A stretch of DNA of 64,000 nt. It comes from Plantibacter sp. PA-3-X8. GTDB taxonomy: Bacteria; Actinomycetota; Actinomycetes; Actinomycetales; Microbacteriaceae. This document shows positions 1 through 64,000 of this stretch, one piece after another (the first letter of the stretch is position 1; every line of letters starts with the position of its first letter). The stretch lies in the NCBI RefSeq assembly GCF_003856975.1, contig NZ_CP033107.1, positions 1,860,001 through 1,924,000 of the forward strand. Direction: 5' to 3'. A program made the translations under genes and the position numbers. The notes below the pieces were generated by a model. The model did no database searches and was not told the origin of the DNA. It saw nothing but the letters and a program-made list of their open reading frames with translations.

Positions 1-38
1 CACACCTGGAGCGCATCGGGGTCCGTCTGCCCCGGTAG
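1..38 (+). CDS. possible 3' end of an upstream gene (partial)
   Basis: Frame 3 reads HLERIGVRLPR and stops with TAG at 36-38. The codons end almost entirely in G or C, as in real genes here. The fragment is far too short to identify, and the gene would lie off the left edge. Confidence 0.35.
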   Translation, partial: HLERIGVRLPR

Positions 39-60
39 CGGGTGCCGATGGCTCGGGTGC

Positions 61-184
61 CAGCGCGGTGCGCTGGCGCGAGCGCTGGGGAACCGGCGTG
101 GGCGCGGGGCACACGCGTGAGCGCGGGCCTCCGGAGACCCGCGCCCACGCGTCAGACCCGCGGTGACGTCAGCGCACCGCGCTG
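61..184. repeat. GC-rich inverted-repeat element, copy A
   Basis: The ends are CAGCGCGGTGCGCTG (61-75) and its exact reverse complement CAGCGCACCGCGCTG (170-184). A second dyad built on GCGCGGG/CCCGCGC lies inside at about 116-152. Related elements occur at 3087-3176 and 53018-53122. It lies between a possible plus-strand gene end and the minus-strand gene ending at 200, so it could act as a bidirectional terminator; that role is inferred. Confidence 0.7.
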
Positions 185-199
185 GCGCAACCCGGGAGG

Positions 200-862
200 T
201 CAGTCCTCGACTCGGATGCCGAACTGCTCGGCGAACATCGCCGCGAGCTCGCCGACCTGGAACGGAGTCATCGTCGCGCCCCGCAGATGCTCGATGCCGG
301 CGATGCGCCGGAGCTCGAGCGTCCGGAGGTCGACGTCGGTGAGCCTCGCCCGCGTGACGTCGAGACTGTTGAGGGTGCAGTCGACGAACCGCACCCGGGT
401 GGCCGTCGCATCGGCGAGGTCCAGTTCGTCGATCGTGCAGTCCTCGAACAGGACGTCCTGCAGGACAGCACCTCGCAGGTTGACGAACCCGAGCTTGCAC
501 CCGGTGACCCGCACCGACTGCCAGTTCGCGTCGTAGCAGTCGGCGGAACCGACCCGGGAGCCCTCCAGCTCGACGTCGCGCAGCCGAATCCGAGGGGCGA
601 GGAGGATGGGCGCGTCCCATCGTTCGAGCCGGGTGTCGAGGAACGACGCCGCCCGGAAGTCGGTCTGGTCGGCTCGAATGCCGGTGAGCAAGGACTCAGA
701 GATCGTGATGCCCGAGAGGTCGCGGTGCGACAGGTCGAGGTCGGCGAACCGCAGGCCTTCGACGCTGTCGTGCGCGTCGAGGGCGCCCTCGTCGCCGTCG
801 GTCAATCCGATGAGACGGACGGGGTCGAGCCGTGGTGCCGTCGTTCCGGTGCGTTTCGCCAT
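200..862 (-). CDS. pentapeptide-repeat protein
   Basis: This 220-residue protein has successive A(D/N)LXX-like pentads from about residue 35 to 195, such as LRFADLDLSHRDLSG and FVNLRGAVLQDVLFEDC. Such repeats fold into a right-handed quadrilateral beta-helix. No signal peptide or membrane segment is visible, so it should be cytoplasmic. Family members include DNA-mimicking gyrase protectors such as MfpA, but many have no known role and nothing here singles out that function. The ATG at 862 is preceded by a GGGAGA-like ribosome site, and a TAGGCT -10-like hexamer lies about 45 nt further upstream, giving a short leader. Confidence 0.8.
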   Translation of the reverse strand: MAKRTGTTAPRLDPVRLIGLTDGDEGALDAHDSVEGLRFADLDLSHRDLSGITISESLLTGIRADQTDFRAASFLDTRLERWDAPILLAPRIRLRDVELEGSRVGSADCYDANWQSVRVTGCKLGFVNLRGAVLQDVLFEDCTIDELDLADATATRVRFVDCTLNSLDVTRARLTDVDLRTLELRRIAGIEHLRGATMTPFQVGELAAMFAEQFGIRVED

Positions 863-944
863 GCCGTGTTCTCCCGATGCCCGTGCGTGATGGGGTGATC
901 CGGCCAGCCTAGGGGCGGCCGCCGACGGGCTTCCGAGCCACCGC

Positions 945-1250
945 TCAGCTCGCTGTGAACCGACCGGGGAGGAATGGCAGGAGTGGAGCGCGGTAGACGA
1001 GCGACGTGTCGACGCCGGCGGTCAAGGTGGTCCGGGCCGCGCCGTACCGCCAGACCCGGTTGAACAGGAAGACCTCGAAGGAGACGTCCGTCCCGCCGAC
1101 CTGCCAGCTCCCCGTGCCCCACTGCGCCGGCTGGCCGCGCCCGTCGAACACCACCGTCGGACGCTGGAGGGCGCCGTACCAGGGACGTCGGAGTGTCACT
1201 TCGACGCGATGCTGCGTCGGCGACGGGTCCTGGGTGACTTCGCTGCTCAT
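945..1250 (-). CDS. small hypothetical protein, leaderless
   Basis: This 101-residue protein is not recognised. It contains basic and beta-prone stretches (HRVEVTLRRPWYGALQRPTVVFDG and a central GTGSWQVGGTDVSFEVFLFNRVWRYG), is rich in aromatics, and has no signal peptide or membrane helix. The reading frame is supported by GC3 bias and by a TAGGCT hexamer ending 6 nt before the ATG, the spacing seen at many starts in this window. It lies between the pentapeptide-repeat gene and the SH3-like gene on the same strand. Confidence 0.65.
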   Translation of the reverse strand: MSSEVTQDPSPTQHRVEVTLRRPWYGALQRPTVVFDGRGQPAQWGTGSWQVGGTDVSFEVFLFNRVWRYGAARTTLTAGVDTSLVYRAPLLPFLPGRFTAS

Positions 1251-1256
1251 CGGCCC

Positions 1257-1262
1257 AGCCTA
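1257..1262 (-). promoter_or_regulatory. -10 element of a leaderless start
   Basis: On the minus strand TAGGCT is followed by 6 nt and then the ATG at 1250, so transcription should begin at or next to the start codon. Confidence 0.55.
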
Positions 1263-1511
1263 GGGCGAGCGGCGGCGTTCCCGTGGTGCCGGTGCCGGCG
1301 GGACGCGCTTCGCCGCGATGACGTCGGCGTCGGCGATCACGACCGGTCCGCGCTTGGTCTCGACCGTGCAGCCCGTGTCCGACCGCTCGACGAGCTCGCC
1401 GAGGGCGTCGGTCGCACCCGCCTCGGCGCCTTCGGGCAGCGCGAACCGCACGACGACCCGCGAACCGAGCGGTGCCTCCCGGAGGAAGCGGACGGCGTCC
1501 GGACCGATCAT
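1260..1511 (-). CDS. stand-alone SH3-like domain resembling the N-terminus of actinobacterial GNAT enzymes
   Basis: From the ATG at 1511 the product is 83 residues. The pattern RVVVRFALPEG...TDALGELVE...TVETKRGPVVI...DVIAAKRVP resembles the small beta-barrel that precedes the acetyltransferase domain in many actinobacterial GNAT proteins, but no acetyltransferase domain follows. The longer frame starting at 1607 would overlap the 3' end of the SDR gene and adds low-complexity sequence. ATG 1511 has a GAGG about 8 nt upstream; a GTG at 1529 is the alternative. It lies 34 nt downstream of the SDR gene, probably on the same transcript. Function unknown. Confidence 0.6.
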   Translation of the reverse strand: MIGPDAVRFLREAPLGSRVVVRFALPEGAEAGATDALGELVERSDTGCTVETKRGPVVIADADVIAAKRVPPAPAPRERRRSP

Positions 1512-1545
1512 CGCCTGGACCTCGACCACGACCGCGCGTCGAAGC

Positions 1546-3039
1546 TCACCAGGAGCTCGGGCGGTAGTCCTTGAGGAAGACGCCGAAGAGGTTCTCGCCG
1601 GCCTCACCGCGGACGATCGGGTCGTACACTCGCGCCGCGCCGTCGACGAGGTCGAGCGGGGCGTGGAAGCCCTCCTCCGCCAGTCGCACCTTGGTCGGGT
1701 GCGGGCGCTCGTCGGTGATCCAGCCGGTGTCGACGCTCGTCATCAGGATGCCGTCGGTCTCGAACATCTCCCGCGCGCTCGTCCGGGTGAGCATGTTCAG
1801 CGCGGCCTTCGCCATGTTCGTGTGCGGGTGGCCCGGGCCCTTGTACCCGCGACCGAAGACGCCCTCCATCGCGGAGACGTTGACCACGTAGGTGCGCGGG
1901 AAGTCGGATGCGGCCATCGAGGCACGCAGGCGACTGATGAGGATGAACGGGGCGGTGGCGTTCGCCAGCTGGACCTCGAGCATCTCGATGGGCTCGACCT
2001 GGTCGACGTTCTGCACCCAGCTGTTGCTGTGGTCGACGTCGGGCACGAGTCCACCGGCGTCGATCGCGGTACCGGCGGCGAGGCGTTCGAGCGAGGACGA
2101 CCCGGCCGTCATGGCCGCCTCGGTGAGGGCGTCGGCCTTGGCGGCCGCAGCGGCGAGGATCGGGTGCGCGGACACCGACGCCGCGAGCGACAGCGGGTGT
2201 GCGTCGTTCGTGTGGCCGAAGGTGACGAGCTCGGGCAGCGGGCCGTCGGGCAGCGGGGCGAGCTCCGCGTCGACGAGCGGCTGGTACGCGCCCTTCGTGC
2301 GGCGGACCGTCTGCGCGGCGTTGTTGATGAGGATGTCGAGCGGACCCTGCTCAGCCACGGAGTCCGCGAGGGCGATGACCTGGGCCGGGTCGCGGAGGTC
2401 GATGCCGACGACGCGCAGGCGGTGCAGCCAGTCGGCGCTGTCAGGGAGCGCGCTGAAGCGTCGGACGGCGTCGCGTGGGAACCGCGTCGTGATGGTGGTG
2501 TGTGCACCGTCGCGCAGGAGTCGCAGCGCGATGTACATGCCGATCTTCGCGCGGCCACCCGTGAGGAGGGCGCGCTTGCCGGTGAGGTCGGTGCGGGCGT
2601 CGCGCTTCGCGTGGCTCATCGCCGCGCACTGCGGGCAGAGCTGGTGGTAGAACGCGTCGACCGTCGTGTACGGCTGCTTGCAGATGTAGCAGTTGCGCGG
2701 CACCAGCAGCTCGCCGGCGGTCGGAGCCGTCGTGGTGGTGGCGAGCGGAATGCCCCGCGTCTCGTCGTCGATGCGGTCGGGGGCGCCCGTCGCGGTGGCG
2801 GCGATCACGGCGCGGTCGGCGTCGGCGATCCGGGCCCGACGGTCGAGTCGGCGCTCCTTCTTGACCGCCTTGAACATCTTGGCGGTGGCGCGGCGCACCT
2901 GGAGGTAGTCGGGGTGCTCCTCGTCCATCGTCGCCATGGTCTGGAGGACGCGCAGTGTGACCTCGAGATCGGTGGGATCGATGCCCGCGTCGTCGCCGGG
3001 AGCGTGGTTCGCAGGCTCGTCGTGGGGGAGAGAGGTCAT
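1546..3039 (-). CDS. SDR-family oxidoreductase-like protein with an N-terminal zinc ribbon
   Basis: This 497-residue protein is twice the size of a classical SDR. Residues 1-110 are a charged extension. Cys117, Cys120, Cys135 and Cys138 form a likely zinc ribbon. The Rossmann domain begins at about 155 with TGGRAKIG (160-167) and has NNAA (239-242) and a VNVSA serine (389). A long insert follows NNAA. The catalytic YxxxK site is altered: the sequence is HPHTNMAKAALN, so Thr407 stands where Tyr is expected, with Lys411 retained. It could therefore bind NAD(P) but work by an unusual mechanism or not as a dehydrogenase. It appears to be transcribed leaderless from TAGAAT. Confidence 0.8.
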   Translation of the reverse strand: MTSLPHDEPANHAPGDDAGIDPTDLEVTLRVLQTMATMDEEHPDYLQVRRATAKMFKAVKKERRLDRRARIADADRAVIAATATGAPDRIDDETRGIPLATTTTAPTAGELLVPRNCYICKQPYTTVDAFYHQLCPQCAAMSHAKRDARTDLTGKRALLTGGRAKIGMYIALRLLRDGAHTTITTRFPRDAVRRFSALPDSADWLHRLRVVGIDLRDPAQVIALADSVAEQGPLDILINNAAQTVRRTKGAYQPLVDAELAPLPDGPLPELVTFGHTNDAHPLSLAASVSAHPILAAAAAKADALTEAAMTAGSSSLERLAAGTAIDAGGLVPDVDHSNSWVQNVDQVEPIEMLEVQLANATAPFILISRLRASMAASDFPRTYVVNVSAMEGVFGRGYKGPGHPHTNMAKAALNMLTRTSAREMFETDGILMTSVDTGWITDERPHPTKVRLAEEGFHAPLDLVDGAARVYDPIVRGEAGENLFGVFLKDYRPSSW

Positions 3040-3045
3040 TGCTTC

Positions 3046-3051
3046 ATTCTA
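3046..3051 (-). promoter_or_regulatory. -10 element of a leaderless start
   Basis: TAGAAT on the minus strand ends 6 nt before the ATG at 3039 of the zinc-ribbon SDR gene. Confidence 0.55.
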
Positions 3052-3086
3052 CGAGCCGCCGGACGTGCCTCGGGCGGTGCTGTGGT

Positions 3087-3176
3087 CAGCGCGGGGCGCT
3101 GGACCGACCGCGACCCACAGGTGTGGAGGGGCGCGCTCACGTCGGAGACCCGCGCTCGCGTCAGCGCACCGCGCTG
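3087..3176. repeat. GC-rich inverted-repeat element, copy B
   Basis: It is flanked by CAGCGCGGGGCGCTG (one mismatch to the family end) and CAGCGCACCGCGCTG (3162-3176), with the shared interior GGAGACCCGCGCTCGCGTC. It lies between two divergent genes, so at this site it cannot serve as a simple terminator. It also contains the dyad CCACAGGTGTGG, found again near 56750. Confidence 0.65.
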
Positions 3177-3218
3177 GCCCGAGGGAAGGGTGTCCGTCGT
3201 GCGTGAGACCATGGGGCG

Positions 3219-6200
3219 ATGACTCCCGAGCCCGCACCACTGGTCGACGTGGCCGACCTCGTCCGGCTCGTCGGGCGGGTGGCGTTCGACCGCGGCCGGG
3301 TCTACGCGAGGGACGGCCGGGTCACCGCCGCCGACTGGGACCCCGACAAGCGTCGGCTCCATGGGATCGTCGAAGGCTCCACCGACGTGCCGTACGCCTG
3401 CATCGTCGACCTCGGTGACGACACCGGCGGGTTCGCTCGGATCGAAGGCAGCGCGTGCTCCTGCCCGCTCCGCGGTGACTGCAAGCACATCGTCGCCACC
3501 CTGCTGCACAGCAACGCGGCCCACCTCCGGGCCGAAGGTCGCTCCGACCGGTGGGTGGCCCCACAACGGCCGCCTTCGGGGAAGGAGGCGTCCTGGCGTT
3601 CCGACCGGCGTTGGACCGCGCCCATCAACGACCCCGCGCTCGACGAACCGGCCGAGCACCAGCCGATGTACGCCCTCGACGAGCTCGACGACCTCCCTGA
3701 CGCCTGGCGTCCGGAGGCGGAACGGCGAGCAGCGCGGTGGAACCCGAGCCCGCAGACGCCGACGGCGCCGCCCAGCTGGCGGAACCGACTCGACTCCCTC
3801 GCGGGCGACGCCGGTCGCGCCACGGCACCGACGGCCATGGGCCTGCAGTTCGAGGTCCGCGAGAGCATCCCGCGCACCGCCGAACGCTGGCGCGGACCGA
3901 CCTCCCGCACTGCCGACGGCCCGCCCGAGCCGCGGCATCCCCGCCGGATCGCCGTCCGACCCGTGGTCAGGAAGGCCGGCGGCGGCTTCGTGAAGTCGAC
4001 GATCTCGTGGACCTCGTTCACGCACCAGGGCCACCGGCTGTCGCTCGATCCGGCGCACCAGCAGTGGTTCACGCAGTTCCAGGCGCTCCTGCGTGCCACC
4101 CGTCCGCCGGCCGGTGCCTACGCCGGTGACTCGGACTGGCTCGTCCTCGACGACTTCGGCAGCCCCGTCCTCTGGCATCTGTTCGAGGAGGCGGCCCAAC
4201 TCGGGATCGAACTCGTCGGCACGCGCAAGGGCACGGTCACCCTCGGCACCACAGCCGCCATCCGGCTGGACGCCGCGCACGACGACGAGGGCGTGGTCCT
4301 CCGATCCGTCGTGACGATCGACGGCACCGACGTCGACGCCGCCACGAGCGGAGCCCTCGGCGACCACGGGCTCTACCACTACACGCTCGAACCCCAGCAG
4401 GCGCTCGTGCTCGCACCCCTCGCCGAACCGCTGACGGACGAGGCCCGCGGACTCCTCGGGCCAGGCGAGCCCGTCGTGGTCCCCGAAGCCGAGGTGGCGG
4501 AGTTCCTCGAGCACTACGTCCCACGACTCCGCCGCAGCATCTCGCTGAGTTCGACGGACGGCACCGTCGCCCTCCCCGAGATCGTGCCACCGGTGCTCGT
4601 GCTCGCGGCCTCGTTCGAACCGAAGCAGACCCTTCGCCTCGCCTGGTTCTGGCAGTACGCCCCGGCCCAGCGCGTCCCGATCGGTGGCGGCACCCCGGCG
4701 CTTGCCGCAGGGCGACCACTCGTGTCCACGGTGCCGAACGGCGCGCCGACTGACGCCGCCACCGGAGCTGCCGCAGCGGAGGTCCTCCGCGACGAACGCG
4801 CGGAACGGGCCATCCTCGACCGGGTCGGTGCCGCCATCGCCGCCGCAGCGGAACCGGAACGCCGCGCGCTCGCCGCCGGCTCGTTCGACGAGCTCACGAC
4901 CCCGGGCGTCTGGCCGCCCAGGCCGCAGGTCCTGACGGAGTTCGACGCGGCACTCGTCACCGAGCGCACCCTGCCCGTCCTCGAATCGCTCGACGACGTC
5001 CTCGTCGAGGTGTCCGGCGACCGCCCTGAGTACCGGGAGCTCACCGGCACACCTCACATCTCGGTCACCACGGTGGAGACGGAGCAGCGCGACTGGTTCG
5101 ACCTCGGGATCGTCATCCACATCGGCGAGTACAGCGTCCCCTTCGAGCCCCTCTTCAAGGCCCTCTCGAAGGGGCGCACGAAGCTGCTCATGGTCGACCA
5201 CACCTACCTCTCGCTCGAGCATCCCGCCTTCGACCGCCTGCGCGAACTGCTCACCGAGGCGGCCGCGCTCAAGGAGTGGGAGACGAAGCCGAGCATCAGC
5301 CGCTACCAGGCGAGCCTCTGGGCCGACTTCGAAGACCTCGCCGACGAGACCGAGCAGGCCGTCTCCTGGCGCGAGGCCGCAGCCGGACTCAACGCGATCG
5401 AAGCGGTCCCCGACACCCCCTTGCCGTCGGGGCTCCACGCCGACCTCCGGCCCTACCAGGTCGAGGGCTTCCGCTGGCTCGCGTTCCTCTGGCAGCACGG
5501 ACTCGGCGGCATCCTGGCCGACGACATGGGCCTCGGCAAGACGCTCCAGACGCTCGCCCTCGTCGCCCACGCGCGCGAGACCACCGGGTCCACGGCACCA
5601 CCGTTCCTCGTGGTCGCCCCGACGTCGGTCGTCTCCAACTGGGTCGCCGAGGCCACGCGCTTCGTGCCCGGCCTCGTCGTCCGCAGCATCACGGCCACGC
5701 AGGCGAAGGGCAGCGCGTCGATCGCGGACCTCGCGGCGGGCGCCGACATCGTGGTCACGAGCTATGCGCTGTTCCGGCTCGACGCAGCGGCGTACCAGGC
5801 GGTCGAGTGGTCGGGGCTCATCCTCGACGAGGCGCAGTTCGTGAAGAACCACCGCGCCAAGCTGCACGAGTGCGCCGTCGACCTCCGGGCACCGTTCAAG
5901 CTCGCGATCACCGGCACGCCCATCGAGAACACCCTCATGGAGCTGTGGTCGCTGCTGTCGATCGTCGCGCCGGGCCTGTTCGCGTCAGCGCCACGCTTCA
6001 CCGAGCACTACGTCAAGCCGATCGGCAAGGGGCTCGACTCCAGTCGGCTGCAGACCCTGCGCCGACGCATCCGACCGCTGCTCATGCGCCGGACGAAGGA
6101 GATGGTCGCGCCCGAACTGCCGCCGAAGCAGGAACAGGTGCTGCGCATCGAGCTCGCACCGGCCCACCGCAAGCTCTACGACCTCGTCCTCCAACGCGAA

Positions 6201-6836
6201 CGGCAGAAGCTCCTCGGACTCGTCGACGACCTCGACCGCAACCGGTTCATCGTGTTCCGCTCGCTCACGCTCCTCCGCATGCTCAGCCTCGACGCGAGTC
6301 TCATCGACGCCGAGGAGCACGCGGGCATCCCCTCGAGCAAGCTCGACGCACTCCTCGAACAGCTCGACGACGTCGTCGCCGAGGGGCACCGGGCGCTCAT
6401 CTTCAGCCAGTTCACGAGCTTCCTCGGCACCGCCGCTCGTCGGCTCGAGGAGCAGGGCATCGCGTACGAGTACCTCGACGGGTCCACCCGTCGTCGGGGT
6501 GAGGTCATCGACCGTTTCCGCACCGGTGACGCCCCCGTGTTCCTCATCAGCCTGAAGGCCGGCGGGTTCGGCCTCAACCTCACCGAGGCTGACTACGTCT
6601 TCCTGCTCGACCCGTGGTGGAACCCGGCAGCAGAGGCGCAGGCCATCGACCGCACGCACCGCATCGGCCAGACGGAGAACGTCATGGTCTACCGACTGGT
6701 CGCCGCCGACACGATCGAGGAGAAGGTGATGGCGCTCCAGGCGAAGAAGTCGGAGCTCTTCGCCGCGGTCCTCGACGACGACGCGGTCTTCAGCCAGGCG
6801 CTCACCGCGGAGGACATCCGGGGCCTGCTCGAATAG
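3219..6836 (+). CDS. SWIM zinc-finger SNF2-family helicase/ATPase
   Basis: This is a 1205-residue DNA-dependent ATPase of the bacterial RapA/HepA-like SNF2 type. A SWIM finger (CSCPLRGDCKH) lies at about residues 79-90, followed by a long bacterial SNF2-associated region. The ATPase core begins near 740: DDMGLGKT (Walker A) at about 768, LDEAQ (motif II) at about 870, TGTPIEN at about 893 and the C-terminal lobe ending with the arginine-finger motif HRIGQ at about 1147. Such proteins remodel protein-DNA or stalled polymerase complexes; the target is unknown. The ATG at 3219 is preceded by GACCAT plus 6 nt, a weaker version of the leaderless pattern. The N-terminus fits the SWIM family. Confidence 0.9.
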   Translation: MTPEPAPLVDVADLVRLVGRVAFDRGRVYARDGRVTAADWDPDKRRLHGIVEGSTDVPYACIVDLGDDTGGFARIEGSACSCPLRGDCKHIVATLLHSNAAHLRAEGRSDRWVAPQRPPSGKEASWRSDRRWTAPINDPALDEPAEHQPMYALDELDDLPDAWRPEAERRAARWNPSPQTPTAPPSWRNRLDSLAGDAGRATAPTAMGLQFEVRESIPRTAERWRGPTSRTADGPPEPRHPRRIAVRPVVRKAGGGFVKSTISWTSFTHQGHRLSLDPAHQQWFTQFQALLRATRPPAGAYAGDSDWLVLDDFGSPVLWHLFEEAAQLGIELVGTRKGTVTLGTTAAIRLDAAHDDEGVVLRSVVTIDGTDVDAATSGALGDHGLYHYTLEPQQALVLAPLAEPLTDEARGLLGPGEPVVVPEAEVAEFLEHYVPRLRRSISLSSTDGTVALPEIVPPVLVLAASFEPKQTLRLAWFWQYAPAQRVPIGGGTPALAAGRPLVSTVPNGAPTDAATGAAAAEVLRDERAERAILDRVGAAIAAAAEPERRALAAGSFDELTTPGVWPPRPQVLTEFDAALVTERTLPVLESLDDVLVEVSGDRPEYRELTGTPHISVTTVETEQRDWFDLGIVIHIGEYSVPFEPLFKALSKGRTKLLMVDHTYLSLEHPAFDRLRELLTEAAALKEWETKPSISRYQASLWADFEDLADETEQAVSWREAAAGLNAIEAVPDTPLPSGLHADLRPYQVEGFRWLAFLWQHGLGGILADDMGLGKTLQTLALVAHARETTGSTAPPFLVVAPTSVVSNWVAEATRFVPGLVVRSITATQAKGSASIADLAAGADIVVTSYALFRLDAAAYQAVEWSGLILDEAQFVKNHRAKLHECAVDLRAPFKLAITGTPIENTLMELWSLLSIVAPGLFASAPRFTEHYVKPIGKGLDSSRLQTLRRRIRPLLMRRTKEMVAPELPPKQEQVLRIELAPAHRKLYDLVLQRERQKLLGLVDDLDRNRFIVFRSLTLLRMLSLDASLIDAEEHAGIPSSKLDALLEQLDDVVAEGHRALIFSQFTSFLGTAARRLEEQGIAYEYLDGSTRRRGEVIDRFRTGDAPVFLISLKAGGFGLNLTEADYVFLLDPWWNPAAEAQAIDRTHRIGQTENVMVYRLVAADTIEEKVMALQAKKSELFAAVLDDDAVFSQALTAEDIRGLLE

Positions 6837-6886
6837 CTTCCCGGCACCCGCGACAGCCGTCGGGATGGGGTCGGTCGAGCGACCGA

Positions 6887-6892
6887 TAGCCT
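6887..6892 (+). promoter_or_regulatory. -10 element of a leaderless start
   Basis: TAGCCT ends 7 nt before the ATG at 6900, matching the leaderless pattern of this genome. Confidence 0.5.
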
Positions 6893-6899
6893 GATCGCT

Positions 6900-8636
6900 A
6901 TGGAACTCGGGGTGTATGCGGTCGTCGGCATCGCGGTGATCGTCGCCGTCGCGGCCTTCTCCCGCAAGCTCGGCGTCGCCGCGCCGATCATCCTCGTGAT
7001 CGTCGGTGTCGGGCTCTCGTACCTCCCGGGCGTCCCGGAGATCGAGGTCGAACCGGAACTCGTGCTCGACGTCGTCCTGCCGCCGATCCTCTACGCCGCG
7101 GCGATCAGCGTCCCGATCATGGACTTCCGCCGGAACCTCGCCACCATCACGAGTCTGTCCGTCGTGCTCGTCATCGTCACCGCCTTCGGTGCCGGCTTCC
7201 TCCTCTTCAGCCTCCTGCCCGACCTCAACCTCGCCGCCGCCATCGCCCTCGGCGCGATCATCAGCCCGCCCGACGCGGTCGCGGCGACCTCCATCGGACG
7301 CCGTCTCGGCCTCCCGCCCCGCCTCCTGACCGTGCTCGAGGGCGAGGGGCTCGTGAACGACGCGACCGCGCTCGTGCTCCTCCGATCGGCGAGCGCTGCG
7401 GCGGCCGGCGGCATGCTCACGCCGTGGGCGACGGTCGGCGACTTCGTCTACGCGGTCGTGCTTGCGATCATCGTCGGTTTCATCGCCGGGTACGTCACCG
7501 TCTGGCTGCGGTCGAAGCTCAACGACTCCGTCCTCGACACCGCGATCTCCATCGCCGTCCCCTTCGTGGCGTTCATGCCGACCGAGGCGCTCGGTGGGTC
7601 CGGCGTGCTGGCCGTCGTCATCGCCGGCCTGTACACGGGGCACGCGAGCTCGGCCGCGTTCTCGGCCCAGGCGCGGATCAGCGACCGCATCAACTGGCGG
7701 ACCATCCAGTTCCTGCTCGAGAACGCCGTGTTCCTCCTCATCGGACTCGAGATCCGGACGCTCATCGGCGCCGTCGACGCCGAGATCCTGTCCGTCGAGG
7801 AGTCCATCGGGATCGGTCTCGTCGCGACGGCCGCGCTCATCGCGCTGCGGTTCCTGTGGGTGGGTCCGCTGGTGCTCGGGCTCCGTGCACGAGAACGCTG
7901 GGCCGAGCGGCAGACCCTGCAACGGTGGCTGTCGATGGGGTACTCGGAACGGTTCCCGAGACAGAACCGCCGATGGCATCGACGGCGGCGTCGGGAGCGC
8001 GCCTACGAGCGGCAGCGCGCCGACCTCGAGCAGCTGCGGCTGGAGCAGATCGACTGGCGGGGTGGCGTCATCCTCAGCTGGTCGGGCATGCGCGGCGTCG
8101 TGACGCTCGCCGCGGCACAGTCACTGCCGCAGAGCACCCCGTACCGCGAGCAGCTCGTCCTCATCGCCTTCACGGTCGCCGTCGTGACGCTCGTCGTCCA
8201 GGGCGGCACACTGCCGTGGCTCATCCGGCTGCTCAAGGTGCAGGGGATCGACGAGTCCGAGGACCGTCGACAGCTCGCGACCCTGCTCGACGAGATCAGC
8301 TACGCGGGCATCAGTGTGCTGGAGGACCCGGCCTCGGCGGTCGGCATCGAGGAGGAGATCGACCCCGATCTGCTCGAACGCGTCCGGCAGTCGACGTTCC
8401 TGCGGGCGGAAGCCGCCTGGGAACGCTCGCGCGAGTCGGTCTCGCCGAGTGAGACGCACGCCGAGACACCGCACCGGCTCTACCGCCAGCTGCGCCTCGC
8501 CGTCGTGCAGGCCGAGCGTGAGCGGCTCCTCGACGCCCGGGCGCGCGGTGCGTACCCGTCGCGCATCCTCGCCGAGGCGCAGACGATGCTCGACATCGAG
8601 GAGACGCGCCTGCGGCCGCCTCGTGCCGACCACTAG
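6900..8636 (+). CDS. CPA1-family Na+/H+ antiporter
   Basis: This 578-residue membrane protein has about twelve hydrophobic helices in its first 430 residues, then a roughly 150-residue charged cytoplasmic tail. Family signatures are ALGAIISPPDAVAA (about 118-131, the ion-binding Asp region) and EGEGLVNDATALV (about 145-157). A basic loop at about 330-380 interrupts the core. It should exchange monovalent cations for protons and support pH or sodium homeostasis. It is transcribed alone. The C-terminal tail (helical, acidic and basic) may be regulatory. Substrate preference (Na+ or K+) cannot be read from the sequence. Confidence 0.9.
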   Translation: MELGVYAVVGIAVIVAVAAFSRKLGVAAPIILVIVGVGLSYLPGVPEIEVEPELVLDVVLPPILYAAAISVPIMDFRRNLATITSLSVVLVIVTAFGAGFLLFSLLPDLNLAAAIALGAIISPPDAVAATSIGRRLGLPPRLLTVLEGEGLVNDATALVLLRSASAAAAGGMLTPWATVGDFVYAVVLAIIVGFIAGYVTVWLRSKLNDSVLDTAISIAVPFVAFMPTEALGGSGVLAVVIAGLYTGHASSAAFSAQARISDRINWRTIQFLLENAVFLLIGLEIRTLIGAVDAEILSVEESIGIGLVATAALIALRFLWVGPLVLGLRARERWAERQTLQRWLSMGYSERFPRQNRRWHRRRRRERAYERQRADLEQLRLEQIDWRGGVILSWSGMRGVVTLAAAQSLPQSTPYREQLVLIAFTVAVVTLVVQGGTLPWLIRLLKVQGIDESEDRRQLATLLDEISYAGISVLEDPASAVGIEEEIDPDLLERVRQSTFLRAEAAWERSRESVSPSETHAETPHRLYRQLRLAVVQAERERLLDARARGAYPSRILAEAQTMLDIEETRLRPPRADH

Positions 8637-8649
8637 GGCTGCTTGACCG

Positions 8650-8713
8650 TTCTCAGGAGTCCTCCGGTGCGCCGCCCGACAGACGGATCGACACGCCGAC
8701 GAACTCCTGAGAA
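8650..8713. terminator. hairpin, first copy
   Basis: The arms are TTCTCAGGAGT (8650-8660) and ACTCCTGAGAA (8703-8713), with further GC pairing inside. It sits between the antiporter gene (+) and the peptide gene (-), so it may terminate both. There is no clear T-run. Confidence 0.5.
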
Positions 8714-8801
8714 AGGGTCGTTGCGGTCAGGAACTCGGGCCGGGGTTGGTGATGTTGGCGACGCACTCCGCCTCGCGCCGACGGCTGAAGCTGCTTGACC
8801 G

Positions 8802-8865
8802 TTCTCAGGAGTCCTCCGGCGCGCCGCCCGGGAAACGGACCGACGCGCCGGCGAACTCCTGAGAA
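8802..8865. terminator. hairpin, second copy
   Basis: It has the same 11-bp outer arms (8802-8812 and 8855-8865) plus an inner perfect 8-bp pair CCGGCGCG/CGCGCCGG (8816-8823 with 8844-8851). It lies just past the stop codon of the peptide gene at 8879 and is a likely terminator for it. Confidence 0.55.
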
Positions 8866-8878
8866 AGGGTCGTTGCGG

Positions 8879-9118
8879 TCAGGAACTTGGGCCGGGGTTG
8901 GTGATGTTCGCGACGCGCTCCGCCTCGCGCTCGGCCGCAGCGTCGCGTTCGGTCTCCGAACCGGGGTTCGTGATGTCGGCCTCGCCGCTCGCCGCGGGGT
9001 CGTCGGCGGCGACGTGCGGGCCGGGGTTCGTCGTGGAGGCCACGCGCTCGGCCGCCGCGTCGTCGACGGCCTCGTCGTGTGGACCCGGGTTGTTGATGTC
9101 GGCGTTCTGGTCACTCAT
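8879..9118 (-). CDS. acidic NPGP-repeat small protein
   Basis: This 79-residue protein starts with MSDQNADINNPGP. A (I/T)(N/T)NPG(P/S) motif recurs four times (about residues 8-13, 28-33, 50-55 and 73-77), separated by acidic Ala/Glu/Asp-rich spacers of about 16-18 residues. No signal peptide, cysteine or hydrophobic segment is present, so it is probably a disordered cytoplasmic protein. A strong ribosome site (GGAAGGAG) lies 5-6 nt before the ATG at 9118, supporting real translation. The upstream same-strand gene is an SDR ending at 9232. The downstream region repeats its last codons. Function unknown. Confidence 0.7.
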   Translation of the reverse strand: MSDQNADINNPGPHDEAVDDAAAERVASTTNPGPHVAADDPAASGEADITNPGSETERDAAAEREAERVANITNPGPSS

Positions 9119-9231
9119 GGGGTGCTCCTTCCGAGATCCGCCTGGGCGGTCTCCGTCTCGCGCATCGTCGCGCTGATCCGCTCTCACGGTAGGTCCGTGG
9201 GCGGGTGGCTGCAAGGGGTGGCGCCGGCCGA

Positions 9232-10215
9232 TCAGTCGCGGGCGGCGAAGGCGTCGACGCCGGTGAGTTCGGCGGAGAGCGCCCAGAGGCGGGCCGCCTC
9301 CTCCGGATCGGTCGCGTGGTCGGCGACACCGGAGGCCGGGGAGACCGCGGTCTCGGCCGGGCCGGCGATGTCGCAGTCCTCGCAGAACACCCCGCCGAGG
9401 CCGTCGAGCGACGGCGAGGTCGCGGCCCAGACCTCGGTTGCGGCACCCTGCTCGGGCGACTTGAACCCCGAGACGAGGAGGTTGCCGTCGGCGTCGACCC
9501 AGCCGAGCGCCATCATCTCCTCGCGGGGCAGGTGCCGCTGTAGCGGCGTGAGGATGCCACCGGGGTGGACGGAGAACGCGCGGACGCCCTCCTCGGCACC
9601 GAGCGTGTCGAGCTGGAGGGCGAAGAGCGCGTTGGCGGTCTTCGCCTGCCCGTAGGCCTCCCACTTGTCGTAGCCGTGCTCGAACTGGACGTCGTCCCAG
9701 CGGATCCCCGAGCGCTTGTGGCCGCTGGAGGACAACGCGACGACCCGCGAGGAGCCGCACTTGACGATGGCGGGCCAGAGGCGGTTGACGAGGGCGAAGT
9801 GGCCGAGGTGGTTCGTCGCGAACTGGAGTTCCCAGCCGGGGCCGACGCGCGTCTCGGGAGCCGCCATGACGCCGGCGTTCGTGATGACGAGGTCGATGCC
9901 CCGGCCCGTGGCGAGGAAACGGTCGGCGAACGCCGCGACGCTCGCGAGGTCGGCCAGGTCGAGCTCGTCGACCTCCACGCCGTCGATGCCGGCGAGCTCC
10001 TCGCGAGCGGTCTCCGGGCGCCGCGCGGGGACGATGACGTGGGCGCCCGCGCCGACCAGGGCACGGACGGCCTCGCGGCCGATACCGGAGTAGCCGCCGG
10101 TGACGATGGCGAGCTTGCCGGTGAGGTCGATGCCCTGGAGCACCTCCGCCGCGGTGCTCGAGTGGCCGAAGCCGGAACCGATGGGGTGCTGCGGGGTGCG
10201 CGTGCGATTGGTCAT
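9232..10215 (-). CDS. SDR-family oxidoreductase (retinol-dehydrogenase-like)
   Basis: This 327-residue classical SDR has TGGYSGIG (39-46), a D(L/V)AD second-strand motif, a TNAGV motif, a catalytic serine in ALSSSGH, and YGQAK as the YxxxK site. The C-terminal half is longer than minimal SDRs and carries CEDCD near the end. The substrate cannot be deduced; the family includes retinol dehydrogenase-like and protochlorophyllide reductase-like enzymes in actinobacteria that are mostly uncharacterised. TAGCGT ends 6 nt before the ATG, so the mRNA is probably leaderless. Confidence 0.85.
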   Translation of the reverse strand: MTNRTRTPQHPIGSGFGHSSTAAEVLQGIDLTGKLAIVTGGYSGIGREAVRALVGAGAHVIVPARRPETAREELAGIDGVEVDELDLADLASVAAFADRFLATGRGIDLVITNAGVMAAPETRVGPGWELQFATNHLGHFALVNRLWPAIVKCGSSRVVALSSSGHKRSGIRWDDVQFEHGYDKWEAYGQAKTANALFALQLDTLGAEEGVRAFSVHPGGILTPLQRHLPREEMMALGWVDADGNLLVSGFKSPEQGAATEVWAATSPSLDGLGGVFCEDCDIAGPAETAVSPASGVADHATDPEEAARLWALSAELTGVDAFAARD

Positions 10216-10221
10216 GCCCTC

Positions 10222-10227
10222 ACGCTA
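10222..10227 (-). promoter_or_regulatory. -10 element of a leaderless start
   Basis: TAGCGT on the minus strand is followed by 6 nt and the ATG at 10215. Confidence 0.5.
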
Positions 10228-10318
10228 CGACTCCGGGGAGGGCGGCGGAACCGGAAGGACCTGGGAAGATGTGCAGCCCTCGTCGGCCCGTGGTCGTCGT
10301 CGCCCGCACCACCTGGTC

Positions 10319-11086
10319 TCAGCGGGTGGACAGCACACGCACGGATGGGAGCGGGTGGCCGTGCAGCAGCGCACGGACCTCCTGCAGGCGGCGACGCACG
10401 CCCCACATCGTGACCTTCTTGAGCGACTCGGAGACGATGCCGCCGCTCATCTTCGACTCGCCAGACACCCGTTCGGTGAAGACGATGGGCGTCTCCACGA
10501 CCCGGAGCCCGCGCTGCAGCGCCCGCCAGAGGAGGTCGACCTGGAAGCAGTACCCCTGCGACGCGACGTCGGCGAGGTCGATCCGGCGCAGCGCCTCGCT
10601 GCGGAACGCGCGGAACCCGCCGGTCGCGTCGGCGACACCGATCCCGAGGGCGAGTCGCGTGTAGAGGTTGCCGCCGCGACTCAGCGCGAGCCGATGCGCG
10701 GGCCAGTTCTCGACGACGCCACCCGGGACCCAGCGCGAGCCGAGCGCGAGGTCGTGGTCGTCGAGGAGTCCGATCAGGCGGGGCAGGTCCTCGGGGTGGT
10801 GGGAGCCGTCCGCGTCCATCTCGACGATGACCTCGTAGCCGCGCGCGAGCGCCCAGGCGAAGCCCGCGAGGTACGCCCCGCCGAGCCCGTCCTTCACGGC
10901 CCGGTGGAACACGTGCACCTGCGGGTGCTGCGCGGCGAGCTGCTCGGCGAGGAACCCGGTGCCGTCGGGGGAGGAGTCGTCCACGACGAGGATGTCGACC
11001 CCGGCGACGGCGAGCGTGCGGTTCACGATCGGCTGCAGGTTGTCGAGTTCGTTGTAGGTGGGGATGACGACGAGGGAGCGGTTCAC
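10319..11086 (-). CDS. polyprenol-phosphate mannosyltransferase (dolichyl-phosphate mannose synthase-like)
   Basis: This 255-residue GT2 enzyme resembles Ppm1. It has IPTYNE at the N-terminus, VVDDSSPDGT (about 34-43), the metal-binding DADGSHHP (91-98) and GSRWVPGG. It lacks membrane helices and an N-acyltransferase domain, so it is the soluble catalytic form. It should transfer mannose from GDP-mannose to polyprenyl phosphate, making the lipid-linked donor used by GT39-type transferases outside the membrane. It is the last gene of the minus-strand surface-glycan operon, 77 nt after the sortase-like gene, and that operon contains a GT39-type enzyme that could use its product. Confidence 0.85.
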   Translation of the reverse strand: MNRSLVVIPTYNELDNLQPIVNRTLAVAGVDILVVDDSSPDGTGFLAEQLAAQHPQVHVFHRAVKDGLGGAYLAGFAWALARGYEVIVEMDADGSHHPEDLPRLIGLLDDHDLALGSRWVPGGVVENWPAHRLALSRGGNLYTRLALGIGVADATGGFRAFRSEALRRIDLADVASQGYCFQVDLLWRALQRGLRVVETPIVFTERVSGESKMSGGIVSESLKKVTMWGVRRRLQEVRALLHGHPLPSVRVLSTR

Positions 11087-11163
11087 GTCGGTTCCTTTCG
11101 GGTCGTTGGGAGTGGTTCGGAGCGGGGCGGCCCCTCGACAGGAGCGAGGGGTGGGGAGCGGCG

Positions 11164-11835
11164 CTACGGGGTCGTACTGACGAGCGAGGCGAAGACGACG
11201 TAGTTGTTCGCGTAGGTGTTCGCGGCGTCGTCGAAGGGCCCGTTGCAGGTGATGAGCCGGAGCTGCGCGTCGGGCGTCGGTCCGTAGACCTCCTCGGTGG
11301 GGAAGGTCTTCTTCTCGACGTCGATGGCGCGGTCCACCGCGTAGGTGGCGGTCGAGCCGTCGGACATCGTGACCGTCACCTGGTCGCCCGCCACGAGCTG
11401 CTTGAGGTGGACGAACACCGCCTCACGGAGGGTCGTGTCGAGGTGACCGGCGATGACCGCGGGCCCCACCTGGCCGGGCAGGACGCCGGCGCGGTACCAC
11501 CCGGCGTCCTCCCACTCGACCGGCGGCAGGAGGACACCGGACGCATCGCGCTCGAGCGGTTCGACCGCCGCGTCGACCCCGATCGACGGGATCTGCACCC
11601 GGCTCACGCTCAGTGCGCTGACATCGGCGGCCGGCGCCTGGGCGACCGGGTCCTGCTTCGCACCGGCGGCGCCACGGTCGGTCGCCTCCGAGGAGGTGAT
11701 GGGCCCGTCGGCGGCGTTCGGCGAGGTCGGCGTCTGCCCGGTGTGCGTCGTGGCGCAGCCCGAGAGGGCGAGCGCCGTGAGGAGTGCTCCGGCCGCGGCG
11801 AGCGTGCCGATCGTCCGGCGGTGTGCGCGGATCAT
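11164..11835 (-). CDS. class F sortase-like lipoprotein
   Basis: This 223-residue protein carries a lipobox (LALSGC, Cys27), a low-complexity linker to about residue 75, and a sortase beta-barrel with His131 (AGHLDT) and Cys197 (LITCNG). Sortases cleave a sorting motif and join proteins to cell-surface groups. No arginine occurs anywhere after the active-site Cys, although sortases normally place the catalytic Arg there (the sequence reads TYANNYVVFA). Activity is therefore uncertain. ATG 11835 overlaps the GH8 stop by 4 nt and has AAGGAG 8-9 nt upstream. A longer start at 11865 would extend inside the GH8 gene and spoil the signal. Confidence 0.8.
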   Translation of the reverse strand: MIRAHRRTIGTLAAAGALLTALALSGCATTHTGQTPTSPNAADGPITSSEATDRGAAGAKQDPVAQAPAADVSALSVSRVQIPSIGVDAAVEPLERDASGVLLPPVEWEDAGWYRAGVLPGQVGPAVIAGHLDTTLREAVFVHLKQLVAGDQVTVTMSDGSTATYAVDRAIDVEKKTFPTEEVYGPTPDAQLRLITCNGPFDDAANTYANNYVVFASLVSTTP

Positions 11836-13016
11836 GAGGTGGCTCCTTCGGTGAGCGGCGGGCACCCGTCCAGCTCACCGGTCGTGAGCATCATGGGCGC
11901 GAGGGCTGCCCAGGCGGCGCCGAAGTAACTCGGCACCTCCTGCGCGAGTTCGTCGGCGGCACGGAGGTCGTCAGCCGACTCCGGCAGGTTGCCGACGGCT
12001 GCGCGCGCGGCTGCTCGGGCCTGGAGGGCGAGCGGGTGCACGTCCGAGGTCAGTGGTGATCCGCCGAGGTCGGTCTCCGCCCGCAGCTCCTTCGACCGCG
12101 CGAGGGTCGAGGCGAGGCGGGCGGCCGTCGCCTGGTCGGCGGTGTCGCAGGACTCGGCGTAGCGGATCGGGAGTCGGGCCGCGTCGTAGCCGTAGCGGAC
12201 GCTCTGCCCGGTCCCTGCCGCACCCGGCATGGCGTCGACGGTGCCGTCGGCGTGCACCTGGGCCCAGTCGGGCGGGAGCGGGCTCTCGTCGAGCAGGGTG
12301 GTCGTGACCGCTGCGGAACCCGCCTGCAGTTCGGCCCACCGCGGGTCACCCGTCGCCGCGCCCAGCACCGAGAAGGCGACGGGGGAGGCGTAGGACGGGT
12401 TGTACGCGTAGGGCTCGGTCGCTGCGGCCCAGACGCCGGGCAGGAGGATCCGGCCCGCGGCGGTCTCGGCGGTCATGCGGTCCGCGATCACACCGGCAAG
12501 CGTGACGCCGGCCTCGGTGAACCGCGGTTCGTCGAAGCGGGTACCGGCGATGACGAGCGCGCGGGCGGCGTCGAGGTCCGCATCGCTTGCGGGTTCGTCG
12601 TCGACGACCTCACCGTCGCTCCACCGCCAGGCGAGCAGCCCGTCGGGGCGCTGCAGGTGCTGCTCGGTCCAGTCCCAGATCTCGGTGAAGGACTGCTCGT
12701 CCCCGACCCCGGCCGCGACGAGTAGTCCGTAGGCCTGCCCTTCGCTGACCGTGTCGTCGCCCTGGTCCCGGCGCACGACGCGGCCATCGTCGACCCAGTT
12801 GGCGAGGAACGCGTCGGCGGCCTCCGTGGTGGTCCGGTCCGTGACCGTCGAGGTCGGGCCAGGCTGACCGTCGGCGTCGGCGGAGCCGGGGGACGCCGCG
12901 GTCGGACCCTGGAGGAGGTTCGCCGGGAACCCGGTCGCCAGCGAGGCGATCACGGCGGTCGCGGTGACCGCGGCGACCGCGGTCGCGGCGATGCCGATCG
13001 TCTTCTTGGCGCTCAT
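11832..13016 (-). CDS. glycoside hydrolase family 8 (endoglucanase-like), membrane-anchored or secreted
   Basis: This 394-residue protein has an N-terminal hydrophobic segment (about 8-28) that is either a signal peptide or an anchor. The GH8 core is recognisable by SEGQAYGLLVAA (the Glu is the expected proton donor), FTEIWDWTEQHL...GLLAWRW, DADLDAARAL and a downstream YNPSYASPVAF motif. GH8 enzymes cut beta-1,4 glucans, chitosan or xylan, and BcsZ in cellulose operons is a member. Its place between a DUF4397 protein and a sortase, downstream of a membrane GT2, suggests it trims or releases the polymer made by this operon. Substrate is inferred only from that context. Confidence 0.8.
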   Translation of the reverse strand: MSAKKTIGIAATAVAAVTATAVIASLATGFPANLLQGPTAASPGSADADGQPGPTSTVTDRTTTEAADAFLANWVDDGRVVRRDQGDDTVSEGQAYGLLVAAGVGDEQSFTEIWDWTEQHLQRPDGLLAWRWSDGEVVDDEPASDADLDAARALVIAGTRFDEPRFTEAGVTLAGVIADRMTAETAAGRILLPGVWAAATEPYAYNPSYASPVAFSVLGAATGDPRWAELQAGSAAVTTTLLDESPLPPDWAQVHADGTVDAMPGAAGTGQSVRYGYDAARLPIRYAESCDTADQATAARLASTLARSKELRAETDLGGSPLTSDVHPLALQARAAARAAVGNLPESADDLRAADELAQEVPSYFGAAWAALAPMMLTTGELDGCPPLTEGATS

Positions 13017-13018
13017 GG

Positions 13019-13867
13019 TCAGCTCACCGCCGTCCCGAGGTCGCGCACGAGCCGGGCGAGCTTCGCGTCGAGGTCGTCGAGGACGGACCCGAGCGTCGAC
13101 GACTCCTTGGCGAGTCCTCCGCCACCGGTCTCCACCGGACCCTCGGGAGCGTCACCCGCCGCTGAGCTGTCGAGGACGGGCATGAGGGTGACGCCACCTG
13201 CGGCGTTGTCGAGCACGAAGAGCGTGCTCACGGTGCCCGGCGCGAGGTTCACAGAGGCTTCCGCCGCCTGCTTGCCGCCGGTCAGCTCGAGATCCCACGG
13301 GCCGGCGGGGACGCTCGCGTAGTCGGTCGCCGTGCCGGTGGTGGCGCCCTTCGCGATGGGCATGCCGGTCGAGGTGCTGACGTCGACGCTCTTCACATCG
13401 GTCGACGCCTGGATCAGCCGGATGCGCGCCGCACCCTCGGCCGGACCGGTGAGGTCGTCCTCGAACACCTTCGTCTGCAGGTCCTTGTTGGGACCGTAGG
13501 CGGCGACGGTGGCCGCTTCCCCGGCCGTGATGGTCACGTTGGTGCTGATGACCGGCTTCGTGCTGTCGGGAGCCCCGGCGGGCACCATCGACACCACGTA
13601 GGTGCCGGCGGCGAGGTCGGTGTAGGGGGAGACCTGGCCGTAGGCGACGTCGTCGAGTTCGAACACGGTCGCGCCGCCGGAGAGTGCCGACAGCTTCACG
13701 TCGACGGTCTTGGTGTCGGCCGAGAGGTGGCCGACACGGATCCAGCCGGAGCCTGCGGCATCGGTGGTGGCGGCGCTCGCGGCGGTGGTGCCGAAGCCGA
13801 TGAGTGCTGCCGTCGCGACGGCGGCGAGGCCGCTGAGGGCGAGTCGCCTCGTGGTGGTGGTTCGCAT
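13019..13867 (-). CDS. DUF4397 secreted protein
   Basis: This 282-residue protein has a clear signal peptide (basic start, hydrophobic core, ASA cleavage near residue 32). Two DUF4397 beta modules follow: IRVGHLSADTKTVDVKLS... at about 43 and IRLIQASTDVKSVDVSTS... at about 148. The C-terminus is a glycine-rich PVETGGGG stretch followed by a charged amphipathic helix, not a membrane span, so it lacks a standard LPXTG sorting signal. DUF4397 proteins are extracellular and of unknown function. It lies 2 nt upstream of the GH8 gene and 80 nt downstream of the GT39 gene; a role in anchoring or organising the surface polymer is inferred. Confidence 0.8.
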   Translation of the reverse strand: MRTTTTRRLALSGLAAVATAALIGFGTTAASAATTDAAGSGWIRVGHLSADTKTVDVKLSALSGGATVFELDDVAYGQVSPYTDLAAGTYVVSMVPAGAPDSTKPVISTNVTITAGEAATVAAYGPNKDLQTKVFEDDLTGPAEGAARIRLIQASTDVKSVDVSTSTGMPIAKGATTGTATDYASVPAGPWDLELTGGKQAAEASVNLAPGTVSTLFVLDNAAGGVTLMPVLDSSAAGDAPEGPVETGGGGLAKESSTLGSVLDDLDAKLARLVRDLGTAVS

Positions 13868-13947
13868 GGTGGAACTCCTGTTCTTCGGGTGGTTCGGGGG
13901 TTCGGATGGCCCGGGCGTCCGGCTCGAGCCGGTGCTCGGGACGGTGG

Positions 13948-15978
13948 TCAGCGGACGACGTCGGGTTCGACGACCGAGTAGGTGACCCGCACGCCGGCCG
14001 CCGTCTGCTCGACGCGGTCGGCCGCGTAGTCGCCCTGGATCGAGCGGATGGAGTCGGCCAGACGGCCGTCGCCCGCCTCGGTGCCGGTGCGGAGCACCAT
14101 GGTCCGGCGCACGTCGCCCGTCTCACCGTCGAGCACCGGGGTGCTCTCGAGCCTGACCGGCGTCGTGGCGAGCACCTGTCCGAGGGCGAGCAGGGCGCGG
14201 GAGTCGAGCTGGCCGTCGCTCACGGTCTGCGCGGCCTCCGCCGAGACGCTGAGCGAGGGGTTCAGCAGGAGCTGCGCGCCGAGCGCTGCCCGAGCCGCCG
14301 TTCGTCCGGCAGCCTGCTCGGCTGCCGCGTCGAGACCGTCGGCGTCGATGCGGCGGACCTCGACGGCCTGCGTCCCGGAGCCGAAGGTCGCGACGAGCTC
14401 GGAGTTGTCGATCGCACCCTTCACCTCGGGGAAGGTGGTCGGGAAGGTCCGCATCGAGTCGGTCGTGACGATGTAGTCGGCGTCGCGCCAGCCGTTGGGC
14501 GACTGAGCCTGGACGGCGGAGTCGGTGTCCATCTTGTAGTACCAGATGACGTTGTCGCGATCGAAGCCGCTCTCGACGAGGTCGACCCACATCGCGTCGT
14601 CGACGATCACGCGGGACTCCTTCGGCACATTGGTCTGGACCCACTGCTGAGCCTGCCGGACCGGCTTGTCGAGGTCGGCGAGGAGGAAGCCGCGGAGCTG
14701 GGTCGCCGTGTTCGGGACGGCGACGACGGCTGCCGCGAGCACGGCGGCGACCCAGACGGCTCCGGCCGCGCGTCCGCCGAGAAGACGACGGCGCGGTGCA
14801 CCGGCCTCGACGGTCGAGCGGCGACGGAACTGTCGGATGGCCGCGCCGGTCACGCCCATGATGAGGATCGTCATGAACGGCAGCAGCATGATGACGTACG
14901 GCACCGGCAGGTAGCCGCCTGGGCGCAGCATGAAGAGGCCGAGGAAGACGGTCATCGCGGCGATGACACGCAGTCGCGAGATGAAGAGCCCGGCGACGGC
15001 GGCCACCGCTCCGGCGACGAGGAGGGCCGCGTCCAACTGCCACCACATGCCGAGGGTCTTCGCCGACAGGCTCTCCGGGTCGAACAGCGACCCGCTCGCG
15101 ACGCGGGATCCGAGCTGGAAGAAGACGCCGCCGAGGAGGCTCACCCGGTCAGGGCCGGGAATGAGCTCGCCCTTGATGGCGGCGAAGAGCACGTACGTGA
15201 AGCCGATGACGACGACGATCGTCGCGGCGACCGGCAGCGTGTACCGGCGGGTCTCCTTCCGAGCGGCCCGCCACATCGTCCAGGCGAGGAAGGGCAGCGC
15301 GAGCAGGAAGGTCTCCTTGCTCAGTACGGCGATGCCGAACGCGGCGGCGGAACCCGCGAAGCCGACGAGCTGGTGCTTGCGGCTCGTCGCGAGGATGAAG
15401 GCACCGAGGAGCCAGGGCACCGCGACGTTGTCGAGGTAGACGGTGCGGTGGAACTGCACGGCGAGCGGCGAGATCGCGAACACGAGTGCGGCGACGGCGG
15501 CCATGGCCCGGCTGAGGTGCAGGCGGCGGGCGAGGACCCACACGAGCACGACGGCGATGAGCGTCGCGACCAGCATGGCCTCACGTGCCGCGACCACGGC
15601 GATGTCGTAGCGGTCGAACGCGCCGGTCAGCCCCGTGTAGGCCGCGATCTGCAGCCAGCCGAGCGGTGGGTGGTCGTACCAGTAGGTGTAGTGGGCGAGT
15701 TCGCCGAGCTTCAGCACGCTCCACGCCTGGGCGGTGTAGGTGCCCTCGTCGTCGATGCGCTGCGGGGATCCGCCCATGTTCATGGCCTGCACGACGGCGG
15801 CGATGGCGAGCACGGGCAGGAGGAAGGCCAGGGTGCGACCGTGGCGCGAGAGCCAGCGGCGCACGACGCCGGGGCCTCGCTGTGCCGGTGGCCCTGAGGT
15901 GAGCCAGCCGAGGCTGTCGCTCTCCAGGTGGAGCTCTGGTCGGCCGGGGGCGGCCGGTCGTTCGAGGATGCCGGTCAT
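13948..15978 (-). CDS. GT39-type membrane glycosyltransferase (ArnT/PMT-like)
   Basis: This 676-residue protein has a cytoplasmic start, a DDEGTY motif after the first membrane helix (the acidic pair typical of GT-C transferases), YWYDHPPLGW shortly after, and about eleven membrane helices up to about residue 440. A roughly 230-residue extracytoplasmic domain follows, ending in PDVVR. GT-C enzymes use polyprenyl-phosphate sugars as donors on the outer face of the membrane. The mannose donor synthase at the operon end fits. The ATG at 15978 overlaps the preceding stop by 4 nt. Longer in-frame sequence upstream is a shadow of the GT2 gene. Acceptor unknown. Confidence 0.85.
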   Translation of the reverse strand: MTGILERPAAPGRPELHLESDSLGWLTSGPPAQRGPGVVRRWLSRHGRTLAFLLPVLAIAAVVQAMNMGGSPQRIDDEGTYTAQAWSVLKLGELAHYTYWYDHPPLGWLQIAAYTGLTGAFDRYDIAVVAAREAMLVATLIAVVLVWVLARRLHLSRAMAAVAALVFAISPLAVQFHRTVYLDNVAVPWLLGAFILATSRKHQLVGFAGSAAAFGIAVLSKETFLLALPFLAWTMWRAARKETRRYTLPVAATIVVVIGFTYVLFAAIKGELIPGPDRVSLLGGVFFQLGSRVASGSLFDPESLSAKTLGMWWQLDAALLVAGAVAAVAGLFISRLRVIAAMTVFLGLFMLRPGGYLPVPYVIMLLPFMTILIMGVTGAAIRQFRRRSTVEAGAPRRRLLGGRAAGAVWVAAVLAAAVVAVPNTATQLRGFLLADLDKPVRQAQQWVQTNVPKESRVIVDDAMWVDLVESGFDRDNVIWYYKMDTDSAVQAQSPNGWRDADYIVTTDSMRTFPTTFPEVKGAIDNSELVATFGSGTQAVEVRRIDADGLDAAAEQAAGRTAARAALGAQLLLNPSLSVSAEAAQTVSDGQLDSRALLALGQVLATTPVRLESTPVLDGETGDVRRTMVLRTGTEAGDGRLADSIRSIQGDYAADRVEQTAAGVRVTYSVVEPDVVR

Positions 15979-17495
15979 CGGGTTGCTCCGTTCTGGAGGA
16001 CGAGCTCGGGTGCGCGGTCGGGCAGGTCGACGGAGACGGGAGCGGCCTCGGTGGCCTCGGCGACCTCCTCGCTGCGGTGGGCGCCGGTGTGCTCCGTCTT
16101 CTCCCAGGAGTGGTCGCCCTTCCACTCGCGGAAGACGGAACGGACGGCGGCCAGGCCGAGGAAGATCTGGTACGGGAAGGTGCCGAGGATCAGCCGGGCG
16201 TAGTCGCGGAGGCGGACCTTCTGGCCGTAGAGGCGGCCGAACTCGCCGAGCCCGGAGGCCTCCACCGCGAGGGTGACGATCGTCGGCGCGAGCGGGATGA
16301 AGGTGAGGAGCGCGATCGGCGCGGGGACCTTCGCGAACAGCACCAGCAGGACCGAGACGGGGATGAGGAGCCCGGTCGCCGCCTGGAGGAACGGCATCGA
16401 CAGCAGGTAGCGGGCGAACATGCGCTGACGGAACGTCGGCAGCTTGCGCCATTCGCCCTTCTTCAGGACCTGCAGGAATCCCTGGTTCCAGCGCGTGCGC
16501 TGCTTGTAGAGCGACTGCAGGGTGCCTGGCGTCTCCTCGCGGGTGACGACCTCCGGGCTATAGGCCACGACGACCGTCGCGCCGGCGCTCGAGAGTCGGA
16601 CGCCGAGCTCGCAGTCCTCAGCGAGGCAGCCGTCGTCCCAGCCTTCCGACCAGTCGAGCCAGGTCTTCTTCACGAACACCGTGTTGCCGCCGAGCGGGAT
16701 GAAGCGGGAGTTCGCGTGGAAGTGCAGGCGCGACCGGAACCAGAAGTAGTACTCGAGCACGTTCCGGAGTGACCACCAGCTCGACTGGAAGTTCATGAGC
16801 TGCACGCCGCCCTGGACGACGTCGGCGCCGCTCTCGGTGAAGCGGGAGTCCACGAGCGTGAGCAGGCGCGGATGCACCTCGTCCTCGGCGTCGAACACGC
16901 CCACGACGTCGCCACGGGCGATCTGCAGCGCCCGGTTGAGGGCCTTGGGCTTGTTCTTCGGCACGCTGTCGTCGACGACCACTTTGATGAGGTCGGGGTG
17001 CCGGGCGGCGGCCTCGCGGACGACGCGCTCGGTCCCCGGGTCGTCGTGGCCCACGATCGCGATGATCTCGAAGTCGGGGTGGTCCTGTTCGGCGAGGCGG
17101 TCGAGGGTCTGACCCATGACCTCCTCCTCATGCCGACCGGGGACGAGCAGGGTGAAGGAGTGTTTGGCGGGCAGCGGGACCGCGGCGAACCCCGTGTTCT
17201 TCAGGTGGCCTGTCGACCGCCAGGCGTGGAGCATCCAGTAGAGCGTGGTGACGGCGATGATCGTCAGCGCGGCGGCGAACAGCAGCATGGTGCCGTAGCC
17301 GAGCCACTCACCGATGCTCCAGGAGCCGGGGTCGGCCGCCGACGCCGGGTCCACCAGGGTGCCGCGGTTCGGCAGCGGTTCCGTGGGTGCCGCGGGCTGC
17401 GGGGTCAGCAGGGGAGCGGGCTCGTCCGCGGCGGCGAACGGGCGGGAGGGGATGAGCGCGAGCGCTCCGAGCAGCGGTGCGAGTGCGGGTGCCAT
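15975..17495 (-). CDS. membrane-bound GT2 glycosyltransferase (processive synthase-like)
   Basis: This 506-residue protein starts with a hydrophobic segment and a Pro-rich stretch, then a membrane helix at about 65-90. The GT-A domain has VVDDS (174-178), DAED (202-205), LGGNTVF (268-274), EDCELG (293-298) and QRTRW (332-336), the D,D,D,QxxRW pattern of cellulose/hyaluronan/chitin synthase relatives. Several helices follow at about 350-440. It should polymerise or transfer sugars from nucleotide donors and may extrude the chain. No PilZ domain is present. Its ATG overlaps the GtrA stop by 1 nt (TGATG). With GH8 in the operon, a beta-linked polysaccharide is the simplest product, but the sugar is unknown. 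Confidence 0.85.
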   Translation of the reverse strand: MAPALAPLLGALALIPSRPFAAADEPAPLLTPQPAAPTEPLPNRGTLVDPASAADPGSWSIGEWLGYGTMLLFAAALTIIAVTTLYWMLHAWRSTGHLKNTGFAAVPLPAKHSFTLLVPGRHEEEVMGQTLDRLAEQDHPDFEIIAIVGHDDPGTERVVREAAARHPDLIKVVVDDSVPKNKPKALNRALQIARGDVVGVFDAEDEVHPRLLTLVDSRFTESGADVVQGGVQLMNFQSSWWSLRNVLEYYFWFRSRLHFHANSRFIPLGGNTVFVKKTWLDWSEGWDDGCLAEDCELGVRLSSAGATVVVAYSPEVVTREETPGTLQSLYKQRTRWNQGFLQVLKKGEWRKLPTFRQRMFARYLLSMPFLQAATGLLIPVSVLLVLFAKVPAPIALLTFIPLAPTIVTLAVEASGLGEFGRLYGQKVRLRDYARLILGTFPYQIFLGLAAVRSVFREWKGDHSWEKTEHTGAHRSEEVAEATEAAPVSVDLPDRAPELVLQNGATR

Positions 17496-18160
17496 CAGGA
17501 CAGGCCTCCAGAGGTCGGCAGTGCGTGGGTCGGTGCGGATCGACGAGGGGTCGTGGTGCGCGGTGCGGCGGCGGGTGCCGATGCGGCCGGGCTCGAAACA
17601 GTCGTCTCCTGCGTCGTCGTGCTGCGACGGCGATCGGTCGCCGACTCGGCGGGTCGGAAGACGACGAAGCGGTAGGCGAGGAAGCGGAACACCATGCCGA
17701 GGACGAGTCCGACGCCGTTGCCCGCGATGTTGTCGGCGAGCGGCGTGGTGTAGCCGAGGACGTAGTGCGAGACGAAGAGACACCCCGCCGCGATCCCGAG
17801 GCCGAGGACGTTCATGAGCGCGAAGAGGGCGCCCTCCTTCCATACCGCGCGGCGGTGCTCGGTCCGGAACGTCAGCGCCCGGTTGCCGAGCCACGCGACG
17901 ATCGTGGCGACGGCGACGGAGATCACCTTCGCGCCGATCGGCTTGTCGTCGAGCACGGTGAACCGGAGGAGGTTGTACACGCCGACGTCCACGACGAACG
18001 CGGTGCCACCGACGAGGCCGAAGGTGACCAGCTGGGAGACGAGCTTGGGGAGACGCAACGGCTGGCGTGCACGGCGGGGACGCGTTCCCGGAGCGACGGA
18101 TCGTTCGGGGACGGACGGCTGGCTCGGGTGCACGACGGAAGATTCGGGCTTCGCGGTCAT
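17495..18160 (-). CDS. GtrA-family membrane protein
   Basis: This 221-residue protein has four hydrophobic helices between about residues 40 and 165, flanked by basic, Ser/Thr/Pro-rich tails. The start of the domain (LVTFGLVGGTAFVVDVGVYNLL) and FRFLAYRFVVF near the end fit GtrA. GtrA proteins are thought to move polyprenyl-linked sugars across the membrane. It is the first gene of the surface-glycan operon and may supply lipid-linked sugar to the GT39-type enzyme. Confidence 0.85.
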   Translation of the reverse strand: MTAKPESSVVHPSQPSVPERSVAPGTRPRRARQPLRLPKLVSQLVTFGLVGGTAFVVDVGVYNLLRFTVLDDKPIGAKVISVAVATIVAWLGNRALTFRTEHRRAVWKEGALFALMNVLGLGIAAGCLFVSHYVLGYTTPLADNIAGNGVGLVLGMVFRFLAYRFVVFRPAESATDRRRSTTTQETTVSSPAASAPAAAPRTTTPRRSAPTHALPTSGGLS

Positions 18161-18456
18161 GCACGCCGTTCGGGGGCAGCGCGAACCGCGGTTTGGTCGA
18201 TTCCGCCGCCGCCCAGGGCTTTGCCAGGTTCACGAAACAGGGCTGAAATCCCTTGATTTTCCGCGGAAGTTGACGTATTCGCGAGGGCATGGGGGACAAC
18301 ACCGAGGCCCCCTGAACTGGGCCTTCGCCCGCCCGTCAACCGGCACGACGGCGATCCTTCGGTCGCCTACGATGGGGGCAACGCCCGGTGTGCTCGGGCG
18401 TCGTGATGCCCTGATTCGAGGGTGCGCGAGACGACCGGCACAGAGGGAGACATCTG
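18161..18456. other. divergent intergenic region
   Basis: This 296-bp stretch separates the surface-glycan operon (-) from the DUF7882 gene (+). It contains the most AT-rich patch of the area at about 18238-18285. A weak plus-strand promoter match is TTGATT (18253-18258), 17 nt, TATTCG (18276-18281). No convincing minus-strand promoter and no RNA gene were seen. Confidence 0.35.
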
Positions 18457-18819
18457 GTGGGAAAGCTGATCTACGGGAGTTCATCGCGAGAACTCGAACT
18501 CGACGACCGGATGCTCGCGCACGTGAAGTCGATCGCGGTCATGAAGCTGCGGCGCAACGAGTCCTTCACGATCTCCTGGCCGCGCTCGCTCGAGACCGGT
18601 GGCGGACGCGTGACGATCTGGGTGCACCCCTCGATCTCGTTGCAGTTCGAGTTCGACCAGGAGGAGCGTCCGGAGCTCAACCGCAGCTGGCTCGAGTCGA
18701 TGATGCAGGACGCCAACAAGACCGGCGACCTCGCCATCGGACGTGAGGTCCCCGACATCGACCAGCGGGCGCGCCCGACCAACGTCAGCGAACCCCGCCC
18801 CCGGAAGTCCTCCGCGTGA
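18457..18819 (+). CDS. DUF7882-like small protein
   Basis: This 120-residue protein starts at GTG with GGGAG about 10 nt upstream. The sequence (M)GKLIYGSSSRELELDDRMLAHVKSIAVMKLRRNESFTISW is typical of a small family frequent in Microbacteriaceae and sometimes mislabelled as ATP-dependent DNA ligase; it has no ligase motif. A mixed alpha/beta fold with a charged tail is expected. Its stop codon overlaps the GTG of the next gene (GTGA), so the two are translationally coupled. Function unknown. Confidence 0.75.
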   Translation: MGKLIYGSSSRELELDDRMLAHVKSIAVMKLRRNESFTISWPRSLETGGGRVTIWVHPSISLQFEFDQEERPELNRSWLESMMQDANKTGDLAIGREVPDIDQRARPTNVSEPRPRKSSA

Positions 18820-19649
18820 GCGACCGGGTGATCGTCCTCACCGGCGCCAGCGACGGCATCGGTGCTGCGGCCGCGAAGGCGTTGACGGACGCGGGCGAGC
18901 AGGTCGTGGTGGTCGGGCGGTCCCCGGAGAAGACCGCGGCCGTCGCGCAGCGGATCGGGGCTGCCTCGTTCATCTCCGACTTCGCCGAACTGGCGCAGGT
19001 GCGGCTCCTCGCCGAACAGCTCCTCGAGCGGTACCCGCGGATCGACGTCCTCGCCAACAACGCCGGCGGGATCTTCGGCGCCGACCGCCGGGTCACGGCC
19101 GACGGCCACGAGCAGACGTTCCAGATCAACTACCTGGCACCCGCGCTCCTCACCCACCTCCTGCTGGACCGCCTCCTCGAGTCCGAGGCGACGGTGATCA
19201 ACACCTCGAGCGTCGCCAACCGCCTGTTCGGGAAGCTCGACCTCGACGACCTCGACGCCGAACGCTCCTACTCGCCCACGCGTGCCTATGGCAACGCGAA
19301 GCTGGCGCAGATCCTCTTCACGAAGGAGCTCGACCGCCGGTACGGCCCGCGCGGACTGTCCGCCGCGGCGTTCCACCCGGGGGTCATCTCGACGAACTTC
19401 TCCAGCGCGCCCGACGGCGCGATGCGGTTCCTGTATGCGAACCCGCTCGGTCGTCGCCTGCTGAACACCCCCGAGGAGGGCGCCGACACCCTCTTCTGGC
19501 TCGCCGAGAGTCAGCCGGGCCTCGACTGGACCTCGGGCGGCTACTTCGTGAAGCGGAAGCCCGCACGCACGAACAAGCTCGCCGACGACGTCGCCCTCGC
19601 CCGCGGGCTCTGGGAACGGACCGCGGAGCTGCTCGCCGAGCACCGCTGA
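18816..19649 (+). CDS. SDR-family oxidoreductase
   Basis: This 277-residue classical SDR has TGASDGIG (9-16), NNAGG, a catalytic serine in NTSSVAN, and YGNAK as the YxxxK site. The GTG start overlaps the DUF7882 stop by 4 nt. The C-terminal region (GGYFVKRKPA) resembles retinol-dehydrogenase-like and WW-domain oxidoreductase-like SDRs. Substrate unknown; it is probably an NADP-dependent soluble enzyme. It is followed by a small membrane-protein gene with its own promoter. Confidence 0.85.
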   Translation: MSDRVIVLTGASDGIGAAAAKALTDAGEQVVVVGRSPEKTAAVAQRIGAASFISDFAELAQVRLLAEQLLERYPRIDVLANNAGGIFGADRRVTADGHEQTFQINYLAPALLTHLLLDRLLESEATVINTSSVANRLFGKLDLDDLDAERSYSPTRAYGNAKLAQILFTKELDRRYGPRGLSAAAFHPGVISTNFSSAPDGAMRFLYANPLGRRLLNTPEEGADTLFWLAESQPGLDWTSGGYFVKRKPARTNKLADDVALARGLWERTAELLAEHR

Positions 19650-19708
19650 GCGGTCCCCTCGGTCCGTCTCAGTGGCTCCCGCGTCGCCGTTTCGTGGTGA
19701 CGGGAGCC

Positions 19709-19714
19709 TAGGCT
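19709..19714 (+). promoter_or_regulatory. -10 element of a leaderless start
   Basis: TAGGCT is followed by 6 nt and then the ATG at 19721. Confidence 0.55.
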
Positions 19715-19720
19715 GGTGGA

Positions 19721-19894
19721 ATGCGATGGAACGAGTGGACGACGGCGCTCGTCGTCGCCGGGATCCTCGCGCTCGCCGCGCTGCTGATGCTCCTGGTCCT
19801 CGGACCCGAGGCGCCGGTCGTGTGGGGACTCGTCTCCGGGGTGCTGCTCGCCCTCGTCGTCGGTGCCATGGCGTTCGTCAAGCGCGAGCGCTGA
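19721..19894 (+). CDS. small two-helix membrane protein
   Basis: This 57-residue protein begins MRWNEWTTALVVAG. Two hydrophobic segments (about residues 8-28 and 33-51) are separated by a short GPEAP turn, and it ends in KRER. The positive end suggests both termini are cytoplasmic. The reading frame is GC3-rich and has the TAGGCT-plus-6 start signal. It is not recognised; no partner is evident from its neighbours. Confidence 0.65.
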   Translation: MRWNEWTTALVVAGILALAALLMLLVLGPEAPVVWGLVSGVLLALVVGAMAFVKRER

Positions 19895-19922
19895 CCCAGT
19901 CCGGGTAGACCTCTCCCGGTCA

Positions 19923-19937
19923 CTGAGCTTGTCGAAG
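19923..19937 (-). repeat. CTTCGACARGCTCAG repeat, single copy
   Basis: CTGAGCTTGTCGAAG lies 28 bp after the stop of the small membrane protein. It is preceded by CGGTCA as in the other copies. It is one of 13 copies in the window. Confidence 0.7.
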
Positions 19938-20006
19938 TGCCAGAAGGGACCTCCCTATCCTGTCCAGGCCTGAACGAGTCGGTCTCTGGTGCGCGAGGAT
20001 GGACCA

Positions 20007-20996
20007 ATGACGACGAAGCGCATCCTGTTCATCGGCGGCAGCGGCATCATCTCCTCGGCGTCGGTCGCCAGAGCGGTGTCGCTCGGCCATGACGTCACCG
20101 TCCTGAACCGCGGCCTGTCCCACGTCCGCCCCCTCCCCGAGGAGGTCGAGCTCCTCCGCGCGGACGTGCGCGACACCGACGCGGTGACCGAGACGCTCGG
20201 CTCGCGCGAGTTCGACGTCGTGGCGCAGTTCACCGCGTTCACGCCACCGCAGGTGCAGGCGGACATCGACCGCTTCGCCGGTCGGATCGGCCAGTACGTG
20301 TTCGTCAGCTCCGCTTCTGCCTACCAGAAGCCGCCACAGCGCCTGCCCGTCGTGGAGTCGACGCCGCTCCGGAACCCGTTCTCCCAGTACGCGCGCGACA
20401 AGATCTCCTGCGAGGACGTCCTCGTCCACGCCTACCGCGAGCAGGGGTTCCCGGCGACGATCGTGCGCCCGTCACACACCTACGACCGGACGCTCATCCC
20501 CACGATGGGACGGCGCACCGACCTCGACCGCATGCGCGCGGGCAAGCCGGTGGTCGTCCACGGCGACGGGACGACCCGCTGGACCATCACCCACACCGAG
20601 GACTTCGCGGTCGGGTTCGTCGGTCTGCTCGGACGCCGCGACGTGCTGGGCGAGGCGTTCCACATCACGGGCGACCACGCACCGAGCTGGAACGACATCA
20701 CCCGGTGGATTGCGGAGGCGGCCGGCGTGGAGGCCGACATCGTGCACGTGCCGTCCGACGTCATCGCGGAGGTCCACCCGCCGCTCGGGCCGACGCTCCT
20801 CGGCGACAAGGCGTTCCCGATGGTCTTCGACAACACGCGCATCCGCAGTCTCGTGCCGGAGTTCCGGCCCACCATTCCGTTCTGGGACGGCGCGGCGGAG
20901 ATGGTCGCGTTCCACGACGCGAACCCGCACTGGCAGCCGGCCGAGCCGGAGCTCGACGCCGCCTTCGACCGGATGGTCGCCGCCGTCGGTCACTGA
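20007..20996 (+). CDS. NAD-dependent epimerase/dehydratase (extended SDR)
   Basis: This 329-residue protein starts MTTKRILFIGGSGIISSAS, a GGxGxI(S) variant of the extended-SDR nucleotide motif. It has VSSASAYQK with the catalytic Ser/Tyr region, and YARDK where the YxxxK site is expected. It resembles bacterial and plant nucleoside-diphosphate-sugar epimerases and CSP41-like proteins. The ATG at 20007 with GAGGA about 9 nt upstream is preferred over the in-frame GTG at 19989. The stop codon lies within GGTCACTGAGC, the beginning of a repeat cluster. Substrate not deducible. Confidence 0.8.
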   Translation: MTTKRILFIGGSGIISSASVARAVSLGHDVTVLNRGLSHVRPLPEEVELLRADVRDTDAVTETLGSREFDVVAQFTAFTPPQVQADIDRFAGRIGQYVFVSSASAYQKPPQRLPVVESTPLRNPFSQYARDKISCEDVLVHAYREQGFPATIVRPSHTYDRTLIPTMGRRTDLDRMRAGKPVVVHGDGTTRWTITHTEDFAVGFVGLLGRRDVLGEAFHITGDHAPSWNDITRWIAEAAGVEADIVHVPSDVIAEVHPPLGPTLLGDKAFPMVFDNTRIRSLVPEFRPTIPFWDGAAEMVAFHDANPHWQPAEPELDAAFDRMVAAVGH

Positions 20997-21046
20997 GCGG
21001 CAGTCGGTCACTGAGCGATCTGCGGTCCCTGAGCGATCTGCGGTCC

Positions 21047-21120
21047 CTGAGCTTGTCGAAGGGCGGCCCTCGGTCAAGCACAGGAACCGGGACACCGGTC
21101 ACGCCCTTCGACAGGCTCAG
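21047..21120. terminator. inverted pair of CTTCGACARGCTCAG repeats between convergent genes
   Basis: CTGAGCTTGTCGAAGGGCG (21047-21065) and CGCCCTTCGACAGGCTCAG (21102-21120) can form a 19-bp stem with one mismatch. Before it, GATCTGCGGTCCCTGAGC is repeated in tandem (about 21005-21052). The structure sits exactly between the convergent epimerase and ligase genes and could stop transcription both ways. The ligase stop codon lies inside the right arm. Confidence 0.55.
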
Positions 21121-22721
21121 GAACCGGCGGGGGCGGCCTCCGCGGCCCGGAGGTCCTTGCGGAGGATCTTGCCTGACGCCGACTTCGGGATGGCGTCGAC
21201 GAACGCCACGCGCCGGATCTTCTTGTGCGGCGCGACGCGCTCCGTGACCCACGCCATGAGCGCCTCGGCGGTGACGTCCTGGCCCGGTTGCAGGACCACG
21301 AACGCTTTCGGCACCTCTTGGCCCTCGTCGTCGAGCACCCCGATGACGGCCGCGTCGGCGATCGCCGGGTGGCCGAGCAGCAGCGCCTCGAGCTCCGCCG
21401 GCGCCACCTGATAGCCGTGGTACTTGATGAGCTCCTTCAACCGCTCGATGATGCGCACGGTGCCGTCGCCGCGGACGGTCGCGATGTCGCCGGTGTGGAG
21501 GAAGCCGTCGTCCTCGAGGGTCTCGCGAGTGGCCTCCTCGTTGCCGAGGTACCCGAGCATGACGTTCGGGCCGGCGCAGAGCAGCTCGCCCGCCGCGCTC
21601 TCCTCGTCCGAGCCCTCCGCCGGGTAGTCCACCTCGGCGCCGGTCTCCGGATCGACGATCCGGCACTGCATGTTCGGGAGGGTCGTGCCGACGCTGTCGA
21701 GGGACGCCCCCTCGGCCTGGAACGCGATCGCGTGGCTGACCGGGCTGAGTTCCGTCATGCCGTAGCCCTGTCGCATCCGACAGCCCAGACGCTCCTCGAC
21801 CGCCCGCCCGAGTGTCGCGTCCAGGGGCGCGGCACCGGAGAAGATCGTGTGGACGCTCGAGAGGTCGAACTCGTCGACGAGCGGGTGCTTCGCGAGCGCC
21901 ACCGCGATCGGCGGGGCGATGAACACGTAGCTGCAGCGGAAGTCCTGGATGATCCGGAGGAACTCCGCCAGGTCGAACCGCGGCATGGTCACGAGCGAGG
22001 CACGCCGCGACAGCGCGAGGTTGAGCAGCACCGTCATGCCGTAGATGTGGAAGAACGGCAGGACCGCGAGGATCCGGTCGTCGGCGACCATGCCGAGCTG
22101 GGGGATCGACTGCTGCACGTTCGCGACGAGGTTCCGATGCGAGAGCATCACACCCTTCGGTCGACCCGTCGTGCCCGAGGAGTAGGGCAGCACCGCCACA
22201 TGCGTGCCCGGGTCGAACGAGACGTCCGGCGCGGGGAGGCGGCGCATGAGGAGGTCGCTCAGCGACGCGTGCCCCTCCGCGCCGTCGAGGACGACGACGC
22301 GGTCGGAGGGGATCGCGCAGGCGCTCGCCGCAGCCCAGGCCTGGGGGAGCAGCGGGGAGACGGTGAACAGCATCGTCGCGCCCGCGTCCCGCAGCTGCGC
22401 CTCGATCTCCTCGGCGTTGTAGAGGCCGTTCACCGTCGTCGCCGTCGCGCCCGCGCGCAGGATGCCGTGGAACACGGTCGCGAAGGCGGGGACGTTCGGC
22501 GCGTGGAGGGCGACGACGTCGCCGACCCCGATGCCGGCCGCCGCGAGGGCGCCGGCGAGGGCGTTGATCTGGCCGATGAGCTGTCGGTAGCTCGTCTCGG
22601 CGCCCGTCGTGCCGTCGCGGAGGGCGATGCGGTCGAGGTCGCTCGGGGCGATGCCGCCGAACAGGGTGTCGTAGACGCTCAGGTCGGGGATCTCGACGTC
22701 GGGATGCGGGCTGGTGAACAC
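21117..22721 (-). CDS. acyl-CoA synthetase (4-coumarate-CoA ligase-like)
   Basis: This 534-residue ANL-superfamily enzyme has the AMP-binding P-loop YSSGTTGRPKGVM (about 195), GYGMTE, and the hinge and C-terminal lysine motif IPKSASGKILRKDL near the end. It should adenylate a carboxylic acid and form the CoA thioester. Its similarity to plant-type 4CL and firefly luciferase-like ligases suggests an aromatic or medium-chain acid, but specificity cannot be set from sequence. It has a strong ribosome site (AAGGAG) and a TAGACT -10-like element about 35 nt upstream. Its stop codon is contributed by a repeat arm. Confidence 0.85.
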   Translation of the reverse strand: MFTSPHPDVEIPDLSVYDTLFGGIAPSDLDRIALRDGTTGAETSYRQLIGQINALAGALAAAGIGVGDVVALHAPNVPAFATVFHGILRAGATATTVNGLYNAEEIEAQLRDAGATMLFTVSPLLPQAWAAASACAIPSDRVVVLDGAEGHASLSDLLMRRLPAPDVSFDPGTHVAVLPYSSGTTGRPKGVMLSHRNLVANVQQSIPQLGMVADDRILAVLPFFHIYGMTVLLNLALSRRASLVTMPRFDLAEFLRIIQDFRCSYVFIAPPIAVALAKHPLVDEFDLSSVHTIFSGAAPLDATLGRAVEERLGCRMRQGYGMTELSPVSHAIAFQAEGASLDSVGTTLPNMQCRIVDPETGAEVDYPAEGSDEESAAGELLCAGPNVMLGYLGNEEATRETLEDDGFLHTGDIATVRGDGTVRIIERLKELIKYHGYQVAPAELEALLLGHPAIADAAVIGVLDDEGQEVPKAFVVLQPGQDVTAEALMAWVTERVAPHKKIRRVAFVDAIPKSASGKILRKDLRAAEAAPAGS

Positions 22722-22781
22722 GAGTGATCTCCTTCGAACACCGGTGATGGTGGAGTGAGTCTATCCACGCCGGGTGCTCGT

Positions 22782-22787
22782 TAGGCT
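22782..22787 (+). promoter_or_regulatory. -10 element of a leaderless start
   Basis: TAGGCT ends 6 nt before the GTG at 22794. The GTG has no ribosome site, which also supports this start. Confidence 0.55.
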
Positions 22788-22793
22788 GAACCC

Positions 22794-23696
22794 GTGAACG
22801 CGTCCCGCCCCATCCTCGGTCTCCTGCTCGACGTCGACGGCCCCATCGCCAGTCCGATCACTCGGACGATCAACCTCCCGAGCATCGCGCAGGACCTCGC
22901 GACGCTCGCGAACGCCGGGGTCCCGATCGCCTTCAACACCGGGCGGAGCGACGCGTTCCTCCGCGAGGTGGTGGTCCCACCGCTCCTGGCCGCTGGGCTC
23001 GCGGACGACGTCCGGCTCTACGGCATCTGCGAGAAGGGCGCCGTGTGGTTCGGGTTCTCGGCGGCGGGGGTCGACGAGCTGAGCCTCGATCAGGACGTCG
23101 CCATGCCGGAGGGGTACGGCGACGTCATCGAGCGCCTCGTCGACGAGCGGTACGCCGAGACGGTGTTCTTCGACCACACCAAGCGCGCGATGGTCTCGGT
23201 CGAGCAGCACGTCGAGGTGCCGGCAGCGGACTACGCGGTCGTGCGGAAGCACTTCGACGACGACGCCCGGGCCGAACTCGCCCGGCGCGGGTTCGGGGTC
23301 GAGCACGCGCCCGGCCGGTACCCGGACGACGCCGGCCTCGTGCAGTACCGCATCGATCCCACGATCATCTCCACCGACATCGAGTCGGTCCGGCTCGGCA
23401 AGGACCTCGGCGCCGAGCGCGCGCTCGAACTCCTCGAGGCCGACGGCGGCGCGCTCCCGCTCGCCTGGCGCACGGTCGGCGACTCCCGGAGCGACTACGC
23501 GATGGCCGACTGGTTGTTCGAGCACGGGTTCGAGGTCGCGCACGTGGACGTCCGCCCCGCCGACGGCGTGCCCGAGAAGCCCTACCCGGTGCTGACCCAC
23601 CCGACGCTCATCCACGACGAGGCGGGCGCGGCCTTCCTGGCCCGCTGGGTCGCCATGGTGCAGGGGACCGCGACCGACGACGCCGACGTGAGCTGA
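22794..23696 (+). CDS. HAD-superfamily hydrolase-like protein
   Basis: This 300-residue protein starts at GTG. It has LLDVDGPI near the N-terminus (HAD motif I, DxDG), FNTGR (motif II-like) and GDSRSDYAMA (motif IV), with an intervening cap region. It belongs to the Cof/sucrose-phosphatase-like branch and is probably a sugar-phosphate or related phosphatase. It is followed after 2 nt by the DUF1211 gene, so the two form an operon. Substrate unknown. Confidence 0.75.
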   Translation: MNASRPILGLLLDVDGPIASPITRTINLPSIAQDLATLANAGVPIAFNTGRSDAFLREVVVPPLLAAGLADDVRLYGICEKGAVWFGFSAAGVDELSLDQDVAMPEGYGDVIERLVDERYAETVFFDHTKRAMVSVEQHVEVPAADYAVVRKHFDDDARAELARRGFGVEHAPGRYPDDAGLVQYRIDPTIISTDIESVRLGKDLGAERALELLEADGGALPLAWRTVGDSRSDYAMADWLFEHGFEVAHVDVRPADGVPEKPYPVLTHPTLIHDEAGAAFLARWVAMVQGTATDDADVS

Positions 23697-23698
23697 CG

Positions 23699-24391
23699 AT
23701 GGCCGGCGAGGATGGGCGTCCGACGGGCCGCCGTCGACCCGGTCCGACGACGGAGCGAGGGCTCGACCGCGTCGTCAACTTCAGCGACGCCGTCGTCGCG
23801 ATCGCGATCACGCTCATCATCCTCCCGCTCGTCGACCTCGCCCAGGAACACGACGACGGCTCCGTGGTCGCGTTCTTCGGCCACAACTGGACCGGCCTCG
23901 CCGCGGCCGCGCTGAGCTTCGTCGTCATCGCCAACTTCTGGCGCGACCACCACCGCCTGTTCGAGCGCACCGTCGGATACTCGACGCGGCTCGTGACCCT
24001 GAACTTCGTCTGGCTCGCCGGGATCGTGTTCCTGCCGCTGCCGACGGTGCTCCTCTTCGACGGGACGGGCGACGACCGCGGCGCCCCCACGCTCTACATC
24101 GCGACGATGCTCGTGTCGATGGTCGCGGTACGGCTCCAGCAGGTGGTCGTCGAGCGCGACGGGCTGCTCAGCGAGGAAGCGGCGGCCGCGGCGCGCCGAC
24201 CGTGGCCGCTCGTGTGGTTCCCGACCGGCCTGATGCTGCTCGCCGGCGTCCTCGCCGCGACGGTGCCGGGGCTCGGTGCCCAGGCGCTGTACCTCCTGCT
24301 GCTGTCGCTCCCGATCGGGTGGATCAGTGGCCGGCGGCACCGGGACGCCCCTTCGACAAGCTCAGGGACCGGGGAACCTTCCGGTCCCTGA
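23699..24391 (+). CDS. TMEM175-like (DUF1211) membrane protein with a repeat-encoded C-terminus
   Basis: This 230-residue protein has the TMEM175 signature RVVNFSDAVVAIAITLIILPL near residue 25, then FWRDHHRLF and five further hydrophobic helices. Bacterial TMEM175 proteins form K+-conducting channels; this one has a single six-helix unit and would assemble as a tetramer. The last residues (PSTSSGTGEPSGP) and the stop are encoded by the CTTCGACAAGCTCAG repeat hairpin, so the natural C-terminus was probably replaced when the repeat arrived. ATG 23699 lies 2 nt after the HAD stop. Confidence 0.8.
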   Translation: MAGEDGRPTGRRRPGPTTERGLDRVVNFSDAVVAIAITLIILPLVDLAQEHDDGSVVAFFGHNWTGLAAAALSFVVIANFWRDHHRLFERTVGYSTRLVTLNFVWLAGIVFLPLPTVLLFDGTGDDRGAPTLYIATMLVSMVAVRLQQVVVERDGLLSEEAAAAARRPWPLVWFPTGLMLLAGVLAATVPGLGAQALYLLLLSLPIGWISGRRHRDAPSTSSGTGEPSGP

Positions 24392-24404
24392 GCTTGTCGA
24401 AGGG
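24349..24404. terminator. perfect 24-bp hairpin made of two inverted repeat copies
   Basis: The arms 24349-24372 and 24381-24404 are exact reverse complements with an 8-nt loop. The TMEM175 stop codon lies in the right arm. This is the strongest stem-loop in the window and likely ends the HAD-TMEM175 transcript. Confidence 0.6.
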
Positions 24405-24937
24405 TGGGGTGCGTCGGGTGGGGCTGCACTTCGACAGGCTCAGTGACCGGTGATGATGGCTCTCGGAGACCGGTGGTGGTGGCTCGGGGACCGGGGACCC
24501 TTCGGTCCGTGAGCGTGTTTCGGTCCCTGAGCTTGTCGAAGGGTGGGGTGAGTCCGGTGGTGCTGCACTTCGACAGGCTCAGTGACCGGTGGTGGCGGGC
24601 TCAGTGACCGGCGGCGGTGGCTCGGGGACCGGGGACCCTTCGGTCCGTGAGCGTGTTCCGGTCCCTGAGCTTGTCGAAGGGTGGGGTGAGTCGGGTGGGG
24701 CTGCACTTCGACAGGCTCAGTGACCGATGATGATGGCTCTCGGAGACCGGTGGTGGTGGCTCGGGGACCGGGGACCCTTCGGTCCGTGAGCGTGTTTCGG
24801 TCCCTGAGCTTGTCGAAGGGTGGGGTGCGTCGGGTGGGGTTGCACTTCGACAGGCTCAGTGACCGGTGGTGGTGGGCTCAGTGACCGGTGGTGGCGGGCT
24901 CAGTGACCGGCGGCGGTGGCTGAGGGACCGGTTGTGC
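24382..24937. repeat. tandem array of four 138-139-bp units
   Basis: CGGTCCCTGAGCTTGTCG recurs at 24382, 24521, 24659 and 24798. Each unit carries an inverted pair of the 15-mer (for example 24388-24402 and 24429-24443), a GGTGGGGTG stretch and a GACCGGTGRTG run. The final part (24860-24937) degenerates into short CAGTGACCGG repeats. It lies between convergent genes. No open reading frame in it looks coding. Confidence 0.8.
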
Positions 24938-24964
24938 CTCAGGGACCGGCAGCTTGCAGTCGGG

Positions 24965-25738
24965 TCAGGTCTGGCAGTGGGGACACCAGTAGGTGTCGCG
25001 GAGGGCGGTCGGGTCGGCGCCGAGTTTGCCCCGCTGGATCCGGGTGCCGCACCGCAGGCAGCGCTGACCGTCGCGTCCGTACACCCACGTCTTCCGGCCC
25101 GGCCGCGTGTCGCCCGTCGTGACCCGGTTGCGGCGGTCGCGATTGGCGTTGATGAGCCGGTAGCCGAGGCGTACGGCACCCGGCAGGTCGACCTCGGCGG
25201 TGGGCCTCGTCGGGAGGACGCCGCGGATGAAGCACAGCTCGTTGACGTACTCGTTGCCGAGCCCCGCGAGGTTGCGCTGGTCGAGCAGGGCGACGTGGAT
25301 CTCGCGACCGTCGGCCTCGAGGTTGTGGATGGCACGCTCATCGTCCCAGTCCGGACCGAGGAGGTCGGGACCGAGCCAGCCGAAGCGCTCCTCGTCCTCG
25401 CGGGAGGGGAACACCTCGACGAGGCCGAGCTCGAACCCGACCGTCACCCAGTGCTGCGTCGACACGATCGCGCGGGCCTTCCACGCCGGCCGCCGCCAGT
25501 GCTCACCCGGCTGGTAGACGTGCCACAGCCCCTCCATCTTGAGGTGCGTGTGGAGCGTGTGGTCGCCGATATGGTGCAGGAGGTGCTTGCCACGCGGGAT
25601 GACGTCGTGGACGACGTCGCCCCGCAGGTCGACGGTCGCGAAGGCAGGCACCCGCAGGTCAAAGCCGGTGACGACCTCGCCGGCGAGCGCCTGCCGCAAC
25701 CGGTGCGCGGCTTGGAAGACCGTGTCACCCTCTGGCAT
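24965..25738 (-). CDS. Fpg/Nei-family DNA glycosylase
   Basis: This 257-residue protein starts MPEGDTV, with the catalytic Pro2-Glu3 of the family. It has HTHLKMEG, the conserved NLAGLGNEYVNE helix-two-turn-helix part, and a C-terminal zinc finger with CLRCG...CPHC. It resembles endonuclease VIII (Nei2 of mycobacteria), which removes oxidised pyrimidines and cuts the AP site. It lies 80 nt downstream of the lhr gene on the same strand, the same pairing as lhr/nei in Mycobacterium tuberculosis, supporting a shared repair role. Confidence 0.88.
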   Translation of the reverse strand: MPEGDTVFQAAHRLRQALAGEVVTGFDLRVPAFATVDLRGDVVHDVIPRGKHLLHHIGDHTLHTHLKMEGLWHVYQPGEHWRRPAWKARAIVSTQHWVTVGFELGLVEVFPSREDEERFGWLGPDLLGPDWDDERAIHNLEADGREIHVALLDQRNLAGLGNEYVNELCFIRGVLPTRPTAEVDLPGAVRLGYRLINANRDRRNRVTTGDTRPGRKTWVYGRDGQRCLRCGTRIQRGKLGADPTALRDTYWCPHCQT

Positions 25739-25818
25739 GAACCGCTCCGTCCGTTCCGGCTACGGTGCCACCGGCAGGGTGTCCGGCGCAACCCGTGGCG
25801 GGACGGCCGCGAGCCGGT

Positions 25819-28800
25819 TCACCCACGCCGGAGCCGCAATCCACGCGGCGTCTCGACGAATCCGGCGTCGCGGAGGGCGTGGCCCGTCGGGGTGCCGAGC
25901 ACGAAGGCGCCGTTGACCTGCTCGATGCCGAGCTTCTCGATGCGACCAGCGCGCACCGTGGACGCCAGGGAACGCGCCCCGGCGCGGAGCTGGTCATCGT
26001 CCTCAGAGAACACGAGCGCCGTCTTGCCACCGCGTTCCAGGTAGTAGACCGGCGCTCCGTCGACGAGGACGACGAGCGCACCCGCCTTCCGCCCCGGCCG
26101 GTGCTTCACCCCGGTGACCTCCTGGCCCGGCCAACCGAGGGCGGCGCCGTAGGGGTTCGCCGGGTCGGTCGCGGCGAGGGTGACGGCGTCGAGCGGTGGC
26201 TCGTCGTCGGTCCGGATGAACCCGCGCAGGCGGTCGACGGTGCCGGAGGAGGCGAACTGCGCCCCGCCGAGGCGTTCCACGAAGTATCCGCGACGGCAGC
26301 GACCGTTCTCCTCGAACTGCTTCAGCACGCGGTAGGCGAGGGCGAAGCCGCCAGTCACGCCCTCCGCGACGACGGAGCCGCGCGTCACGACCCCGTACCG
26401 TTCGAGCAGGGTCTCGCCCGTGGCGACGGCTCGGATGGTGGCGTCCTGCTCGGCCAGCGGCAGGATCGACCACCGGCCGCCGAGGGTCTGGCTCGCGCGC
26501 GTCGACATCGAGGGACGCTGCAGGTTGCGCCCGCGGTACAGCTTCGAGCGCGGGGTCTGCCGTTGCACCCGGTGCGCTGAGTTCCCCGAGCCGGAACCGA
26601 CGAGCGTGCGGAGCGGCGAGAAGGTGTCGTTGGTGACGAGCCCGGCCCACACGAGCTCCCAGAGGGCGTCGACGAGGAGCTTGTCGTCCGTCGAGCCGAC
26701 CGACTCCGCGAGCTGCCGGAAGAAGTACGCGCCGCCCCCGCCGAGCGTCGCGAGCAGTTCGGTCTGCAGGGCGTCCGGGGTGTGCGGCGTCGGAGCGAGG
26801 GGCAGCGTGAGGGGCGCCGTGTCGGCGAGGTGGAGCGCGACCCAGCCGTCGTTGCCGGGGATCGAACCGCTACCCGACCACACGACCTCGCCCGTCGCGG
26901 TGAGTTCGTCGAGCATGGCGGGACTGTAGTCGGCGACGCGCGAGGGCAGGATGAGCGACTCCCAGGCAGACGCCGGGATGGGCGCGCCGGCGAGCTGGTC
27001 GATGACCGTCGCGACGCCGTCGACGCCGCGGAGCGTCCCGCCGAGGTGCTGCCACACCGGCAGGAACCGGGCGAACGCCTGCTGCTCGACCGGCTCGACC
27101 TCGTGCCGCAGCGCGGCGAGCGAACGGATGCGGAGCTTGCGCAGCACGCCGGCGTCGCACCACTCCGTCGCATCGGTGGGGCTGCGGTCGGCGTCGTCGT
27201 CCTCGCCCACCTGCTGCCGGCCGGCGGGGAGGAACTCGCCCTTGACCACGCGGCCGGCGTCGGCCAGCCGGGCGAGCGTGTGCTGGACCACCGCAGTCCC
27301 GAGACCGAAGCGCCTGGCCGTCTGCCCGGTCGTGAACGGCCCGTGCGTGCGCGCGTGGCGGGCGAGGAGGTCGCCCAACGGATCGGCGACCGGCTCGGTG
27401 AACGCGACCGGTACGCCGATGGGCAGCGGGGTGCCGAGTGCGTCGCGGAGTCGGCCTGCGTCCTCGATCGCGGCGAAGCGCTCCTCGCCGGCGATGGGGA
27501 CGCGGATGACGCGCTTCGAGCGTTCGAGTTCGGCGACGGCGGCCGCCGAGCGAGCCGGATCGGGGGCCCAGGCTTGCGGGTCGTCGCCACGACTCGCCTC
27601 GCCGTCGGCGGAGACGGTGACGCCGTCGAAGGTCGTCCGGGCCGCGATCTCGTCGATGGTGAGCGGGCCGAGCATCCGCAGCGCGTCGGCGACGCCCTCG
27701 ATCCCCTTGAGTCGTCGCTCGGGGTCGAGACGCTGCAGCTCGAGCGCGGTCTGCTCGATGACGCCGGGGTCGAGGAGCTCGCGGAGTTCCACCCGACCGA
27801 GGAGTTCGCCGAGCATGGTGCTGTCGACCGCGAGCGCCGCGGCCCGACGCTCGGCCAACGGGCTGTCGCCCTCGTACATGAACGCGCCGACGTAGCCGAA
27901 CAGGAGCGAACGGGCGTAGGGCGAGGGCTGATCGGTCGTGGTCTCGACGATGCGGATCGCGCGCGACTGCAGCTCACGCGCGAGGTGGTCGAGGGCCGGG
28001 AGGTCGTACACGTCCTGGAGACACTCGCGGAGCGTCTCGAGGATGATCGGGAACGTCGGGTACTGCTTCGCGACCTCGAGGAGCTGCGCCGACCGCTGGC
28101 GCTGCTGCCAGAGCGGCGAGCGTTTCTGCGGCGAGTAGTTCGGGAGCAGGAGGGCACGGGCGGCGCACTCGCGGAACCGCGAGGCGAACAATGCCGAGCC
28201 GCCGACCTCCTGCGTGACGAGGGCGTCGAGCTCCTCCGGTTCGAAGACGAAGAGTTCCGCTCCCGGCGGCTCGCTCTCGGTGTCGGGGAGGCGGACGATG
28301 ATGCCGTCGTCGCTCGCCACCGCCGAGCCGTCGACCCCCAGCCGCTCCTGCACCCGGGCGCCGACCGCGAGCGCCCAGGGGGCGTGCACACGGAGTCCGT
28401 AGGGGGAGTGGAGGATGACCCGCCAGTCGCCGAGTTCGTCGCGTGAACGTTCGACGACGAGGGTCGTGTCGTTCGGGACGACGCCCGTCGCCTCGCGCTG
28501 CTCGCGGACGTAGGCGACGAGGTTGCTGATGGCTCGCTCGTCGAGGCCGGCCGCTTCGAGACGTGGGGTGGAGCCCGTTCCGGTGGTGTCGAGCTCGCGC
28601 ACGAAGGCGCCGATGGCGCGACCGAGCTCGGCCGGGCGACCGATGCCGTCGCCCTTCCAGAACGGCAGTCGCCCCGGCTGGCCGAACGCCGGCGTCACGA
28701 GCACGCGGTCGTGGGTGATCTCCTGGATGCGCCAGCTCGTGGCGCCGAGGGCGAAGACGTCGCCGACGCGGGACTCGTAGACCATCTCCTCGTCGAGCTC

Positions 28801-30663
28801 GCCGACGCGCGCGCCGGCACCCGACTCGCCGACCATGAAGACGCCGAAGAGCCCGCGGTCGGGGATGGTGCCGCCGCTCGTGACGGCGAGGCGCTGCGCT
28901 CCCGGTCGCCCGGTCAGGACCCCGGCGTCGCGATCCCAGACGATCCGCGGGCGCAGCTCGGCGAAGGCGTCGGAGGGGTAGCGTCCGGCCAGGAGGTCGA
29001 GCGTCGCCTCGAAGGCCGAGCGGGGCAGGGAGGCGAACGGGGCACTGCGCTTGACCGTCTCGAACCAGTCCTCCACGCCGAGTTCGTCGAGCGCGACCGC
29101 AGCGACCGTCTGCTGCGCGAGGATGTCGAGCGGGTTCGAGGGGACCTCGATCGCCTCGATGAGCCCGGCCTCCATCCGCTCGGTCGCGACCGTGGTGCTG
29201 ATGAGGTCGGCGCGGTGCTTCGGGAACAGGACGCCGCGGGAGACCTCGCCCACCTGGTGGCCGGCGCGGCCGACCCGCTGCAGGCCGCTCGCGACGCTCG
29301 GCGGGGACTCCACCTGGATGACGAGGTCGACCTCGCCCATGTCGATGCCGAGCTCGAGGCTCGAGGTCGCGACCACGCAGCGCAGGCGTCCGGACTTGAG
29401 GTCCTCCTCGATGCCCGCGCGCTGCTCCTTGGAGACGGATCCGTGGTGGGCGCGTGCGAGGAGGGGGATGTCGTCGTCGCTCTCCTCGGTTGCCGGCCGG
29501 GCGGCTGCGGCCGCGACGCTCGTCGAGCCTCGGGTCTGGCCGCTCTGGGCCATGAGCTGCGCCGGTGGACGCCCGGCACCGGGGGTCGTGAGGGTGGCGT
29601 CGCTGAGTCGGGCCTCGTTGATCTCGTTGAGCCGGGCCGTGAGCCGCTCCGCCAGCCGACGGGAGTTGGCGAACACGATGGTGGAGCGGTGCGCGAGCAC
29701 GCGGTCGACGATCGCCTCCTCGACGTGCGGCCAGATGCTGCCGACGCGGTCTTCGCCGCCGCCGTCGCTGTTCGGGGTGTACCCGGTGAACCCGCCACCG
29801 CTGCCGTCGTCGTCGGCCTCGCCGGGTGTCCGCATGCCGGCGTCGGGGTCGGTCATGTCGTCGACCGGGACGACCACGTGCAGGTCGAAGGTCTTCGCGG
29901 CCGGCGGGGCCACGATCTCGACCGGTGCGCGGCCTCCGAGGAACCGCGCGACCTCCTCGGCGGGGCGCACCGTGGCGGAGAGCCCGATGCGCTGCACGGG
30001 CTTCTCGAGCATGGCGTCGAGCCGCTCGAGCGACACCGCGAGGTGCGCGCCGCGCTTCGTCGAGGCGACGGCGTGGATCTCGTCGATGATGACGGTGTCG
30101 ACCGTGCGGAGGGTTTCCCGCGCCGCGCTCGTGAGCATGAGGAAGAGTGACTCGGGGGTGGTGATGAGGATGTCCGGTGGCTCTTTGGCCATCGCCCGGC
30201 GGTCGGCGGACGGGGTGTCGCCCGAGCGGACGCCGACACTGATGGTGGGTGGCTCGGTGCCGAGGCGGCGTGCCGCCTGGGCGATGCCGACGAGCGGGGT
30301 GCGGAGGTTGCGCTCGACGTCGACGCCGAGGGCCTTCAGCGGCGAGATGTAGAGGACACGGGTGCCGCGGGAGCGCTCACGTTGGGCGGCGGCGGCCTCC
30401 GCTTCGTCGGCCTCGAGCCCGGTGAGCGGGACGCCGGTGCGCGGCCGGACGGCGTGCTCGGCGATGGCCTCGGAGAGCAGGCGGTCGATCGACCAGAGGA
30501 ACGCTGACAGGGTCTTGCCCGAACCGGTCGGCGCGACGACGAGGGCGTTGGCGCCGCGGGAGATCGCGTCCCAGGCACCCGCCTGCGCCGGCGTGGGCGC
30601 GACGAACGCCCCCTCGAACCAGTCGCGCGTCGCGGGGGAGAAGCGCTCGAGCACCTCGGTCAT
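25819..30663 (-). CDS. lhr: Lhr-type ATP-dependent helicase
   Basis: This 1614-residue superfamily 2 helicase has APTGSGKT (Walker A, about residues 44-51), IIDEIHAVA (motif II, about 192) and the C-terminal RecA lobe with an LQRVGRAGHQ motif. A Gly-rich insert lies between the lobes. Lhr-core winged-helix domains and a long actinobacterial C-terminal extension follow, giving the large size usual in this phylum. The enzyme should be a 3'-to-5' ssDNA-translocating helicase active in repair. ATG 30663 gives the N-terminus MTEVLERFSPATRDWF typical for the family; upstream in-frame ATGs at 30672 and 30675 are possible. It is followed by the nei-like gene. Confidence 0.9.
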   Translation of the reverse strand: MTEVLERFSPATRDWFEGAFVAPTPAQAGAWDAISRGANALVVAPTGSGKTLSAFLWSIDRLLSEAIAEHAVRPRTGVPLTGLEADEAEAAAAQRERSRGTRVLYISPLKALGVDVERNLRTPLVGIAQAARRLGTEPPTISVGVRSGDTPSADRRAMAKEPPDILITTPESLFLMLTSAARETLRTVDTVIIDEIHAVASTKRGAHLAVSLERLDAMLEKPVQRIGLSATVRPAEEVARFLGGRAPVEIVAPPAAKTFDLHVVVPVDDMTDPDAGMRTPGEADDDGSGGGFTGYTPNSDGGGEDRVGSIWPHVEEAIVDRVLAHRSTIVFANSRRLAERLTARLNEINEARLSDATLTTPGAGRPPAQLMAQSGQTRGSTSVAAAAARPATEESDDDIPLLARAHHGSVSKEQRAGIEEDLKSGRLRCVVATSSLELGIDMGEVDLVIQVESPPSVASGLQRVGRAGHQVGEVSRGVLFPKHRADLISTTVATERMEAGLIEAIEVPSNPLDILAQQTVAAVALDELGVEDWFETVKRSAPFASLPRSAFEATLDLLAGRYPSDAFAELRPRIVWDRDAGVLTGRPGAQRLAVTSGGTIPDRGLFGVFMVGESGAGARVGELDEEMVYESRVGDVFALGATSWRIQEITHDRVLVTPAFGQPGRLPFWKGDGIGRPAELGRAIGAFVRELDTTGTGSTPRLEAAGLDERAISNLVAYVREQREATGVVPNDTTLVVERSRDELGDWRVILHSPYGLRVHAPWALAVGARVQERLGVDGSAVASDDGIIVRLPDTESEPPGAELFVFEPEELDALVTQEVGGSALFASRFRECAARALLLPNYSPQKRSPLWQQRQRSAQLLEVAKQYPTFPIILETLRECLQDVYDLPALDHLARELQSRAIRIVETTTDQPSPYARSLLFGYVGAFMYEGDSPLAERRAAALAVDSTMLGELLGRVELRELLDPGVIEQTALELQRLDPERRLKGIEGVADALRMLGPLTIDEIAARTTFDGVTVSADGEASRGDDPQAWAPDPARSAAAVAELERSKRVIRVPIAGEERFAAIEDAGRLRDALGTPLPIGVPVAFTEPVADPLGDLLARHARTHGPFTTGQTARRFGLGTAVVQHTLARLADAGRVVKGEFLPAGRQQVGEDDDADRSPTDATEWCDAGVLRKLRIRSLAALRHEVEPVEQQAFARFLPVWQHLGGTLRGVDGVATVIDQLAGAPIPASAWESLILPSRVADYSPAMLDELTATGEVVWSGSGSIPGNDGWVALHLADTAPLTLPLAPTPHTPDALQTELLATLGGGGAYFFRQLAESVGSTDDKLLVDALWELVWAGLVTNDTFSPLRTLVGSGSGNSAHRVQRQTPRSKLYRGRNLQRPSMSTRASQTLGGRWSILPLAEQDATIRAVATGETLLERYGVVTRGSVVAEGVTGGFALAYRVLKQFEENGRCRRGYFVERLGGAQFASSGTVDRLRGFIRTDDEPPLDAVTLAATDPANPYGAALGWPGQEVTGVKHRPGRKAGALVVLVDGAPVYYLERGGKTALVFSEDDDQLRAGARSLASTVRAGRIEKLGIEQVNGAFVLGTPTGHALRDAGFVETPRGLRLRRG

Positions 30664-30815
30664 GGGTTCCATCATCCTGCACCCCACCGACACCGCGACC
30701 GGCGTCGCGCGCGGCCGCGTGGCCCCGTATGATCCCGCCGCGGGTCGGGCGCGGTGTCCGGTCGAACCGCCGCCCACCTGGATCGCCGCTCGGCTCCATA
30801 CGGTATGAAGGAGCT

Positions 30816-31385
30816 ATGAGCGTTCGCACCCCTGATCCCAACCCGGAACCCGATCTCCCCGGCAATTCCAATCCGGGCTGGCTGTCGGACGTCGAACTCG
30901 AGGAGATCCGCCGCCGGCTCCCGCTGCTGTACGTGGAGGCCGTGCCGGTCCGCGTCGACGGCTTCGGTGTCGTCACCGAGGTGGGCGTCCTGCTCCGGGC
31001 CACCGCGCTCGGCGAGATGACGCGCACGCTCGTCTCCGGTCGCGTCATGTACGGCGAGACGATCCGCGACGCGCTCTTCCGTCACCTGGAGAAGGACCTC
31101 GGTCCGATGGCGTTCCCGCTGCTCCCTGCGTCGCCCGTGCCGTTCCAGGTGGCCGAGTACTTCCCGTTGCCGGGCCTGTCGCCGTACTCCGACGACCGGC
31201 AGCACGCCGTCGCGCTGGCGTACGTCGTCCCGGTGACCGGCACCTGCGAACCCCGCCAGGACGCGCTCGAACTCACGTGGATGACGCCCGAGGCGGCGTC
31301 CTCCGACGCCATCGCCGCCGAGATGGAGGGCGGCCGAGGCACGCTCCTCCGCGCGGCCCTCGCCTCCGTCGGCCGGCTGCGCTAG
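30816..31385 (+). CDS. NUDIX-like DUF4916 protein
   Basis: This 189-residue protein starts at ATG with a strong GAAGGAG site. It contains WLSDVELEEIRRRLPLLYVEAVPVR and then TLVSGRVMYGETIRDALFRHLEKDLG, a degenerate Nudix box (GRVxxGExxxxAxxRxxxxDLG), so some of the catalytic acidic residues are altered. It may bind or hydrolyse a nucleoside diphosphate derivative, but activity is doubtful. Divergent from lhr, monocistronic, and its stop lies 2 nt before a CTTCGACAGGCTCAG repeat. Confidence 0.75.
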   Translation: MSVRTPDPNPEPDLPGNSNPGWLSDVELEEIRRRLPLLYVEAVPVRVDGFGVVTEVGVLLRATALGEMTRTLVSGRVMYGETIRDALFRHLEKDLGPMAFPLLPASPVPFQVAEYFPLPGLSPYSDDRQHAVALAYVVPVTGTCEPRQDALELTWMTPEAASSDAIAAEMEGGRGTLLRAALASVGRLR

Positions 31386-31387
31386 CC

Positions 31388-31430
31388 CTTCGACAGGCTC
31401 AGGGACCGGGGGAGCGGCTCAGGGACCGGG
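31388..31430. repeat. CTTCGACARGCTCAG repeat at a convergent gene junction
   Basis: One full copy occupies 31388-31402, followed by two GGCTCAGGGACCGG half units. It fills the gap between the NUDIX-like gene (+) and the acetyltransferase gene (-), again at the shared 3' end. Confidence 0.7.
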
Positions 31431-31435
31431 ATGCG

Positions 31436-31930
31436 TCAGCGGGTGTAGCGGACCTCGTCGATCATCTCGCCGAGGAACGGCTCGGTCTTGGCTCCACCGT
31501 CGAGGACGAACCCGTTGCGCTGGTAGAAGCGGTGCGCACGCGGATTGTCCGCGGCGACCCACAGGAATGACGGCTGACCGTCGGGGATGGCGGCGTCGAA
31601 CAGCTGCTGACCGATGCCGGTCCCGTGGAACGCGTCCAACAGGTAGATGAAGTACAGCTCGCGCTCACGGGGTGCGTCCTCGTCGCGGGCTGGGCCCGAA
31701 CCCGAGAAGCCGACGATCTCGCCGTCGACGAGCGCTGCGAAGTGCGTGTACTCGGGACCCTGCGCGGCCCAGTGGGTCCACAGCTCGGCCATGCGGCGTG
31801 GTGACAGCTTCGCGAGGGTGGCCGAGCTGATGAGGTGGTCGTAGGTCTCGTGCCAGCACGTGGCGTGCACACGCCCCAGCGACTCGGCGTCGACGTCTCG
31901 GATGGGGCGGACGACTGCGGTGGCGTTCAT
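31436..31930 (-). CDS. GNAT-family N-acetyltransferase
   Basis: This 164-residue protein has a standard GNAT core: ESLGRVHATCWHETYDHL at the start, then LYFIYLLDAFHGTGIGQQLF, which includes the acetyl-CoA-binding (R/Q)xxGxG/A-like loop (GTGIGQQ), and a C-terminal NPRAHRFYQRNGF motif. The acceptor amine is unknown. ATG 31930 is preceded by TACGGT and 6 nt, so it is probably leaderless. The long in-frame sequence further upstream is a shadow of the helicase gene and is excluded. Confidence 0.85.
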   Translation of the reverse strand: MNATAVVRPIRDVDAESLGRVHATCWHETYDHLISSATLAKLSPRRMAELWTHWAAQGPEYTHFAALVDGEIVGFSGSGPARDEDAPRERELYFIYLLDAFHGTGIGQQLFDAAIPDGQPSFLWVAADNPRAHRFYQRNGFVLDGGAKTEPFLGEMIDEVRYTR

Positions 31931-31936
31931 GGTGGA

Positions 31937-31942
31937 ACCGTA
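31937..31942 (-). promoter_or_regulatory. -10 element of a leaderless start
   Basis: TACGGT on the minus strand is followed by 6 nt and the ATG at 31930. Confidence 0.5.
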
Positions 31943-31980
31943 TCCCGAGCGCCCCCGTCTCGCGAAATCGAGTGGGTCCG

Positions 31981-32027
31981 CGAACGGCGAAGCGCCGCCC
32001 ACCCTGCGGTGGACGGCGCTTCGTTCG
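31981..32027 (-). terminator. strong hairpin downstream of the DEAD-box helicase
   Basis: GAAGCGCCG..CCACC (31989-32003) pairs with GGTGG..CGGCGCTTC (32008-32022) around a 4-nt loop, with extra CGAAC/GTTCG pairing outside. It begins 13 bp after the helicase stop, so it probably terminates that gene. A U-run is absent, as is common in actinobacteria. Confidence 0.6.
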
Positions 32028-32039
32028 AGCGGTTCGCTG

Positions 32040-33629
32040 CTAGTTGCCGCTGGACGCGCGACGGTTGGTCCGGGGGCGCGAGGACTCGGCGGGAGCGCCC
32101 GAGTTCGCGGCGTAGCCGGTGCTGTAGTGCGTGCGGCTGCCACCGGTGGCGGCACCGGCGCCTGCACGCGCGCCGCCCGAGCGACCGGCGCCGGAGCGCT
32201 GTCCGCCCTGACCACCGTTACCGCCGGCGGGACGACCGCCACGACGACCGCCGCCGCCCTGGCCGCCCTCGCGAGGAGCGCTGTCGCGGCTCGCGCCGGC
32301 GCGAGCACCGTCGCGGTCGCGGTGACCGTTGCCGAGGCCGTTGCCGTCGCGGGCTGCACGCTTACGCTGCGCGTTGGCACCCTGCGAGCGACCACCACCG
32401 CCACCACCCTGCTGCTGCACGGCCGCACGCGGCGCGGGCTTCACGTAGGCGGCGACGTCGCCGATGAGCTCGAGGACCGCCGGGGAGGTCGCGGTGACCG
32501 CCTGCGGGGTGACGTTGATCTCGGCCTTGCGGAGGAGCTTCTTGAGGTCCTCCATCTGGCCGGGGATCGCGAGGGTGACGACGTCACCGGCGCTGCCCGC
32601 ACGAGCCGTGCGGCCCGAGCGGTGCAGGTACGCCTTGTGCTCGGTCGGCGGGTCGACGTGGATGACGAGTTCGACGTCGTCGACGTGCACACCGCGGGCG
32701 GCGACGTCGGTGGCGACGAGGACCTTGGCGGTCCCGGCGCTGAAGGCCGCGAGGTTGCGGTCGCGGGCCACCTGCGAGAGGTTGCCGTGCAGGTCGACCG
32801 CGGGGATGCCGGAGTCGGTGAGCTGCTTCGCGAGCTTCTTGGCGTGGTGCTTCGTGCGCATGAAGAGGATGCGTCGGCCACTACCCGAGGCGAGGGCCTG
32901 GATGAGGTCCTTCTTCGACTCGACCGAGGGGGTCGTGAAGACGTGGTGCGTCATCGCGGCGACGGGCGAGTTCGCCTCGTCGACGGAGTGGAGCACCTCG
33001 TTCTGCAGGAACTTGCGGACGAGCTTGTCCACGCCGTTGTCGAGCGTCGCGGAGAACAGCAGACGCTGCCCGCCGCGAGGCGTCTTGTCGAGGATGCGCG
33101 TGACGACCGGCAGGAAGCCGAGGTCGGCCATGTGGTCGGCCTCGTCGAGGACGGTGATCTCCACGGCGTCGAGGTTCACGAAGCCCTGCTTCATGAGGTC
33201 CTCGAGGCGGCCGGGGCAGGCGATGACGATGTCGACGCCGGCGCGGAGCGCCTCTTCCTGACGCTTCTGCGAGACGCCGCCGAAGATCGTGGTGGTCTTC
33301 AGCGAGTAGGCGTCAGCCAGCGGCTGCATGACCGCGGCGATCTGGGTGGCGAGCTCGCGCGTCGGTGCGAGGACGAGTCCGAGCGGGCGACCCGGGCGGC
33401 GCTTGCCACCGGCGAGGGCGCCGCCGAGACGGGCGACCATCGGGATGCTGAAGGCCAGGGTCTTGCCGGAGCCGGTCTTGCCGCGGCCGAGGACGTCGCG
33501 TCCGCCGAGGGTGTCGGGGAGCGTGTCGATCTGGATGGGGAACGCGCTCGTCTTGCCGTCCTTCGCGAGGGAGGCGACGAGCGGTGCCGGGACGCCGAGG
33601 GCGTCGAAGGTGATGGTTGCTTCGGTCAT
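32040..33629 (-). CDS. DEAD-box RNA helicase
   Basis: This 529-residue protein has the Q-motif region (FPIQ), GKTGSGKT (Walker A, 50-57), the VLDEAD motif (about 158), an SAT motif, and HRSGRTARAG in the second lobe. The last about 130 residues are Gly/Arg/Ala-rich and basic, resembling an RGG-type RNA-binding tail as in DeaD/CsdA or RhlE. It should unwind RNA in ribosome assembly or mRNA turnover, often important in the cold. It is monocistronic with a hairpin after the stop. Confidence 0.9.
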   Translation of the reverse strand: MTEATITFDALGVPAPLVASLAKDGKTSAFPIQIDTLPDTLGGRDVLGRGKTGSGKTLAFSIPMVARLGGALAGGKRRPGRPLGLVLAPTRELATQIAAVMQPLADAYSLKTTTIFGGVSQKRQEEALRAGVDIVIACPGRLEDLMKQGFVNLDAVEITVLDEADHMADLGFLPVVTRILDKTPRGGQRLLFSATLDNGVDKLVRKFLQNEVLHSVDEANSPVAAMTHHVFTTPSVESKKDLIQALASGSGRRILFMRTKHHAKKLAKQLTDSGIPAVDLHGNLSQVARDRNLAAFSAGTAKVLVATDVAARGVHVDDVELVIHVDPPTEHKAYLHRSGRTARAGSAGDVVTLAIPGQMEDLKKLLRKAEINVTPQAVTATSPAVLELIGDVAAYVKPAPRAAVQQQGGGGGGRSQGANAQRKRAARDGNGLGNGHRDRDGARAGASRDSAPREGGQGGGGRRGGRPAGGNGGQGGQRSGAGRSGGARAGAGAATGGSRTHYSTGYAANSGAPAESSRPRTNRRASSGN

Positions 33630-34014
33630 GGGTGTGTGTCTCTTTCAGGCACGGCCACGAGCTTCGATGACGGCTGCCGGCGCACTCGTGTGCGGTAGCG
33701 GGCACTGCCGGGATGACCACGCACGTGATGACTCACGTGGATGGTACGGCGTGCTTCCGTCGGCGTCGTCGCTGGTGGGAGGTGGCGAAGGCGCAGGTCG
33801 CGCATCCGTTCGCCGTATGAAGTGTCATCGACCCTGGCATGCACCGCTGGGTGCCGTGCAGGGGAGAGAGGGAGCGTTCTACGACGCAAGCGAGTACCGC
33901 ACCGGATGGCGCGATCGCACGCAAGTTCCTCCAGCGTAGCGCATCCAGCGAGGAGTCTGCTGGGAGAGGCGCGTTACGGCTGTGTTTCCATCTCCTGGAA
34001 TCGGTCGTCGGCGC
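33630..34014. other. long intergenic region between divergent genes
   Basis: This 385-bp stretch lies upstream of the DEAD-box helicase (-) and the catabolic island (+). A long 5' leader for the helicase is possible, as for cold-regulated helicases. Short open frames here have no credible start signals or recognisable products. No tRNA or other structured RNA was recognised. Confidence 0.4.
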
Positions 34015-34043
34015 TTGACAGTCCGCTGGAGCAGGTGAGTAAT
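34015..34043 (+). promoter_or_regulatory. sigma-A-type promoter of the arabinofuranosidase/peptide import operon
   Basis: TTGACA (34015-34020, perfect -35), a 17-nt spacer and AGTAAT (34038-34043, 4/6 to TATAAT). The -10 hexamer is also the start of the first proposed operator, so a bound repressor would block it. Confidence 0.65.
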
Positions 34044-34090
34044 GTGTCACCCACCACAAACCCGGATCCGTGTACTGTGTCACACGGTAC
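34038..34090. promoter_or_regulatory. two GntR-type operator sites
   Basis: Site 1 is AGTAATGTGTCAC (34038-34050), overlapping the -10. Site 2 is GTACTGTGTCACACGGTAC (34072-34090), nearly palindromic, ending 17 bp before the ATG at 34108. Both contain TGTGTCAC. The 13-bp core of site 1 recurs exactly, on the other strand, in the operator at 45199-45226. The FCD-type GntR protein encoded between them is the obvious candidate regulator. Confidence 0.65.
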
Positions 34091-34107
34091 AGAAAGGCCT
34101 GTCGCCC

Positions 34108-36126
34108 ATGAGCTTCGACGAAGACGCCCGAGCAGCGAGCACCGCGGTGCACGCGGGAGGCCGGTACGCCGCCGTCGCACCGATCGCGGGAGTCCGCATC
34201 CCGCTGGGCGCCCGACAGGTCGCGCTGGGAGATGGCGAGCTCGGTGCGTGGCAGCGTCGGAACCGCGACGCCACCGTCCCGCACTCGATCGAGCAGCTCC
34301 GCCTCGCCGGCAACCTCGACAACCTCGCCCGGATCGCCGATCCCGGCGACGGCACGTCACGCTTCCGCGGGCGCTACCCGTTCCTCGACACGGACGTCTT
34401 CAAGACCCTCGAAGGCCTCGCCTACCTGCTCGCCGAGGACGAGGTCGTCGGGGCGGCACCCGGCGATATCCGCGACTTCTACGAGGAGGCCGTCGGCGTC
34501 ATCGAAGCCGCGCAGCGGGAGGACGGGTACCTCAACTCCTACTTCCAGGCTCCGGAGATCGAGAAGGAACCCTGGGAGGACCTCGCCTGGGGCCACGAGC
34601 TGTACAACCTCGGGCACCTCATCCAGGCGGCGATCGCCGCGAAGCGTCGTCTCGGCGACGACCGTCTGCTGATCGTCGCCCGGGCGTTCGCCGACCTCGC
34701 CGTCGAACGGTTCGGACCGGACGGCAACCCGCAGGTGTGCGGGCACCCCGAGGTCGAGATGGCCCTGGTCGAGCTGTTCCGTGAGACCGGCGTGCCGTCC
34801 TACCTCGAGCTCGCGACCGCGTTCGTCGACCGACGTGGTCACGGCACGGTCGAGCTCCGGGTCTTCCCCGCCGAGTACTTCCAGGACTCGGCCCCACTGC
34901 GCGACCTCGACTCCGTGACCGGACACGCCGTCCGCATGGCCTACCTGGCCGCCGGAGCGACCGACGTCGCCCTCGAACGCGGCGACCAGGAGCTGCTCGC
35001 ATCGCTGCAGCGGCTCTGGGACGACATGGTGGAGACGAAGCTCTACCTCACGGGCGGCCTCGGGAGTCGACACTCCGACGAGGCGATCGGCGACCGCTAC
35101 GAGTTGCCGTCCGAACGCTCCTACAGCGAGACGTGTGCGGCGATCGCCGTCATGCAGTGGGGCTGGCGCCTGTACCTCGCGACCGGGTCGGCGGCCGTCC
35201 TCGACACCGTCGAGACCGTCCTCTACAACGCGTACGCCGCCGGCCTCTCCGCGGACGGCATGGCCTTCTTCTACGACAACCCGCTGCAGCGTCGCCCCGA
35301 CCACCTGCAGCGGTCGGGGGCGGAGGCGGACGGCGAACTCCTCAGACGGAGCTGGTTCGGCTGCCCGTGCTGCCCGCCGAACATCGTGCGCTGGACCGCG
35401 GAGCTGCAGGATCACCTCGCGACGTCGACCCCCGCCGGTGTCGAAGTCGCCCACCTCACCGCGGCGTCGATCACGACCGAGCGGCTCTCCGTCACCGTCG
35501 ACACCGCGTATCCGTGGGACGGAGCGGTCACCGTGACGGTGGACACCGCCGCCGACGACGAGGTCGAGCTCGCGATCCGCATCCCCGCGTGGGTCGTGGG
35601 CGGCTCCATCCGCGTGGGCGGATCGAGCGCGCCGCTCGAGCCCGTCGACGGGTGGATCCGTGTCCGGCGGTGGTGGCGTGCCGGCGACACCGTGGAGCTC
35701 GACCTCCCGATGCCCGTTCGGGCGCACGGCGCGCACCCCTCCGTCGACGCGCTCCGCGGCTCGATCGCCTTCGCCCGCGGACCGATCGTCTCCTGCGCCG
35801 AGCAGCAGGACACGACGGCGGACCTCGACCTCCTGCGGTTTTCCGGAGCCGACGCGGATCGCGCGGTCGTCGAGCACCGTCGGATCCTGGACAGGGAGGA
35901 GATCGACGCCGTCACGCTCCTCGTCCCGGCGACCGTCGACGCCCCCGCTCCGGCCGTGCTCTACCCGATCCTGTCCGGGGCGCCCGACGCCGAGCCCGCC
36001 ACGGCACCGCTCGCCGAGGTCGCGACGACGGCCTCGGTGACACAGACCACCGCGACCCTCATCCCCTACGCCCTCTGGGGCAACCGCGAACCGGGTGCCA
36101 TGCGCGTCTGGTTCCGCTCGCACTGA
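34108..36126 (+). CDS. GH127 beta-L-arabinofuranosidase
   Basis: This 672-residue enzyme resembles HypBA1 of Bifidobacterium longum, which cleaves terminal beta-L-arabinofuranose from hydroxyproline-linked arabino-oligosaccharides of plant extensins. The zinc/catalytic set of that family is present: Glu341 and Cys343 (SETCAA) and Cys421-Cys422 (GCPCCPPN), closely matching Glu338, Cys340, Cys417 and Cys418 there. An (alpha/alpha)6 barrel is followed by beta domains. No signal peptide is seen, so it should act in the cytoplasm on imported material. It is the first gene of the catabolic island, directly after the operator-controlled promoter. Confidence 0.88.
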   Translation: MSFDEDARAASTAVHAGGRYAAVAPIAGVRIPLGARQVALGDGELGAWQRRNRDATVPHSIEQLRLAGNLDNLARIADPGDGTSRFRGRYPFLDTDVFKTLEGLAYLLAEDEVVGAAPGDIRDFYEEAVGVIEAAQREDGYLNSYFQAPEIEKEPWEDLAWGHELYNLGHLIQAAIAAKRRLGDDRLLIVARAFADLAVERFGPDGNPQVCGHPEVEMALVELFRETGVPSYLELATAFVDRRGHGTVELRVFPAEYFQDSAPLRDLDSVTGHAVRMAYLAAGATDVALERGDQELLASLQRLWDDMVETKLYLTGGLGSRHSDEAIGDRYELPSERSYSETCAAIAVMQWGWRLYLATGSAAVLDTVETVLYNAYAAGLSADGMAFFYDNPLQRRPDHLQRSGAEADGELLRRSWFGCPCCPPNIVRWTAELQDHLATSTPAGVEVAHLTAASITTERLSVTVDTAYPWDGAVTVTVDTAADDEVELAIRIPAWVVGGSIRVGGSSAPLEPVDGWIRVRRWWRAGDTVELDLPMPVRAHGAHPSVDALRGSIAFARGPIVSCAEQQDTTADLDLLRFSGADADRAVVEHRRILDREEIDAVTLLVPATVDAPAPAVLYPILSGAPDAEPATAPLAEVATTASVTQTTATLIPYALWGNREPGAMRVWFRSH

Positions 36127-36204
36127 CCTCCTCCCGTCCCCCGACCCCGCTCCACCCTCTCCACCCGCGGGCGACCCGCCCGATCGACACGAAAGCAGAG
36201 CGTC

Positions 36205-37899
36205 ATGAAGCAACGATTCTCCATCCCCGCCCTCGCGGCGGCGGCCGTCCTCCTCCTCGCGGGGTGTACCTCCGCGGGTTCGGGCTCGGGAGGTGACGGA
36301 CCGTCCAGCACCCCGGTGAAGGGCGGCACCGTCGACGTCCTCCTGAACGCGGACTTCTCGCACCTCGACCCGGTCCAGGGCTTCGACGGCGGCGTGAACA
36401 ACTTCTACCGCCTCATCTACCGCACGTTGACGACGCAGTCCACGGGCGAGGGCGCCAAGGGCACCGAGATGGTGCCCGACCTCGCGACCGACCTCGGCAC
36501 GGTGAGCGACGACGGCCTCCAGTGGACGTTCACGCTCAAGGACGACCTCAAGTTCGAGGACGGCACGCCGATCACGAGCAAGGACGTGAAGTTCGGCGTC
36601 GAGCGCTCCTTCGACCCTGCCATCGCCGTCGGATCGCCCTACGCCCGCCTCACGATCGCCGGCACGGACTCGTACGAGGGCCCGTACATCACGGGTGACC
36701 TGCCGTCCATCCAGACGCCGGACGACCAGACCATCGTTTTCACGCTCAAGGAGCCGTTCGCCGACTTCGCGAGCGTCGTCGGGCAGAACAGCTTCACGCC
36801 CTTCCCCGCCGACACCGAGCGGGTGACGACGACGAGCCTCGACAAGATGCCGATCGCCTCCGGCCCCTACAAGGTCGACAGCTACGAGCGCGGCTCGCAG
36901 CTGAAGCTCGTCCGCAACGACTCGTGGGACCCGAAGACGGACGACGTCCGCAAGGCCTACCCGGACGGCTTCGATTTCACCTTCGGCCTCGACGCCTCGA
37001 CCATCGACGAGCGCATGATCGCCGGCCAGGGTGACGACGCGAACGCGATCGCCGGGTCCGTCCAGGCAGCCTCCATCTCCCGGATCCAGACGCCGGCACT
37101 CAAGGCACGCACCATCGCCGGCCTCCAGGGCTGCACCACGTACATGGGTCTGAACACGACCAAGCCGAACATGGACAACCCGCTGGTCCGCCAGGCCATC
37201 GCCTACGCCATCGACCGCGAGTCGGTGAAGGACGCCTCGGGCGGATCGCAGCTCGCGGACATCGCGACCACCATGCTGCCGCCCACCGTCGCCGGCCACA
37301 CCGAATTCGACCTCTACCCGAGCAAGGACAACGCAGGCGACCCGGAGAAGGCCAAGGAACTCCTCACCGAGGCGGGCCTCCCCGACGGCTTCTCGTTCAC
37401 GCTCGACATCCGCAGCCAGCCCAAGATGCAGGCGCAGGCCGAGGCGGTGCAGCAGGCGCTCGCGAAGGCCGGCATCACGGTGAACTTCAACCTCATCGAC
37501 ACCTCGACCTACTACGAGGTCATCGGCACGACGTCGCAGCAGAACGACGCCGCCATCACCGGCTGGTGCCCGGACTGGGCCTCCGGCTCGACCTTCCTGC
37601 CGCCGCTCTTCGACGGCTCGCAGATCTTCCCGAAGGGCAACTCGAACATCGCACAGCTGAACGACCCCGCCGTCAACGAGCGCATCGCCGAGATCCGCGC
37701 GATGACCGACACCGACGAGGCCAACGCCGCTTGGGGCGCGCTCGACGAGCAGATCCAGAAGCTCGTGCCGACGGTGCCGCTGCTGTTCGAGAAGACGGTC
37801 ATGGTCGTCGGAGCGAACGTCGCCGGTGCGTACTCGCACGCCGGGTACTCCGGTGGCATCGACTACGTGTCCGTCGGCCTGTCCTCGGCCGGCAAGTAG
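36205..37899 (+). CDS. ABC transporter substrate-binding lipoprotein, peptide type (SBP_bac_5)
   Basis: This 564-residue protein has a lipoprotein signal with Cys21 (LLLAGC), a Gly/Ser-rich linker, and the DppA/OppA family body: GGTVDVLLNADFSHLDPVQG near the N-terminus and VRQAIAYAIDRESV in the middle. It should capture peptides or peptide-like ligands outside the membrane and hand them to the permeases encoded next. Its neighbours (arabinofuranosidase, proline-specific peptidases, hydroxyproline catabolism) suggest hydroxyproline-rich peptides or glycopeptides. It lies 78 nt after the GH127 gene. Confidence 0.88.
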   Translation: MKQRFSIPALAAAAVLLLAGCTSAGSGSGGDGPSSTPVKGGTVDVLLNADFSHLDPVQGFDGGVNNFYRLIYRTLTTQSTGEGAKGTEMVPDLATDLGTVSDDGLQWTFTLKDDLKFEDGTPITSKDVKFGVERSFDPAIAVGSPYARLTIAGTDSYEGPYITGDLPSIQTPDDQTIVFTLKEPFADFASVVGQNSFTPFPADTERVTTTSLDKMPIASGPYKVDSYERGSQLKLVRNDSWDPKTDDVRKAYPDGFDFTFGLDASTIDERMIAGQGDDANAIAGSVQAASISRIQTPALKARTIAGLQGCTTYMGLNTTKPNMDNPLVRQAIAYAIDRESVKDASGGSQLADIATTMLPPTVAGHTEFDLYPSKDNAGDPEKAKELLTEAGLPDGFSFTLDIRSQPKMQAQAEAVQQALAKAGITVNFNLIDTSTYYEVIGTTSQQNDAAITGWCPDWASGSTFLPPLFDGSQIFPKGNSNIAQLNDPAVNERIAEIRAMTDTDEANAAWGALDEQIQKLVPTVPLLFEKTVMVVGANVAGAYSHAGYSGGIDYVSVGLSSAGK

Positions 37900-37920
37900 T
37901 CGGAAAGCCGGTAGCCGCAG

Positions 37921-38880
37921 ATGTCGTCGTCCGTTCCCAGTGAGCTGACCACCGTCGCCGAGGAGGTGGGTGCGCCGGTCGGTGCGCCCACCCCCGCGCG
38001 GCGGGTGATCGCCTCCCTCCGCTCCAGCCCGCCGGTGCTGCTCAGCGTCGCGTTCATCGTGCTCGTCGTGCTGCTCGCGATCCTCGCCCCGCTGATCACC
38101 GCGATCAGCGGCTGGGGTCCGTACACCTTCGACAAGTCGGCGGTGGACTCCGACCTCGGCGGCGTGCCGATCGGCAACCTCGGCGGGATCTCCGCCGAGC
38201 ACTGGTTCGGGGTCGAACCCGGGAACGGACGCGACATCTTCGCGCGCATCGCCTTCGGTGCGCAGGTGTCGCTGTCGATCGCCGTCTCGGCGACGATCGT
38301 CACCACCGTGCTCGGCGTCGTGCTCGGCATGCTCGCCGGCTTCTACGGCGGGTGGGTCGACCAGGTCGTCTCCCGCGTCATGGACTTCCTCATGGCGTTC
38401 CCATCGCTCATCTTCATGATCGCGCTCCTGTCGGCCCTGCCCGCCGGCAACCGACCGGTCCTGCTCGTCGTCGTGCTGAGCCTCTTCGGCTGGCCGTACA
38501 CCGCTCGGGTGGTGCGCGGTCAGGCGATGTCGCTGCGGACGAGCGAGTTCGTCGAATCGGCGCGTGCTTCGGGCGCCGGGGGCATCCGCATCGTCTTCCG
38601 CGAGATCCTGCCGAACCTCCGCGGCACCATCATCGTCCTGGCCACCCTCGCCGTTCCCGGTTACATCGGCACGGAGGCGGGCCTCTCCTTCCTCGGTGTC
38701 GGCGTCACCCCGCCCACGCCGAGCTGGGGCCAGATGATCGCGACCGCGGTCGGTTGGTACGCGGTCGACCCGATGTACTTCCTGATCCCCGGCACCTTCC
38801 TGTTCCTCACGGTGCTGTCCTTCACCGTGCTCGGCGACCGCCTGCGCAAGGCCCTCGACTCGGGAGACGCCGCCTCATGA
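37921..38880 (+). CDS. peptide ABC transporter permease (DppC-type)
   Basis: This 319-residue inner-membrane protein has an N-terminal helix, the extracellular DppC-like loop (HWFGVEPGNGRDIFARIAFG), and the permease EAA-like loop FVESARASGAGGIRIVFREILPN. About six membrane helices are present. It forms the channel with the DppB-type subunit encoded next. It starts 21 nt after the binding-protein stop, and its own stop overlaps the next ATG (ATGA). The DppC gene before DppB is the reverse of the usual order. Confidence 0.88.
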   Translation: MSSSVPSELTTVAEEVGAPVGAPTPARRVIASLRSSPPVLLSVAFIVLVVLLAILAPLITAISGWGPYTFDKSAVDSDLGGVPIGNLGGISAEHWFGVEPGNGRDIFARIAFGAQVSLSIAVSATIVTTVLGVVLGMLAGFYGGWVDQVVSRVMDFLMAFPSLIFMIALLSALPAGNRPVLLVVVLSLFGWPYTARVVRGQAMSLRTSEFVESARASGAGGIRIVFREILPNLRGTIIVLATLAVPGYIGTEAGLSFLGVGVTPPTPSWGQMIATAVGWYAVDPMYFLIPGTFLFLTVLSFTVLGDRLRKALDSGDAAS

Positions 38881-39872
38881 CCCTCTACCTCCTGCGCCGG
38901 ATCGCGTCGGCGATCGGCATCCTGCTGCTCATCAGCCTCTTCACCTACGTCATCTTCTTCCTGCTGTCGCCCGACCCGGCGGTGCAGATCTGCGGCAAGA
39001 CCTGCACCCCCGACCGCATCGACCAGATCCGGGCGCAGCTCGGGCTCGACCAGCCGTTCTGGCAGCAGTACCTCGAGTTCATCCGGGGGATCGTCATGGG
39101 CCGGAGCTACGGGGAGGGCGCCTCGGCGGTCTCCTGCGCGGCGCCGTGCCTCGGCTTCAGCTTCCAGACCAACGAGTCCGTCATGGACATGATCACCGCG
39201 CGCTTCCCGGTGACCGCGACGGTCGCGATCGGTGCGGCGGTCCTCTGGCTGCTCGTCGGCGTCAGCGGTGGCCTGCTCAGCGCCGTCAAGCAGGGGACCG
39301 GCTGGGACCGTGGGGCGATGATGGTCGCCCTCGCCGGTATCAGCCTGCCGAACTACTTCCTCGCGCTCCTCCTGCAGTACGTCCTCGTGGTGCAATTGCA
39401 GATCCTGCCGTTCCCGCAGGCCGTGCCCTTCGCCGAGGACCCGGTCCGGTGGTTCCAGAACTACCTCATGCCGTGGATCGTGCTCGCCCTCGGCTACGCG
39501 TCGATGTACGCGAGGCTCGTCCGGGCGAACGTCATCGACACCCTCGGTGAGAACTTCATGCGGACCGCCCGGGCGAAGGGCCTGCCCGCGCCGCTCATCC
39601 TGCGCCGCCATGCGCTGCGCCCGGCGCTCACGCCCGTCGTCACGCTCTTCGGCATGGACTTCGCGGGCCTCCTCGGGGGCGCCCTCATCACCGAGACGGT
39701 GTTCGGGTTGAACGGCGTCGGCAAGCTCGCCGCCGACTCGATCGCGAAGAACGACCAGCCCGTCATCATGGGCGTCACCCTGCTGGCCGCGTTCTTCGTG
39801 GTCATCGGCAACGTCGTGGTCGACGTCGTGTACACGTTCCTCGACCCGAGAGTGAGAGTGAAGAGCGCATGA
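38877..39872 (+). CDS. peptide ABC transporter permease (DppB-type)
   Basis: This 331-residue membrane protein begins MTLYLLRRIASAIG, the usual N-terminus of DppB/OppB, followed by a loop with PDRIDQIRAQLGLDQPFWQQY and helices with the cytoplasmic NFMRTARAKGLP EAA-type loop. A Cys pair (ICGKTC) and another (SCAAPC) lie in the large extracellular loop, possibly disulfides, which are not typical for the family. ATG 38877 overlaps the preceding stop by 4 nt; longer in-frame sequence upstream is shadow. Confidence 0.88.
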   Translation: MTLYLLRRIASAIGILLLISLFTYVIFFLLSPDPAVQICGKTCTPDRIDQIRAQLGLDQPFWQQYLEFIRGIVMGRSYGEGASAVSCAAPCLGFSFQTNESVMDMITARFPVTATVAIGAAVLWLLVGVSGGLLSAVKQGTGWDRGAMMVALAGISLPNYFLALLLQYVLVVQLQILPFPQAVPFAEDPVRWFQNYLMPWIVLALGYASMYARLVRANVIDTLGENFMRTARAKGLPAPLILRRHALRPALTPVVTLFGMDFAGLLGGALITETVFGLNGVGKLAADSIAKNDQPVIMGVTLLAAFFVVIGNVVVDVVYTFLDPRVRVKSA

Positions 39873-40750
39873 GCCCCACCGTCACCAGGACCATCTCCCT
39901 GCCCGTCCCCGGGGCGGCGCTGCTCGAGGTCGACGACCTCACGGTCACCTTCCCGACCACCTCCGGCGACATCGACGTGGTGCGGAAGGCGTCGTTCGCG
40001 GTCCAGCACGGCCAGACCCTCGGCATCGTGGGCGAGTCCGGCTCCGGCAAGTCCATGACCTCGCTCGCGATCATGGGACTGCTCCCGAACGGCGGGCGCA
40101 CGACCGGCAGCGTCCGGCTGAGCGGACACGAGCTCGTCGGTCGCAGCGACCGCGAGATGCGGCGGGTGCGCGGCGATCGGATCGCGATGGTCTTCCAGGA
40201 CCCGCTCTCCTCGCTCAACCCGTACTACACCGTCGGACTGCAGATCGAGGAGGCGTACCGCGCCCATCGCGGCGGCTCCCGGAAGGCCGCCAGGGCCGTC
40301 ACGATCGAGGCCCTCGAACGGGTCCGCATCGCGGACGCCTCCCGGCGGGTCGACCACTACCCGCACCAGTTCTCTGGCGGCATGCGGCAGCGCATCATGA
40401 TCGCCATGGCGCTCTGTCTGGAACCCGACCTGCTCATCGCGGACGAACCGACGACGGCGCTCGACGTCACCGTCCAGGCGCAGATCCTCGACCTCCTCTC
40501 CGAACTGCAACGGGAGACCGGTGCCGGCATGATCTTCATCACCCACGACCTCGCCGTCGTCAGTCAGGTCGCCGACGACGTGCTCGTCATGCGCGGCGGC
40601 GACCCCGTCGAGATGGGCACGGCCGAACAGATCTTCTCCCGACCACAGGCGGCGTACACCCGGGCGCTCCTCGACGCCCTCCCGCGGATCGACGACCCGT
40701 TCACCGGGCGGCCGACGGCACCCGCCACGACCGGAGAGGGACAGGCATGA
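39869..40750 (+). CDS. peptide ABC transporter ATP-binding protein (DppD-type)
   Basis: This 293-residue nucleotide-binding subunit has Walker A (GESGSGKS, about residue 53), the ABC signature (FSGGMRQR), Walker B ([12 protein letters not shown]) and the switch His (ITHDLAV). It pairs with the following ATPase to power import. The start overlaps the preceding stop by 4 nt (ATGA). The C-terminus is shorter than in typical DppD and keeps the Pro-rich end. It belongs to the same operon as both permeases. Confidence 0.9.
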
Positions 40751-41625
40751 ACGACGCACCAGTGCTCCTGCAGGCCACCGGGCTCACGAAGGACTTCACC
40801 ACGAGGGGCGACGGCGCGTTCCGCGCACGCACCACCCAGTTCCGCGCCGTCGACGACGTCGGGTTCGCCGTCCGCGCCGGCGAGACGCTCGGCATCGTCG
40901 GGGAGTCGGGCAGCGGCAAGTCGACGACCGCGCGGATGATCGCGAAGCTCATCGAACCGACCGCCGGCACGATCACCTTCGACGGCGAGGACGTCACCAC
41001 TGCGCGTGGGCCGGCGCTCGCCGCGTTCCGGACGAAGGTGCAGGTCGTCTTCCAGGACCCGTTCTCCTCCCTCAACCCGAGGCACACCGTCGAGCGCATC
41101 GTGTCGGCACCGCTCGACTACCAGGGCATCACCCCGAAGCAGGGCAAGCGTGCCCTCGTGCGCGACCTGCTCGACCGCGTCGGCCTGAACCCCGACCACC
41201 TCCAGCGCTACCCGCGGCAGTTCTCCGGCGGCCAGGCCCAGCGCATCGGGATCGCCCGGGCGCTCGCCGTCTCCCCGAAGCTCGTGATCTGCGACGAGGC
41301 GGTGTCGGCGCTCGACGTGTCGGTGCAGGCACGCATCATCGACCTGCTGCGCGACCTGCAGGCCGAGCGCGGCCTGAGCTACCTGTTCATCGCGCACGAC
41401 CTCGCCGTCGTGCGGCAGATCGCGCACGACGTCGCCGTCATGCACCGGGGCAAGGTGGTCGAGCAGGGTGACCGCGAGGCGATCTTCGACCACCCGCAGG
41501 ACGAGTACACGAAGACCCTGCTCGCCGCCGTGCCCACGATCGACCCGAGCTGGGAGGCCGCGCGTGCCACCATGCTCGAACAGGAGCGGACGCACGGACC
41601 GGCCGCCGGAAGGACACAGGCATGA
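40747..41625 (+). CDS. peptide ABC transporter ATP-binding protein (DppF-type)
   Basis: This 292-residue ATPase has GESGSGKST (Walker A), FSGGQAQRIG (signature), LVICDEAVSALD (Walker B; the usual DEPVSALD has become DEAVSALD) and IAHDLAV. Start and stop both overlap neighbours by 4 nt, showing tight translational coupling from the first ATPase to the peptidase gene. It completes the five-part importer: binding protein, two permeases and two ATPases. Confidence 0.9.
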   Translation: MNDAPVLLQATGLTKDFTTRGDGAFRARTTQFRAVDDVGFAVRAGETLGIVGESGSGKSTTARMIAKLIEPTAGTITFDGEDVTTARGPALAAFRTKVQVVFQDPFSSLNPRHTVERIVSAPLDYQGITPKQGKRALVRDLLDRVGLNPDHLQRYPRQFSGGQAQRIGIARALAVSPKLVICDEAVSALDVSVQARIIDLLRDLQAERGLSYLFIAHDLAVVRQIAHDVAVMHRGKVVEQGDREAIFDHPQDEYTKTLLAAVPTIDPSWEAARATMLEQERTHGPAAGRTQA

Positions 41626-42935
41626 CCCACCGCACCACCACCTCCCTGCTGCCGGGGATCCACGTGACCGACCACACGGTCGACGTCCCGCTCGACTGGC
41701 GACGGCCCGACGACGGCCGCACGATCAGCGTGTTCGCCCGCGAACTCGTCGACCCCCTGCGTCGCGACGAGCAGCTCCCGATCCTCGTGTTCCTCCAGGG
41801 CGGACCGGGCGGCAAAGGCCCGCGTCCGGTGTCCAGGGACGGCTGGATCGCCGAGGCCCTCCGCACCTTCCGGCTCGTGCTGCTCGACCAGCGCGGCACC
41901 GGCCGGAGCACCAGGATCGACGGCCGGTCCATCGCGGCCGTCGGTGATGCTGCCGCACAGGCCGAGTACCTGGAACGCTTCCGGGCCGACTCGATCGTCG
42001 ACGACGCCGAGTACCTGCGCCGCACCGTCTTCGGTGGCCGTCGCTGGTCGACGCTCGGTCAGAGCTACGGCGGGTTCCTCACCCTCACCTACCTCTCGCG
42101 AGCCCCGGAGGGACTGGCCGCCTGCTACGTCACCGGCGGTCTGGCGGGCATCCACCCGTCGGCGGCGGAGGTCTACCGACGCACCTATCCGCGCACCGAG
42201 CGCAAGAACCGGGCCTTCGCCGAGCGGTACCCCCAGGACGTCGACACCGTCGCGCGGATCGCCGACCGACTCGCCGCCGAGGAGGTGCTCCTGCCGGACG
42301 GCGACCGACTCACCGTGCGGCGCTTCCAGAACCTCGGGATCGACTTCGGGATGAAGCCCGGTTACGAGCGTCTCCACTGGCTGCTCGACGAGGCGTTCGA
42401 CAGCGGCGACCGCTTGAGCGACACCTTCCTGGCGCAGGCCTGGGGGAGGACGTCCTACGTCGACAACCCCCTCTTCATCGCCCTGCAGGAGAGCATCTAC
42501 GGTGCCGCCGGCGCGGGGGCGACCGCGTGGGCGGCGCAGGCCGAGCGCGATGCACGGCCGGCGTTCGCCGAGACGGCCAGGCCGCTGCTGTTCACGGGCG
42601 AGATGGTCTATCCCTGGATGTTCGAGGAGATCCGCTCGCTCCGGCCCTTCCAGGGTGCAGTGGAGCGACTGGCGGCCAAGACCGACTGGGACCCGCTGTA
42701 CGACCCCGCGGTCCTGCAGGCGAGCACGGTGCCGCTCGCCGCGGCCGTGTACTTCGACGACATGTACGTGGACGCGCAGCTGCAGTTGGAGACGGTCGAC
42801 GCCGTCGGCGGGGCGACCGCCTGGGTCACGAACGAGTACGAGCACGACGGGATCCAGGACGCCGCCGTGGTGCGCCACCTGTTCTCGATGGTGGACGAGC
42901 GCGGCGGCCGTCGCGCGGATGAGGAGCAGGCATGA
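41622..42935 (+). CDS. S33-family prolyl aminopeptidase-like alpha/beta hydrolase
   Basis: This 437-residue protein has the oxyanion motif GGPGGKGPRP, DQRGTGRST, the nucleophile elbow GQSYGG (Ser148) and a C-terminal HDGI carrying the likely catalytic His. This is the prolyl iminopeptidase layout, longer than classical PIP by an expanded cap. PIPs release N-terminal proline, and some accept hydroxyproline. No signal peptide, so it acts in the cytoplasm. It overlaps both neighbours by 4 nt, directly after the importer genes, as expected for a peptidase that processes the imported peptides. Confidence 0.85.
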   Translation: MTHRTTTSLLPGIHVTDHTVDVPLDWRRPDDGRTISVFARELVDPLRRDEQLPILVFLQGGPGGKGPRPVSRDGWIAEALRTFRLVLLDQRGTGRSTRIDGRSIAAVGDAAAQAEYLERFRADSIVDDAEYLRRTVFGGRRWSTLGQSYGGFLTLTYLSRAPEGLAACYVTGGLAGIHPSAAEVYRRTYPRTERKNRAFAERYPQDVDTVARIADRLAAEEVLLPDGDRLTVRRFQNLGIDFGMKPGYERLHWLLDEAFDSGDRLSDTFLAQAWGRTSYVDNPLFIALQESIYGAAGAGATAWAAQAERDARPAFAETARPLLFTGEMVYPWMFEEIRSLRPFQGAVERLAAKTDWDPLYDPAVLQASTVPLAAAVYFDDMYVDAQLQLETVDAVGGATAWVTNEYEHDGIQDAAVVRHLFSMVDERGGRRADEEQA

Positions 42936-44422
42936 CCGACACGCAGCAGCAGGCACCCGAGCAGACGGCGGGCCTCGCGCCGGCCACCACGGAGGCACCC
43001 GCCAGGTCCATGCCGCGCCCGGCGAACCCGGACCCGAAGCTGCCCCGCCTGGCCGAGGTGCCGGCGTTCCGCGAGTTCCTCGGCACCGGCTGGGGCACCC
43101 CCGACCGCACGCCGCCGGTCGAGCCCGGGATCGCCGCGGCCGCAGCCGAGCACCGTCGTCGGCTGAGCGAGGCCTTCGTCGGGCGGACACTCGTCGTCGC
43201 CGCCGGACGCGCGCCCGTCCGTGCCAACGACTCGAACTACGACTTCCGCCCCGACAGCGACTTCTTCTGGCTCACCGGCTGCTCCGCCGAGGACGCGGTC
43301 CTCGTGCTGCGTCCGAGCGGCGCCGTTCACGACGCGACGTTGTACATCCCGGCACCGGCGCACCCGGGCGAGACCGGGTTCTTCGCCGACGCCAACCACG
43401 GTGAGCTCTGGGTCGGCTCCGCGCCGGGGCCGGCCGACTGGTCGGCGGTCCTCGACCTCCGCGTCGAGGTGCTCGCCGCGCTGCCCGACGCGCTCCGAGG
43501 CGTCGACCGACCGCTCCTCGCGGGGACGCTGACCTCGCAGCATCGCGCGCTCGAGCCGCTGACGGTCGCGCCGGAACTCGGCCGTGTGCTCTCGGAACTG
43601 CGCATGATCAAGGACGAGTGGGAGATCGCGGAGCTGCGGCGAGCGGTCGACGCGACCGTCGGCGGGTTCTCCGCCGTGATCCGGGAGCTGCCGACGGCCG
43701 TCGCCGGCGGGGGTGAGCGCTGGCTGCAGGGGACCTTCGACCGGCACGCCCGCACCACGGGGAACGGCCCCGGCTACTCGACCATCGTCGGCAGCGGCGC
43801 GCACGCACCCACGCTCCACTGGGTGCGCTGCGACGGTCCGGTCCGCCCCGAGGACGCGATCCTGCTCGACATGGGCGTGGAGACGCGTGCGTTCTACACG
43901 GCGGACGTCACCCGCACCTTCCCCGTCTCGGGCACCTTCAGCCCGGAGCAGCGGCGCGTCCACGACCTCGTCGAGGCGTCCCACCGCGCCGGGATGGCCG
44001 CCGTCCGTCCGGGCCGCGACTTCACCGACTTCCACCACGCCGCCATGGAGGTCATCGCGCAGGGACTCCACGACTGGGACCTCCTGCCGGTGTCCGTCGA
44101 CGAGGCGCTGAGCCCGGTCGGGCAACAGCACCGGCGGTACCTCGTGTGCGGCATCGGTCACCACCTCGGCCTCGATGTCCACGACTGCGCGAAGTCCTCC
44201 TACGAGGCCTACCAGGGCGGCTCGATGGCGCCCGGCATGGTGCTCACGGTCGAGCCGGGGCTGTACTTCCACGCCTTCGACGAGACGGTTCCACCGGAAC
44301 TGCGCGGCATCGGCGTCCGGCTCGAGGACGACCTGCTCGTGACGGCCGACGGCACCGAGGTGCTGTCGGATGCGCTGCCCATCGACGCGTCGGGCATCGA
44401 AGCGTGGATGCGCGCCCAGTAA
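42932..44422 (+). CDS. Xaa-Pro aminopeptidase-like (M24B)
   Basis: This 496-residue protein has the aminopeptidase P N-terminal domain and the pita-bread catalytic domain. The dimetal ligands are visible: LDMGVE and YTADVTRTF (two Asp), GHHLGLDVHD (His), LTVEPGLYF (Glu) and GVRLEDDLLV (Glu). It should remove an N-terminal residue before proline or hydroxyproline. The N-terminal 30 residues are an unstructured Pro/Ala extension. With the S33 enzyme it gives a pair able to strip proline-rich peptides from the N-terminus. It overlaps the S33 gene by 4 nt and is the last gene before the regulator. Confidence 0.9.
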   Translation: MTDTQQQAPEQTAGLAPATTEAPARSMPRPANPDPKLPRLAEVPAFREFLGTGWGTPDRTPPVEPGIAAAAAEHRRRLSEAFVGRTLVVAAGRAPVRANDSNYDFRPDSDFFWLTGCSAEDAVLVLRPSGAVHDATLYIPAPAHPGETGFFADANHGELWVGSAPGPADWSAVLDLRVEVLAALPDALRGVDRPLLAGTLTSQHRALEPLTVAPELGRVLSELRMIKDEWEIAELRRAVDATVGGFSAVIRELPTAVAGGGERWLQGTFDRHARTTGNGPGYSTIVGSGAHAPTLHWVRCDGPVRPEDAILLDMGVETRAFYTADVTRTFPVSGTFSPEQRRVHDLVEASHRAGMAAVRPGRDFTDFHHAAMEVIAQGLHDWDLLPVSVDEALSPVGQQHRRYLVCGIGHHLGLDVHDCAKSSYEAYQGGSMAPGMVLTVEPGLYFHAFDETVPPELRGIGVRLEDDLLVTADGTEVLSDALPIDASGIEAWMRAQ

Positions 44423-44463
44423 CCTGAGCGGACCGTGGTGGGAGATGAAGGATGGGAGTCGCG

Positions 44464-45141
44464 ATGAGCATGTCGGCGATCCGACCGGCCGAGGAACGGC
44501 TGAGCCTGCGGGCGCAGGTGGAGCGGGCGGTGTCCGCGGCGATCATCTCGGGCGAGCTCGCGCCGGGGACGATGATCTCGGTACCGACGCTGGCGGTGCA
44601 GTTCAACGTCTCGGCGACGCCCGTCCGCGAAGCGATGCTCGACCTCGAGAAGCGCGACTTCGTGGAGGCGGTCCGGAACAAGGGGTTCCGCGTCACGGTC
44701 GTCAGCGAGGCCTCGCTCCGCAACACGGCGCAGATCCGCCAGCTCCTCGAGCCGCCCGCGATGGCGGACCTGGCGGAGGTCTTCGATCACGGGTCGCTGC
44801 CCGAGCTCCGGCAGCAGGCTGACGACATCGTGGCCGGTGCCCGCGACGGCGACCTGACCCGGTACCTCGAAGCCGACCAGGCGTTCCACCTCGCGCTCAC
44901 CGCGAAACTCGGCAACCCGCTGCTCGTCGAGCTCGTCGCGGACCTCCGCGGACGTACCCGGCTCGTCGGACTGGCCGCCATGCTCGATTCGCAGCAGCTC
45001 GACCGCTCGGCCGTGGAGCACCACGAACTCCTCGACGCCCTCGAGCGGGGTGACGGGGTCGCCGCTCGCGAGCTCATGCACCGACACATCGGGCACACCA
45101 CCGGCTGGTGGGCCGGCAAGCCCGAGTCCGACGCCGAGTAG
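44464..45141 (+). CDS. GntR-family transcriptional regulator (FCD domain)
   Basis: This 225-residue protein has an N-terminal winged helix (about residues 15-75, with SVPTLAVQFNVSATPVREAMLDLEKRD-type helix-turn-helix) and a C-terminal all-helical FCD ligand domain with metal-binding Asp/His candidates (DQAFHLAL, a later VEHHELLDAL and MHRHIG). FadR-subfamily members usually sense a carboxylate. It lies between the peptide-import half and the hydroxyproline half of the island. The most likely operators contain TGTGTCAC at 34038-34090 and 45199-45226, which it would repress until its ligand appears. ATG 44464 (GGGAG 5 nt upstream) is chosen over 44452. Confidence 0.85.
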   Translation: MSMSAIRPAEERLSLRAQVERAVSAAIISGELAPGTMISVPTLAVQFNVSATPVREAMLDLEKRDFVEAVRNKGFRVTVVSEASLRNTAQIRQLLEPPAMADLAEVFDHGSLPELRQQADDIVAGARDGDLTRYLEADQAFHLALTAKLGNPLLVELVADLRGRTRLVGLAAMLDSQQLDRSAVEHHELLDALERGDGVAARELMHRHIGHTTGWWAGKPESDAE

Positions 45142-45198
45142 CCCCTGGCGTGCGTGCGCGGACCTCGACCAGGATCCGCGATCATGCACGCTTGCCTG

Positions 45199-45226
45199 TT
45201 CAGTGAATGTGTGACACATTACTGAA
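45199..45226. promoter_or_regulatory. palindromic operator before the hydroxyproline operon
   Basis: The arms AATGTGT and ACACATT are exact around a central G, extended by TTCAGT on the left and ACTGAA on the right (one extra G on the left). Read on the minus strand it contains AGTAATGTGTCAC, identical to the core overlapping the promoter at 34038. Weak promoter-like hexamers (TTGCCT 45192-45197 and CACATT 45215-45220) fall in the same place, so binding would block initiation. Confidence 0.7.
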
Positions 45227-45259
45227 AGCCCTTCCCCGCATCGACCGAGAGGACCGCAC

Positions 45260-46456
45260 GTGACCCGCATCGTCATCGTCGGCGCCGGCATCGTCGGTGC
45301 GGCCTGCGCGCGGATCCTCGCCCGACGCGGTGCCGAGGTCGTCGTGCTCGACCGTTCGGCGGCCGCCGGCGGCACGAGCGGCTCGGGGGAGGGGAACCTC
45401 CTCGTCTCCGACAAGGGGCCCGGCCCCGAACTCGACCTCGCGCGGTACGCTTCACGCCTCTGGCCCGTCGTCACCGCCGAACTCAGCGCCGAACTGGGAC
45501 CGACCTTCCCGAGCATCGAGTTCGAGCGCAAGGGCGGCATCGTGGTCGCCACCACCGAGGCCGGCGCGCAGCCCCTGCTCGACTTCGCCGCCGCCCAGCG
45601 CGCCGCCGGTGTCGACGCCAGACCCCTCACCGAGGACGAGCTGCTCGCGGCGGAGCCGTCGATCACCCGCTCGTCCACGGCGGCCGTCCATTATCCCGAG
45701 GACGCACAGGTGCAGCCCGTCATCGCCACGGAGGCCCTGCTCGCCTCGGCCCGACAGGCGGGCGCGGTCGTGCGCACCGGCGTCACCGTGACGGGCGGCG
45801 TCCGGAGCGCGACCGGACGCCTCACGGGTGTCCGGACATCCGTCGGCGACGTCTCGGGCGACGCGGTCCTCGTCTGCGCCGGACCGTGGTCGGCCGAGCT
45901 CGGCGACCTGCTCGGGGCGCCCGTCCCGGTCCGTCCCCGTCGCGGCATGGTGCTCGTCACCACCCGCATGCCGCACCGCGTGCACCACAAGGTCTACGAC
46001 GGCGACTACTTCGGGGCCACGCAGTCGAGCGACGCCTCGCTCCAGACCTCGAGCGTCGTCGAGTCCACCGCCGCGGGCACGGTCCTCATCGGCTCGAGCC
46101 GGCAGCAGATCGGGTTCGACGCGCGCCTCGACGTCGACGTGCTCCGCGAGGTCGCGGCGAAGTCGCTGCGCCTCTTCCCGTTCCTCCGCGACGCCTCGGT
46201 CATGCGCAGCTACGGCGGCTTCCGGCCGTACATGCCCGACCACCTCCCGGTCATCGGCCCCGACCACCGGGTCGACGGCCTGTGGCACGCGACCGGGCAC
46301 GAGGGTGCCGGCATCGGGCTCGCCCTGGCGACGGCCGAGCTCATCGCCGCCCGGATGCTCGGCGGATCGGCCGCCCTCGACGACACCCCCTTCCAACTCG
46401 ACCGTCCTGGCCTCGCTCCCCATCTGGGCACTGACCGACCGGCGGAGGTGGCCTGA
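45260..46456 (+). CDS. FAD-dependent D-amino-acid dehydrogenase subunit (hydroxy-D-proline dehydrogenase, DAO-like)
   Basis: This 398-residue DAO-fold flavoprotein has the FAD-binding VGAGIVGA (7-14), a GGTSGSGEGNLLVSDKGPG loop and the C-terminal RPYMPDHLPVIGP...WHATGHEGAGIGLA motif typical of the glycine/sarcosine/hydroxyproline oxidase family. With the two following genes it matches the multi-part cis-4-hydroxy-D-proline dehydrogenase (LhpB/E/F, related to HcnABC). The reaction expected is oxidation to pyrroline-4-hydroxy-2-carboxylate. Its last codon overlaps the next ATG by 1 nt. Confidence 0.83.
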   Translation: MTRIVIVGAGIVGAACARILARRGAEVVVLDRSAAAGGTSGSGEGNLLVSDKGPGPELDLARYASRLWPVVTAELSAELGPTFPSIEFERKGGIVVATTEAGAQPLLDFAAAQRAAGVDARPLTEDELLAAEPSITRSSTAAVHYPEDAQVQPVIATEALLASARQAGAVVRTGVTVTGGVRSATGRLTGVRTSVGDVSGDAVLVCAGPWSAELGDLLGAPVPVRPRRGMVLVTTRMPHRVHHKVYDGDYFGATQSSDASLQTSSVVESTAAGTVLIGSSRQQIGFDARLDVDVLREVAAKSLRLFPFLRDASVMRSYGGFRPYMPDHLPVIGPDHRVDGLWHATGHEGAGIGLALATAELIAARMLGGSAALDDTPFQLDRPGLAPHLGTDRPAEVA

Positions 46457-46806
46457 TGGCGTCACGACGACTGCCCGCGACGAGCGACCGGATCGGTCCC
46501 GGCCCGGAGGACGCGCTGCGGATCGACCTCGACGGGACGCCCGTCGACGGCATCCGCGGCCAGACGATCGCCGGCGTCCTGCTCGGATCCGGCGTGCTCG
46601 CCTGGCGTCGGACCAGCGGCTCGGGCAAGCCACGCGGCGTCTTCTGCGGCATCGGGGTCTGCTTCGACTGCATCGTCACGGTGAACGGCCAGCGGGACGT
46701 CCGTGCCTGCCAGCGTCGCGCCGCGGACGGCGACCGCATCGAGACACAGCACGACGCCCTCCCGGAACCCACGACGGAGAACGACCCGTTCGGGGACCGG
46801 ACATGA
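46456..46806 (+). CDS. [2Fe-2S] small subunit of the hydroxyproline dehydrogenase
   Basis: This 116-residue protein is a short ferredoxin-like unit. Cys64, Cys69, Cys72 and Cys85 (CGIGVCFDC...VRAC) form the plant-type 2Fe-2S cluster motif Cx4Cx2Cx12C. It resembles HcnA/SoxA-like small subunits. It probably passes electrons from the flavin subunits. The genes before and after overlap by 1 and 4 nt, a sign that the three subunits are made together. Confidence 0.85.
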   Translation: MASRRLPATSDRIGPGPEDALRIDLDGTPVDGIRGQTIAGVLLGSGVLAWRRTSGSGKPRGVFCGIGVCFDCIVTVNGQRDVRACQRRAADGDRIETQHDALPEPTTENDPFGDRT

Positions 46807-48323
46807 GCGCCCGGCAGCGTGAGGTCGTCGTCGTCGGCGCAGGGCCAGCCGGCCTCCAGGCCGCGCTCGCCGCCCGGGCGCTCGGCGCCGCCGTCACGCT
46901 GCTCGACGCCTCGGACGAGCTCGGCGGTCAGTACTGGCGGCACCTGCCGGCCAGCCGGCCGTCGGAAGCAGAGGCCTCGCTGCACCACGGGTTCGAGCGC
47001 TTCGTCTCCATGCGCGCGGCGCTCGACGCCGACGACGCCTGCACGGTGATCACCGAGGCGCAGGTGTGGGCGATCGACGTCGACCGCGGCGCCGCCGCCG
47101 ACCACGGGTCCGACGACACCTCCGGGGCGACCGGCCTGCGCCTGCACGTCCTCGTCGGACCGCCGGACGGCACCGACCGCACGCCCCTCACCCTCCGGCC
47201 GGACGCGCTCGTCCTCGCGACCGGCGCGCACGACCGCACGCTGCCGTTCCCCGGCTGGGACCTCCCCGGCGTCTTCTCGGCCGGTGCCGCCCAGGCCCTC
47301 GCGAAGGGCGAGCGGGTCGCCGTCGGTCAGCGGGTGGTCGTGGCCGGTGCCGGACCGTTCCTGCTGCCGGTGGCCGCGTCCCTGACCGCGACCGGATCAC
47401 GCGTGCTCGGGGTCTACGAGGCCACGACCGTCGGCGGCCTCGCGAGGGGCTGGCTCCCCAAGCCCTGGCAGCTGCTCGGCGTGACCGGGAAGGCCGGTGA
47501 ACTGCTCGGCTACGTCGGTGGACACCTCCGCCACCGGATCCCGTACCGCGTCGGTCACGCGGTGGTCGCCGCGCACGGCGCCGACCGGGTCGAGCGCGTG
47601 ACCATCGCCGCCGTCGACGCCGACTGGTCGCCGATCCCCGGCACCGAGCGCACGGTCGAAGCGGACGCCGTGTGCGTCAGTCACGGGTTCACCCCGCGGC
47701 TCGAACTGCCCGTCGCGGTCGGCTGCGCGCTCACCGAAGCCCGGTTCGTCCAGGTCGACGCCGAGCAGCGCACGAGCGTCCCGACCGTCTTCGCGGCGGG
47801 GGAGATCACCGGGATCGGGGGTGTCGACGCCGCGCTCGCCGAGGGCGCGATCGCGGGACACGCTGCGGCCGGCGGCCTCCCCGGTGCCTCCGGGATCCGT
47901 GCCGCCGTGAGCCGACGCGACACGTTCCTCGCCTTCGCCGACCGGCTCGAACGTGCCCACGGCATCCGTGCCGGCTGGAGCGACTGGCTCGACGACGACA
48001 CCACCATCTGCCGCTGCGAGGAGGTCGACTACGGCTCCCTGCGAGCGACGGCGACCGCCACCTGCGCGACCGGCCTGCGCTCGCTCAAACTCAGCACGCG
48101 TGCCGGGCTCGGGATCTGCCAGGGCCGCATGTGCGGTCGCACCGTCGAGGAGCTCCTCCACCGCGTCGCCTCCGAATCCGGCGGCAGCGGCCTCATCGAC
48201 GGCGTCTCGAGCGACCGCCGGCCCATCGCCTCCCCGCTGCGCATCGGCGAACTCGCCGCGCAGGCACCGGGACACCCTCCCCACGAACCGCCGTCGACCC
48301 CGACGGCCGAACACCCAGGATGA
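46803..48323 (+). CDS. FAD/NAD(P)-binding large subunit of the hydroxyproline dehydrogenase, with BFD-like [2Fe-2S] domain
   Basis: This 506-residue protein has an N-terminal dinucleotide-binding motif (VVVGAGPAGLQAALAA), a second one (VVVAGAGPFLLPVAA) and a C-terminal domain with CRCEEV at about 403-408 and GICQGRMCG at about 438-446, a Cys-x-Cys...Cys-x4-Cys cluster motif of BFD type. This is the arrangement of HcnB and LhpF-like subunits. It should accept electrons from the DAO-like subunit and pass them to a quinone or another carrier. ATG 46803 overlaps the small-subunit stop by 4 nt. Confidence 0.83.
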   Translation: MSARQREVVVVGAGPAGLQAALAARALGAAVTLLDASDELGGQYWRHLPASRPSEAEASLHHGFERFVSMRAALDADDACTVITEAQVWAIDVDRGAAADHGSDDTSGATGLRLHVLVGPPDGTDRTPLTLRPDALVLATGAHDRTLPFPGWDLPGVFSAGAAQALAKGERVAVGQRVVVAGAGPFLLPVAASLTATGSRVLGVYEATTVGGLARGWLPKPWQLLGVTGKAGELLGYVGGHLRHRIPYRVGHAVVAAHGADRVERVTIAAVDADWSPIPGTERTVEADAVCVSHGFTPRLELPVAVGCALTEARFVQVDAEQRTSVPTVFAAGEITGIGGVDAALAEGAIAGHAAAGGLPGASGIRAAVSRRDTFLAFADRLERAHGIRAGWSDWLDDDTTICRCEEVDYGSLRATATATCATGLRSLKLSTRAGLGICQGRMCGRTVEELLHRVASESGGSGLIDGVSSDRRPIASPLRIGELAAQAPGHPPHEPPSTPTAEHPG

Positions 48324-48364
48324 CCGACCGGTCTCCGCACCACTCCCTCGGAAAGGAACCACCC

Positions 48365-49279
48365 ATGGCCAAACAGTTCGACCTCGGCGGCGTCATCGTC
48401 GCGACCACCCTCGCGTTCAAGGAGGACGCCTCGGCGCCCGCAGGCCTCGCCGTCGACTACGACCGCTTCGCCGAGCACTGCAACTGGCTCATCGAGAACG
48501 GTTGCCGCGGCGTCGGCCCGAACGGCTCGCTCGGTGAGTACTCGTCGCTGACGGACGCCGAGCGTCGCAAGGTCATCCAGGTCGCGGTCGACACGGTCGG
48601 CGACCGCGGCCTCGTCGTCGCCGGGGTACACGGGGTCGGCTGGCACCAGGCCCAGCAGTGGGCCGAGTACGCGAAGGAGGACGGCGCGGACGGCGTCCTG
48701 CTCCTGCCGCCCACCATCTACCGGGCGAACGACGACGAGGTCATCGAGCACTACAGCCGCGTGGACGAGGTCGGCCTGCCGATCATGGCCTACAACAATC
48801 CCATCGACACGAAGGTCGACCTCACGCCCGACCTGCTCGTCGAGCTCGCCAAGCTCGAGCACGTCGTCGCCGTGAAGGAGTTCTCGGCCGACATCCGTCG
48901 TGTGCTCGAGATCCAGGACAAGACCGACCTCGACGTCATCGCGGGGGCGGACGACCTCCTCTTCGAGTCCCTCGTCGCCGGCGCGGTCGGCTGGTTCGCC
49001 GGCTACCCGAACGCCTTCCCGCGCGAGGCCGTCGAGCTGTACACGCTCGTCACCTCCGGTCGCGTCGACGAGGCCCGCACCCTCTACCGCGAGCTCGTGC
49101 CCGTCTTCGGGTGGGACTCGAAGACGGAGTTCGTCCAGGCCATCAAGCTGTCGATCGACATCGCCGGCGAGAGCTACGGTGGTCCGACGCGTCCGCCGCG
49201 CGGTCCGCTGAACGCGCTCCAGACGGAGCAGGTCACGACGCAGACGCGTCGCGCGCTCGACTACCTCGCGGCACGCTGA
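48365..49279 (+). CDS. DapA-family 1-pyrroline-4-hydroxy-2-carboxylate deaminase
   Basis: This 304-residue TIM-barrel protein of the DHDPS/NAL family has the Schiff-base Lys171 (VVAVKEFSAD) and Tyr143 (MAYNNP). Among DapA homologues, the one next to hydroxyproline epimerase and dehydrogenase genes is known to deaminate 1-pyrroline-4-hydroxy-2-carboxylate to 2-oxoglutarate semialdehyde (LhpC). That assignment rests on context as well as on family. GGAAAGG lies 8-9 nt before the ATG. It sits 41 nt after the dehydrogenase. Confidence 0.8.
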   Translation: MAKQFDLGGVIVATTLAFKEDASAPAGLAVDYDRFAEHCNWLIENGCRGVGPNGSLGEYSSLTDAERRKVIQVAVDTVGDRGLVVAGVHGVGWHQAQQWAEYAKEDGADGVLLLPPTIYRANDDEVIEHYSRVDEVGLPIMAYNNPIDTKVDLTPDLLVELAKLEHVVAVKEFSADIRRVLEIQDKTDLDVIAGADDLLFESLVAGAVGWFAGYPNAFPREAVELYTLVTSGRVDEARTLYRELVPVFGWDSKTEFVQAIKLSIDIAGESYGGPTRPPRGPLNALQTEQVTTQTRRALDYLAAR

Positions 49280-49334
49280 GCCCGACGGCCGACGCGACAC
49301 CCCGACCACGACCACCAGTCCTGAGAGGCACACC

Positions 49335-50336
49335 ATGAAGTCCTCCCGCATGATCAGTGCGGTCGACTCGCACACCGAGGGCATGCCGACCCGCGTCGTC
49401 ACCGGCGGGGTCGGCGTGATCCCCGGCGCGACCATGAACGAGAAGCGCCTGCACTTCATGGAGCACCTCGACGACCTGCGGCTCTTCCTCATGAACGAGC
49501 CTCGCGGTCACGCGGCGATGAGCGGGGCGATCCTGCAGCCGTCCACGCGCGCGGACTGCGACTGGGGCGTCGTGTACATCGAGGTGTCCGGCTGCCTGCC
49601 GATGTGCGGGCACGGCACCATCGGGGTCGCGACGGTCCTCGTGGAGACCGGCATGGTGGAGGTGGTCGAGCCGGTCACGACGATCCGGCTCGACACCCCC
49701 GCCGGACTCGTGATCGCCCGGGTCGACGTCAGCGACGGGCACGCCGACCGCGTGACCATCGAGAACGTCCCGAGCTACGTCGACCGCCTCGACGCCACGA
49801 TCGAGGTGCCCGGCCTCGGCACCGTGCCCTACAGCCTCGCGTTCGGCGGCAACTTCTACGCGATGGTCGACCTCGACGACGTCGGCCTGCCCTTCGACCG
49901 CGACCGCCAGCAGGACATCCTCGACGCGGGCCTGCGGATCATGGCGGCGATCAACGAGCAGGCGCCGCCCGTGCACCCCGAGATCGCCGGGCTCGACCAC
50001 TGCCACCACGTCGAGTTCATCGCGCCGGGATCCGACGCCGTGCTGTCCCGGCATGCCATGGCCATCTTCCCGGGGTGGTTCGACCGCTCGCCATGTGGCA
50101 CCGGCACCTCGGCGCGCATGGCCGAGCTCTGGGCCCGCGGTGAGCTGCCGCTCGACCAGGACTTCGTCAACGAGTCCTTCATCGGCAGCCGGTTCACCGG
50201 CCGGCTGATCGCCGAGACGACGGTGGCGGGCCGGCCGGCCGTCATCCCGACCATCTCCGGTCGGGCCTGGGTCACCGGCATCGGCTCCTACCTCCTCGAC
50301 CCCGCCGATCCGTTCCCGACCGGCTTCCAGTTCTGA
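49335..50336 (+). CDS. 4-hydroxyproline 2-epimerase (proline racemase family)
   Basis: This 333-residue protein carries both catalytic cysteines of the family, Cys91 (PMCGHGTIG) and Cys254 (SPCGTGTSAR), and the conserved DSHTEGMPTRVV start. Cofactor-free two-base epimerisation converts trans-4-hydroxy-L-proline to cis-4-hydroxy-D-proline, the substrate of the upstream dehydrogenase. A true proline racemase or trans-3-hydroxyproline dehydratase cannot be fully excluded, but the second Cys argues against the dehydratase and the operon argues for the epimerase. Confidence 0.85.
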   Translation: MKSSRMISAVDSHTEGMPTRVVTGGVGVIPGATMNEKRLHFMEHLDDLRLFLMNEPRGHAAMSGAILQPSTRADCDWGVVYIEVSGCLPMCGHGTIGVATVLVETGMVEVVEPVTTIRLDTPAGLVIARVDVSDGHADRVTIENVPSYVDRLDATIEVPGLGTVPYSLAFGGNFYAMVDLDDVGLPFDRDRQQDILDAGLRIMAAINEQAPPVHPEIAGLDHCHHVEFIAPGSDAVLSRHAMAIFPGWFDRSPCGTGTSARMAELWARGELPLDQDFVNESFIGSRFTGRLIAETTVAGRPAVIPTISGRAWVTGIGSYLLDPADPFPTGFQF

Positions 50337-50362
50337 ACCGCACCACGATCCCGGAGGATCAC

Positions 50363-51892
50363 ATGACGACCACGCCAGCCCCCGACGCCACCATCGCTGA
50401 GACCACCCCCGAGCAGCTCGAGGAGGTCCTCCGGGGAGCCGCCGCGGCTGCACCTGCGTGGGCCGCGACGCCGGCGGACGCCCGTGCGCGAGCGCTCGTC
50501 GCCGTCGCCGACGCCCTGCAGGCCCACGCGGACGAGCTCGTCCCGGTCGGCATGGTCGAGACGGGGCTTGCCGAGGCACGGCTCCGAGGCGAGCTCCGTC
50601 GCACCGCCGTGCAACTGCGGCTCTTCGCGGAGACGATCGTCGACGGGTCCTACCTCGACGTCCGGATCGACGAGGCCGACCCGGACTTCGCACTCGGCGC
50701 ACGCCCGGAACTCCGCCGCGTCCTCGTGCCGCTCGGCCCGGTCGTGAACTTCGCGGCGAGCAACTTCCCGTTCGCCTTCTCCGTCGCCGGTGGCGACACC
50801 GCGTCGATCCTCGCGGCCGGATGCCCGGTGATCCTCAAAGTGCACGACGGGCACCCGCGGCTCTCGCTCGCGACGGCGGCCGTCGTCGAGGCCGCGCTCC
50901 GGGCGTCCGGGGCTCCTGACGGCGTGTTCCAGACGATCATCGGCCAGGAAGCCGGCGTCGTCGCGCTGCAGGACGAGCGCGTCCGGGCCGGTTCCTTCAC
51001 GGGCTCCCTCCGGGCCGGCCGGATCCTCGCGGACCTCGCGGCGGCGCGCCCCGTCCCGATCCCGTTCTTCGGCGAGCTCGGCAGCGTCAACCCCGTGTTC
51101 GTGACGCAGACCGCCCTCGACGAGTCCGCGACGGCCATCGCGACGGGATTCGTCACGAGTGTCGCGGGCTCGGCGGGTCAGCTGTGCACGAAGCCCGGCT
51201 TCGTCTACCTGCCGGACGGCGCGGGGCTCGACGAGTCGATCCGCGAGGCTGCTGCCGCGGTTCCCGAGCACCGACTCCTGAACGACCGCATCACGGCCGG
51301 GTACGAGGCGAGGCGAGACGCCATCCTCGGCACCGACGGCGTGCGGGTCATCGCCGAGGGTTCGCTCCGGGTCGACGAGGACGGCGACGGCTGGGCGACC
51401 CCCACGATCGTCGCGGTCTCACTCGACGCGCTGCGGGCCGGTCGGGACGCCCTGCTCGACGAGGCCTTCGGTCCGTTGTCGATCCTCGTCGAGGTCCCGG
51501 CCGGTACGGCGTTCGCGCCGCTCGTGCCGGAGTTCTGCGAGGGCAACCTGACGGCCACCCTGCACGCCGGTGCCGACGAGACGAGCGACGACCTCGTGGA
51601 ACTCGTCCAGCAGCTCTCGGCGCACGCCGGCCGGGTGCTGTTCGGCGGTTGGCCCACCGGCGTCGCGGTCACGCCCGCCATGCAGCACGGCGGACCGTGG
51701 CCGGCGACGACGAACGACTCGAGCACCTCGGTGGGGACGGCTGCGATCACCCGTTTCCTGCGGCCGGTCGCGTTCCAGAACATGCCGGACCGGTTCCTGC
51801 CGGAGGTGCTGCGGTCGTCGGCCACCGGTGTCCCACGCACGGTCGCGCCCGCGGGCGAGTCGACGCACTGGGGCGAGGCGGCTCAGCGCTGA
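50363..51892 (+). CDS. 2-oxoglutarate semialdehyde dehydrogenase (NADP-type aldehyde dehydrogenase)
   Basis: This 509-residue aldehyde dehydrogenase has Glu238 (FFGELGSVNPVF) and the nucleophile Cys275 (GQLCTKPG), and the overall pattern of LhpG/AraE-like 2-oxoglutarate semialdehyde dehydrogenases (for example NFAASNFPFAFSVAGGDTASILAAG). It should oxidise the semialdehyde to 2-oxoglutarate, the last step of hydroxyproline breakdown before the TCA cycle. It is the last gene of the island; the next gene is on the minus strand. It lies 27 nt after the epimerase gene. Confidence 0.87.
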   Translation: MTTTPAPDATIAETTPEQLEEVLRGAAAAAPAWAATPADARARALVAVADALQAHADELVPVGMVETGLAEARLRGELRRTAVQLRLFAETIVDGSYLDVRIDEADPDFALGARPELRRVLVPLGPVVNFAASNFPFAFSVAGGDTASILAAGCPVILKVHDGHPRLSLATAAVVEAALRASGAPDGVFQTIIGQEAGVVALQDERVRAGSFTGSLRAGRILADLAAARPVPIPFFGELGSVNPVFVTQTALDESATAIATGFVTSVAGSAGQLCTKPGFVYLPDGAGLDESIREAAAAVPEHRLLNDRITAGYEARRDAILGTDGVRVIAEGSLRVDEDGDGWATPTIVAVSLDALRAGRDALLDEAFGPLSILVEVPAGTAFAPLVPEFCEGNLTATLHAGADETSDDLVELVQQLSAHAGRVLFGGWPTGVAVTPAMQHGGPWPATTNDSSTSVGTAAITRFLRPVAFQNMPDRFLPEVLRSSATGVPRTVAPAGESTHWGEAAQR

Positions 51893-51926
51893 CGGCCGGC
51901 CGGCCGGGCCTCCGGACGGCGAGGCG

Positions 51927-52463
51927 TCAGATGGCGCCTTCGACCGTTGCGCCGACCTCGTCGTCCTCCTCGTCGCCGGGGAGCGGCGGGTCGTAGGCCC
52001 AGCTCGGCGCGAGCGCCTTGATGCGGGCACCGCGCCACTGCCACGTCGCCCACAGCGGGTACCAGTAGAGCGGGGCGATCGCGCCGGTGATGACGAGTCG
52101 GTCGCGGTACAGGGTCTTCGTCGGGTCGTGCTTGTCGCGGGCGACCGCCATCTGGTGGTCCCACCCGGCGAGCTTGCTGAGCGGCCCGCTGACCGGGTCG
52201 CCCTGGTCGTGGAGGATGCGGGTGCCGTCGCGACGTTCGATGAACTCGAGGTCGATGATCTGGTCGCCGACCGGGATCGCGCCGGCGGCCTTCACACGGA
52301 CGCGGTGCGCCCCTGGCTCCCAGATGGTCGGGAACCCGTCGGCGTCGAGCGCCTCGAGTCCCATGACGGGGCTGTAGAGCTCCCGCAGGACGGCCGGGGA
52401 GCGGAGTGCCCGCCAGGCGACGTCGACATCACAGTCCAGGACGAGTTTCAGCATCACGCGCAT
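51927..52463 (-). CDS. SRPBCC-like hypothetical protein
   Basis: This 178-residue protein begins MRVMLKLVLDCDVDVAWRALRSPAVLRELYSPVMG, a pattern that fits the START-like SRPBCC fold (first strand, then helix). It ends with WYPLWATWQWRGARIKALAPSW and an acidic tail. SRPBCC domains bind hydrophobic ligands. No catalytic residue or close family can be named. It converges on the aldehyde dehydrogenase and is divergent from the EVE-domain gene. Confidence 0.6.
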   Translation of the reverse strand: MRVMLKLVLDCDVDVAWRALRSPAVLRELYSPVMGLEALDADGFPTIWEPGAHRVRVKAAGAIPVGDQIIDLEFIERRDGTRILHDQGDPVSGPLSKLAGWDHQMAVARDKHDPTKTLYRDRLVITGAIAPLYWYPLWATWQWRGARIKALAPSWAYDPPLPGDEEDDEVGATVEGAI

Positions 52464-52527
52464 GCCTCAGTGTCGCATGTGCGGCTCGGCGGCTGCAGGG
52501 GGTGCGCCGGTAGGGAAGACTGTGCCT

Positions 52528-53001
52528 ATGGCGATCCGGTACTGGCTGGGCGTGATCCAGCGGGATCACGTCGTCCTCGGTGTCCGTCACGGCTTCGTGC
52601 AGATCAACCACGGGCAGCGCGGCGGTCTCGACCAGATGCGCGAGTCCGACGGCTTCGTGTACTACTCGCCGCGGGTCAGCACCCCGGACGGCGAGCCGCT
52701 CAAGGCGTTCACCGCGATCGGGCGGGTCTCCGACGACACCGTCTACCAAGCGGCCGTGCCGCGACCGGACGGTGCCGATTGGCGGCCCTGGCGGCGGAGT
52801 GTCGACTGGTACGCGGACGCGGTCGAGGCGCCCATCCGTCCGATGCTCGCGCTCCTCGACTTCACGAGCTTCACCCGGAACTGGGGTGTCCAGCTCCGCC
52901 GGGGGTTCCTCGAGCTCAGTCGTCACGACTTCGAGCTCATCCGCAACGAGATGCGCCCGCCCCACCCCGACGACCGTCGTTTCCCCACCGCCTCCCGCTG
53001 A
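52528..53001 (+). CDS. EVE-domain protein (UPF0310)
   Basis: This 157-residue protein begins MAIRYWLGVIQRDHVVLGVRHGFVQINHG and has GLDQMRESDGFVYYSPR, typical of UPF0310/EVE proteins, which have a PUA-like fold and are thought to bind modified nucleotides. It lacks any fused nuclease. The ATG at 52528 matches the family start; an upstream ATG frame (52462) adds an unrelated Cys-rich stretch. Function uncertain. Confidence 0.85.
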   Translation: MAIRYWLGVIQRDHVVLGVRHGFVQINHGQRGGLDQMRESDGFVYYSPRVSTPDGEPLKAFTAIGRVSDDTVYQAAVPRPDGADWRPWRRSVDWYADAVEAPIRPMLALLDFTSFTRNWGVQLRRGFLELSRHDFELIRNEMRPPHPDDRRFPTASR

Positions 53002-53017
53002 ACCCTTGCCCGTGCGC

Positions 53018-53122
53018 CAGCGCGGTGCGCTGGCGTCACCGCGGGTCTGGCGCGTGAGCGCGCCCCTCCGGAGGCCCGCGCTCACGTCCGATGACCCGCG
53101 CTCGCGTCAGCGCACCGCGCTG
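53018..53122. repeat. GC-rich inverted-repeat element, copy C
   Basis: It is bounded by CAGCGCGGTGCGCTG (53018-53032) and CAGCGCACCGCGCTG (53108-53122), exact reverse complements and identical to the ends of copy A. The interior shares GCGTGAGCGCG..CCTCCGGAG..CCCGCGCTCACGT with A and B. It begins 16 bp after the EVE gene stop. Confidence 0.75.
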
Positions 53123-53183
53123 GCGACCACCCCCACGGAGGTCTTCGGACGCAACACTCGTGGGGTGGGTGGGTGCGCCTGGA

Positions 53184-53189
53184 TACGAT
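53184..53189 (+). promoter_or_regulatory. -10 element of a leaderless start
   Basis: TACGAT is followed by 6 nt and then the GTG at 53196. Confidence 0.5.
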
Positions 53190-53195
53190 GAACGG

Positions 53196-53846
53196 GTGAG
53201 TATCGCAGCCGCCACACCGCCGCCCGTCCACCCGCCGTTCGCCCAGACCAAGTACCAGGTCAGGTTCGACTGGGGCGTCGCAGGAGCCGGGCGGGTCGAG
53301 GCGGCGGACGTCGCGGTCGTCGTGGACGTGCTCCACGCGACGACCTCCGTGGAGCAGCGCGTGAGCGGCGGGGAGGCCGTCGCCGTCGCCGAGCTGGACG
53401 ACCGCGGTGAGACGGCGCAGATCGCCACGCTCCTCGCCGACGCGGGTGCGACGGTCGTCGCCGGGTGCCTGCGCAACCGGTCGGCGGTCGCGGACTGGAT
53501 CATCGCGAAGCAGGCCGAGCTCGGACGGCGTACGAGCATCGTCGTCATCGCGGTCGGCGAACTCGACGACACGGCCGAGACCCGGTTCGCCGTCGAGGAC
53601 CTCTTCGGGGCCGGTGCCGTGATCGAGGCGCTGGGACTCCGCGGTATCGACTTCACCTCACCGGAGGCCGCCGCCGCTGCCGCCGCGTACGAGGGCCTGC
53701 GCAACGGCGTCGGGCACCTGCTGTCCGCGTCCGCCACCGCCCAGCAGCTCGCGCAGGCGGGTGCCACACAGCACGTCCAGGCGGCACGCGAGGTCGACGT
53801 GTCAAGCGTCGTCCCGGTCCTGGACGGAGCCGTGTTCCGGGCGTAG
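53196..53846 (+). CDS. ComB-like 2-phosphosulfolactate phosphatase family protein
   Basis: This 216-residue protein has VAVVVDVLHATTSVE near residue 40, matching the DVLRATT motif of ComB, and later AGCLRNRSAVADWI and AAYEGLRNGVGHLL. ComB hydrolyses 2-phosphosulfolactate in coenzyme M synthesis, but actinobacterial homologues must act elsewhere because CoM is absent; the true substrate is unknown. The GTG start has no ribosome site and fits the leaderless pattern. Confidence 0.75.
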   Translation: MSIAAATPPPVHPPFAQTKYQVRFDWGVAGAGRVEAADVAVVVDVLHATTSVEQRVSGGEAVAVAELDDRGETAQIATLLADAGATVVAGCLRNRSAVADWIIAKQAELGRRTSIVVIAVGELDDTAETRFAVEDLFGAGAVIEALGLRGIDFTSPEAAAAAAAYEGLRNGVGHLLSASATAQQLAQAGATQHVQAAREVDVSSVVPVLDGAVFRA

Positions 53847-53849
53847 TCT
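53844..53849 (+). promoter_or_regulatory. -10 element of a leaderless start
   Basis: TAGTCT, partly overlapping the ComB stop codon, ends 6 nt before the ATG at 53856. Confidence 0.5.
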
Positions 53850-53855
53850 CAGCGC

Positions 53856-54158
53856 ATGCGCGCACTCCTCGGAACCACCGTCCTCGCCGAAGCCCCCGAA
53901 TCGGAGCTCATCAAGATCGAGGGCAACTGGTACTTCCCGCCGTCGAGCCTCAACCGCGAGCGCTTCGTCGAGACCGACACCCAGTACCACTGCCCGTGGA
54001 AGGGCGACGCCCAGTACTGGGGCATCACCGACGGCGGCGAGGTCAAGCCCGATGTGGCCTGGTCGTACCCGACCCCGTATCCGACCGCGTTCGACCGGGT
54101 CGGCAAGGACTTCTCCGGCTACGTCGCCTTCGGGAACGAGGTCGAGGTCGTCGACTGA
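53856..54158 (+). CDS. DUF427 protein
   Basis: This 100-residue protein has the DUF427 pattern: GTTVLAEAPESELIKIEGNWYFPPSSL, then YHCPWKGDAQYW and VAWSYPTPYP...GKDFSGYVAF. The domain is a small beta-barrel of unknown function, often near redox or repair genes. Its stop overlaps the ATG of the next gene by 1 nt (TGATG). Confidence 0.85.
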   Translation: MRALLGTTVLAEAPESELIKIEGNWYFPPSSLNRERFVETDTQYHCPWKGDAQYWGITDGGEVKPDVAWSYPTPYPTAFDRVGKDFSGYVAFGNEVEVVD

Positions 54159-54661
54159 TGGCCGACTGGGGCGACCGCCCGCAGCCGCCTGAGCGCGGGG
54201 GCGAGCGCGAGACGATCGAGGGCTTCCTCGATCTGCAGCGCGCCAGCATCGTCTGGAAGGCACGCGGACTCACCGACGAGCTCGCGGCCAAGCGACTGTT
54301 GCCGAGCATCACGACCGTCTCGGGCGTCATCCGACACCTCGCCGATGTCGAGCGCAGCTGGTTCCGCGAGGACATGGACGGGCAATCGGACGTCCCGGCG
54401 CGGTGGACCGACGACGACCCCGACGGCGAATGGCGCGTCACGGCCGACGACAGCCTGGCCGAGATCATCGCGGACTACGAGGCGGCCTGTGCGGAGTCCC
54501 GCGACGTGGCCTCGCGGTATCAGCTCGACGATGTCTGCCTCGGCAACGACCAGCGGTTCACGCTGCGGTGGATCGAGCTCCACATGATCGAGGAGACGGC
54601 CCGGCACCTCGGGCACATCGACGTCCTCCGCGAACAGCTCGACGGCCGCACCGGCGAGTAG
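54158..54661 (+). CDS. DinB-family (DUF664) protein
   Basis: This 167-residue protein is a four-helix DinB-like bundle. Candidate metal-ligand histidines lie in VIRHLADVERSWF (about 55) and ETARHLGHIDVLRE near the C-terminus. DUF664 members include thiol transferases acting with mycothiol or bacillithiol; this one has no known substrate. It is coupled to DUF427 by a 1-nt overlap. Confidence 0.8.
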   Translation: MADWGDRPQPPERGGERETIEGFLDLQRASIVWKARGLTDELAAKRLLPSITTVSGVIRHLADVERSWFREDMDGQSDVPARWTDDDPDGEWRVTADDSLAEIIADYEAACAESRDVASRYQLDDVCLGNDQRFTLRWIELHMIEETARHLGHIDVLREQLDGRTGE

Positions 54662-54688
54662 CGCCGAGGCCGTCGAGCGTGCGGAGCG

Positions 54689-55510
54689 TCAGGCGCGCAC
54701 GATCGCTGCGCGGTCGCGTCCCCGCGAGACGCGGACGGCCACGGTGACGACGGCCACCACGACCGCGACGACCAGCGCCGTGACCCCGGCTTCGGTCGAC
54801 AGCAGTTCGCCGGTGAAGCGGCCCACGGCCACCCACGCGAGCCCCCAGCAGAGCGACAGCATGGGGGCGATCCGTCCACGACCGACGACCGCGAGCAGGA
54901 TCCCGACCGCTCCGGCGACCGCGAGGACGATGATCGCCCAGACACCGGCGGCCGGACCGTCCGCGCTCCCGATCCCGGATCCGACGAGCGCAGCGGTGAT
55001 GTTCGCCGCCGTCGCGACACACACCCACCCGAGGTAGAGGCCCATCGTGCCGTCCGTGATGATCGCGTCGACCACGCTGGACGGCTTGGTCCGGAGCACG
55101 ATCACGAAGATGCGGGCCAGGACACCGAGGAGGGCGATGATCACGAACACGCTCAGGATCAGGAAGCCCGCCTGCACCACGAGGATCCACGCCGCGTTCA
55201 GCAGCAGGCTCGCCACGACCCAGTAGCCGAGACGACGGTGGCGCTCACGGGTCGTCTGCGAAGGCAGGAACTGCCAGACCGCATAGGCGACGAGCCCGAG
55301 GTAGATGATGCTCCAGATGGAGAACGCGGGCCCGTCCGGTGCGATCGGCGTCGACGAGGCGCTCAACGCGCCGTTCGCCGCGTTCTGGACCTGCGTGCCC
55401 CCGGCGGCTCCTGACCCGATGTAGGAGCCGATGATCGCGAGGACCGCGCTGACGGCGACGGCGATCTGCCGGACGCGGTCCGCGGTGGTGGGTGAATCGG
55501 TGCCGGTCAT
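54689..55510 (-). CDS. TspO/MBR-like tryptophan-rich sensory protein
   Basis: This 273-residue membrane protein has seven to eight hydrophobic segments. PDGPAFSIWSIIYLGLVAYAVWQFLP resembles the signature loop of TspO/PBR proteins, and it is longer than the 160-residue core. TspO proteins bind tetrapyrroles and affect stress signalling. GGAGG lies 8 nt before the ATG, and a 24-bp operator lies just upstream. Confidence 0.7.
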   Translation of the reverse strand: MTGTDSPTTADRVRQIAVAVSAVLAIIGSYIGSGAAGGTQVQNAANGALSASSTPIAPDGPAFSIWSIIYLGLVAYAVWQFLPSQTTRERHRRLGYWVVASLLLNAAWILVVQAGFLILSVFVIIALLGVLARIFVIVLRTKPSSVVDAIITDGTMGLYLGWVCVATAANITAALVGSGIGSADGPAAGVWAIIVLAVAGAVGILLAVVGRGRIAPMLSLCWGLAWVAVGRFTGELLSTEAGVTALVVAVVVAVVTVAVRVSRGRDRAAIVRA

Positions 55511-55525
55511 GACGCATGCCTCCAG

Positions 55526-55549
55526 AATTGTGCAGCTAGCTGATCAATT
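55526..55549. promoter_or_regulatory. 24-bp palindromic operator upstream of the TspO-like gene
   Basis: The half sites are AATTGNNCAGCT and AGCTGNNCAATT, perfect in all named positions. It starts 3 nt upstream of the ribosome site. Such a length and symmetry is typical of MarR/TetR-type repressor sites. No regulator gene is adjacent. Confidence 0.6.
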
Positions 55550-55610
55550 CAGCGTACGCCACCGTGGAGCACCTCGCAGGGGCTTGCGCCGGTGCCGCGG
55601 AACAGCCTGC

Positions 55611-56177
55611 TCAGAGGAGCTTGCGCAGCGTCCGCAGGTTGCGTGTGGTGACGTGCGGCTTGAACCGGGCCTTCGAGGACTCCTTCGCGAAGGGGGTGTC
55701 GGTGCTCGACCCCTTCGGGACCTCCCAGTAGAGGACGCCGTCGCCGGATGCGACGCGGTCGGGCTGCTCCCCGGCTGCCGCCGAGAACGCGAGGAGGGCG
55801 TCGAGTGAGCCCTGCTCGGAGGAGAACATGACGTACGGCTGGACCTGCTCGGCCTCCGGCCAAGGGTAGGCCTCGATGACGTCGGCGAGTGCGCGCTGAT
55901 GCGTGAGCACGATCCACGCCTCGTAGCCGAAGGCCTCCGCGAGCGACCGCTCGATGCGCCGTTTCAGCGCACCACGTGCATCGTCCGCGGTCTCGCCAGG
56001 CTGGTGCTCGGGGTCGTCGAAGACGACGTTGCCGCTCGCGAGGACGGTGCGGACTCCCGAGAACCCGGCCGATCGGAACACCTCGGCGAGGTCGGCGGAG
56101 CGGATCGTGACGCCGCCGACGTTGATCCCGCGCAGGAGTGCGATCCAGCTGCCGGCGGGAACCGCGCCGCCGGTCAT
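55611..56177 (-). CDS. DUF1697 protein
   Basis: This 188-residue protein has the family start WIALLRGINVGG and then LASGNVVF, and ends with RNLRTLRKLL. DUF1697 proteins are small and soluble, of unknown function. The ATG overlaps the SprT-like stop by 4 nt, so the genes are co-translated. Confidence 0.85.
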   Translation of the reverse strand: MTGGAVPAGSWIALLRGINVGGVTIRSADLAEVFRSAGFSGVRTVLASGNVVFDDPEHQPGETADDARGALKRRIERSLAEAFGYEAWIVLTHQRALADVIEAYPWPEAEQVQPYVMFSSEQGSLDALLAFSAAAGEQPDRVASGDGVLYWEVPKGSSTDTPFAKESSKARFKPHVTTRNLRTLRKLL

Positions 56178-56698
56178 GACCCGATGCCCGGCTCAGGCGA
56201 GGTGGAGCCGTCGAACGCGGCCGCCCGACGCCGCATGGCCGGCGTGACCTCCCGGTGCACCCAGCTGAGGAGGAAGCGTTCGTCCCACGAGCGCGAGCAC
56301 TTGCCGCAGGAGGTCGCCCGGCTCGGGCGCCGGTGCCGGTAGAGGACATGGCCCGAGGGGCAGGTGCCGACCCACGGGGCGAGTTCGTCGGCCGTCTGGC
56401 CCTCGTGGAGCCGCGAGCCCTCGTAGCCGATCTCCTCGGCGACCTTGCGCCACTTGGGTCCGTGCCCGGCGCGCGCCCCGGCGAGGGCGTGCGCGACCTC
56501 GTGGAGCAGGATCTGGTGGATCTCGTCGTCGTCGTAGCGTGCCGCGAGATAGCGCGAGACGGTGATCCGCTTCGTCGTGAAGTTGCACAGGCCGGCGCGT
56601 CGCTTGGCGTTGTCGAAGCCGAAGGTCCAGACCGTCGGGTCGAGGTGCAGCACGATGAGCGCCTGTGCCCACGCCGTGACCCGACTGAGTTCTGCCAT
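56174..56698 (-). CDS. SprT-like zinc metallopeptidase
   Basis: This 174-residue protein has HEVAH (66-70) and a downstream GHGPKW with a likely third ligand. A C-terminal zinc ribbon (C...CGKC) follows. SprT domains resemble Spartan, which cuts proteins cross-linked to DNA; the bacterial role is unclear. TACCAT ends 6 nt before the ATG, giving a leaderless mRNA. It is coupled to DUF1697. Confidence 0.8.
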   Translation of the reverse strand: MAELSRVTAWAQALIVLHLDPTVWTFGFDNAKRRAGLCNFTTKRITVSRYLAARYDDDEIHQILLHEVAHALAGARAGHGPKWRKVAEEIGYEGSRLHEGQTADELAPWVGTCPSGHVLYRHRRPSRATSCGKCSRSWDERFLLSWVHREVTPAMRRRAAAFDGSTSPEPGIGS

Positions 56699-56704
56699 GC
56701 CTGG

Positions 56705-56710
56705 ATGGTA
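56705..56710 (-). promoter_or_regulatory. -10 element of a leaderless start
   Basis: TACCAT on the minus strand is followed by 6 nt and the ATG at 56698. Confidence 0.5.
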
Positions 56711-56771
56711 CTCCCGGCGACCGACACCGGACCGCAGGAGCGGGATGACCCACAGGTGTGGCGGTGAGTCC

Positions 56772-58004
56772 TCAGCGGGCCGCGAGCGGGGCGAGGGGGA
56801 GTTCGACGATCCGGTCGTCCTGGGACCCGGGCGAACCGCGGCCGTCGGTGTTGTTCGTGAGGATCCAGGCGGTCCCCGGCGGGCCGGCCACGACGTCGCG
56901 GATCCGTCCGAACTCGCCGACGAGGTAGGGCACCGCGTCGATCACGCCCACGAGCGCGCTGCTCCCCGCCGGCACGTGCACGCCGTCGGTGATGCCGTAC
57001 AGGCGCTCGCCGCGGAGCGAGGCCATGAAGATCGTGTCGTCGATGATCGCGAGACCGCTCGGGCTCGCGTCCTCCGTGGCCCACTGCGCGACCGGGTCGA
57101 TCATGCCCTGGGCTCCTGCGACGCCCTCGGCGACCGGCCAGCCGTAGTTGCCGCCGGGGGTGATCCGGTTGAGCTCGTCCCAGGTGTTCTGCCCGAACTC
57201 GCTCGCCCACAGGCCGCCGTCGTGATCCCACGCGATGCCCTGCGGGTTGCGATGACCGAGGGAGTAGACGGGCGACCCCGGGAACGGGTTGTCACCTGGC
57301 ACCGCACCGTCGGGTGTGAGCCGCAGGATCTTCCCGCCGAGGCTGTCCACGTCCTGAGCCAGGCTGCGGTCGCCGGCGTCGCCCGCGGTGGCGTAGAGCA
57401 TGCCGTCCGGTCCGAACGCGATGCGTCCGCCGTTGTGGTTCCCGGCCCGGGGGATGCCGACGAGGACCTCCTCGACGTCGCCCAGCGCGTACGACCCGGC
57501 CGCTCCCGTGAGCGGGAACCGCACGATGCGGTTGTCGGACGACGTCGTCAGGTAGGCGTAGAGCCAGGTTCCCGCGGGCTCCGATCCCGCCGGCGTGAGG
57601 ACGGCGAGGCCGAGCAGCCCGCCCTCGCCTCCCGCGGCCACCCCGGGGACCACGCCGACCTGCCGCACCGCGCCGCCGCTGACGACCTCGAGGACGTCGC
57701 CCGCGTCGCGCTGGCTCACCAGCGTGCTGCCCGAGGCGAGTCGGACCATCGACCAGGGCGCGTCGAGGCCGCCGACGACCGTGGTGGCCTCACCGGTCGG
57801 GGCGACCGGTCCGGCGGGGACCGCGGATGTAGGCGTCGACGCGGACGCGCTCGGCGCGGGGGAAGGTGAAAGGGAGGCCGTACCCGGTGATCGTGGCTCC
57901 CCGTCGGTGCAGGCCACGAGCGCCAGGGCGGTGGCGGCGAGCAGGGTGGTGAGCGTGGCGGGCGCACGCAGGCCCCGTCGTCGCGGCGTCTGCGTGGTGG
58001 CCAT
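56772..58004 (-). CDS. secreted PQQ-dependent sugar dehydrogenase-like lipoprotein
   Basis: This 410-residue protein has a lipobox (ALVAC, Cys32), a Ser/Pro/Thr linker to about 65 and a six-bladed beta-propeller of the soluble glucose dehydrogenase (GDH-B/YliI) type: GGLDAPWSMVRL, GEGGLLGLAV, AGNHNGGRIAFGPDGMLY and YSLGHRNPQGIAWD. It should oxidise aldoses at the cell surface with PQQ; whether the cell makes PQQ is not visible. It starts 2 nt after the stop of the upstream gene. Confidence 0.85.
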   Translation of the reverse strand: MATTQTPRRRGLRAPATLTTLLAATALALVACTDGEPRSPGTASLSPSPAPSASASTPTSAVPAGPVAPTGEATTVVGGLDAPWSMVRLASGSTLVSQRDAGDVLEVVSGGAVRQVGVVPGVAAGGEGGLLGLAVLTPAGSEPAGTWLYAYLTTSSDNRIVRFPLTGAAGSYALGDVEEVLVGIPRAGNHNGGRIAFGPDGMLYATAGDAGDRSLAQDVDSLGGKILRLTPDGAVPGDNPFPGSPVYSLGHRNPQGIAWDHDGGLWASEFGQNTWDELNRITPGGNYGWPVAEGVAGAQGMIDPVAQWATEDASPSGLAIIDDTIFMASLRGERLYGITDGVHVPAGSSALVGVIDAVPYLVGEFGRIRDVVAGPPGTAWILTNNTDGRGSPGSQDDRIVELPLAPLAAR

Positions 58005-58006
58005 GG

Positions 58007-58861
58007 TCAGCCCTTCGTCTGGAAGATGCCCTGGGCGGGGTTCGGGGAGGGGACGGCGGTCGTGTCCGTGACGACCTGTGCCCCCGCGATGAAGGCGCGC
58101 AGCTCGGCGCCCGCCACCGCCTTGGCGGGGTGGGGTCCGGCCGCGAGGAGCCTCGGCAGGAAGTCGAGTGGGAGGGCGGTGTTCGAACCGACGAGGACGA
58201 CGTTGCCGAAGCGACGGCCCTTGAGGATCTGCGTCTCCGCGAGGGCGGCGACGTGCGACACGGAGTCGGCGAGCGTCGCGGCCTGTCCGCGGGCGAACGC
58301 GAGCCCGCGGCCGTCGGCGACGTTCACGACGATGACGCCGGTCGGCGACAGCAGCTCGACCGCCGAGGCGTAGAACTCCGTGCTCGTGACATGGGCCGGC
58401 GTGTTGGCGCCGCTGAAGATGTCGACGACGACGAGGTCGACGGTGCCGCGGAGGCCGGGCGGTAGCTTCGCCACGATCTCGCGGGCGTCGCCGTAGCGGA
58501 CGCGGATCTGGGCGCGCTTCGACCAGGGGAGGTGCTCGCGCACGAGATCGATGAGTTCGCGCTCGAGTTCGACGACCTGCTGCCGCGAGCCCGGCCTCGT
58601 CGCCTCCACGTAGCGGGGGAGGGTGAGCGCGCCGGCACCGAGGTGCACCGCCGTGATCGGCTGACCGGGGTCGGCGATCTCGTCGATGATGTGACCGATC
58701 CGCTGGATGTACTCGAAGAAGAGCTCCTCGGGCTGATCGAGGTTGACGTGCGACTGCGGCGTGCCGTCGACCACCAGCTGATAGGTGCCCGGCACGAAGC
58801 GGTCGGCCTCGATCCTGGCCAGGTATCCGCTGACGCCGAGTCGTACCTGTGCCTCGTCCAT
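58007..58861 (-). CDS. spermidine synthase-like methyltransferase-fold protein
   Basis: This 284-residue protein has the class I methyltransferase/polyamine synthase fold: TAVHLGAGALTLPRYVEATRPG (motif I), RYGDAREIV, and VDLVVVDIFSGANTPAHVTS. It lacks the typical polyamine-binding N-terminal barrel motifs and resembles the actinobacterial fused spermidine synthase-like group, so polyamine synthesis is not proven. It is upstream of the sugar dehydrogenase gene and leaderless from TAGGGT. Confidence 0.75.
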   Translation of the reverse strand: MDEAQVRLGVSGYLARIEADRFVPGTYQLVVDGTPQSHVNLDQPEELFFEYIQRIGHIIDEIADPGQPITAVHLGAGALTLPRYVEATRPGSRQQVVELERELIDLVREHLPWSKRAQIRVRYGDAREIVAKLPPGLRGTVDLVVVDIFSGANTPAHVTSTEFYASAVELLSPTGVIVVNVADGRGLAFARGQAATLADSVSHVAALAETQILKGRRFGNVVLVGSNTALPLDFLPRLLAAGPHPAKAVAGAELRAFIAGAQVVTDTTAVPSPNPAQGIFQTKG

Positions 58862-58867
58862 ACCCCC

Positions 58868-58877
58868 ACCCTAGACT
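58868..58877. promoter_or_regulatory. overlapping divergent -10 elements
   Basis: On the minus strand TAGGGT (58868-58873) ends 6 nt before the spermidine synthase-like ATG. On the plus strand TAGACT (58872-58877) lies 40 nt upstream of the pxpA GTG. The two hexamers share two bases, so the polymerases likely exclude each other. Confidence 0.4.
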
Positions 58878-58917
58878 TTCCCGCAGTGGCGGGAGGCGGA
58901 GCGGAAGGGGAGCGGCC

Positions 58918-59706
58918 GTGGCGCAGGTGGACCTCAACAGCGACCTCGGCGAGGTCTGGCGCGGTGTGCCGACCGCCGACGACGACGCCATGTTCGCCCT
59001 GATCACGAGCGCGAACGTCGCTTGCGGCTTCCACGCCGGGGACGACGCGTCCATGCGCGACGCCGTCCGCCGCTCGACGGCCCACGGGGTGTCGCTGGGC
59101 GCCCATCCGTCCTACCGGGACGAGGCGGGCTTCGGGCGCCGCGACCAGGACGTACCGGCCGAGGTGCTCGAGGCCGAGGTCCTGGAGCAGCTCCGCGCCC
59201 TGCAGCGAGCGGTCGACGAGGTCGGCGAGGCCGACGGGGTCGGCGCACGGCTCGCCTACGTGAAGCCGCACGGTGCCCTCTACAACCGGGTCGCACACGA
59301 CCGGGTCCAGGCGCGGGCGGTCGTCCGAGCGGTGGTCACGGCCTCCGAGGAGCTCGGGCGGTCACTTCCCGTCCTCGGGATGCCCGGCTCCGTGATCGAA
59401 CAGGAGCTCCTCGCCGCCGGACTCCGCTTCGTCGCGGAGGCCTTCGTCGACCGCGGCTACCGCTCCGACGGTTCGCTCGTCCCGCGCGACGCGCCCGGGG
59501 CATTGGTCACCGATGAGACGGTGGCCGTCCGCCGGGCCGTCTCCCTCGCTCTCGACCGACGCATCACCAGCGTCGACGGTGCCGACGTGGAACTCGACGC
59601 GGTCTCGCTCTGCGTGCACGGCGACACCCCGGGGGCCGTGTTGCTCGCCACGGCGGTCAGAGCCGCCCTGCTGGACGCCGGCGTCGAACTGGTCGCGCCG
59701 TGGTGA
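58918..59706 (+). CDS. pxpA: 5-oxoprolinase subunit A (LamB/YcsF family)
   Basis: This 262-residue protein starts at GTG with AAGGGG upstream and has VDLNSDLGE and NVACGFHAGDDASM, then YVKPHGALYN, the family signatures. With PxpB and PxpC it opens 5-oxoproline (pyroglutamate) with ATP to glutamate. Its stop overlaps the pxpB start (GTGA). It is probably transcribed from TAGACT at 58872. Confidence 0.9.
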   Translation: MAQVDLNSDLGEVWRGVPTADDDAMFALITSANVACGFHAGDDASMRDAVRRSTAHGVSLGAHPSYRDEAGFGRRDQDVPAEVLEAEVLEQLRALQRAVDEVGEADGVGARLAYVKPHGALYNRVAHDRVQARAVVRAVVTASEELGRSLPVLGMPGSVIEQELLAAGLRFVAEAFVDRGYRSDGSLVPRDAPGALVTDETVAVRRAVSLALDRRITSVDGADVELDAVSLCVHGDTPGAVLLATAVRAALLDAGVELVAPW

Positions 59707-60395
59707 CCGCGGACACCTCCACCGGACCCGTGCTCCGAGCGATGGGGAAGGAGGCCGTACTCCTCGAACTCGCATCGCTCGAGGACGTCCTGCTCGTGCA
59801 CCGGGCGCTCGCCGCTTCACGCCCGGCGGGGTTGGTCGACCTCGTCCCGGCAGCCCGGACCGTGCTCGCCGTGACGGACGCGCGGGGCCCGGCGCTCGCC
59901 GCGGTGGGGGCCTGGTTGCTCGCGACCGGGGAACGGGTGCTCGCGCCCGGCGTGGGAAGCTCGACCGGCGCTGTCGACGAGGCGGGGAGACGGTCGGACA
60001 CCGTCATCCAGGTCCGCTACGACGGCCAGGACCTCGCTGAGACCGCGGCGCTGCTCGGCATGGACGCCGACGGTCTCATCGCCTGGCACACCGGTCGAGC
60101 GTGGACCGTCGCCTTCAGCGGCTTCGCGCCGGGGTTCGCCTACCTCGTGCCGGAGCGGGAGGACGAGACGATCGGCCCGCCGCTCGAGATCCCGCGTCTG
60201 AGCGTGCCGCGGACGACCGTCCCCGCCGGTTCGGTGGCGCTCGCCGGGACGTTCAGCGGCGTCTACCCGCGAGCCTCCCCGGGCGGGTGGCGCATCATCG
60301 GGACGACGGACGCCGTGCTGTGGGACGACGCAGCGGATCCACCAGCCCTCCTCGTCCCCGGCGGTCGGGTTCGGTTCGCACAGGTCCGCGCGTGA
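59703..60395 (+). CDS. pxpB: 5-oxoprolinase subunit B
   Basis: This 230-residue protein has the allophanate-hydrolase-like domain signature FSGFAPGFAYL and PRLSVPRTTVPAGSVALAG, as in PxpB. The N-terminal half is the partner-binding domain. GTG 59703 overlaps the pxpA stop by 4 nt; GTG 59700 is an alternative. Its stop overlaps the pxpC ATG by 1 nt. Confidence 0.88.
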   Translation: MTADTSTGPVLRAMGKEAVLLELASLEDVLLVHRALAASRPAGLVDLVPAARTVLAVTDARGPALAAVGAWLLATGERVLAPGVGSSTGAVDEAGRRSDTVIQVRYDGQDLAETAALLGMDADGLIAWHTGRAWTVAFSGFAPGFAYLVPEREDETIGPPLEIPRLSVPRTTVPAGSVALAGTFSGVYPRASPGGWRIIGTTDAVLWDDAADPPALLVPGGRVRFAQVRA

Positions 60396-61261
60396 TGGGC
60401 GGAACGCTGCTCGTGGAGGCTGCTGGACCGGCGACCACCGTGCAGGACCTGGGTCGACCGGGTGCCGCGGCCCTCGGGGTCAGCCCGTCCGGCGCGCTCG
60501 ACCGCGGTGCCCTGCGCCTCGCCAACCGTCTCGTCGGCAACCCGGAGGGCCGTGCGGCGCTCGAGGTCGTCCTGGGCCCGTTCGTCGCCGTCCCCGACGT
60601 CGACCTCTGGATCGCCGTGACCGGCGCGTGGGGTGCGATCACCGTCGACGGCCGAGCGGTCGACGGACACCACGCCGTCCGCGTGGCGGCCGGTTCCCGG
60701 CTCGAACTCGGTGCGGCGACGCACGGGCTGCGGTACGTCCTCGCGGTCCGGGGCGGCTTCGACGGTCCGGAACTGCTCGGCTCGCGGTCGACAGACACCC
60801 TGGCCGGCCTCGGCCCGGCACCGGTCGTCGGCGGCGATCGACTCGTCGTCCTCCCCACCCCGCGCCGCCGCGTCCCTCCGCTCGACATCGCCCCCTGGAC
60901 GCGGCCCGACCCCGGGGAGCGGCTCATACGGGTCTCGCCGGGACCCCGCCGGGACTGGTTCGACGCCGCCTCCCTGCAGCGTCTCGTCGAGCAGTCGTGG
61001 AGCGTGACGGCCGACGCCGACCGCATCGGGATCCGCCTCGACGGGACGCCGCTCGAGCGACTCGATCCCGGTCGTGAACTGCCGAGTGAGGGCATGGTCG
61101 CCGGGGCGGTCCAGGTGCCGCCGAGCGGTCTGCCGACGATCCTGTCGGCCGACCACCCCGTCACCGGCGGGTATCCGGTCATCGCGGTCGTGCGCGCCGC
61201 GGACCGCGACCTCCTGGCGCAACTCCGGCCCGGTCAGCGCCTGCGGTTCGGCGCGGGTTGA
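60395..61261 (+). CDS. pxpC: 5-oxoprolinase subunit C
   Basis: This 288-residue biotin-dependent-carboxyltransferase-like protein has TTVQDLGRPGAAALGVSPSGALD and SEGMVAGAVQVPPSGLPTIL...HPVTGGYPVIA, typical of PxpC/KipA. It completes the ATP-dependent 5-oxoprolinase. ATG 60395 overlaps the pxpB stop by 1 nt; the GTG just upstream (60392) is possible. It is followed by the rpoB promoter region. Confidence 0.88.
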   Translation: MGGTLLVEAAGPATTVQDLGRPGAAALGVSPSGALDRGALRLANRLVGNPEGRAALEVVLGPFVAVPDVDLWIAVTGAWGAITVDGRAVDGHHAVRVAAGSRLELGAATHGLRYVLAVRGGFDGPELLGSRSTDTLAGLGPAPVVGGDRLVVLPTPRRRVPPLDIAPWTRPDPGERLIRVSPGPRRDWFDAASLQRLVEQSWSVTADADRIGIRLDGTPLERLDPGRELPSEGMVAGAVQVPPSGLPTILSADHPVTGGYPVIAVVRAADRDLLAQLRPGQRLRFGAG

Positions 61262-61323
61262 CGGGAACACCGGGGGCGACGCGGCGGTTATACCGGAAAG
61301 TCGAAAACTCGTCAAGGAAAGAG

Positions 61324-61352
61324 TAGACACGCCGCAGATTCCGGCATATAGT
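61324..61352 (+). promoter_or_regulatory. strong sigma-A promoter of rpoB
   Basis: TAGACA (61324-61329, 5/6 to TTGACA), a 17-nt spacer and TATAGT (61347-61352, 5/6 to TATAAT). The leader would be about 140 nt. It contains a small GCGGGT/ACCCGC hairpin (61406-61420). No other promoter in the window is this close to consensus. Confidence 0.7.
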
Positions 61353-61497
61353 TGTTCTTTGCGCTCCCAGAATCTCTATGCCTTCATATTGCGGTCGGCT
61401 GGTGTGCGGGTCCAACCCGCCACATGTTCCTTTCTGGTGAGTAACTCCACTGACGACCAGTAACTCGGCCCCCAACAGGCCTCCGGAGGTTATCCCC

Positions 61498-64000
61498 TTG
61501 GCTGCTGCGCGCAACGCAACCACCAACTCACCCAAGAACGGCCGCGGAGCATCCCGCCTCTCGTTCGCGAAGATCACCGACACGCTCACGGTTCCAGACC
61601 TCCTGGCTCTGCAGACCGAGAGCTTCGACTGGCTGGTCGGCAACGACGTGTGGAAGGCACGCGTCGAAGAAGCCACCCAGGCCGGCCGACAGGACCTGCC
61701 CACGAAGAGCGGCCTCGACGAGATCTTCGAGGAGATCTCGCCCATCGAGGACCTCGGCGAGACGATGCAGCTCTCCTTCGCCAACCCGTACCTCGAGCCC
61801 GAGAAGTACTCCATCGACGAGTGCAAGGAACGCGGCAAGACCTACGCGGCCCCGCTCTACGTCGAGGCCGAGTTCATGAACCACCTCACCGGTGAGATCA
61901 AGACCCAGACGGTCTTCATGGGCGACTTCCCGCTCATGACCGAGCGCGGTACCTTCATCATCAACGGCACCGAGCGTGTCGTCGTCTCGCAGCTCGTCCG
62001 CAGCCCGGGCGTGTACTTCGAGTCGGCTCAGGAGAAGACCTCCGACAAGGACATCTTCTCCGCTCGCGTCATCCCGAGCCGCGGTGCCTGGCTCGAGTTC
62101 GAGATCGACAAGCGCGACCAGGTCGGCGTCCGCATCGACCGCAAGCGCAAGCAGTCCGTCACCGTGTTCCTCAAGGCGCTCGGCATGACGAGCGAGGAGA
62201 TCCTCGAGGAGTTCAAGGGCTACGAGTCGATCGAGCTCACCCTCGAGAAGGACACGATCCTCACCAAGGAGGACGCGCTCCGCGACATCTACCGCAAGCT
62301 CCGTCCGGGCGAGCAGGTCGCAGCCGAGGCCGCGCGTGCGCTCCTCGACAACTTCTACTTCAACTCGAAGCGCTACGACCTTGCGAAGGTCGGCCGGTAC
62401 AAGATCAACAACAAGCTCGGTCTCGACAAGCCGCTCAGCGACTCCGTCCTGACGACCGACGACATCGTCGCCACGATCAAGTACCTCGTCGCCCTGCACC
62501 GCGGCACGGCCACCCTCCCGGGTGTCCGCAACGGCAAGCCCGTCGACCTCCGTCTCGACACGGACGACATCGACAACTTCGGCAACCGTCGCATTCGCGC
62601 CGTCGGCGAGCTCATCCAGAACCAGGTCCGCACCGGTCTGTCCCGCATGGAGCGCGTCGTCCGCGAGCGCATGACCACGCAGGACATCGAGGCCATCACG
62701 CCGCAGACCCTGATCAACGTGCGCCCCGTCGTCGCCGCGATCAAGGAGTTCTTCGGGACCTCGCAGCTGTCGCAGTTCATGGACCAGAACAACCCGCTCG
62801 CGGGCCTGACCCACAAGCGTCGCCTCTCGGCGCTCGGCCCCGGTGGTCTCTCGCGTGAGCGTGCAGGCGTCGAGGTGCGAGACGTCCACCCGTCGCACTA
62901 CGGCCGCATGTGCCCGATCGAGACCCCGGAAGGCCCGAACATCGGCCTCATCGGTTCGCTCGCATCGTTCGCGCGGATCAACTCGTTCGGTTTCATCGAG
63001 ACCCCGTACCGTCGCGTCGTCGACGGCCGGGTCACCGAGGACATCGACTACCTGACCGCGATGGAAGAGGACAACTACATCGTCGCGCAGGCCAACGCTC
63101 CGCTGAAGAGCGACGGCCACTTCCAGGAGGACCGCGTCCTCGCCCGGAAGAAGGGCGGCGAGGTCGACCTCATCCCGTCCGAGGAGATCGGCTACATGGA
63201 CGTCTCCCCGCGCCAGATGGTGTCGGTCGCGACCTCCCTCATCCCGTTCCTCGAGCACGACGACGCGAACCGCGCACTCATGGGTGCCAACATGCAGCGT
63301 CAGGCCGTCCCGCTCCTCATGTCGGACTCGCCGCTCGTCGGTACCGGTATGGAGGGCTACGCAGCCATCGACGCGGGTGACGTCGTCACCGCCGACAAGG
63401 CCGGCGTCGTCCAGGAGGTGTCGGCAGAGTCCGTCACCATCCAGCTCGACGAGGGTGGCACGCAGACCTACTACCTGCGCAAGTTCGACCGCTCCAACCA
63501 GGGCACGAGCTACAACAACCGCGTCATCGTCTCCGAGGGTGCACGCATCGAGGCCGGCGAAGTCATCGCCGACGGCCCCGCCACGGAGAACGGCGAGCTC
63601 GCGCTCGGCAAGAACCTCCTCGTCGCCTTCATGACGTGGGAGGGTCACAACTTCGAGGACGCGATCATCCTCAGCCAGAACCTGGTGAAGGACGACGTCC
63701 TCTCCTCGATCCACATCGAGGAGTACGAGGTCGACGCCCGCGACACCAAGCTCGGCAAGGAGGAGATCACCCGTGATCTCCCGAACGTCAGCCCGGAGCT
63801 GCTCAAGGACCTCGACGAGCGCGGCATCATCCGCATCGGTGCCGAGGTCCGCCCCGGCGACATCCTCGTCGGCAAGGTCACGCCGAAGGGTGAGACCGAG
63901 CTCTCCGCCGAGGAGCGCCTGCTCCGCGCCATCTTCAACGAGAAGAGCCGCGAAGTCCGCGACACCTCGCTGAAGGTTCCCCACGGTGAAGCCGGCACGA
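61498..64000 (+). CDS. rpoB: RNA polymerase beta subunit (5' part; runs off the window)
   Basis: The first 834 codons of rpoB are present. The start is TTG at 61498 with GGAGG (61485-61489) at good spacing; the N-terminus reads (M)[16 protein letters not shown], then [28 protein letters not shown]. The rifampicin pocket is wild-type in sequence ([14 protein letters not shown] and [13 protein letters not shown]). It has its own strong promoter and lies directly downstream of pxpC rather than next to rplL. The 3' end is outside the window. Confidence 0.97.

Follow-up and report, generated by a model that had tools for sequence, protein, structure and literature searches.

A candidate island for the use of hydroxyproline-rich plant glycopeptides in Plantibacter and other Actinomycetes

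Introduction

Hydroxyproline (Hyp)-rich glycoproteins are abundant in plant walls, and little is known of their recycling by microbes apart from the sugar-only route of Bifidobacterium, where the HypAA-HypBA2-HypBA1 system of Bifidobacterium longum handles such proteins (available text of PMC7263609). A window of 64,000 nucleotides (the whole stretch of DNA that was analysed; closest named relatives: Plantibacter) raises the question of what a GH127 glycosidase, a peptide-type importer, two peptidases and a gene set for Hyp breakdown do for the cell when encoded together on one strand. Sequence comparison suggests that they probably form a catabolic regulon for Hyp-rich plant glycopeptides.

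Gene content of the island

The island consists of 15 plus-strand genes (34108-51892; Table 1), as determined from the list of open reading frames and domain profile searches of the window, and all the genes named in the earlier note were recovered on that strand by the profile searches. It is divided into two blocks (34108-45141 and 45260-51892) by a gap of 118 bases that contains operator-like site 3, and 4-base overlaps are frequent between adjacent genes. The neighbours appear unrelated, namely a DEAD-box helicase and a GNAT protein (minus strand) with a DUF4916 protein, and an EVE-domain protein with 2-phosphosulpholactate phosphatase. Among the 15 genes there is no secreted protease or alpha-arabinofuranosidase, nor any glycosidase besides GH127; the cluster holds no GH121, and its importer is of Opp type in place of a sugar importer.

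Table 1. Genes and operator-like sites of the island, with positions in the window
Feature	Position	Strand	Basis
Operator-like site 1, GTAATGTGTCACCCACCAC	34039..34057	+	69 bases upstream of GH127 start
Operator-like site 2, GTACTGTGTCACACGGTAC	34072..34090	+	36 bases upstream of GH127 start
GH127 family glycosidase, 672 aa	34108..36126	+	PF07944, PF20736, PF20737; HypBA1 catalytic and Zn-site residues kept
Substrate-binding lipoprotein SBP_bac_5, lipobox LAGC visible	36205..37899	+	PF00496; OppA2 2wok nearest solved relative
OppC/DppC-type permease	37921..38880	+	PF00528, PF12911
OppB/DppB-type permease	38877..39872	+	PF19300, PF00528
OppD-type ATPase	39869..40750	+	PF00005, PF08352
OppF-type ATPase	40747..41625	+	PF00005, PF08352
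S33-like alpha/beta hydrolase, prolyl-aminopeptidase-like, long type (437 aa)	41622..42935	+	PF00561; 8jgn
M24 Xaa-Pro aminopeptidase-like enzyme	42932..44422	+	PF00557, PF05195
GntR-FCD regulator	44452..45141	+	PF00392, PF07729
Operator-like site 3, TGAATGTGTGACACATTAC	45204..45222	+	In gap before Hyp block
FAD subunit, presumed D-hydroxyproline dehydrogenase (DAO family)	45260..46456	+	PF01266
2Fe-2S subunit, presumed D-hydroxyproline dehydrogenase	46453..46806	+	PF13510 Fer2_4
Pyr_redox_2/BFD-type [2Fe-2S] subunit, presumed D-hydroxyproline dehydrogenase	46803..48323	+	PF07992, PF04324
DHDPS-family, presumed 1-pyrroline-4-hydroxy-2-carboxylate deaminase	48365..49279	+	PF00701; pathway position
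Proline racemase family, presumed 4-hydroxyproline 2-epimerase	49335..50336	+	PF05544 419 bits; Cys pair
Aldehyde dehydrogenase, presumed 2-oxoglutarate semialdehyde dehydrogenase	50363..51892	+	PF00171

The catalytic, middle and C-terminal domains of the GH127 all scored above cut-off (269.8 bits for PF07944), and 10 of 10 residues are identical at positions H142, H194, H270, E322, E338, C340, Y386, C415, C417 and C418 of HypBA1, which represent its catalytic Glu and Cys-Zn site. The enzyme falls in a distinct clade, across a 15-member alignment of which these positions are invariant. Overall, 132 of 380 compared positions are identical to HypBA1, a figure from which substrate specificity is unreadable. 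Its start is probably at 34108 rather than 34042, because the latter would read through sites 1 and 2 (34039-34057 and 34072-34090). The GH127 family also includes aceric acid hydrolase, an identity that was rejected at 328 bits against NF049879, far below the curated cut-off of 950.

The importer is a complete Opp/Dpp-type system of five genes, in the order of binding protein, C-type permease, B-type permease and two ATPases with oligo_HPY. Among solved structures, the best match of the binding protein is the oligopeptide-binding OppA2 (2wok) at 292 bits, the second reaching 120. The S33-like enzyme has its best match among solved structures in AT3g61540 (8jgn), with 340 bits across residues 10-425; it lies below the NCBIfam pro_imino_pep_1 cut-off (34.7 versus 259.75 bits) and was not assigned to that equivalog. 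The M24 enzyme has AMP_N and Peptidase_M24 domains, and its top NCBIfam model is PRK10879, Xaa-Pro aminopeptidase, at 211 bits, under the cut-off of 465. On reading of the sequences, no signal peptide is evident in the GH127, the S33-like or the M24 enzyme; since the island's only importer is moreover peptide-type, the sugar most likely enters the cell attached to peptide.

By domains and gene order the lhp/hyp set is complete, with epimerase, dehydrogenase, deaminase and semialdehyde dehydrogenase activities presumed. The pair of catalytic Cys typical of proline racemases is present in the epimerase (C91 and C254), which scored under the curated cut-offs of PRK13971 (4-Hyp epimerase; 337 versus 376) and of its top model, proline racemase (343 versus 556 bits); it is called a 4-hydroxyproline epimerase because of its operon context. 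Trans-3-hydroxyproline dehydratase, which is not known to have both of these catalytic Cys, was ruled out by the presence of both. The aldehyde dehydrogenase met no NCBIfam cut-off.

Operator-like sites

A palindrome stands upstream of both halves of the island. The core of site 3 (45208-45218) is the sole exact TGTGTSACACA in the genome, and genome matches to the long form of the palindrome with at most one mismatch are confined to the island. The short core with at most one mismatch occurs at 8 places in the genome versus 4 for its reversed control, and a shuffle count of the 11-mer with two mismatches in the window gave no enrichment (5 found versus 8.09 expected). The argument is carried by the longer pattern and by comparison between relatives.

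In a matrix scan, the sites upstream of GH127 ranked 1-3 among about 19,900 positions in 17 of 17 Microbacteriaceae loci, a scan that was not blind, as the patterns and the seeding consensus of the matrix were written after both promoters had been seen and the matrix includes one poor site (from locus L057). At locus L052 the site before GH127 is weak (12.6 versus 12.4 for the next best). The unlinked Hyp operons of genomes G003 and G079 keep the site.

Beyond this family, the core TGC(A/C)ATGTCAC, published for HypR of Streptomyces coelicolor (regulon SCO6289-6294; available text of PMC6608401), was found upstream of GH127 in 16 of 74 loci, at a density of 25 sites in 24 kb before GH127 versus 6 in 1.52 Mb elsewhere. 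The published motif is present in the GH127 promoters of Kribbella, and a one-base variant of it in those of Nonomuraea; the window's sites share the motif core yet differ from the exact published one. By simple patterns, neither site form occurs within 300 bases upstream of GH127 in 20 of the 74 loci, and the site is absent before all five Kribbella Hyp operons examined, which argues against a shared regulon in Kribbella. With that exception, the proposal of the earlier note that the island is one regulon is supported, because the palindrome precedes both blocks and HypR-type motifs precede the GH127 of relatives. By analogy, the GntR-FCD regulator may play a HypR-like role.

Distribution and variants

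Outside the window's genome, 45 S33 matches of at least 54% were found in Microbacteriaceae, of which 40 were taken; 17 of these 40 loci bear GH127, and in 15 of the 17 the 15-gene order is identical, a recurrence beyond chance. Across 249 Microbacteriaceae genomes, the epimerase is present in 20 of 20 with island-type GH127 versus 35 of 229 others (Fisher 3e-15), and by genus in 8 of 8 versus 20 of 77 (Fisher 6e-5); these values overstate independence, as the genomes are related. The two halves, whose association had been proposed from the window, co-occur in all 20 genomes and are linked in 18, an outcome in favour of the earlier note, which had named their never co-occurring as a ground for refutation. 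In 19 hand-picked control loci, whose GH127s are of other kinds, the binding protein, the peptidases and the Hyp genes are absent throughout; four have weak permease or ATPase matches only (27-33%).

The idea that the island is peculiar to plant-associated Microbacteriaceae was rejected, as its range is far wider and takes in Kribbella, Nonomuraea, Streptomyces, Isoptericola and Terrabacter. Among 74 named actinobacterial loci of the GH127 clade, 71 have the importer binding protein (two of the three exceptions being contig ends), 63 have S33 and 55 have M24; some Streptomyces loci are without S33. No Hyp gene above thresholds was found in the flanks covered for 32 of the 74. The layouts are reshuffled across Actinomycetes: the catabolic genes may follow or precede on the same strand, or lie upstream in divergent orientation.

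The 12 Kribbella loci have no M24, and their Hyp operon lies elsewhere in the genome: an epimerase of 69-73% was found elsewhere in 11 of the 12 genomes, the remaining one having only a 40% paralogue. The epimerases found elsewhere speak against Kribbella as a counter-example to the association, although not for a shared regulon there. GH127-free loci in which S33 and M24 stand beside Hyp genes were also found: L057 has the island's importer, L056 and L059 have a different one, and L072 is rearranged. As the two peptidases accompany Hyp genes without it, GH127 seems to be an addition to a Hyp-peptide core.

Discussion

A route consistent with these data can be outlined. Short, Hyp-rich, O-arabinosylated peptides would arise outside the cell, be bound by the lipoprotein and be taken up intact by the importer. 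In the cytoplasm, GH127, whose family and catalytic residues suggest action on Hyp-arabinosides, would strip beta-L-arabinofuranose from Hyp. The peptidases, presumed from their families to accept Hyp, would then alternate, the M24 enzyme cutting before Pro/Hyp and the S33-like enzyme freeing N-terminal Pro/Hyp. The pathway from Hyp to 2-oxoglutarate is known in other bacteria; here trans-4-hydroxy-L-proline would be converted by the epimerase to cis-4-hydroxy-D-proline, and then by the three-part dehydrogenase, the deaminase and a final oxidation to 2-oxoglutarate. Arabinose may enter the isomerase route, an AraA gene being present elsewhere on the chromosome. As judged from S. coelicolor HypR, the GntR-FCD protein would hold both blocks off via the common palindrome until a Hyp metabolite is present. 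More tentatively, the importer could be dedicated to intact Hyp-O-arabinosylated peptides deglycosylated in the cytoplasm, its cargo possibly including secreted plant arabinosylated peptide hormones besides extensin fragments; if true, it would act widely among actinobacteria as a sink for the signal peptides of plants.

We judge it unlikely that the importer's cargo is sugar (beta-arabino-oligosaccharides) or a glyco-amino acid (Hyp-arabinoside) and not peptide, with the peptidases serving general peptide turnover. SBP family 5 does have non-peptide binders (AgaA, 6hlx, and a mannoside-type binder, 4pfu), and the B. longum GH127 system takes up a disaccharide (available text of PMC7263609), whereas the nearest solved relative of the binding protein here is OppA2, S33 and M24 are present in most GH127-clade loci, and L057 keeps the importer and both peptidases with Hyp genes in the absence of GH127.

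That the system serves Hyp peptides of any origin, collagen included, and that GH127 just extends its range to plant material, seems decidedly improbable: collagen is not known to carry arabinose, and in Microbacteriaceae loci of the GH127 clade the sites precede GH127 as the first gene. Pointing the other way are the GH127-free variants with the same or a different importer (L056, L057 and L059) and a secreted collagenase that is also under S. coelicolor HypR (available text of PMC6608401). We give hardly any credence to the view that the island is just an operon for peptides adjoining one for Hyp, the two being functionally unconnected. The halves are indeed apart in Kribbella and two Microbacteriaceae genomes, yet the common sites, the co-occurrence, the several layouts and the controls (0 of 19) speak for a connection, and all of these save the layouts also rule out chance clustering.

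As a regulon for plant glycopeptides, the island would join sugar, peptide and imino-acid use across Actinomycetes, name a candidate glycopeptide importer and add plant walls to collagen in the reach of HypR-type control; its gene set is usable for assays and as a marker of strains able to use extensin. No description of the whole assembly was found in the literature covered, outside which lie most subscription journals and all preprints. The B. longum system is alike in having an intracellular GH127 and an ABC importer for plant Hyp-arabinosides; there, however, secreted enzymes release a disaccharide for a sugar importer, in place of an Opp/Dpp-type importer, peptidases and Hyp breakdown, and Hyp use is unmentioned in the available text (PMC7263609). 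In silico extensin use in Latescibacteria likewise names GH127 acting on Hyp-linked arabinose; it is a genome-wide inference that, in the text available, links no gene cluster or Hyp pathway to GH127 (PMC4454575).

On the catabolic side, the HypR regulon resembles the island in its GntR-type (FadR subfamily) regulator, three-part dehydrogenase, deaminase, epimerase and motif with an ATGTCAC core, but it includes a secreted collagenase, and the available text names no glycosidase and contains no peptide importer/peptidase pair (PMC6608401). The lhp/hyp operons of Pseudomonas and Sinorhizobium encode a similar Hyp breakdown pathway and are described for free Hyp; the Sinorhizobium repressor is GntR (FadR)-like, as is the island type, whereas the Pseudomonas regulator is AraC-type (cited in the available text of PMC6608401). 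In S. coelicolor, a divergent transporter gene, SCO6295, uses the same promoter region as hypR (same source).

Gene content of the island and its conservation in Microbacteriaceae

The contig is single and of 4.08 Mb (window at 1860001-1924000), and the island comprises 15 genes on one strand with frequent 4-base overlaps. Pfam calls bore out the plus-strand set proposed in the earlier note, that is, GH127, importer, peptidases, regulator and hydroxyproline (Hyp) breakdown. By Pfam, the flanking genes are apparently unrelated to island function; the one directly downstream encodes an EVE-domain protein. The closest named relatives are four Plantibacter records (GH127 identity 80-96%).

Positions of island genes, operator-like sites and features of related loci (L, fetched loci)
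Feature	Location	Strand
Island	window:34108-51892	+
First block (Pfam, in order): GH127; substrate-binding lipoprotein (SBP), SBP_bac_5; two Opp-type permeases; two oligo_HPY ATPases; S33-like alpha/beta hydrolase; M24 with AMP_N; GntR-FCD	window:34108-45141	+
Exact TGTGTSACACA	window:45208	
Hyp operon (Pfam): DAO-type FAD subunit; Fer2_4; Pyr_redox_2 with BFD; DHDPS; proline racemase family; aldehyde dehydrogenase	window:45260-51892	+
EVE-domain protein	window:52462-53001	
Second GH127 gene of the same genome	C1:1057630-1059303	
Second proline-racemase-family protein	L092:6060-9036	
Second proline-racemase-family protein	L142:679-1710	
Na:alanine symporter family	L142:5586-7103	-
Operator-like site, strong	L142:7134	
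HEFGH/LPRTG protein	L142:7246-9540	-
Operator-like site	L142:9599	
Tandem SBP copies, Arthrobacter	L104:12000-16000	
Hen1-Pnkp pair, Kribbella	L095:5704-9641	

With the S33 protein as query against 249 family genomes, 45 matches at ≥54% were found outside the window's genome, and 40 were fetched. GH127 (56-96% identity) was present in 17 of the 40, and 15 of these 17 retain the full 15-gene order, the conservation that the earlier note had proposed to look for; in the other two (L044 and L052) the catabolic half is missing from the locus. Numerous further S33 matches sit outside any such island. Four of the 40 carry S33, M24 and Hyp genes without GH127: L057 has the same importer as the island, L072 is rearranged, and L056 and L059 share S33, M24, GntR and the Hyp operon with the island yet harbour, within the 10 kb preceding the GntR gene, a differing peptide importer (order SBP-D-F-C-B; identity 32-53%) that itself follows an operator-like site.

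With GH127 as query, a copy at ≥56% was found in 20 of the 249 genomes, separated by a sharp gap from the remainder (all ≤50%). The presumed 4-hydroxyproline 2-epimerase (counted as present at ≥60% identity; 55 of 249 genomes) occurs in all 20 GH127-clade genomes versus 35 of the 229 others (Fisher 3e-15), and by genus in 8 of 8 versus 20 of 77 (6e-5). The two halves thus co-occur, as the earlier reading supposed: gene coordinates place GH127 and epimerase ≤16 kb apart in 18 of the 20, including one genome (G053, locus L186) with divergent halves. Around 19 control loci of other GH127s (38-44% identity; hand-picked from the GH127 match list), no island SBP, peptidase or Hyp gene was found nearby, and four showed weak permease or ATPase matches (27-33%). 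The window's own genome has a second GH127 gene (44% identity), whose neighbourhood is free of island genes.

Conservation beyond the family

A clade-alignment scan of named genome contigs returned at least 80 loci, 74 of them of the GH127 clade. Genera among the matches listed were Plantibacter, Agromyces, Glaciibacter, Okibacterium, Clavibacter, Microbacterium, Planctomonas, Krasilnikoviella, Isoptericola, Terrabacter, Arthrobacter, Specibacter, Acidipropionibacterium, Kribbella, Nonomuraea, Streptosporangium, Streptomyces and others. The 74 listed clade loci harbour SBP (71), both permeases (70), S33 (63) and M24 (55); SBP is missing at two contig ends (L129 and L147) and in one true exception, L128, which has Hyp genes on both flanks. 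At least 42 of the 74 carry a Hyp gene above threshold within the ≤10 kb examined, a lower bound because Hyp genes in the Plantibacter layout start 11 kb past the GH127 start. Their layout varies: downstream on the same strand in some loci, divergent in L108, L110, L120, L148 and L149 (and, without S33, in L107 and L121), upstream on the same strand in L135, or as deaminase plus epimerase directly after M24 (L118, L131, L152, L155 and others). Among those listed, six GH127 loci fall outside the clade (L160-L165) and showed no island genes except a weak ATPase match in L162.

Near several islands (L092, L142, L071, L072, L074, L075, L104 and L155) lies a second proline-racemase-family protein, 31-36% identical to the epimerase and with both Cys retained; the top NCBIfam match of the L142 copy, under cut-off, is labelled trans-3-hydroxyproline dehydratase. 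An Arthrobacter island has its SBP gene in two tandem copies, and an apparently unrelated Hen1-Pnkp RNA repair pair lies directly upstream of a Kribbella island.

Operator-like sites

The genome holds a single exact TGTGTSACACA, located in the gap ahead of the Hyp operon; one mismatch adds seven places, two of them just upstream of GH127 (reversed-pattern control, four). A longer pattern finds the GH127 sites at zero and one mismatch and the Hyp-operon site at two, where three other genome places also match (control, one). A matrix built from Hyp-operon sites of relatives and scored across ~19,900 positions ranked GH127-upstream sites 1 to 3 in all 17 GH127-bearing family loci.

The motif of HypR, the GntR-type regulator of the S. 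coelicolor Hyp operon, is given in PMC6608401 as CTNTGC(A/C)ATGTCAC. Its exact core lies in GH127 promoters of Kribbella and four other loci, 16 of the 74 listed clade loci in all, with 25 sites in 24 kb of GH127 promoters versus six in 1.52 Mb of remaining DNA. Allowing any base at one position, as in the Nonomuraea GH127 promoter form GTGCAATGCCAC, extends it to 38 of the 74. A Plantibacter-like form occurs in 16 other listed clade loci, and neither form, as these patterns define them, in 20 of the 74. All these counts are inflated by kinship. The proposal of a single regulon is thus supported, except in Kribbella: sites precede both halves, even in G003 and G079, where the halves are far apart and the distant Hyp operon also bears one, but none of the five Kribbella Hyp operons checked, which lie away from the GH127 locus, is preceded by one.

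Proposed working of the system and comparison with known systems

All ten positions checked against HypBA1, the Bifidobacterium longum GH127, are conserved. On reading, no export signal is evident in GH127, S33 or M24, and the island's one importer is of the peptide type; arabinose therefore most likely enters the cell attached to peptide, and the importer is probably a glycopeptide importer. S33 would remove N-terminal Pro/Hyp, M24 would cleave off the residue preceding Pro/Hyp, and, acting with GH127, the pair could unzip Ser-Hyp repeats. Going by the title of a paper, a prolyl aminopeptidase from Serratia reportedly has good activity on acetylated hydroxyproline. Freed Hyp would enter the known breakdown pathway, and released arabinose could enter the AraA route. 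According to PMC6608401, the corresponding S. coelicolor operon is Hyp-induced and mutation of its epimerase abolishes growth on Hyp, although neither L- nor D-Hyp altered DNA binding in vitro; by analogy only, this supports the proposed regulatory step.

In B. longum, by contrast, the sugar is cut off outside the cell and the arabinose disaccharide beta-Ara2 is imported (PMC7263609), and for the HypR regulon the passages of PMC6608401 consulted name no glycosidase and show no peptide importer. In the literature searched, no description of this assembly was found, in line with the earlier note, which was aware of no described actinobacterial system with exactly this layout. The island combines known modules into a conserved system whose control is apparently common.

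The regulon seems larger in Microbacterium. A protein with a signal-peptide-like start, a HEFGH motif and an LPRTG anchor, without a match in Pfam or NCBIfam, is encoded in L142 and L199-L202; among the 249 family genomes it occurs in four, which belong to one genus and all bear the island. Its gene and GH127 point away from each other, and an operator-like site lies between the two. Beside it, a gene of the Na:alanine symporter family has a strong site of its own and may encode a carrier for free Hyp or Pro. A surface protease and a free imino acid carrier, possible roles of these two products, would complete the route.
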